Assembly: GCA_021018995.1 (NCBI GenBank)
Contig: CM037587.1
Coordinates: 72,001,604 to 72,065,603, forward strand
Length of the DNA: 64,000 bases
Reading direction: 5' to 3'
DNA from: Chloranthus sessilifolius
Taxonomy: Eukaryota > Streptophyta > Magnoliopsida > Chloranthales > Chloranthaceae
A model generated the notes under the pieces. That model had not been told where the DNA came from. It did no database searches and saw only the letters and a program-made list of their open reading frames with translations. Shown here one piece after another: positions 1-64,000 of the stretch (position 1 is its first letter; every line of letters starts with the position of its first letter). The translations under genes and the position numbers were made by a program.

Positions 1-150
1 TGGAGGGATGTGTTCCCTAACTAATCCTCCATCTCTTCTTCCGGTGGTTCGTTTGGATGCTTTGCTCCTTGCTTTGTGTCCGTTTTGGGTCTCCAGTTTT
101 TATTTTTGGTTGTAAGTTATGTTTTAGGTTTTCATTTTGGGTTGTAAGTT

Positions 151-168
151 CAGGAGGTATGTCTCCTG
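151..168 (+). other. 3'-end-like hairpin, copy 1
   Basis: CAGGAG-GTATGT-CTCCTG is a perfect 6-bp stem. It is followed by GTGATATTGTTAA and an AT-rich tail containing AAATAAAG-like poly(A) signals. The hairpin resembles those at 1358 and 5372 in position, loop and following sequence. Confidence 0.5.
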
Positions 169-1357
169 TGATATTGTTAAGTTTTAAATTATAAATAAAG
201 GGCATTTCTTTTGTTTTATTATGCTTGTTTATTGATTTAATTTATTGATGGATTAGTTGGATTTATTTGACTTGTTACAGTTTAGGATTTAGTTTAGCTT
301 AGAGTTTTATTTTCAAGATTAGTTTATCTTATATAATTTCCCTTAGGGGGTTTACTTGGTTCTGATGGGTTTGCTAGGGGGATTTTTTTTTGCTGGGTCT
401 CCAAACAAGTTAGGTTCCTATTTTAGAGAGTTTCCTTTTTTGAATTTAAGGTTTAAGGTATTTTGTTGGTCTTAGGTTTTACTTGAGATGACTTTGGCTA
501 AAAGGTGTGAGTTTTTCTCTTCTCAAAAGTTCTCAATGGGTGTTAGGTGTTTGAATCTGATTGGTTTATCTAGGTTTGGGGGATAGTGTTTCCTTGGAAT
601 AAGTGTTGTGTGATTATTGGTTCATCTAGATTATTATGGATTATGGTTTTTCAAAGGAGGGTATGTGTTTGGTTTTGGATTTAATTAAATTGGGAGGGCT
701 TTCAACATGTGACACTTGTCACTCTGTGGTTCAGGAAGGTATAGTTTATAAATGTATGAGTCAGGGCTTTGGGTTCTTGTTGTTTGTTTTGGATTTTTAT
801 TTCAAGTTTTAGGGCATTTTTTTTGTTTTGTTTAAGATTTAGGGTATTTTTTGTCCATTAATGTCTTTTCTTCCTTTCTATTTTATATCCCGGGTACTAA
901 ACCCGAGGTGTTGTGATTATTGAATGGATTATTGATAATGAATGAGATTGGGAATGCAAGGTAGCGGTTGAATTGCTACCATGCTAAGGGAAGAGGTGGA
1001 GGAGAAAAAGTTGATAGAGAGGAAACCCAAGGATAAGGCAGGGTCAGAGTTCTCGTGACCGATGCCTATGTTCCCTCAGTAGGCTCTGCGAATTTAGTGT
1101 TAGTTGCTCCTCCTTTTTAAGGTTTCCAAGGTGAGTTTCCATCAGTGGATCCCGCAGGTCCTGGGTGGCTTTTCGTGAGCCACTCTCTCTTTTCTGCCGG
1201 CTCGGGGCTAGGGGAAGAGGTTATCACGGTTAGAATTCGTTCAGGGTGCGTTCCTCCTCCGGGCTTCTCTGAAATTTCTAGTTTCCCGAATGAATCCGGA
1301 TTCGGGCATTGCCTGAATGTGCAGATTTTAAGTTCTTTATTTTAATTTGTATATTCA

Positions 1358-1371
1358 GAGGGTATGCCCTC
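1358..1371 (+). other. 3'-end-like hairpin, copy 2
   Basis: GAGGG-TATG-CCCTC is a perfect 5-bp stem with a TATG loop. It is followed by GATGTATTTTGTAA, the same layout as copies 1 and 3. Confidence 0.5.
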
Positions 1372-1845
1372 GATGTATTTTGTAATTTATTTATTTATTT
1401 ATGAAGTGATTATGTTTTCAATTTCTTTTGTGGTTTTTAGTTAATTAGTTTGATTTGTTTGGTATCTCATTCGACTCATTTTGAATGTGATGTTTCTTTG
1501 TTTGAGTTCGGTTTGACTTTATTTATTTGGATTCTTTTCGTGTGTTGGGGGTAGTTTTTTTTTAGTTTTTTTAGTTTAGTTTTGTCCGAGCATATAGACA
1601 AAAAGGGGGGCTTTTTTTCTTTTGTAGTTTAATTTGGTATTAATTGGGTTGTGTGTGATGTAGGCGCATTCTTTTTAGTTTTAGATTGGTATTAGTTGGG
1701 ATAAAATTTTTGTGTTTTGTTTTGGTCTTAGTTTGGGGAAAGTTTTTTATTAGCTTTGGTTGGAGTGTGTAAATGGTGTCGGGAGTCTCCTGGTTTAGGC
1801 CTGTGAAAGCACTATTCTGGGCACATATTTTTTTGTTTTCTAGGG

Positions 1846-2212
1846 AATTGTGTGCATTCCTCCTAGCGGATAAACGAATTGCGCGCCAAGATTAAAGCAT
1901 GCATTCCAAGGCATCAAAAGGTTATTACGCGTCAGAATACAGTCATTTAACCGAGTTAAACGCAGGGTGAGAGGCACTGTATTAGGGCGGTGGCCAATTA
2001 CTGTTGAAGTGACTGTTGGCATTCGCACGTGCACCGGTTTGGGCACTTTATGTGATTTCGCACCTGGCGGGCAATGCGAAACCCAGTGGTCGGGTTATTT
2101 TGAGCAGGCGACGATTAGGTTACACACTCAAGATCGGTCGTGTAATCCGAATTATGCGCGATTAGAGTGGTGTGTGATTGGTTTAGGCGCCTAGATTTAT
2201 GCGCGCGATTCA
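1846..2212 (+). repeat. cluster of GCGC-centred half-palindromes upstream of the PMD-like gene
   Basis: Loose repeats of a motif close to GAATTGCGCGCAATTC lie in this interval, for example GAATTGCGCGCC, TTATTACGCGTC, ATTCGCACGTGC, AATTATGCGCGATTAG and TTATGCGCGCGATTC. They end just before a TATA box. The core resembles that of the array in the Tat LTR at 19.5-19.9 kb, which suggests that this promoter belongs to, or came from, a mobile element of similar type. Spacing is irregular, so this is a binding-site cluster and not a satellite. Confidence 0.55.
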
Positions 2213-2221
2213 ACTATTCCC

Positions 2222-2228
2222 TATAAAT
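2222..2228 (+). promoter_or_regulatory. TATA box of the PMD-like gene
   Basis: TATAAAT in the context CCCTATAAATGG lies about 180 bases before the first plausible coding bases, directly after the GCGC motif cluster. Position and context fit a plant core promoter. No transcript evidence is available here. Confidence 0.55.
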
Positions 2229-2401
2229 GGCTTAAAGTTCTTCATTTTTATCGCGCGATCCATTTTGGTCTCCGATTTTCTTTTTTCTTATTTCTTTGCA
2301 CTCCGATTTTTGTGTTTTTGTGATATCTCATGATCCGGTCGTCCATTTCAAGCACTGTTTCTTTCATTCTCTTCAGTTCTTTGAGCTCTTTGTTTTAGGA
2401 T

Positions 2402-5265
2402 GGAGTATGAGGGTGTGGGTTCTATCCATCTATATTAGAGATGGAGCAGATGTTATCGGCAGAGATTGGTGAGTCTTCCGAGGCTTGGACCAGTGTCGTT
2501 GCTGTGGTGGTGATGGGTCGAGAGCCCGTGGTGGAGCCGAGGTTGGCTATGGATAGGGTGCTTCAAGTGTTTTTGATGCACTTCCTTGGTGCAATGCTCT
2601 TTTCTTCTTCGACTTGGGGATGCCTCACTAGATTATTTCTGATGATTATTGGGTATTTAGATCGGATTCCTACCTATGCGTGGGTGCGGCCACGTTGGCG
2701 CATCTCTATGAGCAGCTTTACCGTCGGGGATAGGGCATCGTGTCAATCAGAGGTTTCCTTCCGTTCATCCAGGTGAGTTTTAGTTAATTGGTATCATGAT
2801 GTTTTTAGTTTGGTTAATTTTTTTAGTTGTAGTGACGATCTTAGTGTTTCTTCTCATGCATCATTGTTGTTGCTATGTTTTCTTTTTAGTTTTGGGCGTA
2901 CGACCATTTCACTTTTCTTTGTCCGGGGGTTCTGGCGGAGATTACGTTCACGTTCCCGCAGATGCATGTGTGGAGGGAGGCATTGAGGGGTTGTCGTTGG
3001 TCTTCGGATCTTCAGACTGGACGAGGCCTCTTCGAGGACATGCACGCGGGGTAGGTATGTATCGTCATGTTCTTATTTTGCTTTGTCTTGTTTTGGGGTC
3101 CTTAGGATCTAAGATTTCATTGATGGGCTCGCTTGCTTGTTTGGATATAGGTTATCTGAGGTCCTACGAGGAAGGGGAGGACGCTGACGTGCCCGTGATT
3201 CAGTCTGGCTGGCCCTTCTTCGATGTGGAGATATGGGTCCATTGTTTTGAGAGGGTGGAGAGGATCCACATATCTCGATTGGTACGGCAGCTAGGGCTTG
3301 CTTACGGAGTCCCTCTAGAGATTCGCCATAAGGTGGCGAAAAGGATGATCGACCCTCCTGGCGGAAATTTTATGGAGCAGATGGCGCTTTAGATAGCCGA
3401 TTTTAGAGCTAGGGGGACCAGCGTTACAGGGACGCATGATGAGGCGGACGTCCGAGAGTATGGGAGATGGTTTGTTTCATTAGGTGTTGGGCGCCTCTTC
3501 ACACATCCCTTCCATGGGAGTGGTTCTTTTACAGTCGGCGGGCCGGAGTTAGTGTCAGCATTGAGGGAGAGGCTGGCGGTACTGGAGCAGGGCCATCTCA
3601 TTGCCAGCGTGCGAGGGGCGTTAGATGCCCTTCATAGGGAGATGGAGTAGATGGGGTGTGCTCCTCGTCCTGATGCGGAGATGTTGCACTCCTTGACCTT
3701 CTCAGTTGCTCAGGCTAGGGCAGTGGAGGATGAATTGGGGGCTCAACTAGCGAAGACTCGACGACTATTGGTGAGTTAATTTGTTGGTCTTAATTGTATT
3801 GCATTGACTTGGTCTTTCAGTCGTTCTAACATAGTTGCAGTGTTTTATTTTATCTCTAGCAGTCTGAGAGGGAGGCCAAGGTCGCCAGTCGTACGGTGAT
3901 GATCGAGCTGTTGTGCTACCAACAGGCCAGCCTAGCGATGGAGGCCAGTCTATGTTCTGAGATTGACCGATTGGCAAGCGTCTATATGCACTTGGTTTCG
4001 TTAACTGTTTAGTGTCGTGAGCTTTCTAACTCATGTGTCTTATTGTTATTCACAAAGAGCCGAGCTCGCTGCTGGGGGTCCCGTTCCAGTATTTGATCCA
4101 TCTTCAGTTGCTTCCTCCAGTCGAGAGGATCCAGCGATGGCCCAACTTAGGGCCAAGCTAGATCATTGGGTAAGTTCCTCATTCTTCCAATTAGTTTGTG
4201 TAATTGTATTAGTTTGTTAAGTTCACTATTTTACTTTCTTAATAGTTTACTAACATCATGTGGTATTTTAGTGCCGGGTTACTGAGGATTTGCAGACGAG
4301 GGAGGCGACTGCTGGCTCTCTACGTCCCGAGAGTCAGGTATAATTTCTGGTTTGGCATAATTCAGTTTAGGTTACTTCCTTCTATTTGTTCTGCTATATT
4401 TTGCTTTGGCTTGTTTGTTTTTCTTTGTGCAGGCAACTCCAGACTCTGCTCCTGAGGCTCTCCCTCAGGAGTCTGTTCTTATCCCTACTCAGGTACATTT
4501 TAGTTATGACATTTATGGCTTATTTGTTATCGTAGCATTTATCTAATGTATTTGTTCATTTTCATTGCAGTCATCTAGGTTTGCTGTCCCTTTCGTGACT
4601 CTCGCCGATCCCGTGACCATGGAGACGGTCGAGCAACTTTTGGAGGAGAGGCTGGATCTTGTATGGTCCTTTCCTTTCCAAAGTTTTTTTGGTTCATATA
4701 TGTATATATTGGCTTTATTTGACTTGGTATGGTTACGTAGGTTCGTCAACTTGAGGAGGTGTGGCTAGAGGCGACACGAGCGCGCGCCACTCCTGAGGCA
4801 AGATGGATCCTCGGGGAGGTGCAGAGTCGTGAGGACTTGGTTATTAAGATGATGGTCAAGCAGAGGACTTAGGGGGAGGCATTGGAGGCGGCGCATTGAA
4901 CGACATGAGCGGAGATGCAGGTGACGCATCGGACGACATGAGCGGATCGGTTGCAGTATCATCTGATGAGGAGTGAGCGGGGGACGCATAGATTGGCTAG
5001 TCGGCTTGATGGGTCAGAGTCGAGGGCTATGGGTTCTTCAGCTGGGCAGTCTCGTCACACCTCTCATGGTCAGGTCAGGAGTGATACTCGTGAGGATTCA
5101 GTTGTTCGGGAGCTTCATGCGGGGTATCCTCCTCGTTCTCGATCGAGACTATCTATTAGCCAGACGAGTGAGGGGGGTTCTGTAGTTGGGCCTCGTCGCC
5201 TAGAGGTTCCGAGGACTTCGGGTGCCAAGATTGTATTTTTTGATGATCAATCTACAGATCTCTGA
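2402..5265 (+). pseudogene. multi-exon PMD-like (plant mobile domain) gene with coiled tail, decayed
   Basis: Three successive stretches resemble the plant mobile domain (aminotransferase-like PMD, PF10536 family): AATLAHLYEQLYR with RGFLPFIQ (to 2770), FWAYDHFTFLCP (2890-3050), and ERVERIHISRLVRQLGLAYG (3151-3390). They are separated by short GT-AG intervals (2771-2889 and 3051-3150). A charged, partly coiled-coil tail follows, split into small exon-like blocks by further GT-AG intervals. It ends in an Arg/Ser-rich frame (4951-5264). PMD proteins occur as host genes (the MAIN/MAIL family, nuclear, linked to silencing and meristem maintenance) and as passengers of Mu-like and gypsy elements. 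In-frame stops show that this copy is not functional as it stands. The exon boundaries are my reading only. The dense intron structure argues against a retrocopy. Confidence 0.6.
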
Positions 5266-5371
5266 GCTGATATACTAGCGACAATGGTTCTCGTCCATCC
5301 CAATGACAACGTAGGGAGTAGGGGTGTGTGTGTGTTTATTTTGTCCATTGAGTGTGTGATGTGTATATATA

Positions 5372-5387
5372 GAGGGGAATGCCCCCG
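5372..5387 (+). other. 3'-end hairpin, copy 3, after the PMD-like gene
   Basis: GAGGGGAATGCCCCCG forms a GC-rich stem around an AATG loop, followed by GTGACAATTGTAA and an A-rich tail. It lies about 110 bases after the last PMD-like stop codon, where a plant poly(A) region would be expected. Confidence 0.5.
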
Positions 5388-5389
5388 GT

Positions 5390-7685
5390 GACAATTGTAA
5401 AAAGAAAAGAAAACTTTGACACATATATATATGGAGATTTTTTATTTAGATGTACCTGATTGGCTCATTTTCTTTTAGTTACCTCTTGCATCTGCTTTTC
5501 GCTTTATAGTTCCTTTAGCACCGTCACCCGTCATCGGGACTTGGATGCTTCCTGAGCTGGCCCGGTGGTGGTTGAAGGTTACTTTACATCTGCACATAGA
5601 AAGGAACGTCATCAGTAATTTTTATTGTCCCCCTTGCTAGTTGTCAAGGGGGGTGAGTGTCTCAGACCGGGGTCTGGTAGTGAAAGACGGATAGAAGATT
5701 TTTTTATTTTATTTTATTTTTTTTATATTTTTAAATAAAAGTAATGCAATAGAGAAAGCAAATAGCTAAGAGGGAAATAATAAAATAATAAAATAAAAAT
5801 GCCTCAGTGTAGGAGCGTGGTAGTATCAGCAGTATAGTATCTTCGGTAGCATTCTCCGGATGGGAACTTCGTTATTCCTCGTCTTCTTTATGGGCAAGTC
5901 GGTGCTTCTGACATGACTCTCCTTCTGATCCAAAAAAATGCCCCAGCGTATAAATGCAATGGCGCTTTTCTAGGCTTTAGATGAACACTTTGGGTTTATA
6001 GGCAGTCATGGGTATTTGGTAAGTTAGTTTTGAAGAAAAGTTCATCAGTATTGTAGTCGAATCGGGGAAGGTCTCTTTGATTAGGTCAGTAGTATATGGG
6101 AGTCTATCTTAGGGTATTGGTCATCCTATCTGTGGTTATTAGGGAGAAGTATGGTAGGTGTAGTAGGTGATTGCATCAGTCATCATTCAACGGTTTTAAT
6201 TTCATTCCTAGGAGCATCCTGTGATTTATCATTCAAAATAAAAGTTAGAAGAGAGGGGTAAGGCTCAGTGATATGGGGGATAGTTTGTATCTAACATTTT
6301 TCAAAAGGGATGAGTAACAATCTTTTTCTCAGGGGGGTACGGGATGTCATGATTGAGCTCTTCATCATGTTTTGGTACTATCAAAATCCTACATTCTATG
6401 GTCAGCAGGAGTTTATCCTCCTCCCACAACCTTACGACGACATCTAGTAGCATGGGGACATCAGGGATGCCCTCACAGCTTGCTTATACACTTATAGTAA
6501 AGTTACCAGAGATGTCCTCATGGCCTGCTTATGCTTTCCTGAGTTCATTGACTTGTTCATTCGTTGTAATGCTCTCGCTCTATTTTTTTTTATATATGTA
6601 TTTTTTGAAAGCATCCTGCTAGCGCAAGAATAATGAGTTTTGATTGAACCTATCATCTTTATTTTTTTTGCTCTAACATCTCCTCCAATGGCAGGTGAAG
6701 GGAATGAGAATCGGGTGTTTCTTATGCTTTTAAAAGAGGTTAGGTAGGTCACTAGTCCTTCAATCAGATTGCCTGAATGAGAAAAGGTGGGCGAAAAATC
6801 AGATGTCTTAAAGATATTTCGAGGATTGAAGACGTATGACTAGTGAATGGGTCGTGACGACTATGGGGGTGGTAAGTATAAGTATATAACCATGGGATGT
6901 GATGATCATAAGGCTAAGGATAGTGTTTTCTGCTAATACAGAAATAGCAGAAAACATGAACTTATATCCCACAAATACTTTGGTCTCGAAAATGATATAA
7001 ACCATACACAGAAAACATCAAGTTGTCATATATACTTCAACGGACGGAGATTTCAGATCTAATTCATACGAGTTATTCATTCAGGTATAAGACCATAGCT
7101 AAGTAGATTTCTACCCAGTCAAGTAGTAGATTCTGACACTGTCAGTGTCAGGTAACAGCTCTAGTTAACAAATTTCTACACAATCAGGTGTAACAAGTAT
7201 AACATATTCCGTTAACACAGTGTTACACAATAAGGAGTAACCAGTAAATCAAACAGATTCAAATTAGTTCACGCCTACGTGCTGACACATTCAGGTTGAA
7301 ACAGTGAGGTGTAATAGATTAGATAGGCATATGTTGACACATTTAGGTCAACATAGTCAGTTGTAACAGATTAGCTAAGTATTCAGATTTCAGACTGTAC
7401 ATTTGACATGAAAGTCATTTTTCATACAACTAGAAAATCAATCCACAGGCCACCTGACATCAACACATCAATCCAGCCATTAACACTTCAATCCAGCTTT
7501 AATACTTCAATTGGTGTATATACTACATTAATGGCTTTTATTTTTGTTCTCAAGGTTCATCATTACTACCGGTATCAAAATCTCAAATTTAATGGTTTCA
7601 CATATTGAAAGGGTTCACACATAAGAAAGTTATTTCATGCCCATCCAAGCTAAAAGTTAGGGCTGCATACACAAATTTCAAGCAA
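5390..7685. other. unassigned sequence between PMD-like gene and Tat element
   Basis: No reading frame here resembles a protein I know. A strong hairpin pair lies at 5629-5676 and a T-rich run at 5699-5735. The part from 6300 to 7680 is AT-rich and has LTR-like texture, but I found no paired terminal repeats. It could be an LTR of another family or the far flank of the Tat insertion. Confidence 0.4.
5629..5676. other. two adjacent strong hairpins followed by T-rich run
   Basis: CCCCCTTG-ctagttgt-CAAGGGGG (5629-5652) is a perfect 8-bp GC-rich stem. Ten bases later CAGACC-GG-GGTCTG (5663-5676) is a perfect 6-bp stem. A T-rich run starts about 25 bases further on. The pair could be a transposon end or a processed RNA signal. 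I see no CTRR end that would make it a Helitron terminus. Confidence 0.45.
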
Positions 7686-7689
7686 TGAT

Positions 7690-8010
7690 AACATACACAT
7701 ACTTCCACTTGAACATAGAGGTGGCAATCTCTTATCATTGTCAGCTAGAAGTAGCCCTGCCGTGTAACTTGATCGGTGAGTCTCTGTCTATCAGAGTGGG
7801 CGCCGCAGGTACTAGCGTGTGCTTCTCAGATGATGTATTATCCTTCGGTAGTCGTGACACATCGTATTAGTACTCTTTTAGTGAAGGCTTCTTTGTATAA
7901 TATTTTGTCAAGTATGTAGAATCGGGCACATTGGTTCCGTACTAGTCTTCCGTTCGATCTTCGTGACATATGGAGGAATGTGTTGATGCTTCAAGAAGTT
8001 TCAAATATTG
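7690..8010 (-). pseudogene. Tat integrase, N-terminal part (fossil)
   Basis: Minus-strand translation gives blocks resembling the start of gypsy integrase and its HHCC zinc region, such as CARFYILDKILYKEAF and a later RQGYF-like block. It lies directly downstream of the second RNase H, as in Tat elements. Similarity ends near 7690. Identification rests on these blocks only. Confidence 0.5.
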
Positions 8011-8189
8011 AAATACCATGACTGTCCATCGTCAGTTGGTGATTTTTCAAATCTAAACATTGCGACTTTGATTTCTGCTTTGACGTGATTTTTTGGAGTG
8101 ATTGCTTCTTTTGATCTTGAATTTGTGAAGAGGATTGGTAATTCTCTCTTAACGGTCCATGCTATCTCGTGGGCAGGCACTGTTAATTT

Positions 8190-8560
8190 TTTGATGAAGA
8201 AGGTCTTGGTACTTTAGCCGAGGGGTATTTGGATAACAGAAGCTAATATAGCTAAGGAATCTGCTAGCTCATTTTCTAATCTAAGGATGTGCGTAAAAGA
8301 GATTCTTTTAAATTTCTTTACCAAATATTGAGCGGTTTCTAAATATGCCATTAGTCTCTTTTCTTTAGTTTTCCATTCACCTATGACTTGCGAGATTACT
8401 AGCTTAGAATCACTGATAGTTTTCAACTGTTTAACACCTAATTACAGTGCTACTCATAGTCCAACTATAAAAGCTTTGTATTCTGTAATATTATTCGTGA
8501 CAGAGAAGTCTAGTTGAAAAGCTTTAGGTATGACCACTCCTTCCGGGCTTAGGAGGACTA
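8190..8560 (-). pseudogene. second (archaeal-type) RNase H of the Tat element (fossil)
   Basis: Translation includes ISDSKLVISQVIGEW and LRLENELADSLAILAS, matching the DS-LVI-Q and N--AD-LA-LAS motifs of the extra RNase H that Tat elements carry after their ordinary RNase H. It is an RNA-DNA hybrid nuclease of reverse transcription. Its presence is the main reason for calling this element Tat. Confidence 0.75.
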
Positions 8561-8569
8561 TCCCGATGC

Positions 8570-10100
8570 CTTTCCCTTTGTGATTTAGAGCACCGTCAAA
8601 ATAGAGAGTTCATGAGGTCTTATTGGGCTCTTTGTTATGAATCGTGAGTAAGTCTTCATCGGGGAAATCCAAGTGTATAGGTTCATCATTCGGGAGTCTG
8701 TGAGATGATCGGCAATGGCTTGTCCCTTAATCATCTTCTGCGTGACATAAGTGATATCGAATTCTTGCAATAGCATATGCTAGCGAGCAATCTTTCCTGA
8801 TATTATGAGCTTTTCGAATACGTACTTCAGAGGGTCCATTCGGGCTAGTATCTTATGTGCTTCGAAGTAGTGTCATAATTTGGTTGAAGCCCATACCAAC
8901 GTGAGGCAGGTCTTCTCCATGGGAGTGTATTTTCGGTCATACTCAATCACCGTTCTACTAAGGTAGTAAATGACTTTCTCTCTCTTACCATCTTCTTCAT
9001 ATTATCCCAGGATTACTCCCATTATTTTGTCATTCGCTGAGAGGTATAAGATTAGGGGTATTCTAGGAATTGATGGTGTTAGTATGGGAAGATTGAGAAG
9101 GTACTTTTTTATGTTATCGAAGGCTTACTGACATTGGTCATCCCATTTATATTCAGTTCCTCCTTTAAGTAGCCTGTAGAAAGGATCGCATCTGTCTGAA
9201 TGTTGGGAGATGAATCTCCTAATGAATTACAATCTTCCTATCAGGCCTTGTAATTCTTTGATATTACTGGGAGGTGGCATCTCAAGGATGGCTCTGACTT
9301 TCGCAAGGTCGACTTCGATCCCTCGCTTACTGACTATGAAACCAAGTAACTTTTTGGAGGTGACTCCGAAGACGCATTTCTTTGGGTTCATTTTCAACTG
9401 ATATTTCTTAGCTCTTTGTAACACTAGTTGGAGCGCCTAAACATGTCCTACTCGCATTTGGGACTTCACTAATATATCATCGACGTAGACTTCTACACAC
9501 TTATATATCATGTCATGAAAAATAGCCATCATGGCGCATTGGTACGTGGCTCCTACATTCTTGAGCCCAAAAGGCATGACAACGTAGAAGTAAGTTCCCT
9601 ATGGTGTGGTGAAAGAAGTCTTCTCTTGGTTGGACTCTGCTAATTCAATCTGATTATACCCAGAAAAACCATCTACAAATGATAGCATCTCATGTCTCGC
9701 AGTGTTGTCGACGAGAGTGTCAATATGTGGAAGTGGGAAGTTATCTTTTGGGCATGCCTGATTGAGGTTTCGAAAGTCAATGCAAACCCATACTCTGCCG
9801 TCTTTCTTGGCGACAGGTACTATGTTGGCGACTCACTTGGGGTAGAGGACAACTCGAATGAATTTGGCTTTGTGTAACTTGTCAACTTTCTCTTTAACTT
9901 GAAGGGCTATTTGTGGGTGCATCCTACGGAGTTTCTGCTTAACGAGTTTCACATCTGATTCAAAGACAAGACGATGTTCTACTAAACTTGGGTCTAAACC
10001 AGGCATATCCTCTTGTAAGACTTGTGCAATTTGTTGGTGTTCCTTAGAGTTAAGCGTTGCACTAATTAGTAGCTTCTTGGGTTTCTCATTAGTACCGAAA
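8570..10100 (-). pseudogene. Tat reverse transcriptase and first RNase H (fossil)
   Basis: At 9227-9424 the minus strand reads KYQLKMNPKKCVFGV and LLGFIVSKRGIEVD, the C-terminal RT motifs of gypsy elements. LLQEFDITYVTQKMIKGQAI at 8700-8776 is the RNase H to linker segment typical of Tat. The upstream part (about 9430-10100) keeps further RT-like blocks in several frames. In the family these domains copy genomic RNA into DNA in the cytoplasmic particle. Broken several times. Confidence 0.75.
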
Positions 10101-10159
10101 TTGATTTCTTCCGTGAGTTCCGCAGCAACTTGGGTTTGCTCGTCGAAACACTTGAGAAA

Positions 10160-11600
10160 TCCATTAGAAGTCTTGTGTCTCTTTGATGACTAGTGTTCCT
10201 TCTTCATCCTTGGTAAACTCGTATACTGCAAAATTACTACACTGGAGATTTGATTTTGCAAAAGGTAACTCTTCATAGACACAATTTATAACCGAGAGAT
10301 CTTCGGTAAGGTAAAGGTCAAGGCTATTGATTCTTCTCTCAAAGTCATGAAGTATTTCGTCTGGTATGATCACTAACTTGTTATTTAGCCTGGTTACTTT
10401 GCACCCTTATGCGGGGGATAAGATAGAAGTATTAGAAGAAAAGTCTCCTTGTTGGTCGCAAACTTGAGTCGGGATGAAGGGTTTCCTTTCTTTTATGAAG
10501 TTTTCTAATTTTCTTAGATTTTATATCTCTGAATTTTTAGGGTTTTCTACTTTTCCTATTTTTAAAATTTTTGATAATAAATATGGTACAAGGTCGGTCG
10601 CCTCAAGGGGCACCGGGAGAGTTGCTTTCGCTAGCTGAGGGAGCGAGACGGTTGCTGGAGCCGTTCGAGCGATCCTTCGAGAAACATGGACCTATTGTGA
10701 ATTTGGCAATTTTTTTTGGATTCCCCAGCTAATGAGACCTTTTGAATGAGTGATGCGAGTGATAGTGGCACCGATGTTTGAATTTCCTCTACCATGTTAA
10801 TGGCCTCTTCTTCGAAGAAACTATGCAGATCATAGTCGATCAAACTATCCGCTTCTGAGTCATAATATGGTTGCTCTTCTTACCAAGAGGGATCTGCCAA
10901 GGGGTCCCCAGGGGCAGTGAGTTCTATCCCTTGAACTTTATAATATGCTAGGATGAGCACGCATGCTCGACGGTGAGGCTGAGAATGGTGGGAAATGCAT
11001 GGGCATTCCCATCCTTCTAACTTAGAGTCAGAGATGGTATCAAATTCATCTTCTTGATCTAATAGTGCTCAAAGTCCTAGATTAGCTTGCTCGGCTAACT
11101 CCAGTGTAGGGAAGTCTATCTAATAGTTTTTGTCATCACTCGAGGAAGGTTGCCACTCTTCCTTGAGAGAATCCTAAAATATTTGGAGTTGTGGCGCATC
11201 TGGGGATGAAGAAGCATCTAGTTCAAGTTCCTCTTCAAACTCTATGAGGGCGATGTGGGCGTTTCCCCCTAGGTCAACCAAATGACTGTTGGGATTTTTT
11301 GCTCCTTCTGTTGGTGGCCGAACTTGTAAGTCATTACTGGTTTCTGTTGTCGCTAGGTTGGAGTGATTCGATTCTTCCATTGTAGAACATCAGATCCAAT
11401 TAGCAAAGCATTCTAATATACTAGTGCATGCCCTACAGCGAGGTTGGTAAGGGTGAACGATACAAGGGGAATCCCATGGGCATTCCCATCCTCTAAGGCC
11501 AAGGTCGAGGCGGATGCTATATGGGTTAAGATTCTCTTGCGGGGTGTCGTCCTCTTCCCATCTTGAGCGTAGGTGCTCTTCCTCATCTTGCAAGGCTGCT
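10160..11600 (-). pseudogene. acidic linker region between G-patch and RT of the Tat element (fossil)
   Basis: The minus strand holds several short, acidic, low-similarity frames (for example 10164-10373, 10631-10843, 11174-11380 and 11390-11593). Tat elements have a long poorly conserved stretch between protease and RT, and this fits its position. No domain is recognised. Confidence 0.5.
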
Positions 11601-11730
11601 ATGTGAAAGTTCTCGTCGTTAGTGGATTCCCAATCTTCTAATTATAGACTCCTTTGAGCTATTTATCAATGTCGTCATTTAGATTTGTCAAATCGTTCAA
11701 CGCTTTGGCCATTCGTTCGATTTCCATTTC

Positions 11731-12045
11731 CTAAGATTTGGCGAAGGGCACTTCCTTTCGCCTTGGTACATTGACTTTCTCAATGATCCCATAGACGAAG
11801 TGGTCATATAGAGACCACTTTCGTGAGGTAGGGAATAAATCATCTTGTGGGCCATTCGATTGATAACCAAACCCAATGTGTTTGCGTATTTTTATTGGGA
11901 CGACAGGTCCTACACGACCTTGCTTATTCATACCGAGTCCGGTGTGGGGTACGTATCCGAGTTGGTACATAAGATCCCACCCTTTCGTCGCGATGGGGTT
12001 CATGTCACGAAGTTTTGTGAGGTCTAGGCCGACTTCTCTCCTCAT
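11731..12045 (-). pseudogene. G-patch-like segment of the Tat polyprotein (fossil)
   Basis: The frame contains GWDLMYQLGYVPHTGLG, KQGRVGPV and HIGFGY. These resemble the glycine-spaced G-patch motif, a short RNA- or helicase-binding module, and lie just after the protease. G-patch segments near the protease are known in some retroviruses and plant Tat-like elements. About 40 residues carry the motif. Confidence 0.65.
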
Positions 12046-12242
12046 TAATCTTTGTTGACGCTTTGGGGGAGAACTAGGAAAGGTAGGGGGTGGACTTCCG
12101 CAACGGCTGCCTAATCAGGGATTCGAGTCTTTTGAATGTGGCATGTGCTTAATAAGGAATCATGGGCTGTCGGAATGCTTGCTGCATAATCTGTATCCAT
12201 TTCCTGGAGGGGCGCATCGACGTATATATGGACGATGGAGTC

Positions 12243-12620
12243 CTAGTATGGGAACTTGACGCATTGATGATATGTGGACGCGATAGCCTTCATCGACTCT
12301 AGCAACTTCCTTCCTAAGATAAGATTGTATGTACTAGCAAAATTAGAAACATGGAAGGTAACATCTTTTGTCACAGGTCCAAGGCGAACCTCGAGTTTAA
12401 TAGTTCTTTTCACGAAATGACGCGAGCCGTCATAGGCTATGAGTGATAAGGCCGAGGGCCTGACGTCTTGCTCTGTGGATTCGAGTATCTTTAACATTGT
12501 GAGAGGGCAAATATTGAGTCCTGCTCCTGTATCAACTAGTGCATGGGGTACAGAGAATCCCCTAATTATGATCGTGAGATATATGGGAGCTTCACTTTTG
12601 TGGAGTGACTCTTTAGGCAT
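12243..12620 (-). pseudogene. retroviral-type aspartic protease of the Tat element (fossil)
   Basis: The catalytic motif is ALVDTGAGLNICPL and the later flap-proximal motif is YNLILGRKLL, in a segment of about 125 residues. It matches the dimeric aspartic protease that processes the gag-pol polyprotein. It sits between gag and the G-patch segment, the usual order. Confidence 0.85.
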
Positions 12621-12959
12621 GTTTGCGTCTGTGAATGTAAGTGTTAGAGGTTACACCATGACCGAGGTGATTTGATGAAGCACATCTAGGGTCGTGTCCT
12701 CGTCCACTTGTGTGTCTTCGAGTGTCCTTATCAACAATCGATGATGATCGGGCGACTTCTTGAAGAGTTCTAATATGGATATCTGGGCCATAATCTTTTA
12801 GAGATGCCGCAATAGATCATATTCTTGTCCTGGCTTGAGTGTCATTTCTTTGCCTAGCTGATGAGCCTTAGGTGCAGGTGGTTGGAGTGGTTGAGGTACA
12901 AGAATTGGTGGAGGGATGATGTGAGGTGAGGGCAGCAAGTTAACCTCTCTTTCTCTCAT

Positions 12960-14640
12960 GTTCCCCTTTGGTGGTTGTGCGTTCGTGAAATATTTATTCT
13001 GAGGGAAAGGAGGAGGCGGATAATTGGTTCCTAACTTTAGAATCGGGCATGCCAGTTATTGGCCGAACTCTGCGTGACTCGATGTTGATGTATTTGTGAA
13101 GCGAGTGAAATTAGAGGTCAAAGCGTGGGCCTGCACGACGCCATTCCTAGGTGGGAGGTACTGCATGTAATCCTCCTCCTCTAGGAAAGCGGAGACTAGT
13201 GTCTTGTGCGGGTCAGAGTGTTCTTCTCGCTCATTTTCTTCTACGTTCAGTAAACACTCAGTCTTTGTTTCATTCTCTCAACTCGGGATCTTCCGGGTAG
13301 CACTTTCTACCCACGCGGCAATTTGGGCTGCAGTTTGAACGTGATCTCTGTACTCGGGTTCAGAATTAAATGAAGGGAGTGATAATGGCACTGGTTCAGG
13401 ATTTGGAGGGGTTGAAGGTTCTGGTGGATGATTATGGAGGAATGGTCTCCTGGCCCTAAAGAAATGGACTCGTATCATAGTGAATTTTGGATAGGGAGGT
13501 GGGCTCGACGAGGTGATTCGAGTGATCAAGGCTGAGGGGTGTAGGGGTGAGGAAGCTCTCATGGGTGTGGCAAAAGTGGTGGGAGGTTGGACACAAGTAA
13601 TTAAAGTAGAGGGCGGGAAGGAAGGTTGACTGGGGAGATCCAAGGTAGTGACCTAAGCCGGTGTCCCTTGGTTGTGGTTAGGCATGGGGTTGTTTATAAT
13701 CCCTAAACTTTGTTGGGGTTGGTTTTTATTAGGGTTAGGATTCCTAAGCGCTTCCCAATCAATTTGATTTCGGCCATTCATGTCAGATTACGTCTCTGAG
13801 GACCCAACAGTTTTCCAGGTTTTGCCCCGCGTATCGATGGAATGCACAGTATTTACTATAGTCCAGATTTGCAGGCCATGAGCGAGGCTTTTCTTGTAGG
13901 AATAACAGGAGATTCTGAGTTTTAAGGAGGTGGAAGATGTTGGAGATCATATCAGGCAGAGGGGGATAGTATTCCCACCTCGACTGGTAGGGGCTCTAGT
14001 TGGATTAAAGTTTTGCGGTGGGGGTACGTTATTATAATTTGGAGCGTGGGCCGATCGGTTATGTGTCGCGTTTTGGTTCTGATAGGTGTTAGGGTATTGG
14101 TTTCTGTTTTGGTATTGGCCTTGATTTTGATTCTGGCCTTAGCTTTGGTTCGCGTATCTTTGTTGATAGCACTTGAGTTTTGGTTGGTATACCGTTGTTG
14201 ATTTTGATTTTGGCTGAAGTTTCGTGATTGGAAGTTCCTGTTATTCGAGTTTTGTCCTTGGTTTATAATGGTATTAACTTACTCAGTTTCTGAGGCTTTT
14301 TTATTATTTTTTTATTTCGATTCATTGGAAGAGCCTACTTTTGACGTGACTATGGATAGCGCGAGATCTCTGCCTTTAATGTGTCGCACTAGTCGAGATG
14401 CCCGGGAATGGAGTGCAGTGAAGTCGGGATAATCGCTCATGGTAAGTGTGCTTTTTAACGGCTCCCTAGTATTGTCAATAATAATGTCAACCAAGTCCTT
14501 CTCTTTCATTGAAGTGTCGGTCCCAGCAGCGAGTTTTCTCCACCTAGCGACGAAGTCGGTAAATTCTTCACCGGGTCCTTGCTTGGCCGCCATCAGATAG
14601 CTGAAACTGACTGTCTCTTCGATCAGATGTATGTATTAGT
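12960..14640 (-). pseudogene. Tat gag, part downstream of the nested solo LTR (fossil)
   Basis: At 14312-14593 the frame reads GEEFTDFVARWRKLAAGTD and SRLVRHIKGRDLA, the gag capsid-like block of Tat elements. Further downstream is Asn/Gln- and Pro-rich sequence, with a proline-rich frame at 13278-13643. The LTR inserted at 14691 separates this part from the N-terminal part at 16853-17640. Confidence 0.7.
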
Positions 14641-15042
14641 CTAAGAATTGACTGAACAGATCATCGAAAGTTTCTATCCTATAAAGTGGGTGTGACAGCC
14701 CGAATTTCGGCATCCCAAAATCCATGCCATCAGCACGACCTTCAAGGCCGTGCCCTGGGTCCTTTACAACACAATGATATATGCAAGCCAAAACTGAAAT
14801 TGAAGCACACGTAGCTACCCTAAATCGAAATCTCAAAATAATATATTTGGTCTCGCAAGGCTGTCCTTGTCCCATGCCAATTCATGGACATAAGGACATA
14901 CCCAAAAGTTAAATGATAATTATTCATCCTAGATGTTTAATCAAGAGACAGAAATTAAAGCATTCGAAATAAAGAGGCTCGATATACCAAGCCATACATA
15001 ATACTCTCTCTCAACTCACTCTCAGAGTATGCAGTGGGTTTC

Positions 15043-15146
15043 CTAGAAGAATTCCTCGGGAGGAGGTTCCGACTCTTCTATGGCCACGAACACCGAGGCC
15101 CTTGGATTAACTTCTCCCGAAGTCTTTGCTGCCGCTAGTCCTGGAC
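15043..15146 (-). other. short acidic reading frame in LTR A, after an acceptor-like site
   Basis: After the sequence CGTCGCAG the minus strand has two bases and then 34 codons including the stop (104 bases in all), ending in PPPEEFF. The same module has the same length in the opposite LTR copy at 59300-59403 and in element C. The amino-acid content is acidic. No known domain. Whether it is translated is unknown. Confidence 0.6.
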
Positions 15147-15579
15147 CTGCGACGTATAGTCTAAGGGGTGAGCTACATCCTAGCTCCGTAGGGAAAACAA
15201 AAGAACATATAGATCATCCTTCACACATATGTCAGTAACCTAACCAGCATTGAATTTTCAAGAAATCACTTATGTACAATATTTTGAGTAACAGGAATAA
15301 CCCAATGGTTCCGACCAATACTTAGCATATTTTTGTTTATTCTCCTTATAGGTTTGGTTGTGAATTTGGCCTAATCACTTAAATCTTAACTTAAGTAGTC
15401 CTCGAGCAATATAGCATCGAGCCCCGATGGAATACCCGCCATCGTCGTCTAACTAGACAGTTGTTGTGTGTATTCCCTGGGAATACTGCCCGAGCCCCTT
15501 TCTCATAGGCGGCGGGGTCTATTCTCAATCTACATCCCTGGGATGTGTTATAAATGTACGGATTGGCCGCCGTACCGGT

Positions 15580-15637
15580 CACGGATATCCTGCCGAGTCA
15601 GTCGTGGGTATCCCGCCACGTCGGTGGGGTATTCTAA
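15580..15637 (-). repeat. GGATATCC tandem block of LTR A
   Basis: Three imperfect units of about 22 bases built on GGATATCCTGCCGAGTCAGT. Related blocks occur in LTR A' (58806-58878) and in both LTRs of element B, although the palindrome arrays of A and B have different cores. Confidence 0.65.
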
Positions 15638-16096
15638 TCAACCTTAAATAATAAAAATATCAATGTGCTTTACATATAGTTATTCACCGTGATTGTGCTA
15701 AATATATTACATTAGGCCTTATCACGTTACCTTTGTTTCTCTGTTTGTTTTCTTACGCATCCCTGGGATGCCACTTGCTTCTATTTTATTTCTCGTCCCC
15801 TGGGGACCTCAGGATTTTCCACATTGTAACACACACACACACCCTTATCATGAGGGTTTATGGAATATACACTATTTACATAGACTATACTACGCATATG
15901 AGTTCACAGAATAATGCACATGTTTCAAGAATATTCCCTACCTCGACGAATCTCAAGGCACGCCTGCCCTTAGAGGGTTATAATGCATCAACCTACATTT
16001 GAAAAAGAAATAGTTTTAGAATGATCTAAGGTCATTGGGGTGTACGACACCCAAGTTTCTTATATTAGAAAACCAAGATCTGAGTGGTCACCAGAT

Positions 16097-16345
16097 CTCG
16101 CTCGCGTGGCTAATTATCCTCGCTCGAGCGGTCACTTGACTTCGCTCGAGCGGTCTCTTGACCTCGCTCTAGCGGTTAAATCGAGGTCGCTCGAGCGGTT
16201 AAATCGAGCTTTCGAAATATGACCGTGGACCCTCGCTCGAGCGAGCTCCCCTTTAGTTTTAGGGACCGCTGGAGCGAGCCCAGAGTCATGCTTATATCTG
16301 TTCATCCTCGCTCGAGCGAGCCTTTTTAGACCGCTCGAGCGAGGA
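16097..16345. repeat. array of CGCTCGAGCG palindromes in LTR A
   Basis: About nine copies of CGCTCGAGCG followed by G or AG, in irregular spacing of 15-40 bases, a few with single differences. The core GCTCGAGC is a perfect palindrome with a central CG-containing CTCGAG. The matching array in the opposite copy is at 58034-58284. Confidence 0.85.
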
Positions 16346-16852
16346 ACAACGATTTGTCCCTCGATCAAGATCGAGAATATGCTTCCACTCATCATTTACT
16401 CTTTATCTTATACAAGGAAACATTTAGCCAACCTCTTTCCTACTATTTAAAACATTCCTAGGCATCTATCATTTCTCTGATGAAACCGCACCGGTCTGAT
16501 TTATGATTTGAATATCTACTCGGTTATCCGGCCTCCCTGGTTCGTCCTCCCGTCGTTTCCTCTGATCTCCTTTGCCGACCTAAGTCTCAACGAACCCTAG
16601 TTCTCTACCAGGCTCTTTTCTTCTTTCTCTCTATATTCTCCTTCTCTCTATTTAGGTTAGAATAGATTTACGTAAGGGCTCCTCTCTCTCTTCTTCACTT
16701 TTATATCTAAAATTTTAGGGATATACTAGTGTGTTTCCCACGTACACACTTAAAGTATTTGGGTCGTTTTGGTCTCCTTGTGAAACACATATACCTATGT
16801 GTGTATGCGTGCCGTGCACAAATCAGTGAAAAATCTGGGTTTTGACAGCGGG

Positions 16853-17640
16853 AGTCCGCAAACCAATCTATAGCTTCTCCTTCTAATGAGCGTTAGAAAT
16901 AGTGAATGAGAAGTCATTGATTGTCGCGTATGGGTTAACTATCATTACAAAAGAGGGCCAAGTGATTGTTCGGATTTCCTGTGCCATTGTACTTCATAAT
17001 TTTCGGCGGTTTAAATCCTATAGGCAAGCTAAATTCGACGTCTCAACAAAATTTGTCGAATCCGAATGAGTGACCAGGGCGCTCTCTCTTGGCCATGTAC
17101 TCATCGAGCATTTTTGGGAGATCTTCGATTTTGATGGTGCTATCTTTTGGGGCGACCCATAAACCAACCTTGTCTAGAGAGTCATCGTTAAAGAATGTGT
17201 GAGCATGTTGTCTCAACGGTGTGGCGCGAGCTGACACGTTGCTCGGGGTGGCCTCTCTTGTCGCTCTTGTTCATCTGAAAATTGTTGCGACTTGATGGTT
17301 TCATATGCAGCGGCCAATCCTCGTAGTCATCATCTCCTCTTTGTATTCTTTGAATACTGAGCTCTACGATTTGTTGAGCAATAAGGTTTTATCCAGTGTT
17401 ATCCTCTCTTCCGTTATGATTATTACCGATGTGTGGGGTAGAGAAGGAATTTTCTTGTTCGCTAGCCATATTAATCTCAGATTGTCGTGGACTGAAATTA
17501 TAAGACGGTTCTTCTTTGTACACGGGGTTGTTATGATACCCCCACAATGGTGGGCCTCCTAAACTTACTTTTCGCATGCCAGACATCTTGAGTCTTTGAC
17601 GAAGACTCATATATTTAAAAGGGAATCTAAATGACACGAT
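16853..17640 (-). pseudogene. Tat gag, N-terminal part upstream of the nested LTR (fossil)
   Basis: Frames at 17043-17237 (with WVAPKDSTIKIEDLPKMLDE) and 17389-17637 lie between the 5' LTR side and the nested solo LTR. Their position and the continuing frame style fit the N-terminal gag region. Weak sequence identity to anything I recognise, so the call rests mainly on position. Confidence 0.55.
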
Positions 17641-17689
17641 GGGAAGGAAAATAAGGAAGTAAAATAAAAACTATCTAAATTTTTTTTTA

Positions 17690-20157
17690 TTTGCAAGTGT
17701 CCTATCGCGATCGCTAGTTTGTTGGTGCATGCTTTTTCTAGGTCCCTCTCGATCACCTTTGAATCAGTGGCTCCAATTCTGTCAAGGTGGACTCTAGCGA
17801 TGCGATGTTTGGAATGGTGGAGGTAAAATAAAATAAAAAGGGTTTTCTAAGAAAAATCCTAGTTTGTTGCAATCGCCAGCTACAGATACTTATCGATGTT
17901 GCAATACGTCAATGATCACGCTTTAGAGCGGGTGTGGGTTACTTCTATACTGAATTGTCCGCCTGCGAACGTCAGCTGCAATGTCTCTTTTTATGATTAG
18001 ATAGATTAATTTTCCTTTTTCTTCTTATGTTATCGCTGTGGCTCTAGTCAGTTCAGATTTCCCAATTATATTATTTTTTTAGTTATATGGGTCTATTATA
18101 AGGAGTTACTCTAGTATTCTAATACTATTAGGAGTCTAATCAGTCTTACTTTCCTAATCTTATTAGAAGTCTAATTAATATTGGTTTCCTAATCTTATTA
18201 GAAGTCTAATTGACTTCAGTCTCCTAATGGTACTAGGAATGCAAATATATTAATTCCAATAGAACTCTAATTAAATCAAGCATGCTAATTGTATTGGAAT
18301 TCTAAGCAAAGCAAGTATACTAATTGTACTGCAATTCTAATTAAAGCAAGTGCACTGATTTTATTGAAATTCTAACTAAAACAATTATAACGATTCTACT
18401 ATAATTCTAATTGAAATAAAAGACTGATTTTTACTAGCGCTCTAATTAAAGCAATGAATTAACTTTTACTAAAAATACTAATCGAAATAAAGGAACTGAT
18501 TTTTCTAGAATCAATAATCAATGCATTAACTAATTTTTATAACAAAGTCTAATTAATCATGAATGAACTGATTTTCCTAAAATTCTGATCAAGGCAATTG
18601 ATTAACTGAACTAAAATAAATCTGATTAAAACAATTAAGTAATTGTATTAAAGCCTAAATAATGCAATTAATCAATTATATCTAAATAAGAACTAATTAA
18701 AGCAATTAATTAAGTCTAAAAATTCTAAAAAAAGGGGGGGTTGGGCCTGATATGCTAAGGAGGATTGGCCTCATTCCAAAGTACCCTCCGTAAGCTCCCT
18801 TGGGAAAATCGGGTGGCTAAGATTGAAGATAAATTGGATTTTAGACCATGAAATAGTATTTTTAGGCTTTTCAGAGTCGATTTCGGAATGATAATTATGA
18901 ATTAAATTATGAACGAGAATTACAGAAACTAAAATTAATATTTAGAATTTTTGAAAGTATTAACGTAGGGAATTAAAACTATGATTTAAATTTTTAGGAC
19001 TGAATTCGGGTCCGAAATTAGAAAATCAGGCCGTATAATTAAGGACTGGTTCTAGAGTCCAAGACCTCGAACCAGAAATTAATGAAAGGACTAGAGATTA
19101 GGATTTTAGAATAGAATTAAAGCTTAGGATCAGCGTATCAGACCGTCAGACTAAGGACTGGCTCTAGAAACAGAGAACTAAAACTAGATATAGAGAATTT
19201 TGATCCGAAAAGGGTGCTATGGTCTAAGACTGAAAACAAAAACTAATAGAATTCCTAAATCTAGAGATTAGAAGTTACGGTTGTAAATTAAAAAATTAAA
19301 TCCTTACCTAAGGGTCGGGGCTGCGGAGAGAAATCTCGAAGATTCGAAGCTTGAAACGTGAGATCATGACTAGGTTGCTCTATGGGTTTGTCCTCGGAGT
19401 TCTCTGGTTTCGAAATCCTAAAAAATTTCATTCTCTCTCCCAAAAATTGCCAGCTTCCCCAAGCGAATTAAGAAAAAAATATTTTATAGGTTTTTCTCTA
19501 ATTAAACGCTCTGTTTCAGGCATTTAACTGGATTGCGTGCCGGTCTCCTGGCACTTAATCACTTTGAGTTAGTCACCGACTCAGTGAACGACCGGTTGAC
19601 TTGCTCAACGAGTTTCCAAATTCTAACAGTGTCAGGGCGAATTGTGCGCTTGTTAAGACGTGTGCAATCCGGTTAAGCGTTTTTTCAGAAGCACTCAATC
19701 AAGGAAACTAGGGTGTCAAGGACTGTGAGGCTAGGTCGGGCGTAGGCCAATTGCGCATCGGTGATGGGGCGCTCAATCCGATCGCACGTCTGGTTTCTGG
19801 CGTGTGATCGAGTCTCGATGGGAAAGAAAGTTTGGTCTAAAAGGAGGACTGATTGCGCATTTGTGGTCTGGCGTGCAATCAAATTATGCGTGAGATTTCA
19901 GGCACAGAATTTGAGGTTGTCCGGGTCTGGTCTCTAGTTTGAAATGCAAGATTATTATTTCAGTCTATATTTTGACTATATCCTATTGTTTCAGTATATA
20001 GTCTCCCTACATTGGGATCTGAACTACAGGGCTATTGTTTCAGCCTGTGTTCAGCCATATACTATTATTTCAGTGCATGGTCCCACATTAGGGTTGAGGT
20101 CAATGATTAACCAAACGAATTCATATACTTCGAGAGGGCAAAATGAGGGTGTCTACA
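17690..20157 (-). mobile_element. 5' LTR and leader of the Tat element
   Basis: The outer end is exact: on the minus strand the LTR begins TGTAGACACCCTCATTTTG. The inner boundary is not certain because I found no clear primer-binding site. The region contains AT-rich direct repeats around TTAGAAGTCTAATTAATA (18.1-18.7 kb) and a conserved Tat-like block at 18740-18830. An array of GCGC-centred motifs lies at 19.5-19.9 kb. Confidence 0.65.
19530..19895. repeat. GCGC-centred motif array in the Tat LTR
   Basis: Repeated variants of GATTGCGCGCAATC, for example GATTGCGTGCC, TGTGCGCTTG, GTGCAATCCGG, CAATTGCGCATC, GATTGCGCATT and GCGTGCAATC. Both half-sites appear separately. The same type of cluster precedes the PMD-like gene at 1.85-2.21 kb. 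Confidence 0.6.
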
Positions 20158-20289
20158 CCTACTCCTAAGAAAAAATTAACACCAAAGAAGAAGGCCAGAG
20201 ACCTCCCCCTGCTGCCAAGAGCCCTAAAAAGTCTAAGAAAAAGCAAAAGAAGGGCAAGGATGTGGTCCCTGAGGTTTCCCCAGAGGAAG

Positions 20290-23190
20290 ACCCAGAGGAT
20301 GAATCACTCACAACTCCTTCTGAGTTTGTGGTTGCCATGAAACTTGAGGCTGACACTACCTTTGATAAGGCATTTTTTTAGGAAGAGCTAGAAACTGTTG
20401 CAGCAATTGAATTCCTCACCAAGGCCTCCCTACTACCTTTGCTCAGGCCCCCACTGCAGCTAGTTTTCCCTAGGCTAGTGCAGCTATTTTACTAGAACAT
20501 CGGGGTCAAGACAGGGGATGATGGAAACCCTACTCTGATGGTGTTAATTGATGATTTTGAGATGTTGTTCAATAAGGTCGTAATTGCAGAAATCCTTGGG
20601 ATACCAGCCACATACAACCCTGAGTGTGGCTTGGGTGCACCATTGACTGCCACCATCCCCTAGATTGCTAAAGAGATCACTGAAGGGATTACAACATCTA
20701 GGGTGTCCATTAGAAAGAGAGACCTGCCTCCAAGCCTAAGATTTATGGATGGAGTTTTGAGGAAAAATATGTACTGCTCTAGGCACCAGCAGGAGAGAAG
20801 GGCCCCATTAACTGATGCCCTCTACTCCTCCTTAAACCACTACATTGATGCTACCAAGCTGATATTTGAAGGGATGCAAGACATCCATGAGAAGGTGAAG
20901 AAGCAACAGAAGCCCCATACCCTGCCCTATTGCAGGCTCATCACAACTCTGCTGAAGCTGGGGGGGCTACCATTTCCATATGAATGAAGAGACAATCAAC
21001 TTGCCCCTAGTAAATGTGGGAAGAAGCAGTGGGGGATCAGCCATACACTGATTAAAAAGAAGAAGTAGAAGAAGGAAGAGTTGTTGGCTCAAGTAGCCCC
21101 CACCATCTAAGAGGGAGCTGCCTCTGTTGATATCTCTACAGCTGCCACCTCTGCTGCAGTCACCACTGCTGGCTTTGCTGCTGCTACTTTATCCATTACC
21201 TCAACACCCACTACCTTAGCCTCTGCAACTGTCACACCTACCATAGTTGTTGCTGCCAGCTCTGCTGCTATCTCTGCAGCAGCCACCTCTATCTTGTCAG
21301 TCATCCCTACCATACCCGTACCTATACCTCCCCTCCTTATCCCTCAGCCTACCATATCTACTTTGACCATACCTTTACCTATAACCACACCTGTGTCATT
21401 GCCTACCCTCATATCAGCAGCACCTACTCTACCTGTGCTTACTTACACAGCCCATCCCAGCCCACCTGTCAAAGTAACATACAGAAAAAGAAAACCAACC
21501 AAAGCCCTAACTGAGTCCCAACCTACCTATATCTCCCAACCTATCTATGTCCTTGAAATAATAGCCATACCAAACCCAATCACGGATATACAACCATCCT
21601 CACCAGCAGCATCCTCTTCAGTCTACCATGATGAGAGTGATCCTTAGCTCCCTGACATCCCACAGAGTTCCACAGCAGACTTATCACATCCCACTGAACC
21701 CTCTACACACATAGAACCTGCCACACTAGAATCCATGGACCCATCCCTTCCATTTTCCCCTTCCCCTTCCCATGACCAAGACCCCTTCTCTAAGAGGGGT
21801 ATTCAACAATAATGAACTCTATTATAGGGGACATCAATTATGAGTTCACCCCTCTCCCAGATTCACCCCAGCCCCACCATTTTACCCCTACCACTACTTC
21901 ACCATAATCTACTAATTTTCATCATGCACCCACTTCACCCTTTCAATCAATTCAAATCACCCAACCCACAGTACCTATCACACCTGATCCCCTACTCCAA
22001 ATCCTTAGTCTCCTGCTTTCCCTCCAAACCCAAATGATGTCCAACACCCAAAGCCAATCAACCATAGAGGTCAGCCTTCAAGCCATGCACTCAATCCTCC
22101 AAAACCAGGCCACCATTCAAACAAGCTTAAAAGCCATCCAGTCCACCTTGTTAACCTTAACCCCACCATCACAACAACCATTTATCCCTCCACCTACAAA
22201 TATACCATAGCCTACCCCTCCAATTTCACCCTTACCTAAGCCCTCCATAGTCACAACAGAGATGGCCACCCAAACTAACCCTGAACCTAACCCTATAGAG
22301 CCACCCCTTATTGAACCATCTCTGGCACTCACCTACCCACAACCCCAACCTACAATAAAGGAGATGCAAGTCCTGCTCCCTGCCCCACCTGCAGTAGCAA
22401 CAGTTGATGCTACCACAGATGTTGATGGCCTGCTCTCCACTTCCTCAATTGCCTCCTCCCAAACAGATCCTGAGTTAGTGGGCCTTACACAACCTGAACT
22501 TGAAGTCCCCCAGCCAATACACTCTGCCTCCACCCTATCCATTCCATCATCCATCCCTTCATCTTCATCCACACCACCCCATTTGCTGGTTGATCCTTCT
22601 CCCCCTGTTGATAATACAATCTTACCAGCCTCATCATTCTCCATTCCTCCATTTGCAACCTTCCTCCAAGCTATAAATGAAAACCCATACATAAAAAGGG
22701 ATGTAATCAAGGGGATGGTTGATATCAACACTGCCATCAAGCAGCCCTTCCTCCATCAAATCAAATTTCTGAAATTAACTCACAAGATGGAGAGGAAGAG
22801 AATGAAGCATGGGTGGAAGCAAACATTGCAATAGTACCAGCAAGAGATGTTTAGAGCAGATTCCCTTGAAGAAGTGGTGAAGAACCTGCAGTTGGCCCTT
22901 AGATTAGTGGAGGAGAGAGCTAACCTATCTCGAATAGGTGAGAGACTTATAGTAGCCACGCCTCTCTCTTCACTGCAGTAGCTCCTCCCCCTACAACTGC
23001 TTCTATTTCCAAGAGAAAATCAATCCCTAGGGTAAAGATCAAGGAACCGGCCTCAAAGCCTGAACCCACTCCCAAAACGAGAGGCAGCACCAAGCAGAGG
23101 AAGACTACTTCTAAGAGATCCAAGTCCACTGCTGCTGCTCTAAAGAAAGAAAAAGGGAAAGGTGTATAAGAACATGTAGATGTAGATTCA
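20290..23190 (+). pseudogene. accessory ORF of element G, 'putative plant transposon protein' type (fossil)
   Basis: The N-terminal half (about 20380-20990) resembles the putative plant transposon protein domain (PF20167): LIDDFEMLFNK, AEILGIPATYNPE, RKRDLPPSLRFMD and YCRLITTLLKLGGL. A long Pro/Ser/Thr-rich region follows (about 21100-22660), then a short helical part and a basic Lys/Arg/Ser-rich tail (22990-23165) ending in an acidic patch. The domain's function is unknown. It is found in plant LTR elements as an extra ORF. The basic tail would suit a nuclear or nucleic-acid-binding protein, which is inference. Element B has an ORF of similar kind at 29308-30667. Confidence 0.6.
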
Positions 23191-24541
23191 GATGATTAAG
23201 CTGTGTAAATGTAGTTAGCTAGGTTGTCTTTGATTTCTAGAATCTTTCGTATTTATTTTCACTTACATTGTACAAATTATTATTTTATAAATGAAAGCTC
23301 TTTTTGAGTATCTTTTGTTTGAGTTTTGTTTGGTTTTGAGTATTTTTTATGTTTATTATTTTCACTTGCCTTGTTTTGTGTGTTATTGTTATAAATATAC
23401 ACTACTGCACATGTTCTTTATCTTTGAATCAGTGAGCATATTATTTCCCATAGGTTTGGGGGTGTGGCAAGATATGCCAATGAAGTAGTTAACCTGAGTG
23501 CAGTAGAGCTAAGTGAGTAAGATAGAGATAGAGTTAAGTTCACCTAAGAAACTTTAAAAATGAGGAAATTTAAAATTTTGCAGACCTTTTGGCATTAAAA
23601 TCTTTTAAAATTTAACATTTCCATGAGGTGAACACCAAAGAAACTCATTTGTGTCAGCACTTAGTAAGCCATTAAAGAGAGAAAAAGGTGAGGACATGCC
23701 CATAAGTTCAATGGAAGACTATACCTAGTGAGATTTGGGCCTACAAATTTTTTTTTTCTCTTTGAGGAGTGTCTTTGGCAATTCTTCTTGCTCTAAGGAC
23801 TGACTGAGTTTATTTCCTCACTAGAAGTTAGGCATCTCCAAATGGAAATAGCTGACAGCTCCCATGACATTTAGGAAAGGATCAAGGCCTTCTCTTGGAT
23901 AGTTTGAGCTTAAAGATACCAAACCTAGTAACCGGCCCTTGTGCATACATCTTTTGAGCCTTAATTTTCAGTTTTCTTCAAAATACACCTGAGTATTTGC
24001 ACCTAAACCTGTGGACCTGATTCAACCCTACCCCCACTCTGAGAATTCAGAAGATAAAGGAGAAGAAGTTGAAGATGGACAAGCTAGGGTCAACATTTGG
24101 TGAATGGAGAAGAAACAAAAAAGGAGGACAATAGTGTAGCAGCTGGGAGGAGGGTGGCATTTCAGAAAAATAAAAAAACTAAAAGAAAAGAAAAATATAT
24201 CCATAAGGAAAAAATAAATAAATAAATAATGATGTGCATGCTTGTAAGAGTTTTCATGTAAAATGGTCTGTGCATTTCATATGTTTAAACCCCTCACATT
24301 TTGAAAAGAATCAAGGGTGGACTGATGCTCTGTTTATTGAAAACTGATTTGATAATGTGTGCACTCTTGTTAACTATTTTATTAAGAAGTTTGTGGGTAC
24401 CTTCACTGAAAATCTTTAGGAGACTTCACTCCTCCACTAGGGATCACCTAGGGGTTTAAAAGGCTTGATGCATAAGGTAAATGCATCCGTGCTCCCTACG
24501 AAAGTGGCATCTACATTTCAAGAATAGTTGTTTCAATTTTG
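23191..24541 (+). other. non-coding spacer between accessory ORF and 3' LTR of element G
   Basis: AT-rich with no convincing reading frame. It contains an AAATAAATAAATAAATAA run near 24205-24230. Such long spacers before the 3' LTR are common in Athila-like elements. Confidence 0.55.
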
Positions 24542-24577
24542 CTTTGCTCGAGGACTAGCAAAGATTAGGTTTGGAGG
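24542..24577 (+). other. pre-LTR hairpin and polypurine tract of element G
   Basis: CTTTGCT-cgaggact-AGCAAAG forms a 7-bp stem (24542-24563). The purine-rich AGGTTTGGAGG follows immediately before the LTR start at about 24578. In this element class the purine tract primes plus-strand DNA synthesis. Confidence 0.65.
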
Positions 24578-24904
24578 TGTGTAATTCACTGAAAAGTATC
24601 ACTTTTCACCGCTTAACCTAGCCTTTACTACACCTTAGAGCTATCTAATAATCCTCTGTTTAGCATGTTTTATAGTTGGTAATAACAGGTGCAGCTTAGT
24701 ACAAAGTCTATGTGTTTAAAGCCAAAAAGAGAGAGAATTCATGCTAAGATATGGAGCTGATGCAAGGACAGATGGAACACCATGGTGGTACACAACATAG
24801 TGACTATTTTGCATGCTAGGGTGGACCTAGGAAGTCCAACAGATGAGAGAAGAATGGATATGAGTGGAGAAAGCTGCAACAGAAGCATCTGCACTACAGC
24901 AGAG

Positions 24905-25450
24905 GAGCAGAAGTGTTGCCTCGCGCAGTCAAAAGTGTTGCCTCGCGCTGTTTAAATTTGTAGCAGCCACCTCGTGAAGTCAATACGTACAGCACAAAGT
25001 GAACTCGCGCATCTTAGTGAAGGATTGGCCTCAGAGAACTACTTCATGCAGTAGTCGCACGCTTCATTTGCTCTCAACACTGCAAGTCCTCGCGAAGTAC
25101 TTGCGCACTAGAACCTTCAGAAATCCCACTCCCGAAGCTCTCGTGGGGATCAAGTCTTAAAATAGCTGCGCGTGCAGTCTCACTAGACCGATTTATACAA
25201 AAGACTTCAGCAAACTCGCGAAGCTCTCGTAGCTCAAGAGGAGAGAGAGCTCCAGAAAATCTCTCGCGCGCGTAAAAGCCTAAACCTCCACTGCACGAGC
25301 TATGCTACTCACTACACAAGGAGCCTGGCGAGATCCAAACTCTTCTACTCGAGACCCTCGTGATGAGAATCACTTGAAGCTCTACTGCGTGAGCAAAGGC
25401 AAATCAATGCAAATTCTTCCTCGTGAGCGCATTTCAGAGCCAAACAACTG
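24905..25450. repeat. array of CTCGCG/CGCGAG motifs in LTR G
   Basis: Many copies of CTCGCG, CTCGTGA, CTCGCGAAG and CGCGAGC spaced 10-40 bases apart, including CCTCGCGCAGTC, CTCGCGAAGCTCTCG and CTCTCGCGCGCG. The inferred core is CTCGCGAG, again a CG-rich palindrome. It lies about 300 bases upstream of the TATA box. Confidence 0.6.
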
Positions 25451-25749
25451 CGCGATAAGCTAGAGCCTTTTGAGCGAGTGATATATTTCCAAGCTAAATC
25501 TCACCTCGTAAGCACTCTCCATACTGTGCGACTGCATTACAAAACCAAAGCCAACCCCACGAAGCTTGGGTCCTCCACTTCTCATTCCATACTCAGGGAC
25601 CTTTTAGGGATTTCCCCAAGTCCAGGGCACACATCCCGAGACCCTGATCTCTATGCATGCATCTCGAGGCATCCAAGGGTTATAACCAAGCCACGTCTGT
25701 CATAAAATTAGGGTTTAATCTCCTCTTGGCCAAGGCATCAATGAATGAG

Positions 25750-25757
25750 TATATAAG
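25750..25757 (+). promoter_or_regulatory. TATA box of LTR G
   Basis: TATATAAG in the context GAGTATATAAGCTG, followed about 70 bases later by an AGGGTTAGGGTTAG telo-box-like leader sequence, a pattern common in plant 5' untranslated regions. Confidence 0.55.
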
Positions 25758-27290
25758 CTGTAATTTGAACTTAGAAAATCATCTCTCCTTCAACCTCAAT
25801 CAGCTATGAGCTCTAGCAGATTAGGGTTAGGGTTAGATCACCATCTTTTTCCATTTTTCTTCTTCCTTAGCCCAGCACTTGCTGGCTATGATCTCTGGAA
25901 TCAATTAGGCATAGTTTGATTTAATTTTTGTAATGGGTTTTGCACACGTGGGGATTTGTTGAGGGCTGTTTTGCACAAGGCTACTTCTTTGAGAAATTTC
26001 ATTGTAAGTATTGTTTAATCAATAAAATTTATGTGTTAATGCTTATTCAATCTGCTGGTTTCCTATCTATCTATAGTATTCTTTGATCTATGCCATGCAT
26101 TTAGGATTTTACTGATTTGAAATCCCCATGAGAGCTTGAGATTGTAGCCCTGGGACCATAGTGGTAGCAACAATTATCTTGTTCCATCTCAGACCTCTGT
26201 GATTTGGATAGCCTCTGTAGATAGCCTGTAAACGTTTGAGTGGATAGACTATAGCCCTAGGGTGATTCCAAGCCACATATCTGAGAGGGATTCTTATCGT
26301 CTGCACTTGAGCTTGTAGCCTTGTGAGAGGTTGTAGCAGGAACAAGCTCCCCTCTATTTTGCATGACCATCATCAAATGCTAGAACTGATTTCTATGAAG
26401 AGATTGCAAACTTGTGAGCTGGGTCATTGCAAGCCTTTTGTAGCAATGACCAGTTGCATTTAAACTCTCCAAATAGCCTCTGAAAAACTGTGGTTTTCTC
26501 TGATTTTTCAAGAGCTATTTGCTCCCATGGATGCCTGAGTTTGTAGCCTGACATATATGGTATCTGCAATGATTTTAATGTTCTGATTTGATCCATTGCG
26601 CGGAGGACATCTATTGGATAATCTATGACCATTTAAGTGGACAGGTTATAGCCTTAATATCGCTCCATTCCCTTGGATTAGATTGGTTTTCTGATTTAAC
26701 TCATACAGTTTGATCCTCTCTATTGGATAGTCTGTGACCATTGAAGTAGACAGGTTATAGCCTTAAGAGACTGGGTCAAACTATAAGAGTTGAGTTAGAT
26801 TCTTCTTCCTGGCAAATGTGCTTGTAGCCATCTAAAGGATTGCTGCAAAGAAGTCTCTAAGTCTGAGTTACATAACTGAACTAACCTTAGCCTAGTTGCC
26901 TACTTTCCATCAATTTTTATCTTTATTTTAACACACACCATCATCACCTTCTTAAACCCTTTCTTTAAGATAGGACTGCACTTTCTTTTTCTTCTTTTAG
27001 TGTTAGTTTAGTGTAGTTGTGACACCCAACTCCCTTTCTTTAGGATTGTCAGACCTGTAACCAGATCTTGAGGCCTACTAATACAACCCATTTTGGGTTC
27101 TGGATCAATTTCTCTGTGGGACAAACTCTTACTTACTCAAAACTTGCCACAACAGCCCTAAATCTTGCAGGCTGTGTATATTTTAGACTTGCTGCTTTGC
27201 CCACTTCTATCTCTCCACTTTTTGATTTATTTTTCTTCACCACTATTTTCTCACCAATAACAAACAGCAATCCTGAGATAAACATCAATA

Positions 27291-28740
27291 GGTATCCCTC
27301 CGTACTGGTCATGGATATCCTGCCGTGTCGGTCGCAGATATACCGCCGCGTCGGCCTAGTATTCACACATAAACCTCAAATCAACGTGCATAACTTATAG
27401 TTTATCACTATGTGACGTGGTACTTATAATTAAATCTTGTAAGCTTAAAATGCATAGATTCGCATACTTATAACACATCTTAAAGAATCTTGAAAGATTT
27501 CACATCTTTAACACATTATCGGAAGGAATCCTGAGAGGTTCCCACACACACAACACATTTATCGCAACCAAAGTTATCAAAGTACACACGCACGCTTACA
27601 CATTCACAAGGCTTATACGTATTCTCAAACACTGCATCATAACATAATTCACATGCTAATCGTATAAAAATGCACATGGTGTATAGAGTTTTCCCTACCT
27701 CGACGAGAAGTTAAAACGAATCTGTCTCGATCTAGCTAGCCTCTCACACTCGTGACCACGATCATACCTAAACACATACAAATCGTAGCCTATGCGTCAG
27801 AAATGACATAAAATAATAATCTCTAAAGCCTCTCCAAAATTCATACAATAAATCGAAACCAAACTCCGAATCTGGCCAAACCAATCGATCGATTCCAAAC
27901 CGATCGATCAGTTTCTCCAAACCGTTCGATCGGTTTCCAAATCGATCGAATGGTTTAGTCACTGAGAAACTAAACCTTTGCTTAGGTGCCATATTTCGAT
28001 CTATTGGTTTCAAACTGCTTGATCGATTTCTTCAATTCGTTCGATCCAAATTAATTCCGATCGAACGGTTTCTTCAGAACTCACATACCTTTCATCCTTT
28101 GACAAAAACGTTCGAACGGTCACTTATTTCGATTGAACAGTTTTGTCAAACTCTGCACATTCTCGGGTTTTTTAACTTCTTTAACTTGTTTTTCTTAATT
28201 ACATATCTCCTAAACTTCTAATTCCTTGTCATACACACATACCAAGATTAACATAATTGAATAATACCACTTCATATAGATTTCTTACCTTAAATCAATG
28301 GATAGTTCAATTCACGAGCTCGTACACAACTAGGGCTTTATAATTGGAGCTTCAGAGTCTCCGCAATCCCAAATCCGTAATCTCACACACCAAAATCCTT
28401 TCCTCGCGCACATGATCACACGCATTCAAAGCTCACTCTCTCTCTCTCTCTTCTCATTTACTCTCTCTTACTAACTCTCCAACAACAAAAGGTAAGAGAA
28501 TTTAATTCTCTCATGTTTGTCTTTTATACTTACAAGCTCAACTAGAGTGCTAAACACATACAACGCACCTCGGCGTATGGTACCTCATGAATGGTTCATA
28601 CACCCATTCATCTTTTCTTTCTAAATCAAAAACTTAAGTCACTTGACTCACACTACTACTTTATCTTATCCGGTGCATGACTAGTCGGGCACGCACATTG
28701 AGATATACTATTCAAAGGTCCAAATTTTTGGGTCTTTACG
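27291..28740 (-). mobile_element. 3' LTR of element B (partial)
   Basis: Matches 37278-38654 closely, including the GGATATCC block (27293-27357), the palindrome array (27884-28150), the TTGATTTAAGGTAAGAAATC donor-like site and the CTCTCTCT leader. It abuts LTR G at about 27290. The inner end lies next to the PPT. Confidence 0.8.
27884..28150. repeat. array of CGATCGAWCGGTTT motifs in the 3' LTR of B
   Basis: About a dozen units such as ATCGATCGATTCC, CCGATCGATCAGTTT, CGTTCGATCGGTTTCC and CGATCGAACGGTTTC. The core palindrome is TTCGATCGAA. The matching shorter array in the 5' LTR is at 37865-38050. Confidence 0.85.
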
Positions 28741-28753
28741 TTCTCCCCACCTT
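28741..28753 (-). other. polypurine tract of element B
   Basis: On the minus strand AAGGTGGGGAGAA lies immediately before the 3' LTR, preceded by GAGGATGAAAATTTTT, the usual Tekay sequence at this place (also seen in elements C and D). Confidence 0.8.
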
Positions 28754-29307
28754 AAAAATTTTCATCCTCGAAAATTGACTAAGGGTTCCCTTGGTTTCGT
28801 AGGGTTTCAAGTATGCATAAATCAAAGATTCCTAATAAGCAATTGGGTATCTCTATTAGAGAATCCAAATAGTTAACGAAAACTTATCAAGTCATAATTT
28901 ATGTGAAATGCTAGTCATGACTAAACCCATTCCTATTCAACAATAAATACATCACACAGAGAATGATGGTATTCTCCATCACATACGAAATCATGCTGGT
29001 CAATTTTACCCAACCATCGTACCTGCACGAAAGCACATTCACAAGAGCATATCACATAAAGACAATCCTATGCAAATTTGAATATTTCGCAAAAGAAAAA
29101 CAAATTTACAATTCAATTACATCCAAAAAGTTATCTACACCTTCAGGTGGCAACCATGCAACAATAGTTTTAAAACTATAAAAGTGGCAGCCATGCCATA
29201 ATAGTTCTGAGGACCTACGTCCTATTTCACCTGTGTTAATTATAATTTCCCAAAAAGAAATATTTGAATACTCAAAAGAAATGCCATAAATCCAATAAAC
29301 CCATCTA

Positions 29308-30667
29308 TTACCACTCAATCTGTGGCATCACCGGGCTGTCCTCGTCCGCATCGCCTCCGCCCGCACCAGACCTTGACGCCTCCGGAATCCACGCCTGCTC
29401 CACCACCATAAGCAGTAGGTAATCGGTCCGATACATGAAGCGCATGGTCTCAGCATCTAAGGCATCATAATAATCTAGGCGACGGTTCATCAGACGATTG
29501 TTTTCTTTCATCTGGTGTGTGTTCTCAGCCAACAGCGCATACACATCAGAAATAGGAGGCGTAGGAGCATATGTGTGCGGTGGTGGCGCACAGGCTTGAG
29601 TGCACTGCTGAGGTGGGACAGTAGCAGCGGCCTGCTCCTGAGCGGGTGCGTCCTGAACTGGTTGTTCTGGGTCATGTAGGGCATCATGTGCCACATTGAG
29701 TTCGGGTGGTGCATGTACTTCTTCCTGTGGCTTGTCCTTCAACCGGTTATATGTCTTGTTCCACTCCTTAATGGTATATGGTTTCACGTTGCCAGTCAAT
29801 TTCAGTTCATTCTTCGAAAGGGTATATGTTTCATCGCCAGCGTAGTCCTCAATCATGAGGGAAATGAGACGGGCATAGGGCATGTCGTCTATGGGTTTTA
29901 CTGCCCCCTCCAACATCTTTCTCCGCAAATATTTCATCCCCTCCAAAACTACTTGTGGTGCACTGAACCGTCAACCATTAAACGCTTAAAATAAGACCAT
30001 TTTCATCTCCCCCACTCTCTCCGTCTTATGTCGTAATGGGTACAAATTACACTTGAATATCGTATCAAACATCCATAGCTTGTGCGATAAATCGACTAAC
30101 TTAATTGTTGTACCAGACCCTAGCCTACCATGGGTCATTTGAGTCGCCATAACTTTATAGTCCACGGGCGCTAGAAAAGGCTCCGCCAATTCAATTCCAT
30201 CACCAAATGTTTCATAACATTCCAAGGCATCGGAAATGCAGAATGGGTGAACTCATAAATCCTATTGTCGATTTTGGTGTGAAGGGTATTCATTTTCTGA
30301 TTCTCACTCATATTCTGGTAAAATAACCTCACGATACAAGGGTAGTAATACTCGTTGCAAGGTTGCAATATGCCCCCTAAACCAGCCCTAGTAACATAGT
30401 CGAACGCCCAATGAGTCTCATCACGCTTAGCAAATATCTTCTCATCAATGACCCATTCGGGTTCAAAATCCTTGCCCGCCCACCACTCGTCGGGTTGTTC
30501 ACGTCATTGGGATGGTGGCTTCGGAACAAATTGTTGTCGTGGTCGAGGAGCTGTTTGTTGGGATTGTGAAGGTGGTTGGGAAGAAGAACCACTTGTGCCA
30601 TGGGTTTCTTCGAAGTGGTACTCCCCATTGATTGACGGGTTTTGGGTGCCATTGAAATCACAACCAA
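29308..30667 (-). pseudogene. accessory ORF of element B, between pol and 3' LTR (fossil)
   Basis: Minus-strand frames run from MAPKTRQSMGSTTSKK at about 30650 down to a 212-residue frame (29308-29946). LQPCNEYYYPCIVRLFYQNM-like and TKIDNRIYEFTHS segments at 30171-30368 resemble the putative plant transposon protein domain (PF20167). The last frame has a Pro/Ala-rich stretch, a possible helical segment (ALLAENTHQMKENNRLMNRR) and an acidic C terminus. Chromoviruses normally end after integrase, so an extra ORF here is unusual. A TATA box and palindrome array lie upstream, implying separate transcription. Function unknown. Broken. Confidence 0.6.
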
Positions 30668-30920
30668 GCAAAATAGAGCTAGGGTTTTCTCGAGCTAATG
30701 AAAAACGAGGGTAGAACAAAGAACTTTCAAATTAAATCACAGGGAGTGTAGAGTTTACCTTTTGAAGTCACTGGGTGTTAATCTTGTGATCATTCGAGCT
30801 CCAAAAGGCTCCAAATCGACGTATGGAAGTCTCCCAAGCGAAGCACAAGGAAACCCCAAACGCGAATTTTTTTTTTCTTTTTTGTTCTTAAAATTTTGAA
30901 CTAGAAAAATGCATTTCCCA

Positions 30921-30930
30921 TATATATAAA
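30921..30930 (-). promoter_or_regulatory. internal TATA box upstream of the accessory ORF of B
   Basis: On the minus strand TTTATATATA lies between the internal palindrome array and the accessory ORF start (about 260 bases downstream). Array, then TATA, then ORF suggests an internal promoter separate from the LTR promoter. Confidence 0.6.
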
Positions 30931-30937
30931 GTCAAAA

Positions 30938-31268
30938 TTGATCGAACGGTTTTGAAACCGATCAAACGGTTTCCATAATAAATGCACAGCCAACCATTTT
31001 GATTGATTGGTTTAAAATCGATTGAACGATTTTTAGATTTTGATCGAACGATCACTAATTTCGATCGAACGGTTTCTCTAAAATGTTTGATCAAGTTTTA
31101 AATCGACCGAACGGTTTTCCATTCTTCATTTTATTGCTCAGAATTTGCTCACTGTCTAATGATTTCGATCGAACAGTTTTGACCTTTGATCGAACTGTTT
31201 GCATAGATAGTCTGTTCCCCCTTTCCATCAAATCGATCGATCGATTTCAGTTTCGATCGATTGGTTTT
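30938..31268. repeat. internal array of CGATCGAACGGTTT motifs in element B
   Basis: Eleven recognisable units, among them GATCGAACGGTTTTG, CGATCGAACGGTTTCT, CGACCGAACGGTTTT, CGATCGAACAGTTTTG and CGATCGATCGATTTC. They share the motif of the LTR arrays of the same element, but the surrounding sequence is unlike the LTR. The array lies between the end of pol and the accessory ORF. Confidence 0.85.
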
Positions 31269-31404
31269 TGACAGAAAACATCAACTCCAATCCTTATTCA
31301 TTACCAATTCTAAACTTGAAGGTATTTATGCCTCATAGCTCCTTAAGTCATATTTAAACATAAAAATTAAACTTTACAACTCCTTATTATTACAATGCAT
31401 CGAA

Positions 31405-34350
31405 ATTTGTTCCAACTCTCCTCGAATAGTTGAGGATACTGCTCACGTATCTCCGCCTCGCACTCTCAAGTAGGTTCCTCTACTGAATGATTCTGCCACT
31501 TAACAAGCACTAATGGAATTTGTTTCGTGCACAACACTTGCTTAGTTCGATCTAATATCTGCATCGGCTCCTCTACAACTGTCAAATCCTTGTAGACTTC
31601 AATCGATGGCGCATCTAAGATGTGAGCCGAATTTCCCACATACTTTCTTAGCATCAAGACGTGAAAGTCATCGTGAACTCGTTCAAGTTGCGAAGGTAAA
31701 TTGACCCTATATGCAATTTCACCGACTCTCCCCAATATTTCGAACGGTCCAATATAGCGGGGACTTAGCTTCCCACGCTTTCTGAAGCGCATTACACCTT
31801 TCATCGATGATATCTTTACAAACACATGATCTCCCACTTGAAAATCCACGCTGGTTCTCTTGATATCGGCATAACTCTTCTACCGACTCTGAGCTGTCTT
31901 AATTCTTTCTCAAATGATACGAACGATTTTTGTATTTCTCTTTATCACTTCCAGTCCTAATATAAATTTTTCGTCGAATTCTTCCCAATTGATCGGAGAT
32001 CTACACCTCCATCCGTACAGTACTTCATACGGAGCCATCCTAATGCTCTACTAAAAACTGTTACTGTATGCGAACTCAATCAATGGTAAATGGTGATCCC
32101 ATGATCCCTGAAAATTGATCATACATGCTCTAAGCATATCTTCAATAATTTGATCGACTCTCTCTGTCGGAGCATCGATTTGTAGATAGAACGTGGAGCT
32201 AAAATCCAATCTCGTGCCTATGCCTTCTTGAAATCTTTGCCAAAATATCGAGGTGTATAACGGGTCATGATCCGATACAATACTCGTCGAAATACCGTGC
32301 AATCGGATGATCTCTTGCATGCACAAATCTGCCAATTTGCTTGTCATATATGTGGTGGTGTATGGCAGGAAATGTGTTGACTTTGTCAGTTGATCGACGA
32401 CTACCCATATAGTATTGTGGCACTTTGCCGTCCTTGGTAATCCTACTATGAAGTCCATGGAGACCAACTCCCATTTCCATTCAGGTATTGGTAGAGGTTG
32501 TAATATAGCAGCTAGATGTCTATGATCTACCTTTACTTGCTGGCACACCAAACATTTAGAAACATACTTGGCGATATCTTTCTTCAAACCACTCCACCAA
32601 TAGCTTCTTTTTAAATCCTGGTACATCTTGGTACCACCCGGATGAATAACATACTTGGACTTATGGGCTTCGTCCAATATAGTTGCCGCTGACCGGCATC
32701 ACTCAGTATGCATAAACGTCCTCTGAATAATAACGTTCCATCTTCTTTACTAGAAAAGTCTCCTTTGTTACGATTTGTGACACCTTGTCTTATCTTCAAG
32801 AGTTTTGCATCTTTCATCTGAAGTTCATAGATGCGGTCAAAGATTGTTGGTATGATTGTGATGTTAGCCAACAAAGCACCAAAACCTTTGCCCTCAATAT
32901 TCTTATCGTACAAGGAAAGGTCTTCCAACAATTTCCATCGACGAAGTCCCACAAAAAGGCCAGCTAACTGAGCTGAGTTCTTCCAACTCAAAGCATCTAC
33001 CATGACGTTTGCTTTACCAGGGTGATACTGAATAAAACAATTGTAGTCTTTGAGAAATTCAATCCATCTCTGTTGCCTCATATTCAAATCTTTTTGCGTA
33101 AAGAAGTACTTGAGGCTTTTGTGGTTGTGAAGATCTCAAAGGTTTCACCGTACAAATAATGTATCCATATCTTTAATGCAAAGATCACCACAGCTAACTC
33201 TAGATCATGCATCAGATAGTTCTTCTCATGATCTTTCAACTATCTCGATCTGTAAGCGATAACCTTCTTGTTCTGATTGAACACACAACCCAACCCATTG
33301 TATGAAGCATCACTATAAAAAATGAATCCCCCACTGCTTGATGGAATAGCTAACACTGGTGTGGAGGTAAGCCGTTTCTTAAGTTCCTGGAAACTCTCTT
33401 CACATTCACTGGTCTACTCAAACTTAGCATCTTTTCTTATAAGTCGCGTGAGCGGTCTTGAAATCTTAGAGAATCCCTCTACAAATCTTCGGTAATAACC
33501 AGCCAAACTAAGGAAACTACAAATTTTAGTCACAGTCTTCGGCTATTCTCAATCTACCACTGCCTCAATCTTTACTGGATCAACTGTCACACTTGCTTCT
33601 GAGACTATATGGCCTAGAAAGCTCACTTTCTCCAACCAGAACTCACACTTGCTGAGTTTGGCATATAACTGATGCTCACGTAGCGTCTGTAGTGCAATGC
33701 GTAAGTGTTGCTCATGTTCGTCCCTAGATTTTGAATAAATGAGGATATCGTCCACGAACACGACCACGCACATATCGAGATGTGGTTTAAATGCTCTGTT
33801 CATAAGATCCATAAATGTAGCTGGTGCATTCGTCAAGCTGAAAGGCATCACCAAAAACTCATAATACCCATATCTGGTTCTGAATGCTATCTTCTGAACA
33901 TCTGCGGCCTTCACTTTCAATTGATGATACCCTAACCTCAAGTCAATCTTCGTAAAGAATTTGGCCCCTTGCAACTGATCAAAGAGATAGTCGATCTTGG
34001 GCAAAGGATATTTATTCTTTATCGTCATCTTGTTCAATTGATGATAGTCGATGCACAGTCTCATTGGCCCATCCTTCTTCTTGGCGAACAAGACTGGTGC
34101 TCCCTAAGGAGACACACTAGGCCTTATGAAGCCTTTGTCCAACAATTCTTATAACTGCTCCTTTAACTTTTTTAATTCATTAGGAGTCATTCTATAAGGC
34201 GCTTTTGATACTGGCTCCGTGCCTGGGGCTAAGTCGATTGCAAACTCAATCTCTCGATCCGGTGGTAACCCTGGTAAGTCGTAGGGAAACACGTTCAAAA
34301 ACTCACAAGCAATCTGAATATCAGTGATGACGTTCTTCATTTCCCTTTAC
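31405..34350 (-). pseudogene. pol of element B: RT, RNase H, integrase, chromodomain end (fossil)
   Basis: RT (33549-34340) shows [20 protein letters not shown], the catalytic [12 protein letters not shown] and LGHIVSEA. RNase H includes [15 protein letters not shown]. Integrase (32051-32677) shows the zinc-region CLVCQQVK and the core motifs VSMDFIVGLP and TSIVSDHDPLYTS. The C-terminal part (31405-31849) has GKLSPRYIGPFEILGRVG and the chromodomain-like PLVLVKWQNHSVEEPT. The domain order is standard Ty3/gypsy. Chromodomains in this family steer integration to heterochromatin. Broken in several places. Confidence 0.9.
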
Positions 34351-34403
34351 TCTTGTAGGAATGATAGGTATCCACCACATCTATTTCTCATCATCCATTC
34401 AGC

Positions 34404-34800
34404 TCACACCGCGGAGATGATTGGTATAATTTTTTCCTTATCACCTACAAATCGGAATGACTTCTGCTTTGGGGGATGAAACGTGACAACTTTTCGTAAG
34501 CAGTCAATGCTGTCATGATAAGCGGATACCCAATTCATGCCAAGGAGTACGTTGAAGCCTTGCATTTTCAACAAAATAAGATCTGTCATCGTCTCGCGAT
34601 CTTCAACTTGTATGATAATAGATCGGCAACATGTGTCTGTAGTCACTGGGCTTCCCGTAGGAACTGACACGTCCAAAATGAACTCCAATGCTTCGGGAAC
34701 GACCTTCAATCTTCTTGCAACCTTCGGAGTCACGAACAAGTGGGTAGACCCTGGGTCTATCTGAACTCATGCATCACAATGATTTCCGTTGTTTTCTTTA
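34404..34800 (-). pseudogene. aspartic protease region of element B (fossil)
   Basis: The frame contains HLFVTPKVARRL and GFNVLLGMNWVSAYHDSIDC, motifs of the Tekay-type protease and the segment just after it. It lies between the gag zinc knuckle and RT. A non-coding interval of comparable place separates gag and protease in element C. Confidence 0.75.
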
Positions 34801-35109
34801 TATAGTTGTAAGGTACTTATTCAATACATATACTAGCTAATTATGCATGCATGATAAAAGTTAAACGCTCATAAAGTAAAACCCTAGTAGATCACCCTTA
34901 TCTATACACCTTCTTCATCTAAAATGTCATTAACTAATGTACTAATGTAAACATAGATAGATGATCATACACTGAATAACGTCATTGCTCGCTCGTGCAT
35001 CTTCGACAGTCACTAAGACAGCACGACCTTGTATGGTGGGTCTCATAGATCGTATAAGCCTTTGTGCAGTAGCAATTGATGCCATACCTTCTTTCCTCAA
35101 TTCTGGGTA

Positions 35110-36274
35110 ATCTAGTATCATATGACCCATCTTTTCGCATTTAAAGAATCCCCCGGTGCCCCGTCTGCAATTTGAAGTCTTATGAGATTTGCCGCAATGG
35201 GCACACGTAACCTAGGGACTTGAAGATGTTGCTCGTGAGAACACTGAGTAATTGATGCCCCCAACGTCTGAGTCTGAGCAGGACCCTCAATACGGAAAGG
35301 CCTCACAGGAGTACATATTGGTGGCCTAGGATAATTTGTGTAGGCAAGTTGTCTTAAAACTTGAGCTAGTGTTGTGAACCTTGACTTTTTATTCCCCGAG
35401 CCATAGTCGCTTGCTCTTCCTTGGCCTGCCTTACTCTTGTTTTGTTGATCATGCCTTTTGTACATGTTGTTTATATCCCTCTCGGCCACAATGGCCTTTC
35501 CCACACTTTTGCATAGGTCTCCAGTTCAAATACTAAAACCCGATCTCGTATGATTGGCCTCAGGCCTTCTTCAAATTTATTGGCCTTCATTTCTTCAGTG
35601 GCCACTAATTCTGTTGTAAACCTCGATAACCTTATAAATTCATTACCATACTCCCATACGGTCATGCTTCCTTTCTCCAAATATGAAAAATCTTTCTTTA
35701 ACTGATTCCTCACTTGCTTGGAAAAATACTCTTTATTGAACACCGTAATAAACTTCGCCCAAGTCTATAGGCCGTGAGGATTTTTGACCTCTCTCTTTCT
35801 TAATATCAATTTCCACCACGGATCTGCATCACCCTCAAGTTGGAAGGAAGCCCAACCAACCTTCTCATTCTCCGTACTCTGTAATCTCTATAGGAGCTAC
35901 TCCATTTGATTTAACTATTTTTCCGCTTTCAGCGGATTTGTCTGCCCATAGAAACTAGGAGCAATCAATCTCCTAAAGTCGATAAAAGATGAGGAAAATA
36001 GTGTTGGTGGAGGTGGTGGTGGTGGCTGCTGATGTTTCAAGTTATTAGTAGCCAATAGTGTTGTCTGCTCAGCCAACAATGCAGTCTGCTGAGTTTGTTG
36101 GGCCATGGCAGCGACCACTACCTCCATGGCTTGAGCCATCTTGTCTTCATTCCTCTGATCCCTTTCTTCAGGAGGTTGTCTCTGATCTCTACCCCAACCT
36201 GAAGGAATAACATCTATACTCCTCAAATTTCTATGACGACCGCCCCTAGGGCGTCCTCTATCTCTTGAATCCAT
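35110..36274 (-). pseudogene. gag of element B (fossil)
   Basis: Starts MDSRDRGRPRGGRHRNLR (36274), then a Gln-rich part, then the capsid block FIDFRRLIAPSFYGQTNPLK. YFSKQVRNQLKKDFSYLEKG and EFIRLSRFTTELV (35471-35743) are typical gag capsid sequence. A CCHC-type knuckle is readable near 35110-35230. Gag packages element RNA in cytoplasmic particles. Confidence 0.85.
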
Positions 36275-36385
36275 CTTAATCTGTTACAATGAAATAGAAG
36301 TTCTATTAACAGAAATCCCTATACTCCAATAAAATCTTAAACGTCTGGTCAACTCTAAGACTTGTCAGAAATTTCTAAAGCATAA

Positions 36386-36397
36386 GCTTTGATACCA
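36386..36397 (-). other. primer-binding site of element B (initiator tRNA-Met)
   Basis: On the minus strand TGGTATCAAAGC follows the 5' LTR end after two bases. It matches the 3' end complement of plant initiator tRNA-Met (TGGTATCAGAGC) with one difference. Confidence 0.85.
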
Positions 36398-36746
36398 ACT
36401 GTGGCAGCCCGGATTTCCTAATCACGAGACTCAGACCGTCGGAATGACACTAAGGCCGATCCCCGAAAGGAACTTTTGGCACATCCACACGCAAAGCGAA
36501 AACCATAGCTAACCAAATAGAATATCATATGAAAAAATTAAATCTCTAATTTTATATTCAAAAGCTCAAAATAACGATTCTAATCCTATGTAAAACTCAT
36601 GGGCAGAAGAACCGAGAAGAACCACTGGTGATGTTCAACCATCACCGAAATATGGTTCACAAAATAATAATACAATAATTATCCAAAAGAAATATATTCA
36701 TTACATCTCAAAATCATCAACTAAACTCATCTCTCCAAAGCCGGAC

Positions 36747-36865
36747 CTACCCGTGCTTCGTACAAATAAAACAGTCCTCAGGATGGGGCCCTGAGTCCTC
36801 TTCCAAAGGCACGTATTCGGAGACCTCTTTATCCTGGTCCTCTGTACCAAGATCCTGATCGGAAC
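36747..36865 (-). other. short acidic reading frame in the 5' LTR of B
   Basis: After AGCTCATCCCTCGACTATAT (the counterpart of the box in LTR A) the minus strand has two bases and then 39 codons including the stop. They are rich in Asp and Glu, with PHPEDCF near the end. Length is 119 bases with the same entry phase as in A, C and F. The acceptor AG is less clear here than in the other families. Confidence 0.5.
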
Positions 36866-37864
36866 CCGTGACATATAGTCGAGGGATGAGCTTCATCTAA
36901 GCTTGATAGGGAAAAACAAACAGCATGCATATCTCCACCAAATCATAAATCTCATGACATGATCGAAAACATAGATTTCTCATAACGATGCACAATTTCA
37001 AATGTAACTGAATGAAACACAAGCATTTTTCTTAATTTGGAAAGGTTGTCACATGCTCTTTTACTAATTCGCATAACAAAGAAAAGAAACTTAAAGTGCT
37101 TCACTTAAATAATCCCTCGAGCATATATGGCATCGAGCCCCTGATGGAATACCCACCATCATCGTTCACATGAACCATTCACATATGATGCCCAAGGTCC
37201 CAAAATGATGGACACTTGTGCCGAACACAAATACTGTAGGTCGGTAGAATTCACAAGATCACAAAGGTTTGTACAGATATCCCTCCATACCGGTCACGGA
37301 TATCCCACCATGTCGGTCGCTGATATACAGCCGCGTCGGCCGGGTATTCACACATAAACCTCAAATTAACGTCCATAACTTATAGTTTATTACTGCGTGA
37401 CGTCATACTTATAATTAAATTTTGTAAGATTAAAACACATAGATTCGCACACTTATAACACATCTTAAGGAATCTTGAAAGATTTCACATGTTTAACACA
37501 TTATCGGAAGGAATCCTGAGAGGTTCCCACACACGTAACACATTTATTAAAACCAAAGTTGTCAAAGTACACACACACGCTTACACATTCACAAGGATTA
37601 TATATATTCTCAGGCATTGCATCATAACATAATTCACATGCTAATTGTATAACAATGCACATGGTGTATAGAGTTCTCCCTACCTCGACGAGAAGTTAAA
37701 ATGAATCTATCTCGATCTAGCTAGCCTCTCACACTTGTGACCATGATCATACCTAAACACATACAAATCGTAGCCCACACGTCAAAAATGACATAAAATA
37801 ATAATCTCTAAAGCCTCTCCAAAACCCATAAAGCAAATCGAAACCAAACTCCAAATCTGGCCAA

Positions 37865-38050
37865 ATCGATCGAATGGTTTAGTCACTGAGAAACTAAACC
37901 TTTGCTTAGGTGCCATATTCTGATCAATCGCTCGATCGATTTCTTCAATTCATTCGATCGGAATTAATTATGATCGAACGGTTTCTTCAAAACTCACATA
38001 CCTTTCACCCATTGATAAAACCGATTAAATGGTCACTTATTTCAATCGAA
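37865..38050. repeat. CGATCG palindrome array in the 5' LTR of B
   Basis: Shorter version of the 3' LTR array, with units such as CGATCGAATGGTTT, CGCTCGATCGATTTC, TGATCGAACGGTTTC and CAATCGAACGTTTTTG. Confidence 0.8.
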
Positions 38051-38654
38051 CGTTTTTGTCAAACTCTGCACATTCTCGGAATTTTAACTTCTTTAACTTG
38101 TTTTTCTTAATTACATATCTCCTAAATTTCTAATTTTCTCACACATACATACCAAGATTAACATAATTGAACAATACCACTTCATATAGATTTCTTACCT
38201 TAAATCAATATATCGTTCGATTCACTAGCTCGTACACAGCTAGGGCTTTATAATTGGAGCTTCAGAGTCTCCGTGATCCCAAATCTGTAATCTCACACAC
38301 TAAAATCCTAATTCCTCGCACACATGATCACACGCATTTAAAGCTCACTCTCTCTCTCTCTCTCTCTTCTCATTTACTCTCTTATTAACTCTCCAACAAC
38401 TAAAGGTAACAGAATTTAATTCTCTCATATTTGTCTTTTATACTTACAAGATCAACTAGAGTGTTAAACACATATACCGCACCTCGGCGTACGTTACCTC
38501 ATGAATGGTTCATACACCTATTCATCTTTTCTTTCTAAATCAAAAACTTAAGTCACTTGACTCACCATAATACTTTATCTTATTTGGTGCGTGACTAGTC
38601 GGGCACGCACATTGAGATGTACTATTCAAAGGTCCAAATTTTTGAGTCTTTACA

Positions 38655-39514
38655 TATATATTATTATCAAATTCATTTACATATACTTATATGCATGTTT
38701 TTATTCTTCTTCATATCCAAGTTAATAGAGTTGGGTGAATAAAATAAATGGCATATATATTTCTTTTATTTTCAAAATAAACTAAACAATTTAAGATGGA
38801 TTGAGTGCCACCCACTTGTTGAAGCATGAATCATGAATTTTTCGGTGATTTGGGTTGATGGAGATCGGATTCGACGTGCCGTGGTGACTGATTTCATGAC
38901 CAGATCAGATTTTCGCATGTTTTGCCATAAAAACTTGGTTGTCGAAGCTTGCTTAAACACCACTAGAGGTATTCATAGTTGGTGTCGCCGTGGTGATGGT
39001 GCTTGAGGCACAACTCCTATGGTTGAGCCTTGGTGGGTGAGATAAGGTGGTGTTGGATGGCTGCACTAGAAGATGGTGGTGCTCAAACTGCGTTTTTGTA
39101 GAGACAGGAGAACGAGAGAGTAAGAGACGGATGCAAGAGAAAGAGTGCCTGAGGGAGAAATTTGATAATTATTTCTCTTCAGATTTGTACGTGGGTATAT
39201 ATGTATATATATATATATATATATGAGTTAGGTAGAGAGAAGGTTAGATTGGCAAGGTGACTTGCCAATACGATAAGAGTCCTTTAAAGAATCTAATTGA
39301 TTGCTACGTATTATGGGACACTTAATTGAATTTTGCTTAAGGCAATAAGTCTCTTGAGATTCTGTTATCATTTTTAGTGTAAATCGGATCTTATTTTAGA
39401 AATTTCTTAATTAAATTGTATGGGCTATGATGAGGTATGTGCACAAGTACCAATTTTGGTGCTTCACCTCTCTATCACCATCAAATAGGGTCAAAAGGGA
39501 CCCGGATCATAACA
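38655..39514 (-). mobile_element. LTR part of element D
   Basis: The right end reads GGACCCGGATCATAACA and is followed by a purine tract on the minus strand (39515-39531, TTTTTCTAGGAGGGGAAAA). This is the 3' LTR/PPT layout of a Tekay-like element. On the minus strand the LTR starts TGTTATGATCCGGGTCCC, almost as in element C. The left side meets element B, and the full LTR length is unknown. An (AT)n run lies near 39195-39222. Confidence 0.6.
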
Positions 39515-39559
39515 TTTTCCCCTCCTAGAAAAAAAATTTCGTCCCCAAAAATTATGTAC

Positions 39560-42500
39560 CAGTTATTTGAAGAGCTCAGAATGTTTTGCTTTGACGCCAT
39601 CTTCATTCTCTCAAGTTGTCTCCTTTGGCGTATGATGTTGCCATTGGACCAACACCAATGTCATCATTTTATTCTTGAAGACTTGCACTTTTCGATCGAG
39701 AATCCTGATCAGTCTCGCTATGGTGGTGAGATCTTCCTTGATATCGACAGGTTCGTTCTCCACTATGTGTGAGGGGTTATATATATTTCCTCAACATTGA
39801 CACATAGAATAATCATGGATTCTCGTGTATTGTAGTGGTAGAGCAATTTTATAAGTAATCTGGCCAACACGTTTCGCTACTTCAAAAGGCTCTACGTATC
39901 TGAGGCTTAGTCTCCTATGCTTTCCAAAGCATATAACTCCTTTGCTCAAGGAGATGCGAATGAATACACGTTTGCCAACCTGTTAGAAATATTTTAGTGT
40001 TCAAAATACGAGCAAAATTGTAATAAAATTCAAAGTTTGAAGTCAAAATGTGGTACCTTGAACTTTAAGTTACAACGATGTGGGTTGATGTACTTTCTCG
40101 GACGATCCTAGGCTATCCTAAGTCGTTTGAGTATTAGTTTGACTTTTTCAGTCGTAGTTTGAAATAGTTTGGGTCCAAGCATCTTCCTAACTCCAACTTC
40201 GTCCCAACACAAAGGTGTTCTACAACTTCTATTGTATAATGCTTCAAATAGAGACATTTCAATGGTTGCCTGATAGCTATTGTTGTAAGACAATTGATCA
40301 TAGGGAGGTGATCATCCTAATTCACTCAGAAGTCAAGCATGCAAGCTTGCAACATATCCTGGACTACTTGGTTAACCCTTTTAGTCTGCCCGTTTATTTA
40401 CGGATGGAAGGCCGTACTGAAATTTAGGCGAGTACCTAAAGCTTTTTGGAAGGCAGTCCAAAGTTTTGAGGTAAACTTTGCGTCTCTATTTGAAACAATG
40501 CTCACCGGAATAGCATGTAATTTCACGATCTCTTTCAGGTAAGTCTCAGCGAGTTTTTCTCCATCTGTAGTGGTTTTAAATGGTAAGAAATGTGTGGACT
40601 TTGTCAAGATGTCAACTATTACTCAAATGGCATCGTTCCTCTTCAACGTTTTTGGTAGGCCAACGATGAAGTCCATTGATATAATTTCTCACTTTCATTC
40701 CAGAATGGGTAAGGGTTGAATGAAGCTTACCTGCCTCTGATGTTCCACTTTAACTTGTTGACACACTAGGCACTTATATATATTCGGCTATTTCTTGCTT
40801 CATGTTCGGCCACCAGTACTAAATTTTTAAATTTCGATACATCTTAGTGCTGCCTGGGTGCACTGAGTACCCTAATTTATGACTTTCATTGAGTATTTCC
40901 TTTTTAACAATAGGGTCATTGGGTACATATAATCTCTACCTAAAGAGTAATGTTCCATCCATCCTGAGACTAAAATCAAGTTTTGGTTCATTATACATTG
41001 TCTCAATAATTTTTATGATTTCTGGACCAGCACGTTGTAACTCTCTGATTTTGTCTACAATGAATGGATTTATCAAAATTCTTGCTAGATATACACCTTC
41101 TTCAATTTCTTAGAGATGGAAGTCTTCTTCCACTAGTTCATCAAAGGGCCTCTAAGTTTTTAATCGGGCTAACAATCCTGAAGTCTTTCTACTGAGTTCA
41201 TCTGCGACGATGTTTATTTTACCGGGACGATAATTAATCGAACAGTCATAATATTTTATGTACTCCACCCATCTGTGTTGTCTGGGATTCAAGTCTTTTT
41301 ATGAGAAAAAGTACTTGAGGCTCTTATGGTCTGTATATACTTTGACTGTTTCACCGTAGAGGTAATATTGCCACAATTTTAGAGCAAAAATGATTGTTGC
41401 CAATTCTAAGTTGTGACCTGGATAGTTTCTCTCATGTGGTTTAAGTTGTCTTAACCCGTATGCAACAACCTTCCCATCTTGTTCCAGTAGACAACTAAGT
41501 TCTTGGAGAGATGCGTCGGTGTACTCGAACCATCTGCGTTGTATGGGATTCAAGTCTTTTTATGAGAAAAAGTACTTGAGGCTCTTATGGTCTATATATA
41601 CTTTGAATGTTTCATCGTAGAGGTAATGTCACCACAATTTGAGAGCAAAAATGACTATTGCCAATTCTAAGTCGTGGCCTAGGTAGTTTCTCTCATGTGG
41701 TTTAAGTTGTCTTGACCTGTATGTAACAACCTTCCCATCTTGTTGCAGTACACAACTAAGTTCCTGGCGAGATGCATTGGTGAATATTTCAAATTTACCC
41801 GTGTTCATGTTAGGGGGTGATCACTACTTATATGTGTATCTAATAAAGTCTTAACCTATTGCAAGCACACAATGGAAATTGTAGAGCTAGTATAGGATCG
41901 TTCCCATGAAGACATGATTTTTCTATATTAACTTAATTTTTCTGAAAACTTATATTTATCTTTTAAGTTCCTAAACTCCTGGAGAAATATGAATAAAGAA
42001 TTATTTCTTAATCTAAGTTGTAGAAAATAAATTCTAATCCTCCTTCAGATTATGGTCGTCAATCACGATCTTCAACTATCGGATATTTATGAATTTAAAC
42101 AGTACCGTTACACTATATGCCAAGTTTTCTAGCATTGGTCATCAATCAATACTAATATCCTATCAATACAGATTTAATCTAATCAACAATCTCCTAAAAT
42201 GTGGACATCAATCAAATTCTAGAAAACTGAAGTTAGAAAAGTAAAAATCATTACACTAATCTGCAAACTTCAACCTGAGTCGTCAATTAAAATTTAAATT
42301 TAAAGATGTTTATAAAGCAAAAAATTGCAATAAAATAAATCTAAACTAGAAAGCAATAAAATTATATCTTTCACTTCTCAACCGCAGTCGTCAATAGCTT
42401 CTAAGAAACTACAGATATCTACTATAATCTTCAGCTCCCAATTGCAGTCGTCAATTGCTCTTGAGAAACCTTGGATATCTAATCTATAAAGTAATAAAAA

Positions 42501-43563
42501 TCTACTCTAAATTTGATCGAAAGAAAACCCAACCTCAATCGTCAATTGATGCTGAGAATTTCTTCGATGCTTATTCCTATACCGGGCTCTCTTATTTATA
42601 GATCATAAGGAGTCGGTTTACAAAACTATTAATTCTAATAAAAGAAATAACTAAAGCAAAACTATCCTAATATAACTCCACTTCTAACTTTATCTTTCCT
42701 TGCTTTCCTTTTGTTGATGCACTTCTGGATTGTTCAGTAGTAGAGATCTTCTGGAGTCTATCTATCTTCACCAATCTTCTCAGATCCGTGATATGCCAAA
42801 CTTCTAATTCAAAAGTTATTTTAATTCAATGTATGGCGGTGTAAATCTTCACGTGATCATCAGCAACAGTATCAACAATGAGAAGCTTGTTCTGTAAATC
42901 GTAAATCATGATTTTCTTTCTTCTATTATAGTTTTCCTTAGAAAATTGTAAATCACGATTTTCTATTTCTCAACATAGCTTTTAGTGAACGATTCTTCAT
43001 AACGATCAATCACTTTTCACTTTTGTCGCCTTTCACTTTAGAACGTCTTCTGGAGAATCATAAATTATGATTTCTTATTCAGCGCTAAACTGTCTTTCAC
43101 GATTTTCTGGCTTTCAGTATATAGCGAATTGTCTTTTTATGCTCTACCTTCTTTTTACTGCTCTTTTGAGTTTATTTTGACGAATATTAATACTTTGACT
43201 CTCTTTTACTAATTTTTCTTAATATCTGCACATCATTAACTTACAGTAGCAAACTAAGTCCTAGCATCACTAAATTAAGGATAATAAATTGGTATATTAT
43301 GTGACTGATCAGGGGGTAAGGTGAGAACTGGTGTAGTAGTAAGCTTCTTCTTCAACTCTTTGAAGCTTCCTTCACACTCGTTAGACCATACAAACTTTGT
43401 ATTCTTCTTTGTGAGGCTTGTGAGTGGCAGAGCAATCCGAGAGAATCCTTCCACGAAGTTGATGGTAACCCGCGAATCCAAGGAAACTCCTTATTTCGGG
43501 TTCATAAAATCTATAAAACTGTACGGTCAATAGTGTCAACCATGTAGAAAATGAATGGTACAA
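39560..43563 (-). pseudogene. element D pol remains: RNase H, integrase, chromodomain end (fossil), interrupted by H1
   Basis: RNase H (41299-41553) reads [20 protein letters not shown] and [11 protein letters not shown]. Integrase appears at 40108-40607 (FLPFKTTTDGEKLAETYLKE and NRSCRTPLCWDEVG). The chromodomain-like C-terminal part lies at about 39560-39980. The end of RT and start of RNase H (FKELKKKLTTTPVLTLP) lie at 43317-43563, beyond the inserted LTR H1 (41818-43311). Part of the RNase H sequence is present twice. The element is heavily decayed, Tekay-like and older than H1. Confidence 0.8.
41818..43311 (-). mobile_element. solo LTR H1 inside element D
   Basis: Starts TGATCACTACTTATAT and ends GTGACTGATCA, flanked by identical GGGGG target duplications (41813-41817 and 43312-43316), 1494 bases. 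On the minus strand it has a TATA box (CTATAAATAAGAG, near 42590) and several repeats around GTCGTCAATT. The block with CCTATTGCAAGC and GATCGTTCCCATG near 41860-41900 matches Athila/Tat-like LTR ends. No internal coding region. Confidence 0.85.
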
Positions 43564-44441
43564 TTGACTCTGTTGACCGCATGATTTTGTGTTATTTTAA
43601 TTTTTTTTCACAATATTATTTTGATCATTGAGCCGCTCCTTTATGTGGCACCCGAACATGTGATGGGGTGCCATGTGGCAGCAAACAAATGCGAGACCAG
43701 GTAAGTTACCTGATCTTTGGTACCAAGCTGCCTTTACCCATTTTATAATTTCATTTCATATACACAATTAGATTTAAATTTTTATAAACCATGTCTATTT
43801 CATCATCATCATCATTATTGTCGTTGACATCGTTGATGCCATGGCCGTCACCTTGTTACATCTATTTAGGGGTTAGCTTTACATCTCATTTCTGCATTAA
43901 TTTCTACTTAGTGCTAAACTCTTTGTTACTATATCATCATTTATGTCGCTTCTCACCACTTTTAAAGTTGATTCCTCGTCCTTTTGAAAGGTTTGCCAAG
44001 AAACTGTTTAAGTTTGCGTGTTTGCCAAGCTTAGCAAACAAACTACAAGTAGTAAATTTGTCGATGATACATATTGAGTGAGACTAAAGTCTGTGTTGCG
44101 ATAGATTGTGTGGGGAAGAATGTGATGGTGATATTGTGTGTAGTAAAATCACATTTGGAACATGGCCAGCTTTGTAGATTGAAGGAAGTGGCGAGGAATG
44201 AAGATTTGCTAGAGCCAAATGTGTAGATGAGTGGTCTGGTACGTGGCCTTGATCGTGAGTATGTGGTTTGAGTAACTGAAATGGACCATTATTTGTGCAT
44301 GAGTGAGAGTGGGAATTAAGGGAGCTCTAAAAGGCTTCATTGCGACATTAGGGTTCAATGAAATGCTAATAACAAAGTTCATGGTCTGTTTTCTACTTGA
44401 CAGTTACTTATTTGTTTTTTACTACGAGGAGTCTTAGTTGC
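43564..44441. other. unassigned sequence between D and H2
   Basis: Contains TGGCACCC...GGGTGCCA (about 43648-43673), a perfect 8-bp stem. A short open stretch near 44095-44230 on + is gene-like in texture but not recognised. A CATCATCAT run lies near 43800. Confidence 0.35.
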
Positions 44442-45735
44442 TGATCAGTCACATATTTTACTATTTTAGTACCCTCAACTAAGTGTTGTTAGTCCAAAGT
44501 TTTTTACTAATAACTTCTTGATCATGGATATTTAGAATAACAAGCAAAAGAAGAAAGTATAAATCTATGCCAAAAAGAGTTCCTAAAGCAATAAATGGAA
44601 GATCCCAAGTAAAGAAGAGTAATATCGTAACTGAAATACCAATTCACGGGAGAATGAGAGAAGAAATCGTGAAACCTACGAGCTAGTTGAAGTAAAGGAA
44701 CATACAATCGAGAGCTAAAACCAGAGAAGGTATAAAACCATAACCTTACGATTCTGCAAAAGAAAGCTCCAGATGGTGTTCGAGAGCTATAAGAAGTACA
44801 AAAGAGAAGACTGTGATAGAACGAGGTAGATTACGAGCAATCGAATGGGAAATCGTACGAAGAAACAAAGAAAGACACAAAATCATATTCACGATTTTGT
44901 ACATTAAAGAGGTATGATTATGCTTTGAAGACTCACATGAGAAGTGCACAAGCATGCAAAATCATATATCTAAAGGAGGAATCCATGCACGCCATGGATC
45001 TAGGAAACTCGGCGAAAATCACTACTGTTGAGTTCACCAGAAGAAGAAAGTCCACATGTCTCTAGAAGTTCTAAACATGGAGGATACGATATTAGGTAGT
45101 ATAGTTTTAGGAAAATTAGTTTCAAGAGTTTTCTTTGTATAGATTAATAAATTGTTGTAATAGGCCACTTGTGAATCTATAAATAAGAGGGCCCGTGTCC
45201 ATGGATAAGTATCCAAGAACTCTCGATCTTCATTGACAACTAAGATTGAGAATCGGAAGATTAAAAACTTAGAATAGTTTTTATTTTCAGCATTGTAACT
45301 TAATTTTAATTTCAACAATTTATTTCTAGTATTTTAATTTTCTGTCTATTTACTTTCAACAATTTAATTTCCAACATTTTAATTTTCTGCACGTAAATAT
45401 TTGAAGACTTCTCGATTTTAATTGACGGCTAGAATCTGAAAGGTTGGAGACTAGATTTAGTTAACTTTAATTTCTGCAATTTTATTTCAGCACTTCGGAT
45501 ATCAAAGGAATTCTATATTTTAATTGACAACTAAGATCTGGGCGACAAGAGATTTAGTGTATCGGTTTTCAATTCAGTAGAATAATTTTACTTTCTGCAT
45601 CTTGGTTTAAAATAACCCACAACCATTTTTTATTCTTTAAAAGCAAATAGAAGTATTCAGTAAACAACCTTCCCCGTGGAATCGATCATATACTCGTGCT
45701 ACAATACCGTTCTGCGCTTGCAATAGGTTAAGACA
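44442..45735 (+). mobile_element. LTR H2, inverted relative of H1
   Basis: Starts TGATCAGTCACATA, the reverse complement of the H1 right end, and shares TCTATAAATAAGAGGGCCC (45175-45195), the repeated ATTGACAACTAAGATCTG segments and the end block GCTTGCAATAGGTTAAGACA. Orientation is opposite to H1. I could not see a target duplication, so the right end is approximate. Confidence 0.65.
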
Positions 45736-45743
45736 AGGAATAG

Positions 45744-45883
45744 TTAAAGAGCTACCAGTTGCACGAAGCGGTAAGAAGTGTGCAGTGGGTTGGAAGCAGG
45801 AGTGTCATTAAAAGCTTAAAATTGAATAGTTTTATGGTTGGATGCGAGAGTGGCACGCTAAGTAGAAGGTTCATGCAGCTAGG
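45744..45883 (+). pseudogene. open coding fragment of an unrecognised gene, left of element C
   Basis: A + frame open for 46 codons reads SYQLHEAVRSVQWVGSRSVI and later FMVGCESGTLSRRFMQLG. It ends at the target site of element C. The same frame continues on the other side at 55520 (EEYMLMLKDAHYVREVALL). I do not recognise the family. The VRSVQW...GCESGTL spacing is slightly WD-repeat-like, but that is a guess. Probably part of a host gene or pseudogene hit by element C. Confidence 0.45.
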
Positions 45884-46165
45884 TGTGGCGACCCGAGATC
45901 TCACAACCTCTTGATTGTAAAGTCTTAGACCGTACCTTCGTATCGTGAACCATAGAAACATAATAAGGTGATAAAAGCACCTTAAACAGTAGAAGATAAA
46001 TTTTCTATAAAATATTCATTAATCAAAATAAAACTCAAGATAATGTTCTTATTCCAATAACAAGTCCAGCATGATTAAAGCTTAAACGGTTTTGATAAAA
46101 TACTAACTGATCAATGTCTCATTTATTTAAAACCATTAATAATAACTAGAAAGAAAAATAGCCAA

Positions 46166-46269
46166 TTAGGCCACGAAGCCATCATCGCCATTCAGTCCAA
46201 TTTTTTTAGCACCACGTGCCGTCTCATCGCCATAGACCCATACATTGTCATCAGCGACACCTGTCTCAT
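46166..46269 (-). other. short acidic reading frame in the 3' LTR of C
   Basis: After GGGTGACCAG (acceptor-like) the minus strand has two bases and 34 codons with the stop, 104 bases, the same length and phase as in LTRs A and A'. It contains GVADDNVWVYGDETARG and ends DDGFVA. The 5' LTR copy is at 53088-53191. Confidence 0.6.
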
Positions 46270-46508
46270 CTGGTCACCCACATCAACAAGGGGTGTAAGT
46301 TTACACTTGTATGGACTAGATATACAATCCATTGAAGCATAAAATATCAGTTATAGCCATATAAACATTTCGGTATATTTCATGTGTGTATGCATGTGGC
46401 ATGTATAATCTTAATAAGCTTAAATGAACTAAACATAAACATGGATATCAATGTTACATGAATGCATCATTTCTTTTAATTTCATCTTTCTTTTCATTTA
46501 ATTCACGT

Positions 46509-46860
46509 TAGACTCCGTCCCGCTCAAGACGTTGGATCGTAATTATGCTTATCTCTTATTTAGTTAGACTCCGTCATGCACTAGACGTTGGGTCTAATGA
46601 ATCATATCATTTATTACATGTCAAATTTCGTCCTGCTCAAGACGTTAGGCTTAATCATGCTCATCATACTCTTGTTTAGTTAGACTCCATCTTACACAAG
46701 ATGTTGGGTCTAATACCTTCTTAGGCTCCATCATGTATAAGATGTTACGTCTAATGCTCCTTAATTGTGTTTAGTTAGACTCCATCAAGCCCAAGATATT
46801 TGGTCTAATACCTTCTTAGACTCTATCATGTACAAGATATTGGGTCTAATGTTCGTTGAT
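46509..46860. repeat. tandem 40-base hairpin repeats in the 3' LTR of C
   Basis: About eight imperfect units running TTAGACTCCATC...AAGATGTTGGGTCTAA. Each unit's ends are complementary (TTAGACYC with GRGTCTAA), so each could fold. The copy in the 5' LTR is at 53431-53780. Confidence 0.8.
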
Positions 46861-47099
46861 CATGGCTTGACATTTTATCATATTTTACGTGTCTTGATTG
46901 TGTATTATATAGATCATCATAAAACATGTAAAGTGTATGAGAGTGATATCATAATACATAAGCATTTAAGTGCATTTAATCATGGTACATAAATATTGAA
47001 GTGTACACAATCATGGTGCATAAACATTATAGTGTATATCATACGATCATAGTGCATAATGACATTTAATGATACTGTTATGAGAATAACTTGAATATA

Positions 47100-47530
47100 G
47101 AACTTAACTATTCACACTCAATCTATTGAATTCATGTTCAGGCTCAATCTATTGAATTTAGCTCAATCTATAATTTCTCAATCCATTGAATTCTATTCTT
47201 GCTCAATGGATTGATTTCTCAATCCATTGACATAAATCCATGCTCATGCTCAATCTATTGAGTTTTACTCAATCCATTGAGTTTTGTCTGTTACCATTTA
47301 ATATTCATCCTCAATCGATTGACATCCAATCGTAAAGCGATTGACATAATTATGTGTATTTTTTTAAAACAAAATCATCTATTAGTATCTACTTTAATAT
47401 TCATCCTCAATCGATTGACATCCAATCGTCAATCGATTAACATAATTTTGTGCCCAGTCTCAATCTATTGAGTCCGGCTCAATCTATTGATTTTCTCAAT
47501 CGATTGAATTTTCAATCTCAATCGATTGAC
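47100..47530. repeat. TCAATCGATTGA palindrome array in the 3' LTR of C
   Basis: More than fifteen units of CTCAATCGATTGACA or CTCAATCTATTGAATT variants in irregular spacing. Core TCAATCGATTGA is a perfect palindrome around ATCGAT. Many copies carry T in place of the C of the central CG, consistent with decay of methylated CG. Confidence 0.85.
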
Positions 47531-48303
47531 TCAAATCCATGAGCACACATCAAAATACATCAAATCACATGGTGGGATTTCAACCGTCTTCTTCTTAATC
47601 AAAATTATCAACATTAAGGATCACCAATCATAACATGCATTTATTTAATCATCCATTCATTATTCATGAAATAAACTCACTAATTTACATAAAAATCTAT
47701 TTTAAAAAATAATTATTTTAAGTTCAATGGAAAGCATTATTTCTCCATACTTAGATCGATCGTACCACCACGATTAAGATCCCAACAATGAAGATGATTC
47801 TAGCAGGAGGTGAAGGCCACTTGAGAAAGTACGTCAACGTCTCGCCGATCTTTCAAAGAAGGGTTCTAGGAAGATAGATCTAAAATTTCTTCTCTAAGGT
47901 CTCTAGGGTTTCTGACGGCTCTATTCTTAAGAAGAACTCTATATGAGATTATAATTTAGGGTTCTCCGTAAGACACTATAATATTTTAGAGATTATCTGT
48001 TGTTAAGCTAACGCACCAAGGAAGGGTGTATAGGCTTTTACCTCAAAGTCTAAAATAGAGATTTAGAACACACATAATAAGGTTTGATCCCTAAACCTTT
48101 TATCTAGAACTTAAAGCCTTTAACCAGTAGGCTACCACATAACTTGTGTCCATAAATGGTGGAAATAAATATAAGAGCTTGGAAAACCAAAATATGTATT
48201 TTTAGTTAAAATCTTTTGAAAAGTCACGGTATGCGGGAACTACGATATTAAGCACATACATATATTTTATGTGTATCAAAGACATAAAATTCAGATCATA
48301 ACA

Positions 48304-48316
48304 TTCTTCCCTACTT
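48304..48316 (-). other. polypurine tract of element C
   Basis: On the minus strand AAGTAGGGAAGAA lies directly before the 3' LTR, after GAGGATGAAATTTTTAT, as in elements B and D. Confidence 0.8.
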
Positions 48317-48339
48317 ATAAAAATTTCATCCTCAAACTT

Positions 48340-51060
48340 GAGTCATACCTCACTAGAAGAGATGGGGGTAGTCCCTCCTGATAACATCCTCGCGCTCCAA
48401 AGTGGCTTCCTCGCGAGAGTGGTGCTGCCAAATCACAAGGACCAGCGATATAACTTTATTCCTCAGGGTTTGTTCTTTCCGATCAACAATCTGAATAGGC
48501 ACCTCCACAATGGACATATCCTTATAAACCTCCAAGGGTTCCCAGTCGATAACGTGAGTAGGGTCTGCCACGTATTTCCTTAACATGGATATGTGAAAAA
48601 TATTGCGCACATCGGCAAACTTTGGTGGTAGCTTGACTCGATATGTCGTTTCTTCGATTCTATTCAAGACTTTGAATGGTCACACGAATCTCGGACTAAG
48701 TTTTCCTTTCAACCCGAATCTCATTACTCCTTCAATTAGATCCCAATTCCTACGCTTCAAATCAGCGTAACTCTTCTGTCTGCTCTACGCAGTCCGCATT
48801 CGTTCTCGGATCAACTAAACTTACTTTGACGTATCTTCAATAATTTGAGGCCCTAGAAAACTTCTCACACCGACCTCATCCCAATACAAAGGAGTTCTGC
48901 AACTTCTCCCATATAAGACTTCATACGGGGCCATTTGTATAGTGGACTGGTAACTATTATTATGCGAACTCTGCAAGAGGTAGATGCTCATCCCAATTGC
49001 CTCCAAAGTCCAGTACACAAGCGCGAAGCATGTCCTCTAACACTTGATTTAGTCTTTCGGTCTGCCCATTTGTCTGAGGATGAAAAGCAAACCTAAATTT
49101 CAACTTAGACCCCATCCCATCTTGAAATTTCTACCACAATCTCGACGTGAAACGACGATCTCTATCAGATACGATATCAGCAGGCACACCATGTAATCTG
49201 ACAATCTCATGAATATAAATATCCTCCAACTGAGAAGCTGAATAGGTCATGTGATATGGAATAAAATGAGCCGATTTAGTCAATCTATCGACTACAACCC
49301 AAATAGCGTCGTTCCTCTTCAGGGTTCTTGAAAACTCGGTGATGAAATCCATGCCGATACTCTCCCATTTCCAACCCGAAATTGGTAGTGGCTGAAGTAA
49401 CCCAGGTGGTTTCTGGTGTTCAGCCTTGACTTGCTGGCATGTGAGACATCTTGCCATGTAGTCAGCAATCTCTCTCTTCATATCATTCCACCAATAATTT
49501 TTCTTCAACCCTTTATACATCTTATTGTTCCCAGGGTGAATAGATAATTTAGACTTATGGGCTTCATCTAAGATCTCCCGTTTCAATTCTATATTATCAG
49601 GTACACAGTAGCATCCCTGAAACAGCATCATCCCATCATCTCTGACAGTAATCTTAGACTTCCCACTGTCCTTCAATTTTAAAAGGGTAGGATCTTCAAG
49701 CTGTAGTCTCCTGATTCGATCAAATAATAAAGAGGTGATAACAACATGTGAAAGCAATGCTCTTGATCGAATCACCTGTTCTGGAATAAATCAGCTGAGG
49801 GCATCGACAACAACATTAGCCTTCCCCAGATGATACTTGATCTTGTAATCATAATCGATCAAGAATTCCAACCATCTTCTCTGCCTCATATTCAAGTCTT
49901 TCTGCGTAAAAAGGTATTTAAGACTTTGATGATCTGTGGAGATGATGAATTTCTCTCCATACAGGTAGTGTCTCCAGATCTTCAACGCGAATATGATAGC
50001 AGCCTGTTCTAGATTATGCGTAGGATAACTCTTTTCATGTTCCTTTAGCTGCCTGGATCCATAAGCTACAACTCTCTCATTCTGTATCAGGACACCACCT
50101 AGTCCTTTATACGACGCATCGGTATTAACGGTAAAGCCAACACTGCCAGAAGGTATCACTAGAATGGGAGCAGTAGTCAACCTTTTCTTCAACTCGAGAA
50201 AGCTCTTCTCGCACTCATCGGTCCAAATGAATTTCACATTCTTCTTGGTCAGCCCGGTAAGAAGTCCTGAGATCTTTGAGAAACCTTCCACGAACCTTCT
50301 ATAGTAACTAGCTAAGCCAAGGAAACTTCGTACATCAGTAACACTTTTGGGACTCCCCCAATTCACAATGGCTTCAATTTTTTCAAGATCAACAGTAATC
50401 CCTGCCTCAGAAATTCTGTGGCCCAAAAATGCCACCTCACGCATCCAGAATTCGCATTTACTCATCTTAGCATACAACTGGTGGTCCAATAGGGTTTGTA
50501 AGACGATCTTTAAGTGCTCGGCGTGCTCTTCTTCGGACTTGGAGTAGATCAGGATGCCATCAATGAAAACCACCACAAACTGATCCAAGTAAGGCTTGAA
50601 AATACGGTTCATCCTGTCCATAAAGGTTGCAGGGGCATTAGTCAATCCGAAAAGCATTACTAAAAATTTAAATTGCCCATACCTCGTATTGAATACCGTT
50701 TTAGCTATATCGGACTCTCTCACCCTCAACTAGTGATATCCAGATCTCAGATCGACCTTAGAGAAATATTGTGCGCCTTACAGTTGATCAAATAGAACAT
50801 CGATCTGTGGCAATGGATACTTGTTCTTAATCGTCGCCCGGTTCAACTGTCGGTAATCAATGCACAACCTCTGAGAGCCGTCCTTCTTTACAAATAAAAT
50901 AGGAGCACCCCATGGTGACTGACTCCTTCTAATAAAGCCCTTATCTTATAGTTCCTATAACTGTTTCTTCAATTCTGATAGTTCTGCAGGCGCCATCTTG
51001 TAAGGAGTCTTGGCTATCGGTGCAGTGCCAGGTACGAGCTCAATCTGAAATTCGACTTCC
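48340..51060 (-). pseudogene. pol of element C: RT, RNase H, integrase, chromodomain end (fossil)
   Basis: RT/RNase H (49791-50729) shows [32 protein letters not shown] at the catalytic position, [28 protein letters not shown] and [11 protein letters not shown]. Integrase (49131-49775) shows CLTCQQVKAEHQKP, IGMDFITEF, WVVVDRLTKSAHFIP and ADIVSDRDRRFTS. The C-terminal part (48353-48667) shows HISMLRKYVADPTHVIDWEP and LVIWQHHSREEATLERE, the Tekay chromodomain-like end. Long frames persist, but it is not intact. Confidence 0.9.
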
Positions 51061-51080
51061 CTACTCATGGCTTTGTCACC

Positions 51081-51566
51081 TCATCGGAAAACTCGAAATT
51101 CATTTACAACAGGAATCGATGATATATCTCCTCGCTTTTCCTCATTTTCTAATAAAGCAAAGAGTTCTGGAATGGCACCCTTTCGTGCGCCCTTAAATTT
51201 AAATGTCGGTCCATCCAAAGGGGTAAAAATCACGGTCTTGGCGAAACAATCAAGGGTCGCATGAGATTCAGTGAGCCAATCCATCCCTAGGATAACATCA
51301 AAATCTTCGAAGTCTAATTCAATTAGATAGACAACTAATGCATGGGTTCCAATCTGGACAAAACATCGAGGATAGACTCTGTCAGCAAGCACACTCTTTC
51401 TCAGAGGAGTTGCTACGGTCAAAGGAATGCTCATAGGAGATGAATCCTTATCAAGACGCTTAGCAAAGTTCAAGGAGATGAATGAATGGGAAGCACTCGA
51501 ATCCAAAAGCACATGAGCAAAAAGACCATCGATCAACATCGAACCTGAGCACCCAAGACATGCCAC
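51081..51566 (-). pseudogene. aspartic protease region of element C (fossil)
   Basis: A 161-residue frame with VLLDSSASHSFISLNFAKRL (active-site region), VYLIELDFEDFDVILGMDWL and HATLDCFAKTVIFTP. This is the Tekay protease and the linker to RT. Confidence 0.85.
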
Positions 51567-51869
51567 GACTTAAATTATTCAACGTAAGGGTATCATTCCA
51601 TTTTAAAGTTTAATATCTACCAGATCTTCATTAGTTCTTAACAAATTCATTTAATTCATTTTTGAAAATATTTTTGAAAAGTTGTTCATTTTACGCAAAT
51701 TAATATTTATTACATTACTACATAAAGAGGTATGAAAGAATTTAATCAAGAATTTTAAATAAACAAATATACCCTGAATGACATCATCTGAAGCTCTAAC
51801 ATTAGCATCAGATAGGGTATACACGTGGCCATTAGCCGTAATTGTCGCCGAAGGTGTAGCCCTTGATTC

Positions 51870-52840
51870 AGATGACTTCTTAGGCATCTTGCACTCAACT
51901 GCTCTATGCCCAAGCTGTCCACACTTGAAACAAGCACCCGTTCCTCTAAGTCAGGTGCCGTAATAATTCTTGCCACAAGTGGTACAAGTCATAGTAGTCT
52001 TTGCAGTTGACGCCACTGTAGAATTAGCCTTGCTCTGCTGCGAGAAGGTTAGTCTTGAGTAAGGATTGCCCCTACTCTCCGATCTCATGTTGGACTTAGA
52101 AGACACACGATCTCGGTGGCCATATTAAAAGTTTCTAGCCGAGCTCAGACCCACATTACCAGCTGGCGAAGGTGCCTTCAATTCTCTCTCAATGGTGTAG
52201 CACCTATCAATTAGGTCCTTGTATGAGTCGCATCGGTGTCCAACTACCAAGGTCCTCATATGGGACCTCAAACCTTCTCAAACCTCCTGAGTCAAAAGTT
52301 CTCATCAGAAACTAGGGTCGATGCAAACTGGCTCGATTCTATAAAAAGCTTGGCATAAGCGTGAACAGTCATCTCTCCCTATTGGAGGTTAAGGAGTTCC
52401 TCAATCTTCGCTTCTTGGACGCTCTGGGGGTAGTACTTATCATAAAACACTTTTATGAATTCATCCCAGTCCCATACATAACCAGACTCTTCGACACGAG
52501 TCGCTTCTTTCAATTGTCTCCACCAGTTCTCGGCATCCCCCTCCAGTTTGTAGGTTGCCAATCTCACTTTAGTTGTTTCATTACACTCAATCAGATCGAA
52601 GATATTTTCCATCTGTTGCACCCCTTTTATAGCCTCCGCGCTATCTCCCGTCCCATTGAAGTATCGTGGTTGGTTCTTCTTGAATTCGTCCAATTCCGAC
52701 TTAGGAGTAGGAGTAGGTTGGGCATTTGGAGTTCTAGTTGCATTGATGACATTCACAATAGCCTTAGTCAACACGTCAATATGTTTGTTCATCATCTGCA
52801 GCCGATTAATCTCACGTTAAACTCCAGCTACACATATTCC
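51870..52840 (-). pseudogene. gag of element C with zinc knuckle (fossil)
   Basis: The capsid block at 52379-52795 reads FKKNQPRYFNGTGDSAEAIK, ATYKLEGDAENWWRQLKE and WDEFIKVFYDKYYPQSVQEA, classic chromovirus gag. The zinc knuckle CFKCGQLGHRAVEC lies near 51890-51935. Gag forms the particle and binds RNA. Confidence 0.85.
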
Positions 52841-53087
52841 CAACGTAAGAATCGTACCTTCGTATCGTGAATCATAGAAACAAAATAAGGCGATAAAAGC
52901 ACCTTAAACAGCGAAAGATAAAATTTCTTTAAAACATTAATTAATCAAAATAAAACCCATGATAATGTTCTTATTCCAATAACAAGTCCAATATGATTAA
53001 AGCTTAAACGATTTTGATAAAATACTAACTGTTCAATGTCTCATTTATTTAAAATCAGTAATAATAACTAGAAAGGAAAATAGCTAA

Positions 53088-53191
53088 TTAGGCCACGAAG
53101 CTATCATCGTCATTCAGTCCAGTTTCCTGAGCACCATGTGCCGTCTCATCGCCATAGACCCATACATTATCATCGGCGACACCTGTCTCAT
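53088..53191 (-). other. short acidic reading frame in the 5' LTR of C
   Basis: 104 bases, same phase and position as 46166-46269. It contains GVADDNVWVYGDETAHG and ends DDDSFVA. The frame stays open despite the base differences between the two LTRs. Confidence 0.6.
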
Positions 53192-53430
53192 CTGGTCACC
53201 CACATCAACAAGGGGTGTAAGTTTACACTTGTATGGACTAGATATACAATCCATTGAAGCATAAAATATCAGTCATAGCCATATAAACATTTCGGTATAT
53301 TTCATGTGTGTATGCATGTGGCATATATAATCTTAATAAGCTGAAATTAATTGAACATAAATATGGATATCAATGTTACATGAATGCATCATTTCTTTTA
53401 ATTTCATCTTTCTTTTCATTTAATTCACGT

Positions 53431-53780
53431 TAGACTCCGTCCCGCTCAAGACGTTGGATCGTAATTATGCTTATCTCTTATTTAGTTAGACTCCATCATG
53501 CACTAGACGTTGGGTCTAATGAATCATATCATTTATTACATGTCAAACTCCGTCCTGCTCAAGACGTTAGGCTTAATCATACTCATCATACTCTTGTTTA
53601 GTTAGACTCCATCTTACACAAGATGTTGGGTCTAATACCTTCTTAGACTCCATCATGTATAAGATGTTGGGTCTAATACTCCTTAATCGTATTTAGTTAG
53701 ACTCCATCAAGCATAAGATGTTGGGTCTAATACCTTCTTAGATCCCATCATGTACAAGATATTGGGTCTAATGCTCATTG
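53431..53780. repeat. tandem 40-base hairpin repeats in the 5' LTR of C
   Basis: Same TTAGACTCCATC...GATGTTGGGTCTAA units as at 46509-46860, about eight copies. Confidence 0.8.
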
Positions 53781-54041
53781 ATCATGGCTTGATATTTCAT
53801 CATATTTTATGTGTCTTGATTGTGCATTATATAGATCATCATAAAACATGTAAAGTGTATGAGAGTGATATCATAATACATAAGTATTTAAGTGTATTTA
53901 ATCATGGTACATAAATATTGAAGTGTACACAATCATGGTGCATAAACATTATAGTGCATATCATACGATCATAGTGCATAAACATTGACATTTAATGATA
54001 CTATTATGAGAAGAACTTGAATATAGAACTTAACTATTCAC

Positions 54042-54738
54042 ACTCAATCTATTGAATTCATGTTCAGGCTCAATCTATTGATTTTAGCTCAATCTATTGA
54101 TTTCTCAATCCATTGAACTCTATTCATGCGTAATGGATTGATTTCTCGATCCATTGACATAAATCCATGCTCATACTCAATCTATTGAGTTTTACTCAAT
54201 CCATTGAGATTTGTCTGTTACCATTTAATAATCATCCTCAATCGATTGACATCCAATCGTCAATCGATTGACATAATTCTGTGTATTTTTCTAAAATAAT
54301 ATCATTTAATCCTCAATCGATTGACATCTAATCATCAATCGATTGACATAATTTTATATATTTTTCCAAAATAATATCATTTAATCCTCAATCGATTGAC
54401 ATCTAATCGTTAATCGATTGACATAATTATATATATATATTTAAAATAATATCATTTAATCCTCAATCGATTGACATCCAATCGTCAATAGATTGACATA
54501 ATTATGTGTATTTTTCCAAACAATATCATTTAATCCTCAATCGATTGACATAACTATGTGTATTTTTCTAAAATAAAATTATCTATTAGTATCTACTTTA
54601 ATATTCATCCTTAATCGATTTACATCCAATCATCAATCGATTGACATAATTCTGTGTCCAGTCTTAATCTATTGAGTTCAGCTCAATCTATTGATTTTCT
54701 CAATCGATTAAATTCTCAATCTCAATCGATTGACTCAA
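54042..54738. repeat. TCAATCGATTGA palindrome array in the 5' LTR of C, expanded
   Basis: Longer than the 3' LTR array. It includes a higher-order repeat of about 60-65 bases at 54230-54550, each carrying two palindromes (CCTCAATCGATTGACATC and CGTCAATCGATTGACATA) and an AT-rich spacer AATATCATTTAAT. Array length therefore differs between two LTRs that were identical at insertion. Confidence 0.85.
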
Positions 54739-55519
54739 ATCCGTGAGCACACTTCAAAATACATCAAATCACATGGTGAGATTTTAACCGTCTTCTTCTT
54801 AATCAAAATTATCAACATTAAGGATCACCAATTATAGCATATATTTATTTAATTATCCATTCATTATTCATGAAATAAACTCACTAATTTACATAAAAAT
54901 CTATTTTAAAAAATTAATATTTTAAGTTCAATGGAAAGCATGATTTCTCCATACCTAGATCGATCGTACCACCACTATTAGATTAAGATCTTAACAATGA
55001 TGATGATTCTAGCAGGAGGTGAAGGCCACTTGAGAATGTACGTCAACGTCTTGCCGATCTTTCAAAAGAAGGGTTTTAGGAAAATAGATCTAGAATTTCT
55101 TCTCTAAGGTCTCTAGGATTTCTGACGGGTCTATTCTTAAGAAATCTACATGAGATTATAATTTAGGGTTCTCCGTAAGATACTTACTATAATATTTTAG
55201 AGATTATCCGCTGTTAAGCTAATGCACCAAGGAAGGGTGTATAAGTTTTTACCTCAAAGTCTAAAATAGAGGTTTAGAACACACATAACAAGGTTTGATC
55301 CCTATACCTCTTATCTAGAACTTAAAGCCTTTAACCAATAGGCTACCACATTACTTGTGTCGATAAATGACAGAAATAAATATAAGAGCTTGGAAAACCA
55401 AAATATATATTTTTAGTTAAAATCTTTTGAAAAGTCACGGCATGCGGGAAATACGATATTAAGCGCATACATATATTTTAAGTGTATCAAAGACATAAAA
55501 TTCAGATCATAACACTAGG

Positions 55520-55950
55520 TGAGGAGTACATGCTCATGCTCAAAGATGCTCATTATGTCAGAGAAGTAGCTTTGTTACGAATTGCTGCGGGAAAGACTAC
55601 ACTGACAGCATAGAAGAAACTGTATGAAATATATCAAAGAAGAGCTGAATTTCCTATTTCAGGAACCATGATGACCAATTGATCAAATATATCAATTTTT
55701 GGCATATTTTCTTAGTAAGTACGTGTTGATTGCACTCGGAAAGGATGTTATCCATGATTGTGTAATAATTCCTATACTGCGGATGACAATGGGTGAAAGG
55801 GTGGTGTTGGCACCGCTCTGGTGGCTAAACTCTATGCTAGGGTTGAGAACAATCTACAAAGGATGGAGAAAAGGGGAGATGGTGTTGATCAAATCTTCAT
55901 TTTGGATGTTGCAAATATAGATCTTAGAGAGATAGGGTAGTCTATTAACG
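55520..55950 (+). pseudogene. coding fragments of an unrecognised gene, right of element C
   Basis: Directly after the target duplication the + frame reads EEYMLMLKDAHYVREVALL and RIAAGKTTL, then KKLYEIYQRRAEFPI after an in-frame stop. A second coding-like block at 55792-55950, in another frame, reads GVGTALVAKLYARVENNLQ and DQIFILDVANIDLREIG. Exon-intron arrangement is possible. I do not recognise the protein. It probably belongs with 45744-45883. Confidence 0.45.
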
Positions 55951-56489
55951 AGCGTTGGAGTAATTATCTTTTTTTTTTTAAGGGGAATGAATGGAGATAG
56001 TTGATAGAGAGATGGTTTGGCAAAGTAAATAGAGAAACTGGTAGAATCTTTTGAAAGAATCTTTGAAAGAAGTCTGAGAGCATTAGATCCCTTTCAGCTA
56101 GTTCGTATGAGATGTAGATGTCCAAATCAAATCCTAAATCATATTTTGGTAGACCTTTATTCAACATGTTTAGTGCTCATAAAGAGCACTGAGGATCATG
56201 GTTCAAAATTTATGTCGATAATTCAAATTATAGACCGAAATGTATCAGTTTCGGCCCTATCAAAATGAAAATTTGAATCGAAATTTTGGTCAAAATATGT
56301 ATGGAAGGGAAACTTTCAGCCGAAGTTCGGTTCACATTATCGGTTTCAATCATGCCCGAAACCTAAAATGAAACTGCTATTTTGATCCTTGATGAGGATG
56401 GTGTGTCTCATCTATACAACACATATGGTGTACCTTGCCCAGTCTAATCTTTTTTAATGGTGTTAGATGATGTATTACATTGTACACGG
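55951..56489. other. non-coding flank before LTR E
   Basis: AT-rich, with a stretch at 56205-56380 rich in GAAATTTTGGTC/CGGTTTC-type repeats that resembles the body of small non-autonomous DNA elements. No clear terminal repeats, so I do not name it. Confidence 0.35.
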
Positions 56490-57216
56490 TGTTAGCACTC
56501 CACCCCAAAACCCACCCTCTTTCTAGAAATCTCTACTTATTCACGTAACTTATTCTTTTTTCCTTTTAAGAAACCCTAGTCGCCTCTTTCGACCTTCTTT
56601 TAAGAACCCTAACTCTTACTCTCTTTATTTAAGAAGCCCTAGCCATCACTACTTCATCTTTCTCAACTCATCTCTTCCAATTCTCTCTAATCTCCTTCCT
56701 CAAAACTCCTGTGTGCTCTTCCTCTCTACCACCGAGACCTCTTTCTAGTGACAAGATCGAAGAAGGAAGAGGAAGAAAAAAGCTGGGATGAACCAACGCT
56801 TTGGGTGTCGATCTCTTCAACCCGAACCGTCGTAAATCTATCGTTCACATTTCAATAAGTGGGTACCCATTAATCCCCTCTATTCTTCTCAGATTCCATA
56901 GCGTAGGGGGCGTTCGATCGCGGATCGACGAGTTTAAATATTTATTTAAACCTTATTATCTCGTAAATTTGATGGACCTGCATATTTAATATTCTATTTT
57001 TCCTTTTAAATCTGTATATTTTTATATCTTTATATTTTGTTATTTTCCTTTTGATCCAGTCCTTTGTTTGGCCGCTGTCAGTGAACAATCGGCCAGACGG
57101 TGCCGAAAATTGGCAGGGAGGTCCATCCCTACCCAAGCCCCAACTTCAACTTCCGTAGAGAAACTGATCCAAATTTGTTGGATATGCCTCCAACTCGTTC
57201 GAGTAGACCAGTTCAG

Positions 57217-57355
57217 ATCCGTACAGGACGGACATTCACTTTGTTAACACCCCATTATTCTGTGCAAGGCAAACATCCGTGATTTTATGATGGACACCTG
57301 TTATTTGTCTGCGTAGGATCGACGTCCATAGGCGTAGGACGTACGTCCGCTGTTC
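57217..57355. repeat. GGACGTACGTCC palindrome cluster in LTR E
   Basis: Contains GGACGTACGTCC (perfect palindrome), GATCGACGTCCATAGG, ACAGGACGGACATT, AAACATCCGTGA and GATGGACACC. Only a few full units are seen, possibly because LTR F interrupts the array. Confidence 0.5.
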
Positions 57356-57651
57356 CTGCATCATCAAAGTGTGACGGCCCGACTTTTTCCCTTATATTAT
57401 ACGGGAAAGGTCGCATCGTCGGATCACCTAACATGATCCCTTCTTACTAGTGCATCTTGTACAAAGTATTATATTACATAAGCGGATTAATAACTCTTAC
57501 ATGCACACATATATTGTAACAACCCCAGATTTTCGGAACCGTACAAGCCATATGCCACGCACGTGTATGTGTGGTTCACAAGGAAACCTGGGTCAACATA
57601 TACACACGGTGTGTATATGTGTGTAACATATTTTTTTTCCCTTCCTTTCAC

Positions 57652-57659
57652 TATATAAG
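57652..57659 (+). promoter_or_regulatory. TATA box of LTR A'
   Basis: TATATAAG in CACTATATAAGTG, about 140 bases into the LTR. The equivalent in the opposite copy is at 16697-16706. Confidence 0.65.
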
Positions 57660-58033
57660 TGAAAGTGGAGAGAAGTCTCTCCCCTACGTAACATAATTTT
57701 AACCTAAATAGAGAGGAGGAAAATAGAGAAAGAGAAAGGAGAGTCTTATAGAGAAGAAAGGCTAAGGCCTTGTTGGAGTGTAAACCGGTGGAAGACCTGG
57801 AGAGAAGGTCGGACCAGAAACGTAGAGATCTCATCGAAGTAACAGGGATTCGAACGTTAGATCGAGCCGATTATGAGATCCGTCTATTTAGGTAAGAGAT
57901 AATGCTTGAGAAGTGCTTAGGTATGTCTTAATGATAACCTACAATGTATTGGGCAATGGCCGATTAATTATATTTAAGATTTAAGGAAATAGGATAGATT
58001 TCTTGAAGAATCACGGAGTGAAGGTTTCCGCTC

Positions 58034-58284
58034 CTCGCTCGAGCGATCTAAACGTCTCGCTCGAGCGAGGACAGAATATATACCTAAGAATAGTACGTTC
58101 TGGGCTCGCTCGAGCGAGACCCATATAGAAGGAATAAGCTCGCTCGAGCGAGGTATCACTTTAGGCTTCAGACACCTCGCTTTAACCGCTCGAGCGAGGA
58201 TAAGAGGCTGCTCGAGCGAGGCTTGGCAACCGCTCGAGCGAGGTTAAGAGGTCGCTCGAGCGAGGCTAAGCAACCACTCGAGCG
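58034..58284. repeat. CGCTCGAGCG palindrome array in LTR A'
   Basis: About ten units, mostly CGCTCGAGCGAG or CCGCTCGAGCGAGG, several in close pairs. Same core as 16097-16345 in the other copy. Confidence 0.9.
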
Positions 58285-59299
58285 AGGTACCAAAACTAAA
58301 ATTTAATTTCTTTTATGTATACAAATATACCTCATGTGAACTATGCGCTCTAGGAGTGCTAGTGACCACTGGTGACCATTCTAAGGCATGTCATTTCGCA
58401 TGAAATGTAGATTGACGTGAGATCAGTACGTGTCATCACTACGAGAAGGGACCACTGGGTTTTGCCTTGAGGTAGGGACTTATCGAAACATGTACATTGT
58501 TCAATTTCGCATATGTGTAGTACAGATCTAATTGCTAAACTAAGTATCTCATCATGTCACATAAATAGAGCGTGCGTGTGTAGACTTCAAAAAATGAAGC
58601 CAGAGGTCCCAAGGGGACGCAAGAACTACAAGATGAATACCTATATGATACGATATATCAGTAGCATCCCAGGGGTGCAGATGAGAATCAGTGGGGAAAA
58701 GAAAGTAAGGTGATAAGGCCTAATATATTAAAAATTAGCACAATCACGGTGAATAACTATATGTAAAGCACACTTGATATTTTTGCTATTTAAGGTTTGT
58801 TTAGAATACCCCACCAACGTGGCGGGATACCCACGACTGACTCGGCAGGATGTCCGTGACCGGTACGGCGGTTAATCCGTATATAGTAGCACATCCCAGG
58901 GATGTAGATCCAACAGTAGACCCCACCACCTAGGAGAAAGGGGCTTGGGGCAGTATTCCCAGGGAATACAAAATTGATAACTGCCTAGTTAAACGACGAT
59001 GGTGGGTATTCCATCGGGGCTCGATACTATATTGCTCGGAGACTATTTAAGTTAAAGAGTTAAGTTATTAGGCCGAATTCACAACTAAACGAGTAAAATG
59101 AGAAAGAACAAAACCATGCAAAGTAAGTAGTTGTATTCATCTTTTCCTTCAGTTATTTCGATTGTCCTTCCAGATAGTAACAGCAGATAAACTGTATTTT
59201 TCTTTTACTGCACAGCATATATGTCAGAATTAATCTATATGTTCTTTACGTTTCTCTACTGAGCTAGGATGTAGCTCACCCTTAGACTATACGTCGCAG

Positions 59300-59403
59300 G
59301 TGCAACACTCGCGGCAACACAGGCTTTGAGAGAAGTTGATCCAAAAGATTCGGATTTCGCGGACGGAGAAGAGTTAGAACCTCCTCCTGAGGAATTCTTT
59401 TAG
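59300..59403 (+). other. short acidic reading frame in LTR A'
   Basis: Follows ACGTCGCAG. Two bases, then 34 codons with the stop, including ALREVDPKDSDFADGEELEP and ending PPPEEFF. Length and phase equal those in LTR A, whose sequence differs at many positions while keeping the acidic ending. Confidence 0.65.
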
Positions 59404-60003
59404 AAGTTCTTTACGTTTAGAAGTGGTGAGTAGAGAGTACTCGTGGCTTGGAATGTCAAGTCCTTTCTTTTAAATGTAATTAAATATTATACTTTCCTTT
59501 TGACGAACCATCGGGGGTGATATGATTGTCACCAATGGTTCGGGACAGTTCCTTTGCTCATGAATTGGCATGAGATCGGAACTGTCTGTTGGTTGCTAGA
59601 CTTTGATGAAACACGGAGACTTAGTTAGTTCAAAGCTTTGGTATTTTGAATTATTGGCTTTTACTTGTTACTTGATGTTCCGCATAGATATAAGGTGCAA
59701 GACCTCGAGGGTCGTGCTGATGGCACAGATTTCGGAGTGACGAAATTTGGGCTGTCACATATATGACACACATCTGATATTCATTCATTTATCTAAAGCA
59801 GTAAAATAGACAAAGAGATATAAAATAGGAGGCAATAGGTGCTATGTATAGCTTTCCACCGATGACAACCATCCGTCATCTAAACAATGGAAAGAAAATT
59901 AATACATGCATAGGACTAAGTATCTCATCAAAACATTATAGTGTTGTTTTATACAAGTTTTCTCAAAATGTTTCTCTCAAGTATTCTTTCTCTCTCTAAC
60001 CTA

Positions 60004-60119
60004 TCAAGGAAAGAAGTCCTCTGCAGAATCTTCTTCATCTTTGTCCTCGTCCTCATCCTCCTCCTCCTCCTCAGGCTGGAAGGTAGGATCCCCTTCGTAC
60101 TCCATGTCCCGATCAAGGC
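60004..60119 (-). other. short acidic reading frame in LTR F
   Basis: After CAAACTGCAG the minus strand has two bases and 38 codons with the stop. It includes a run of 14 residues of Glu, Asp and Lys (EEEEEDEDEDKDEE) and ends SAEDFFP. The box upstream, TAGCTCATCTCATGACTCCA, is the counterpart of that in LTR A. Confidence 0.65.
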
Positions 60120-60422
60120 CTGCAGTTTGACATGGAGTCATGAGATGAGCTATCATCAAAGCTCAGTAGGGAACTAACATTGCTAGACCATATGTTAGTA
60201 TGCCAATTCACGTTCTTGATGCATAAAATACATATCAAAGCACATCTTATCTTACATTATATCTATTCTAGAAACTTACAATATAATCAACAAGTAATCC
60301 TGCTAATATTTTCATCATCTAACGGAATCATGTTGGAACGAGTACAAGGAATCATACTGAAAACATATTTAGCTTAAACAAGCTATCACACGTAAAACAT
60401 ACTTATACAAGAAACAAGATTT

Positions 60423-60560
60423 TCAAGCTCTCGAGTTTCCAGGATCACTTGTCAAGCTCCTGAGTTAGCGAGATCAGTTGAACCGAGACACCAAGCTCCC
60501 AAGTTAGCGGGATCACTTGTTTTCAAGAATACATAGTCAGGCTCCCGAGTTAGCGGGATC
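60423..60560. repeat. tandem repeats in LTR F
   Basis: Four imperfect units built on AGCTCCCGAGTTAGCGGGAT plus CACTTG, spaced 25-55 bases. They occupy the place where LTRs A and B have GGATATCC units and C has 40-base hairpin units. Confidence 0.75.
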
Positions 60561-61119
60561 ACTTGGCTCACAACGAAGCAAGCGTGTATAAGAAATCAAC
60601 AAGACGTGAAACTTTCATGGTATCAGGCATGTGAGAGCATCATGAGTAAATAACGTATTCAGGTATATAAAGCATGAGGTTATGGAATCAATACTAGGCA
60701 AAACGTAAACATATATATATATCAAACCTAAAAACTAGCATGACTAGATATGTACGTATTATAACTTACTTTTTATATATGTATTATAGATTTGTAACAT
60801 GACATAGTATCCACAACACTTACTTCATATAACTTGCTTATCAAGACAGAATGAGAAAACAACATATAACAAACAAGGTCAAATCCCTACCTTACGATTA
60901 AGCCTATGTGTTACACATGCATGAATCCAAGCTAATGTCCCTTTTTATGAGCTCATCGTGAGCACCTAAGATGCATATAAACGTGTTCAGCATGTTTTAG
61001 CATACATATTCTTGGTCACCATAGACACATGCATACACATACTGGGTTACCATAGACCCTTCATGTGACTAACACGTGTCGAACTAGACAAAACACATCC
61101 CATAAACCAAACACACACA

Positions 61120-61230
61120 GGGTTGCCTCAGCAAGGCACAGGGTTACCGCAACAAGCCCTTTAGCTTAACCCTTGCCGCAGCAAGCATGATGTTGCCTCG
61201 GCAAGCCTGATAAACATGGCTTGCTGCGTA
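61120..61230. repeat. TTGCCGCGGCAA-type palindrome array in LTR F
   Basis: Units GTTGCCTCAGCAAGG, GTTACCGCAACAAG, CTTGCCGCAGCAAGC, GTTGCCTCGGCAAGC and CTTGCTGCG. Inferred core TTGCCGCGGCAA. Confidence 0.7.
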
Positions 61231-62313
61231 TCTTCTTCTGCTTTCAGTTCTCGATCCTTTTGAGATTCTACTCTATACTCTCATGCTTTTTACACTATTT
61301 TCATGTTAACATTTAGACAAGTATTTTATTGATTTTATTTGTTGTGTATGCAAGGTTCTGGAGCGTTAGAAATCAAAGATTTCAGCTCCAAATCCTTAGC
61401 TACATCAGATCTCTCGGAATTTCGATCCGATCTTTCAAAATCGACACTAATTTTCTATAAGCTATTTCGAGAGAAATTAATCTAGTATGTGGGTTGCATA
61501 TTGGAGTACCTTTTTGGTGTATTCTTTGGTTGCGGTGACGTTGGAATTCGTTCGCAAAGGTTTCACGATTTGATGTCATTATTTGCAAGGGCGATGTTTA
61601 TCGTCGCTCTCCGATCACAGAGGCTGGAGAGTTTATTTATCTCTGAAATTTTTTGTCGTTGTTTCGTAGGATCTCCCACCAGATTCAAAAATTTAGATGT
61701 GTAGAGACGGTGCTTGGAAAGATGAATGGGGGGTTTGGTTTATGCAACAGCGGCTCATGTAGCGAAGATAGTGAAGTTCTGTATTTTCTCTTAGCATCGA
61801 AGATTAGAGAGGGAGTAGTTTTAGGAATGCAGGGTTTTCTTTTGCTATGGGGTTCGGTTTCTCCAAGGTTCGAAGTGTGAAGGAGAAAGGTGGTGGGAGA
61901 GTTTTGTAGGTTTTTGCATTTTGCGTGCATGAAATTAGAGGATGACTCGCCTGTTAGCGTGGAGATAATTTACGCCAACATGAAATCCGCAAATGCCTTT
62001 AAATCTATTAAGGCATCGATCCGGCGTACACTCTATACATAGAGTTGAGTGTACCGATGGAATAATATTCAAGTGTATGACCACTGCAATGACTTAAGTG
62101 CATGGGTTAGATTATATTTTAAGTGCATGAGCAAGGGTCGAGTCAAAGTTTTAAATAAATTTTTTGATACTAGACTACTAAGGTCACAGACTTTATCAAT
62201 TTTTATCTCTTAAATTAACTCCGTTCTTGGTATCCCGTTTTAGGCACAAGCCTGACCTTACCAAGTCCGTACCTGGAATTATCAGATTAAAATTTGGCAG
62301 CTGTTACACAAAG

Positions 62314-63923
62314 TGTGTGCATTCACACAATTAAAGTGAAATCTTTGACTGCTCACATTGAAGTTGTTTCTTATTGAAACGTGACATATGAGTAGTTAAA
62401 ATTCATTGCCTTGACATGATCTTCATGATAACATAGAAACTTTAGGATTTTTATGTCATCTAAAAAATAAAACTTCGACTTTTCACGTTTTTCAAAGACA
62501 TCGGAGATGTCTCTTAAAGCAAGGCTTTAATTACTTAGAAATCGACTCGCGATGTTTTGGACTCGGATTTCATACTGTATTTGAGGTCTAGAGTCCCGAA
62601 ACATTGATGTCTTTTGGCAAAGTATCAAGTACTCTACCCTTGTTTATCATGCCTAAAATTCTTAGTTCATATTAATCATAAATTAGATTTTCGATCAATG
62701 GTCATTATTTACCTAACTTCGAATTGTAATATTTTTTCATTTAATTATTCGATAATAGTATTTTATATTTTAATTTTATCGTTTCAACACGATCTCTGCG
62801 ATAGTATGAAGATCTAGAAATTCGATGCCCTCGTAAAATCGAACTCTAACTTTCACGTTCTCGATTTCACTCACATTGATAATTATTACCTTATTCAAAA
62901 TTATATTGGTATGCTATATGAATATATACGTATAAACACAATGTAATCTTGAATTTAAATCTATTCACTAGTAAGATAATACTATTCTTCCATCTTGATT
63001 ATTTTATAAGAGTTATGAATATGCTAGGTCATGTACGTGAGTGTATAAGATAATGCCTACCATTGGGCATGATAATTCGTTGAGATGATATCGAAGTGGG
63101 GATCACACCGTATTCACATGCCTCATAACTAATGGTGGTATGAAACACTATGACAAGTGAGGTGAGTGCGGATTCAGTGTAATCTCATTTACGGTGTCAT
63201 ATACAGTAGTCCTATCACCCTTGAGTCTTAAGTATGATAAATTAAGTGTAGGACTTGCTTAAGATTACGTTAAGTGTTAAGATATGAGTATGATAATAAG
63301 ACACTATTAGTTAGGCCAAATGAGATTAAGAACTTAAGTATGTATGTGTCGTACCTTATGTAGCCACTGTAAGGATCCCAATGTCTACAGTCAAAACGGG
63401 TCTCTAAAAATACAATATGAGTTATGTTATGAAGTACATGTTCTCACCTTTAGAGACCGTACGCCTATGACTGGTCACTCCATAGACTGGATAGAGTTAC
63501 GTTATGATATGATATGTTTTGGTATGGAGGGCGGTATATTATGGTGGTATGCTACTATGGTGACCCTCACATGATAGGTTCGAGCAGCGACTCTAGCACA
63601 GGTCGTATTAGGAATAAAAGTATGTATGTACGCCCACGCGATGTAAAGACTCATGTGTCGTTGTAATATGATATGCTACATTTATGAGGTATGGTGAGGT
63701 ACGTTAGGATTGGAGTGTGTCTAGATCATGGTCTTGCATGTTTATTATGATATGATTTCATGATACGATTGATATTGACATTTCCTTTATTCTCGCCATA
63801 TTATTATTATCACTTAAGAGATGCACCCACAATACACTTGAGTAGTGTAGGGTGGATTGGTGGTGTATCCACTGAGTTGCGCGTTATTTAGCAACTCAAT
63901 CCTCGTGGTATTTATTATTTCAG
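62314..63923 (+). other. LTR E, right part: no gene seen
   Basis: AT-rich LTR sequence with TATGAT/GAGGTATGGT-like degenerate repeats (63.0-63.75 kb). No protein-like frame apart from the acidic one at the end. Confidence 0.5.
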
Positions 63924-64000
63924 GTGACTTTATCGACACAGTGGGCGTCGGCTATCCAGATTCTGTTGATGCTGATTTCGTCGATTCCGTGGACGAAAAG
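63924..64000 (+). other. start of acidic reading frame in LTR E, cut by window end
   Basis: After TTTATTATTTCAG come two bases and then an open acidic frame, DFIDTVGVGYPDSVDADF, continuing to the window edge. Same entry phase as in A, C and F. The acceptor is the best of the set, with a T-rich tract before CAG. Confidence 0.6.

Follow-up and report, generated by a model that had tools for sequence, protein, structure and literature searches.

The locus analysed here raises the question of whether each family of long terminal repeat (LTR) retrotransposons carries an array of its own palindromic motif and, if so, what kind of factor such an array would serve. The window (the whole 64,000-nt stretch of Chloranthus sessilifolius DNA that was analysed; assembly GCA_021018995.1, contig CM037587.1, positions 72,001,604-72,065,603 of the forward strand) was originally predicted to hold seven such arrays, composed of irregularly spaced symmetric sites with CG in or near the centre, which were taken to be the targets of a co-evolving dimeric protein comparable to the VANC proteins of VANDAL transposons.

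Detection of the arrays

Perfect dyads were counted in 500-bp windows, with 2036 shuffled windows as the control. The same 5-base dyad arm recurs in up to 13 copies in the data, while more than two copies occur in 0 of the 2036 shuffled windows, and the windows with high counts (at least three for k = 5, at least four for k = 4) all lie within the two arrays of family A, the 3' and 5' LTR arrays of element C and the internal array of element B. The A motif, GCTCGAGC, has 14 exact copies, in 16122-16333 and 58037-58254, and the C motif, TCAATCGATTGA, has 13, in 47311-47518 and 54238-54722. The B motif is degenerate, with TTCGATCGAA found exactly only twice, both times in the internal array (31060 and 31164). 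A degenerate 10-mer palindrome scan gave 11, 9 and 13 matches in the 3' LTR, 5' LTR and internal arrays of B, where shuffles reached 5, 5 and 6 at most (0 of 100 shuffles for each array); in the 8-mer version of the scan the 5' LTR array is weaker (1 of 100 shuffles).

The predicted dyad symmetry of the sites is supported for A, B and C, all of which stand out beyond shuffles. The predicted central CG is present in 15 of 17 A sites and 20 of 26 B sites but in only 13 of the 30 perfect-arm C sites, the centres of which fall into the variant classes CG, CT and CC, so that CG is not an invariant part of the C motif.

The remaining predicted arrays fared less well. The G cluster (24900-25480), which is made up of CTCGCGA/CCTCGCGAGG-like sites, is weaker and decayed and is perhaps a fourth array: it gave 8 matches in the 10-mer scan against a shuffle maximum of 7 (0 of 100 shuffles) and 0 of 200 in the 7-mer test, with a weaker result in the 8-mer test (4 of 100). 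F (61123-61204) is marginal, since its shuffle tests gave 11/100, 41/100 and 7/200, although it has three TTGC-4-GCAA dyads in one window, a number reached in 0 of 2552 shuffles. Repeats near 18.1, 46.5 and 53.6 kb likewise reach three such dyads. There is no clear excess over shuffles for E (100/100, 4/100 and 27/200), Tat (100/100, 7/100 and 23/200) or PMD (64/100, 92/100 and 10/200), and these were rejected as arrays. As to individual core sequences, CTCGCGAG is absent from 24905, where it had been placed, and has its single exact copy in the window at 48410; TTGCCGCGGCAA and TTGCGCGCAA have no exact copies, and GGACGTACGTCC, which had been read as an array core, occurs once.

Elements that carry the arrays

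Family A is known from solo LTRs alone, in two independently inserted copies. The left copy (14691-16847, minus strand) is flanked by GTGGG and GCGGG and has a TATA-like box at sense offset 143; its array (16121-16341) holds 8 sites of CGCTCGAGCG with at most one mismatch, at centre spacings of 22, 22, 23, 46, 33, 42 and 23 bp. The right copy (57515-59759, plus strand) has the target-site duplication TATAT/TATAT and a TATA-like box at sense offset 140, and its array (58034-58287) holds 9 sites, at centre spacings of 22, 49, 34, 46, 22, 22, 22 and 22 bp.

Element B, which was read from one broken copy, lies on the minus strand. Its 5' LTR (36400-38654) runs from TGTAAAGACTC to GGCTGCCACA, with the TATA-like TATAAAAG at sense offset 215 and an array of 7 degenerate sites of AAACCGWTCGAWCGGTTT (37865-38055), and it is adjoined by the primer-binding-site-like TGGTATCAAAGC (36397-36386, minus strand), a kind of match that is common by chance. 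The 3' LTR (27290-28740), the 3' part of which is missing, contains 9 sites (27880-28142), and a further 10 sites form the internal array (30938-31265), giving 26 in the three arrays. The broken coding region (31469-35764, minus strand) comprises gag (PF03732, 35764-35474), protease (PF08284), reverse transcriptase (RT; PF00078) and an integrase in which H2C2 and SH3_Tf2-1 were matched and rve fell under the Pfam cut-off; a chromodomain-like segment near 31516-31493 was recognized by eye and has no profile match.

As predicted, the LTRs of A and B have blocks around the array in common and different motifs between them. The left A copy aligns with the 5' LTR of B weakly before the array (E = 0.002) and more strongly after it (E = 2e-6), and the right A copy aligns only further downstream. 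The difference between the A motif, CGCTCGAGCG, and the B motif, CGWTCGAWCG, is small.

Element C is also on the minus strand, with its 5' LTR at 52853-55514, its 3' LTR at 45931-48303 and pol (protease, RT-RNaseH and integrase H2C2) at 49131-51569. Its 33 sites make up the largest array set of the three: 19 sites of TCAATCGATTGA with at most one mismatch, partly in 75-bp tandem units, lie in the 5' LTR (54044-54733) and 14 in the 3' LTR (47118-47529). No convincing TATA box was found in the LTR of C. An extra gene of the kind found in B is absent, and there is no room for one, because only about 0.8 kb separates the last pol open reading frame (ORF) from the 3' LTR and because FEDE codons, which on a by-eye reading resemble the end of pol, adjoin the polypurine tract at 48336. 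In both B and C, protease, RT and integrase follow one another in the Ty3/gypsy order; the two elements may be chromoviruses, perhaps of the Tekay lineage.

The extra gene of element B

Between pol and its 3' LTR, element B carries an extra gene in sense orientation (29308-30652, minus strand, ATG at 30652), which is now broken into pieces in differing frames (30503-30171, 30252-29986 and 29970-29308, minus strand). The internal array supplies additional palindrome boxes 5' of this gene and has the TATA-like TTTATATATATGG of the gene (30918-30930, minus strand) directly downstream of it, and the leader contains a splice-donor-like site (30764-30751, minus strand). The array at 30938 had been predicted as an LTR array; it sits inside element B, outside its LTRs, and has its motif, though not its flanks, in common with the LTR arrays. 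A stray LTR fragment was ruled out as its source, since alignments to the B LTRs reach 32 bp at most.

The pieces of the gene have no Pfam matches, DUF1985 and DUF287 of VANC included, though a weak match could be missed because the gene is broken. No DNA-binding family and nothing resembling VANC emerged from profile and protein searches with the pieces. Two versions of the ORF were compared with a protein database that includes plant proteins (candidates of 0.55-1.75 times the query length) and gave no relative, and a search of viral contigs yielded no relatives either. For one piece, PDB and NCBIfam gave weak matches (E = 0.12-0.31, the single NCBIfam match being at the chance level of 0.12), which were dismissed as chance, and a structure model of a 110-residue piece was unusable (mean pLDDT 40). 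With no Pfam match and no protein relative, DNA binding by the product is without sequence support. The gene is not recognizably env-like; it may resemble the plant-transposon domain PF20167, which Pfam did not report.

Distribution, conservation and spacing of the sites

The motif arrays are largely exclusive to their own families. The two A arrays hold 8 and 9 A sites, with 1 more in the 5' LTR array of B and 1 in the background; the two C arrays hold 14 and 19 C sites, and 0 lie elsewhere; and the three B arrays hold 9, 7 and 10 B sites over a background of 0.4 per kb, while outside B the B pattern is matched 4 and 2 times in the A arrays and once in Tat.

In the one pair of A copies covered by the selection test, aligned across a repetitive region, the site cores are 95.6% identical, against 65% for the LTR and a mean of 65% when the site mask is slid along the alignment (the core value was reached in 5 of 2157 and 0 of 2244 slides), and the array spacers are 51% identical. 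Within a single element the sites show no clear advantage over their surroundings: comparison of the two B LTRs gave 78.6% for the sites (half of the site positions being in gaps; 1438 of 1438 slides at least as high) and, as a second figure, 83.3% (1317 of 1380 slides), with a mean of 91%, and comparison of the two C LTRs gave 95.2% and 96.5% (831 of 2372 and 203 of 2661 slides as high), with a mean of 94%. This conservation pattern is that of sites which are under selection only during element movement.

The same data bear on whether the arrays are neutral minisatellites that arose by slippage and are symmetric by chance, an explanation which we regard as highly improbable. The tandem units of C are what it would lead one to expect, as is the 289-bp length difference between the two C LTRs, about 278 bp of which lies in the array and arose after insertion, and as are the LTR-side tandem repeats of two related elements (L001 and L002), in which CG palindromes are missing. 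It is opposed by the contrast between spacers (51%) and site cores (96%) in the two A insertions, and by the fact that the internal array of B and the LTR arrays have sites in common but not flanks. Of 11 related loci elsewhere, 1 has a clear CG-palindrome array. L011, a related element in another assembly, has its own CG-centred array of CTTGCGCAAG 5' of its primer binding site (10 matches, where 10 shuffles gave 4 at most), in line with the explanation proposed below.

The predicted irregularity of spacing is only partly right. Among the 66 spacings that fall between 15 and 75 bp, 22 bp is the most frequent value (17 cases), and the spacings tend towards multiples of about 10.5 bp. The phasing at 10.5 bp has p < 0.0002 on the 66 spacings, which are dependent through tandem duplication; on the 31 unique spacings, p is 0.045 at 10.5 bp, 0.02 at a period of 10 and 0.22 at 11.

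This spacing, together with the loopless form of the dyads, fits DNA recognition better than an action in RNA, in which the palindrome copies would pair and the LTR transcripts would fold into extended duplexes, a source of small RNAs and of silencing. Such an action would accord with the small-RNA excess at the palindrome clusters of maize Sireviruses noted in the available text of PMC10760457 (citing Bousios 2016), and the RNAs of five arrays do fold better than dinucleotide shuffles (z from -2.8 to -10.2). Most of that surplus is gone, however, when only the spacers are shuffled and the sites are kept (z of -1.3, -2.6, -0.9, 0.0 and +0.5), a little being retained by the right A array (equalled in 3 of 150 shuffles). 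On these grounds, RNA structure was rejected as the feature under selection; folding may be a side effect, and we consider the RNA explanation very improbable.

Proposed explanation

The arrays would be clusters of cis-regulatory sites for a dimeric DNA-binding factor, with one site type per retrotransposon family, and their place in the LTR is at a distance of about 0.5-1.5 kb from the 5' end. That they are arrays of dimer sites is likely. In element B the identical site type also stands directly 5' of the TATA box of the extra gene, and because LTR and extra gene share the array, a single factor would serve both promoters. The leading guess in B is that this factor is the product of the extra gene, which would bind the LTRs as well as the promoter of its own gene, keep both promoters active or free of silencing, and change its specificity together with the sites. 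Dimer binding, the identity of the binder and the effect on silencing or transcription are all things that we infer. That the sites are bound by an element-encoded protein has nearly an even chance of being correct, an anti-silencing effect is possible but doubtful, and the explanation as a whole, with family-specific arrays of dimer sites and the extra-gene product as the guessed factor in B, falls just short of even. Several observations count against it. In the A and B LTRs the TATA-like boxes lie at offsets 140-215 and the arrays at 503-860, and arrays downstream of the putative promoter, as judged from sequence, are unlike an ordinary upstream enhancer. Element C combines the largest array with the absence of an extra gene, and few of the related loci have a clear CG array (1 of 11), the tandem repeats of L001 and L002 being free of CG palindromes.

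The main rival, which is tenable and to which we give somewhat less than an even chance, is that the arrays are enhancer clusters for one family of host transcription factors, with flanks that drift round a common core and an extra gene that shares the module. The A, B and C motifs are all centred on TCGA, and those of A and B fit CGNTCGANCG. Similar layouts occur in two of the 13 Sirevirus motifs in Table 3 of PMC2829016, namely CGGTCGACCG (Vitis), which has the CGNTCGANCG layout of A and B, and ACAATCGATTGT (Tnd-1), which has ten bases in common with the C motif; LTR motif repeats are described as regulatory sites in the available text of PMC2829016 and PMC10760457, and the extra gene is absent from C. 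On the other side, motifs that are largely family-exclusive within one genome and that differ between related LTRs are not called for by one unchanged host factor.

The predicted co-evolving dimeric protein thus draws support from the dyads, the near-exclusivity, the conservation between A insertions, the difference between the A and B motifs and the candidate partner gene in B, but the pattern extends to three (perhaps four) of the seven motifs, an extra gene is missing from C, and searches with the pieces of the B gene matched no DNA-binding family. Since the A and B motifs differ little and similar layouts are seen in Sireviruses, a shared host factor fits equally well.

Comparison with known systems

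The closest precedent, which the original prediction does not mention, is the repeated-motif (RM) array of the Sireviruses. As described in the available text of Bousios et al. 2010 (PMC2829016), these Ty1/copia elements have family-specific arrays of CG palindromes in their LTRs and before a third gene, with 8-32 copies per element among the 13 elements of Table 3; in env-bearing members the boxes also lie 5' of the third gene, and no binder is named there. At least 8 dyad-symmetric copies per element are likewise found in A (8 and 9), B (26) and C (33), and the internal array of B matches the boxes before the third gene, though C has no such gene. The differences are that B and C have the Ty3/gypsy order (protease-RT-RNaseH-integrase), that the CGG-CCG core of 12 of the 13 Sirevirus motifs (the exception being Tnd-1) is absent here, where cores centre on TCGA, and that the Sirevirus array is just upstream of the LTR promoter whereas the A and B arrays are downstream of the TATA-like box.

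Extra genes are also known in other elements, according to the available text of the sources: gene23 of Grande has a promoter of its own and is located between pol and the 3' LTR (PMC7264820), the TRP28 ORFs of Retand, whose domain is probably DNA-binding, have the same location (PMC11963269), and Tekay has an additional ORF (aORF) 5' of gag-pol (PMC11728184). In about half of these Retand elements the stretch from pol to the 3' LTR also contains tandem repeats specific to the family (PMC11963269), a near parallel to B. The Grande and Retand ORFs are antisense and the Tekay aORF precedes gag-pol, whereas the B gene is in sense orientation and its promoter bears the palindrome array of the LTR itself; the texts available for Grande, Retand and Tekay describe no repeats shared by LTR and extra gene, the string "palindrom" occurring in one reference only in PMC11963269 and being absent from PMC7264820. 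In the titles and abstract beginnings of open-licence literature, none of the matches listed concerned family-specific palindrome arrays in the LTRs of Ty3/gypsy chromoviruses. The array type is therefore already known from Sireviruses; what is new with respect to these sources is a Ty3/gypsy element in which an orphan gene stands under the array that the LTRs also carry. The 2010 report left the binder of the LTR palindrome arrays open. Element B, from the second superfamily, offers a candidate, so that a single protein in a single binding assay could address the question.

The VANDAL/VANC anti-silencing system (Hosaka et al. 2017, PMC5735166; Sasaki et al. 2023, PMC10398659) resembles these elements, in the available text of both papers, in having motif arrays in noncoding parts with motifs that differ among related families; its arrays expand and contract rapidly and show motif variant classes, with which the CG, CT and CC centres of C may be compared. 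VANDALs are DNA transposons and their VANC motifs are given as non-palindromic, however, in contrast to the LTR retrotransposon palindromes described here, and VANC carries DUF1985/DUF287 whereas the extra ORF of B has no detected domain. The predicted analogy holds for the family-specific noncoding arrays. A VANC-like reading is possible but tentative, given that the extra gene of B has no detected homologue and that C has no such gene. A wider proposal, which we think unlikely, is that third genes in both LTR superfamilies encode self-targeting dimeric binders of arrays in the LTR and in their own promoter, which escape silencing and co-evolve with their sites, env-like and orphan genes thus being analogues of VANC. 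If the extra genes are such binders, an obscure class of retrotransposon genes would gain a function, and the arms-race logic of VANDAL and VANC would extend to LTR retrotransposons.

Palindrome arrays and the elements that carry them

The window contains old Ty3/gypsy elements in plant-like DNA. Two of these, both on the minus strand, have identifiable pol genes: element B, with LTRs at 27290-28740 and 36400-38654, and element C, with LTRs at 45931-48303 and 52853-55514. LTR family A is present as two solo LTRs, A-left (14691-16847, flanks GTGGG/GCGGG) and A-right (57515-59759, flanks TATAT/TATAT). Among the 120 matches listed for the C reverse transcriptase, the named organisms are plants, except for two filed under bacteria. 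Between B and C, a gypsy pol fragment that by eye resembles the RNaseH part of B carries a direct tandem duplication (41259-41782; 261 bp, 90% identical).

The original prediction assigned seven different palindrome cores to the LTR families and other places in the window. Exact copies in the window number 14 for GCTCGAGC (family A), 13 for TCAATCGATTGA (C), 2 for TTCGATCGAA (B), 1 for GGACGTACGTCC and 1 for CTCGCGAG (at 48410), and TTGCCGCGGCAA and TTGCGCGCAA have none. A scan for perfect dyads in 500-bp windows found a single 5-base arm repeated as many as 13 times, against a maximum of 2 in 2036 shuffled windows. When degenerate 10-mer palindromes were sought, none of 100 shuffles was as good for any of seven arrays (two A, three B and two C); with 8-mers, 1/100 was as good for LTR5 of B. 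The predicted array G passes with 10-mers (8 vs 7) and with 7-mers (0/200 shuffles), and with 8-mers 4/100 shuffles were as good; for F the values were 11/100, 41/100 and 7/200, and the gapped-dyad scan was passed. In the palindrome scans shuffles were as good in 100/100, 4/100 and 27/200 cases for E, in 100/100, 7/100 and 23/200 for the Tat place, and in 64/100, 92/100 and 10/200 for the “PMD-like” place; these do not stand out clearly from shuffles and were rejected as arrays. On the exact counts and shuffle scans together, three of the seven cores (A, B and C) are therefore solid, G is probable, F is marginal, and E and Tat/PMD are unsupported.

Near the PMD-like place, at 2236-3650, an ORF (2784-3389) has no Pfam match at E 0.001, and a TATA-like box near 2222 sits within CpG-rich sequence (CpG o/e 1.31 over 1840-2260). 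Other repeats are also present: 35-bp AT-rich tandem repeats with CTAAT-3-ATTAG dyads and no CG at 18112-18583, and, in both C LTRs (46494-46860 and 53416-53783), another type of repeat with units of about 95-116 bp and gap-8 dyads, whose arms, by eye like TTAGACYCCATC...GATGTTGGGTCTAA, are possible hairpins.

Motif structure and family near-exclusivity

The symmetrised half-sites are nCTCGCTC or ACCGCTC for A (n=17), AAACCGWTC for B (n=26) and TCAATC for C (n=33), and TCGA is the centre in all three motifs; the A and B cores differ mainly by one base per half (CGCTCGAGCG vs CGWTCGAWCG). The predicted central CG holds for A (15/17) and B (20/26), but for C it is found in only 13 of the 30 sites with perfect arms. 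The remaining 17 have CT or AG (11) or CC or GG (6). Since TG or CA never occurs, methylation decay is ruled out as the source, and these centres are a set of site variants.

The match of motif to array is nearly exclusive. All C sites (14 and 19) lie inside the C arrays; A sites number 8 and 9 in the A arrays, and two more occur, one inside the B 5' LTR array and one as background; and B sites number 9, 7 and 10 in the B arrays, 4 and 2 in the A arrays (owing to the similarity of the two cores), one in Tat and 24 as background (0.4 per kb). The most frequent spacing is 22 bp (17/66). Phasing at 10.5 bp gives p<0.0002 over all 66 spacings, which tandem duplication makes dependent, and p 0.045 over the 31 unique spacings (0.02 at period 10; 0.22 at 11), so that the phasing near 10.5 bp is suggestive only.

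TATA-like boxes lie 140-215 bp from the LTR start in A and B LTRs (38654-37680 and 57515-58480, sense), and splice-donor-like strings (AGGTAAG/AGGTAGG) stand on both sides of the array in A-right and B, and only after it in A-left; the A and B LTR arrays may therefore be part of a transcribed leader or of an intron. For five arrays the RNA folds better than its shuffled versions (z -8.8, -10.2, -2.8, -5.1 and -5.5). Most of this surplus goes when only the spacers are shuffled (z -1.3 for A-left, -2.6 for A-right with 3/150 as good, -0.9 for B internal, 0.0 for the C 5' LTR and +0.5 for the B 3' LTR), which indicates that the structure mostly follows from the sites.

Turnover and conservation of the arrays

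A-left and the B 5' LTR align on both sides of the array, weakly before it (101-226 with 180-304, E 0.002) and more strongly after it (899-1015 with 966-1088, E 2e-6); for A-right the alignment to that LTR starts only at 1276. The string GTCGAGGTAGGGA occurs in A-left at 905 and in the two B LTRs at 972 and 1038; A-right has it as CTTGAGGTAGGGA at 958. Between the aligned points lie the arrays (A 503-775, B 594-860), whose motifs are different. No alignment was found between the C LTR and A or B. The two C LTRs differ in length by 289 bp, of which about 278 lie within the array, a post-insertion change. The A-B flank alignments around different motifs and this length change support the proposal of faster turnover in the arrays than around them.

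The sites themselves are conserved between insertions. Comparison of A-left with A-right, which inserted independently, gives 95.6% identity over the site cores, against a mean of 65% for a slid mask, with equally high masks at 5/2157 and 0/2244 positions; spacers within the array are 51% identical, and 6/7 spacings among the eight common sites differ by no more than 1 bp. Within an element, the LTR pair starts out identical at insertion. Between the LTRs of B, the sites are 78.6% (half of positions in gaps) and 83.3% identical, the LTR mean being 91% and 1317/1380 slides equalling or exceeding the latter value; between those of C they are 95.2 and 96.5% identical, near the 94% mean (831/2372 and 203/2661 slides as high). 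Because the sites are better conserved than the LTR between A insertions and not clearly so within B or C, the comparison, which covers one A pair in a repetitive alignment with sites called by consensus in a single sequence each time, fits maintenance during element reproduction, not after insertion. The boundaries used (A-right 57513-59757; B LTR ends 28737/38655-38656) lie at most 3 bases from the final ones.

The internal B array and its possible binding factor

The B array at 30938, originally taken for an LTR array, proves to be internal, between the integrase/chromodomain-like pol end and the 3' LTR. It spans 30938-31265 with 10 B sites and stops just before TTTATATATATGG (30930-30918), and its flanks align with the B LTRs over at most 32 bp. 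An extra gene follows, with its ATG at 30652 and pieces of a broken frame down to 29308, before the polypurine tract and 3' LTR. None of the pieces matches a Pfam family; NCBIfam gave a single match, at chance level, and no relative appeared in the protein databases searched. Because the array on the LTR also stands before this gene, one factor acting on both the LTR and the extra-gene promoter is suggested in B.

Dense, family-specific, dyad-symmetric and conserved between insertions, the arrays are best read, from their sequence, as candidate binding sites of a dimeric protein. By analogy with VANC, as described in PMC5735166 and PMC10398659, the extra-gene product would be the natural candidate binder in B. 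Binding by a host factor also fits these facts, since element C, with about 0.8 kb from its last pol ORF to the 3' LTR, has no extra gene, and 2/13 Sirevirus motifs in Table 3 of PMC2829016 have the same layout.

Related loci and comparison with known systems

Eleven loci in public genome contigs are related to the C reverse transcriptase and are probably contaminants. In the perfect-dyad scan one locus alone, L011, has a CG dyad array (CGCA-2-TGCG x5, 18-19 bp apart; 704-788, with a primer binding site downstream at 1235); L005 has three GCCG dyads, L001 and L003 have three dyads each without CG, and the seven others have none. The degenerate scan (five of the 11 loci, 10 shuffles per window) found CTTGCGCAAG in L011 (10 vs 4), AT-rich palindromes lacking CG in both L002 and L003, and no palindrome array in L001 or L010. 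The region 500-800 of L011, a gypsy LTR with the CTTGCGCAAG array, belongs to NZ_VCHY01000050.1 of a Labilibacter sediminis assembly, probably a plant contaminant; similar-looking contigs (L001-L003) occur in Mycobacterium, Geminicoccus and Solirubrobacter assemblies. Absence is weak evidence where loci are without complete LTRs, as many are, but in L001 and L002, which extend 1.8-1.9 kb past pol, this stretch contains tandem repeats without any CG palindrome array, so the array is not universal among related elements.

Among the matches listed from the open-licence literature, no report of such arrays in Ty3/gypsy chromoviruses was found. Palindrome arrays in LTRs and before an env-like gene are already known in the Ty1/copia Sireviruses (PMC2829016), and in Retand tandem repeats accompany extra ORFs, one of which has a domain that, according to PMC11963269, probably binds DNA. 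Unlike the Sirevirus arrays of PMC2829016, those described here have Ty3/gypsy hosts; what is added comprises these hosts, the different motifs in related LTRs, the between-versus-within insertion test of selection, and an orphan gene placed under the LTR's own array.
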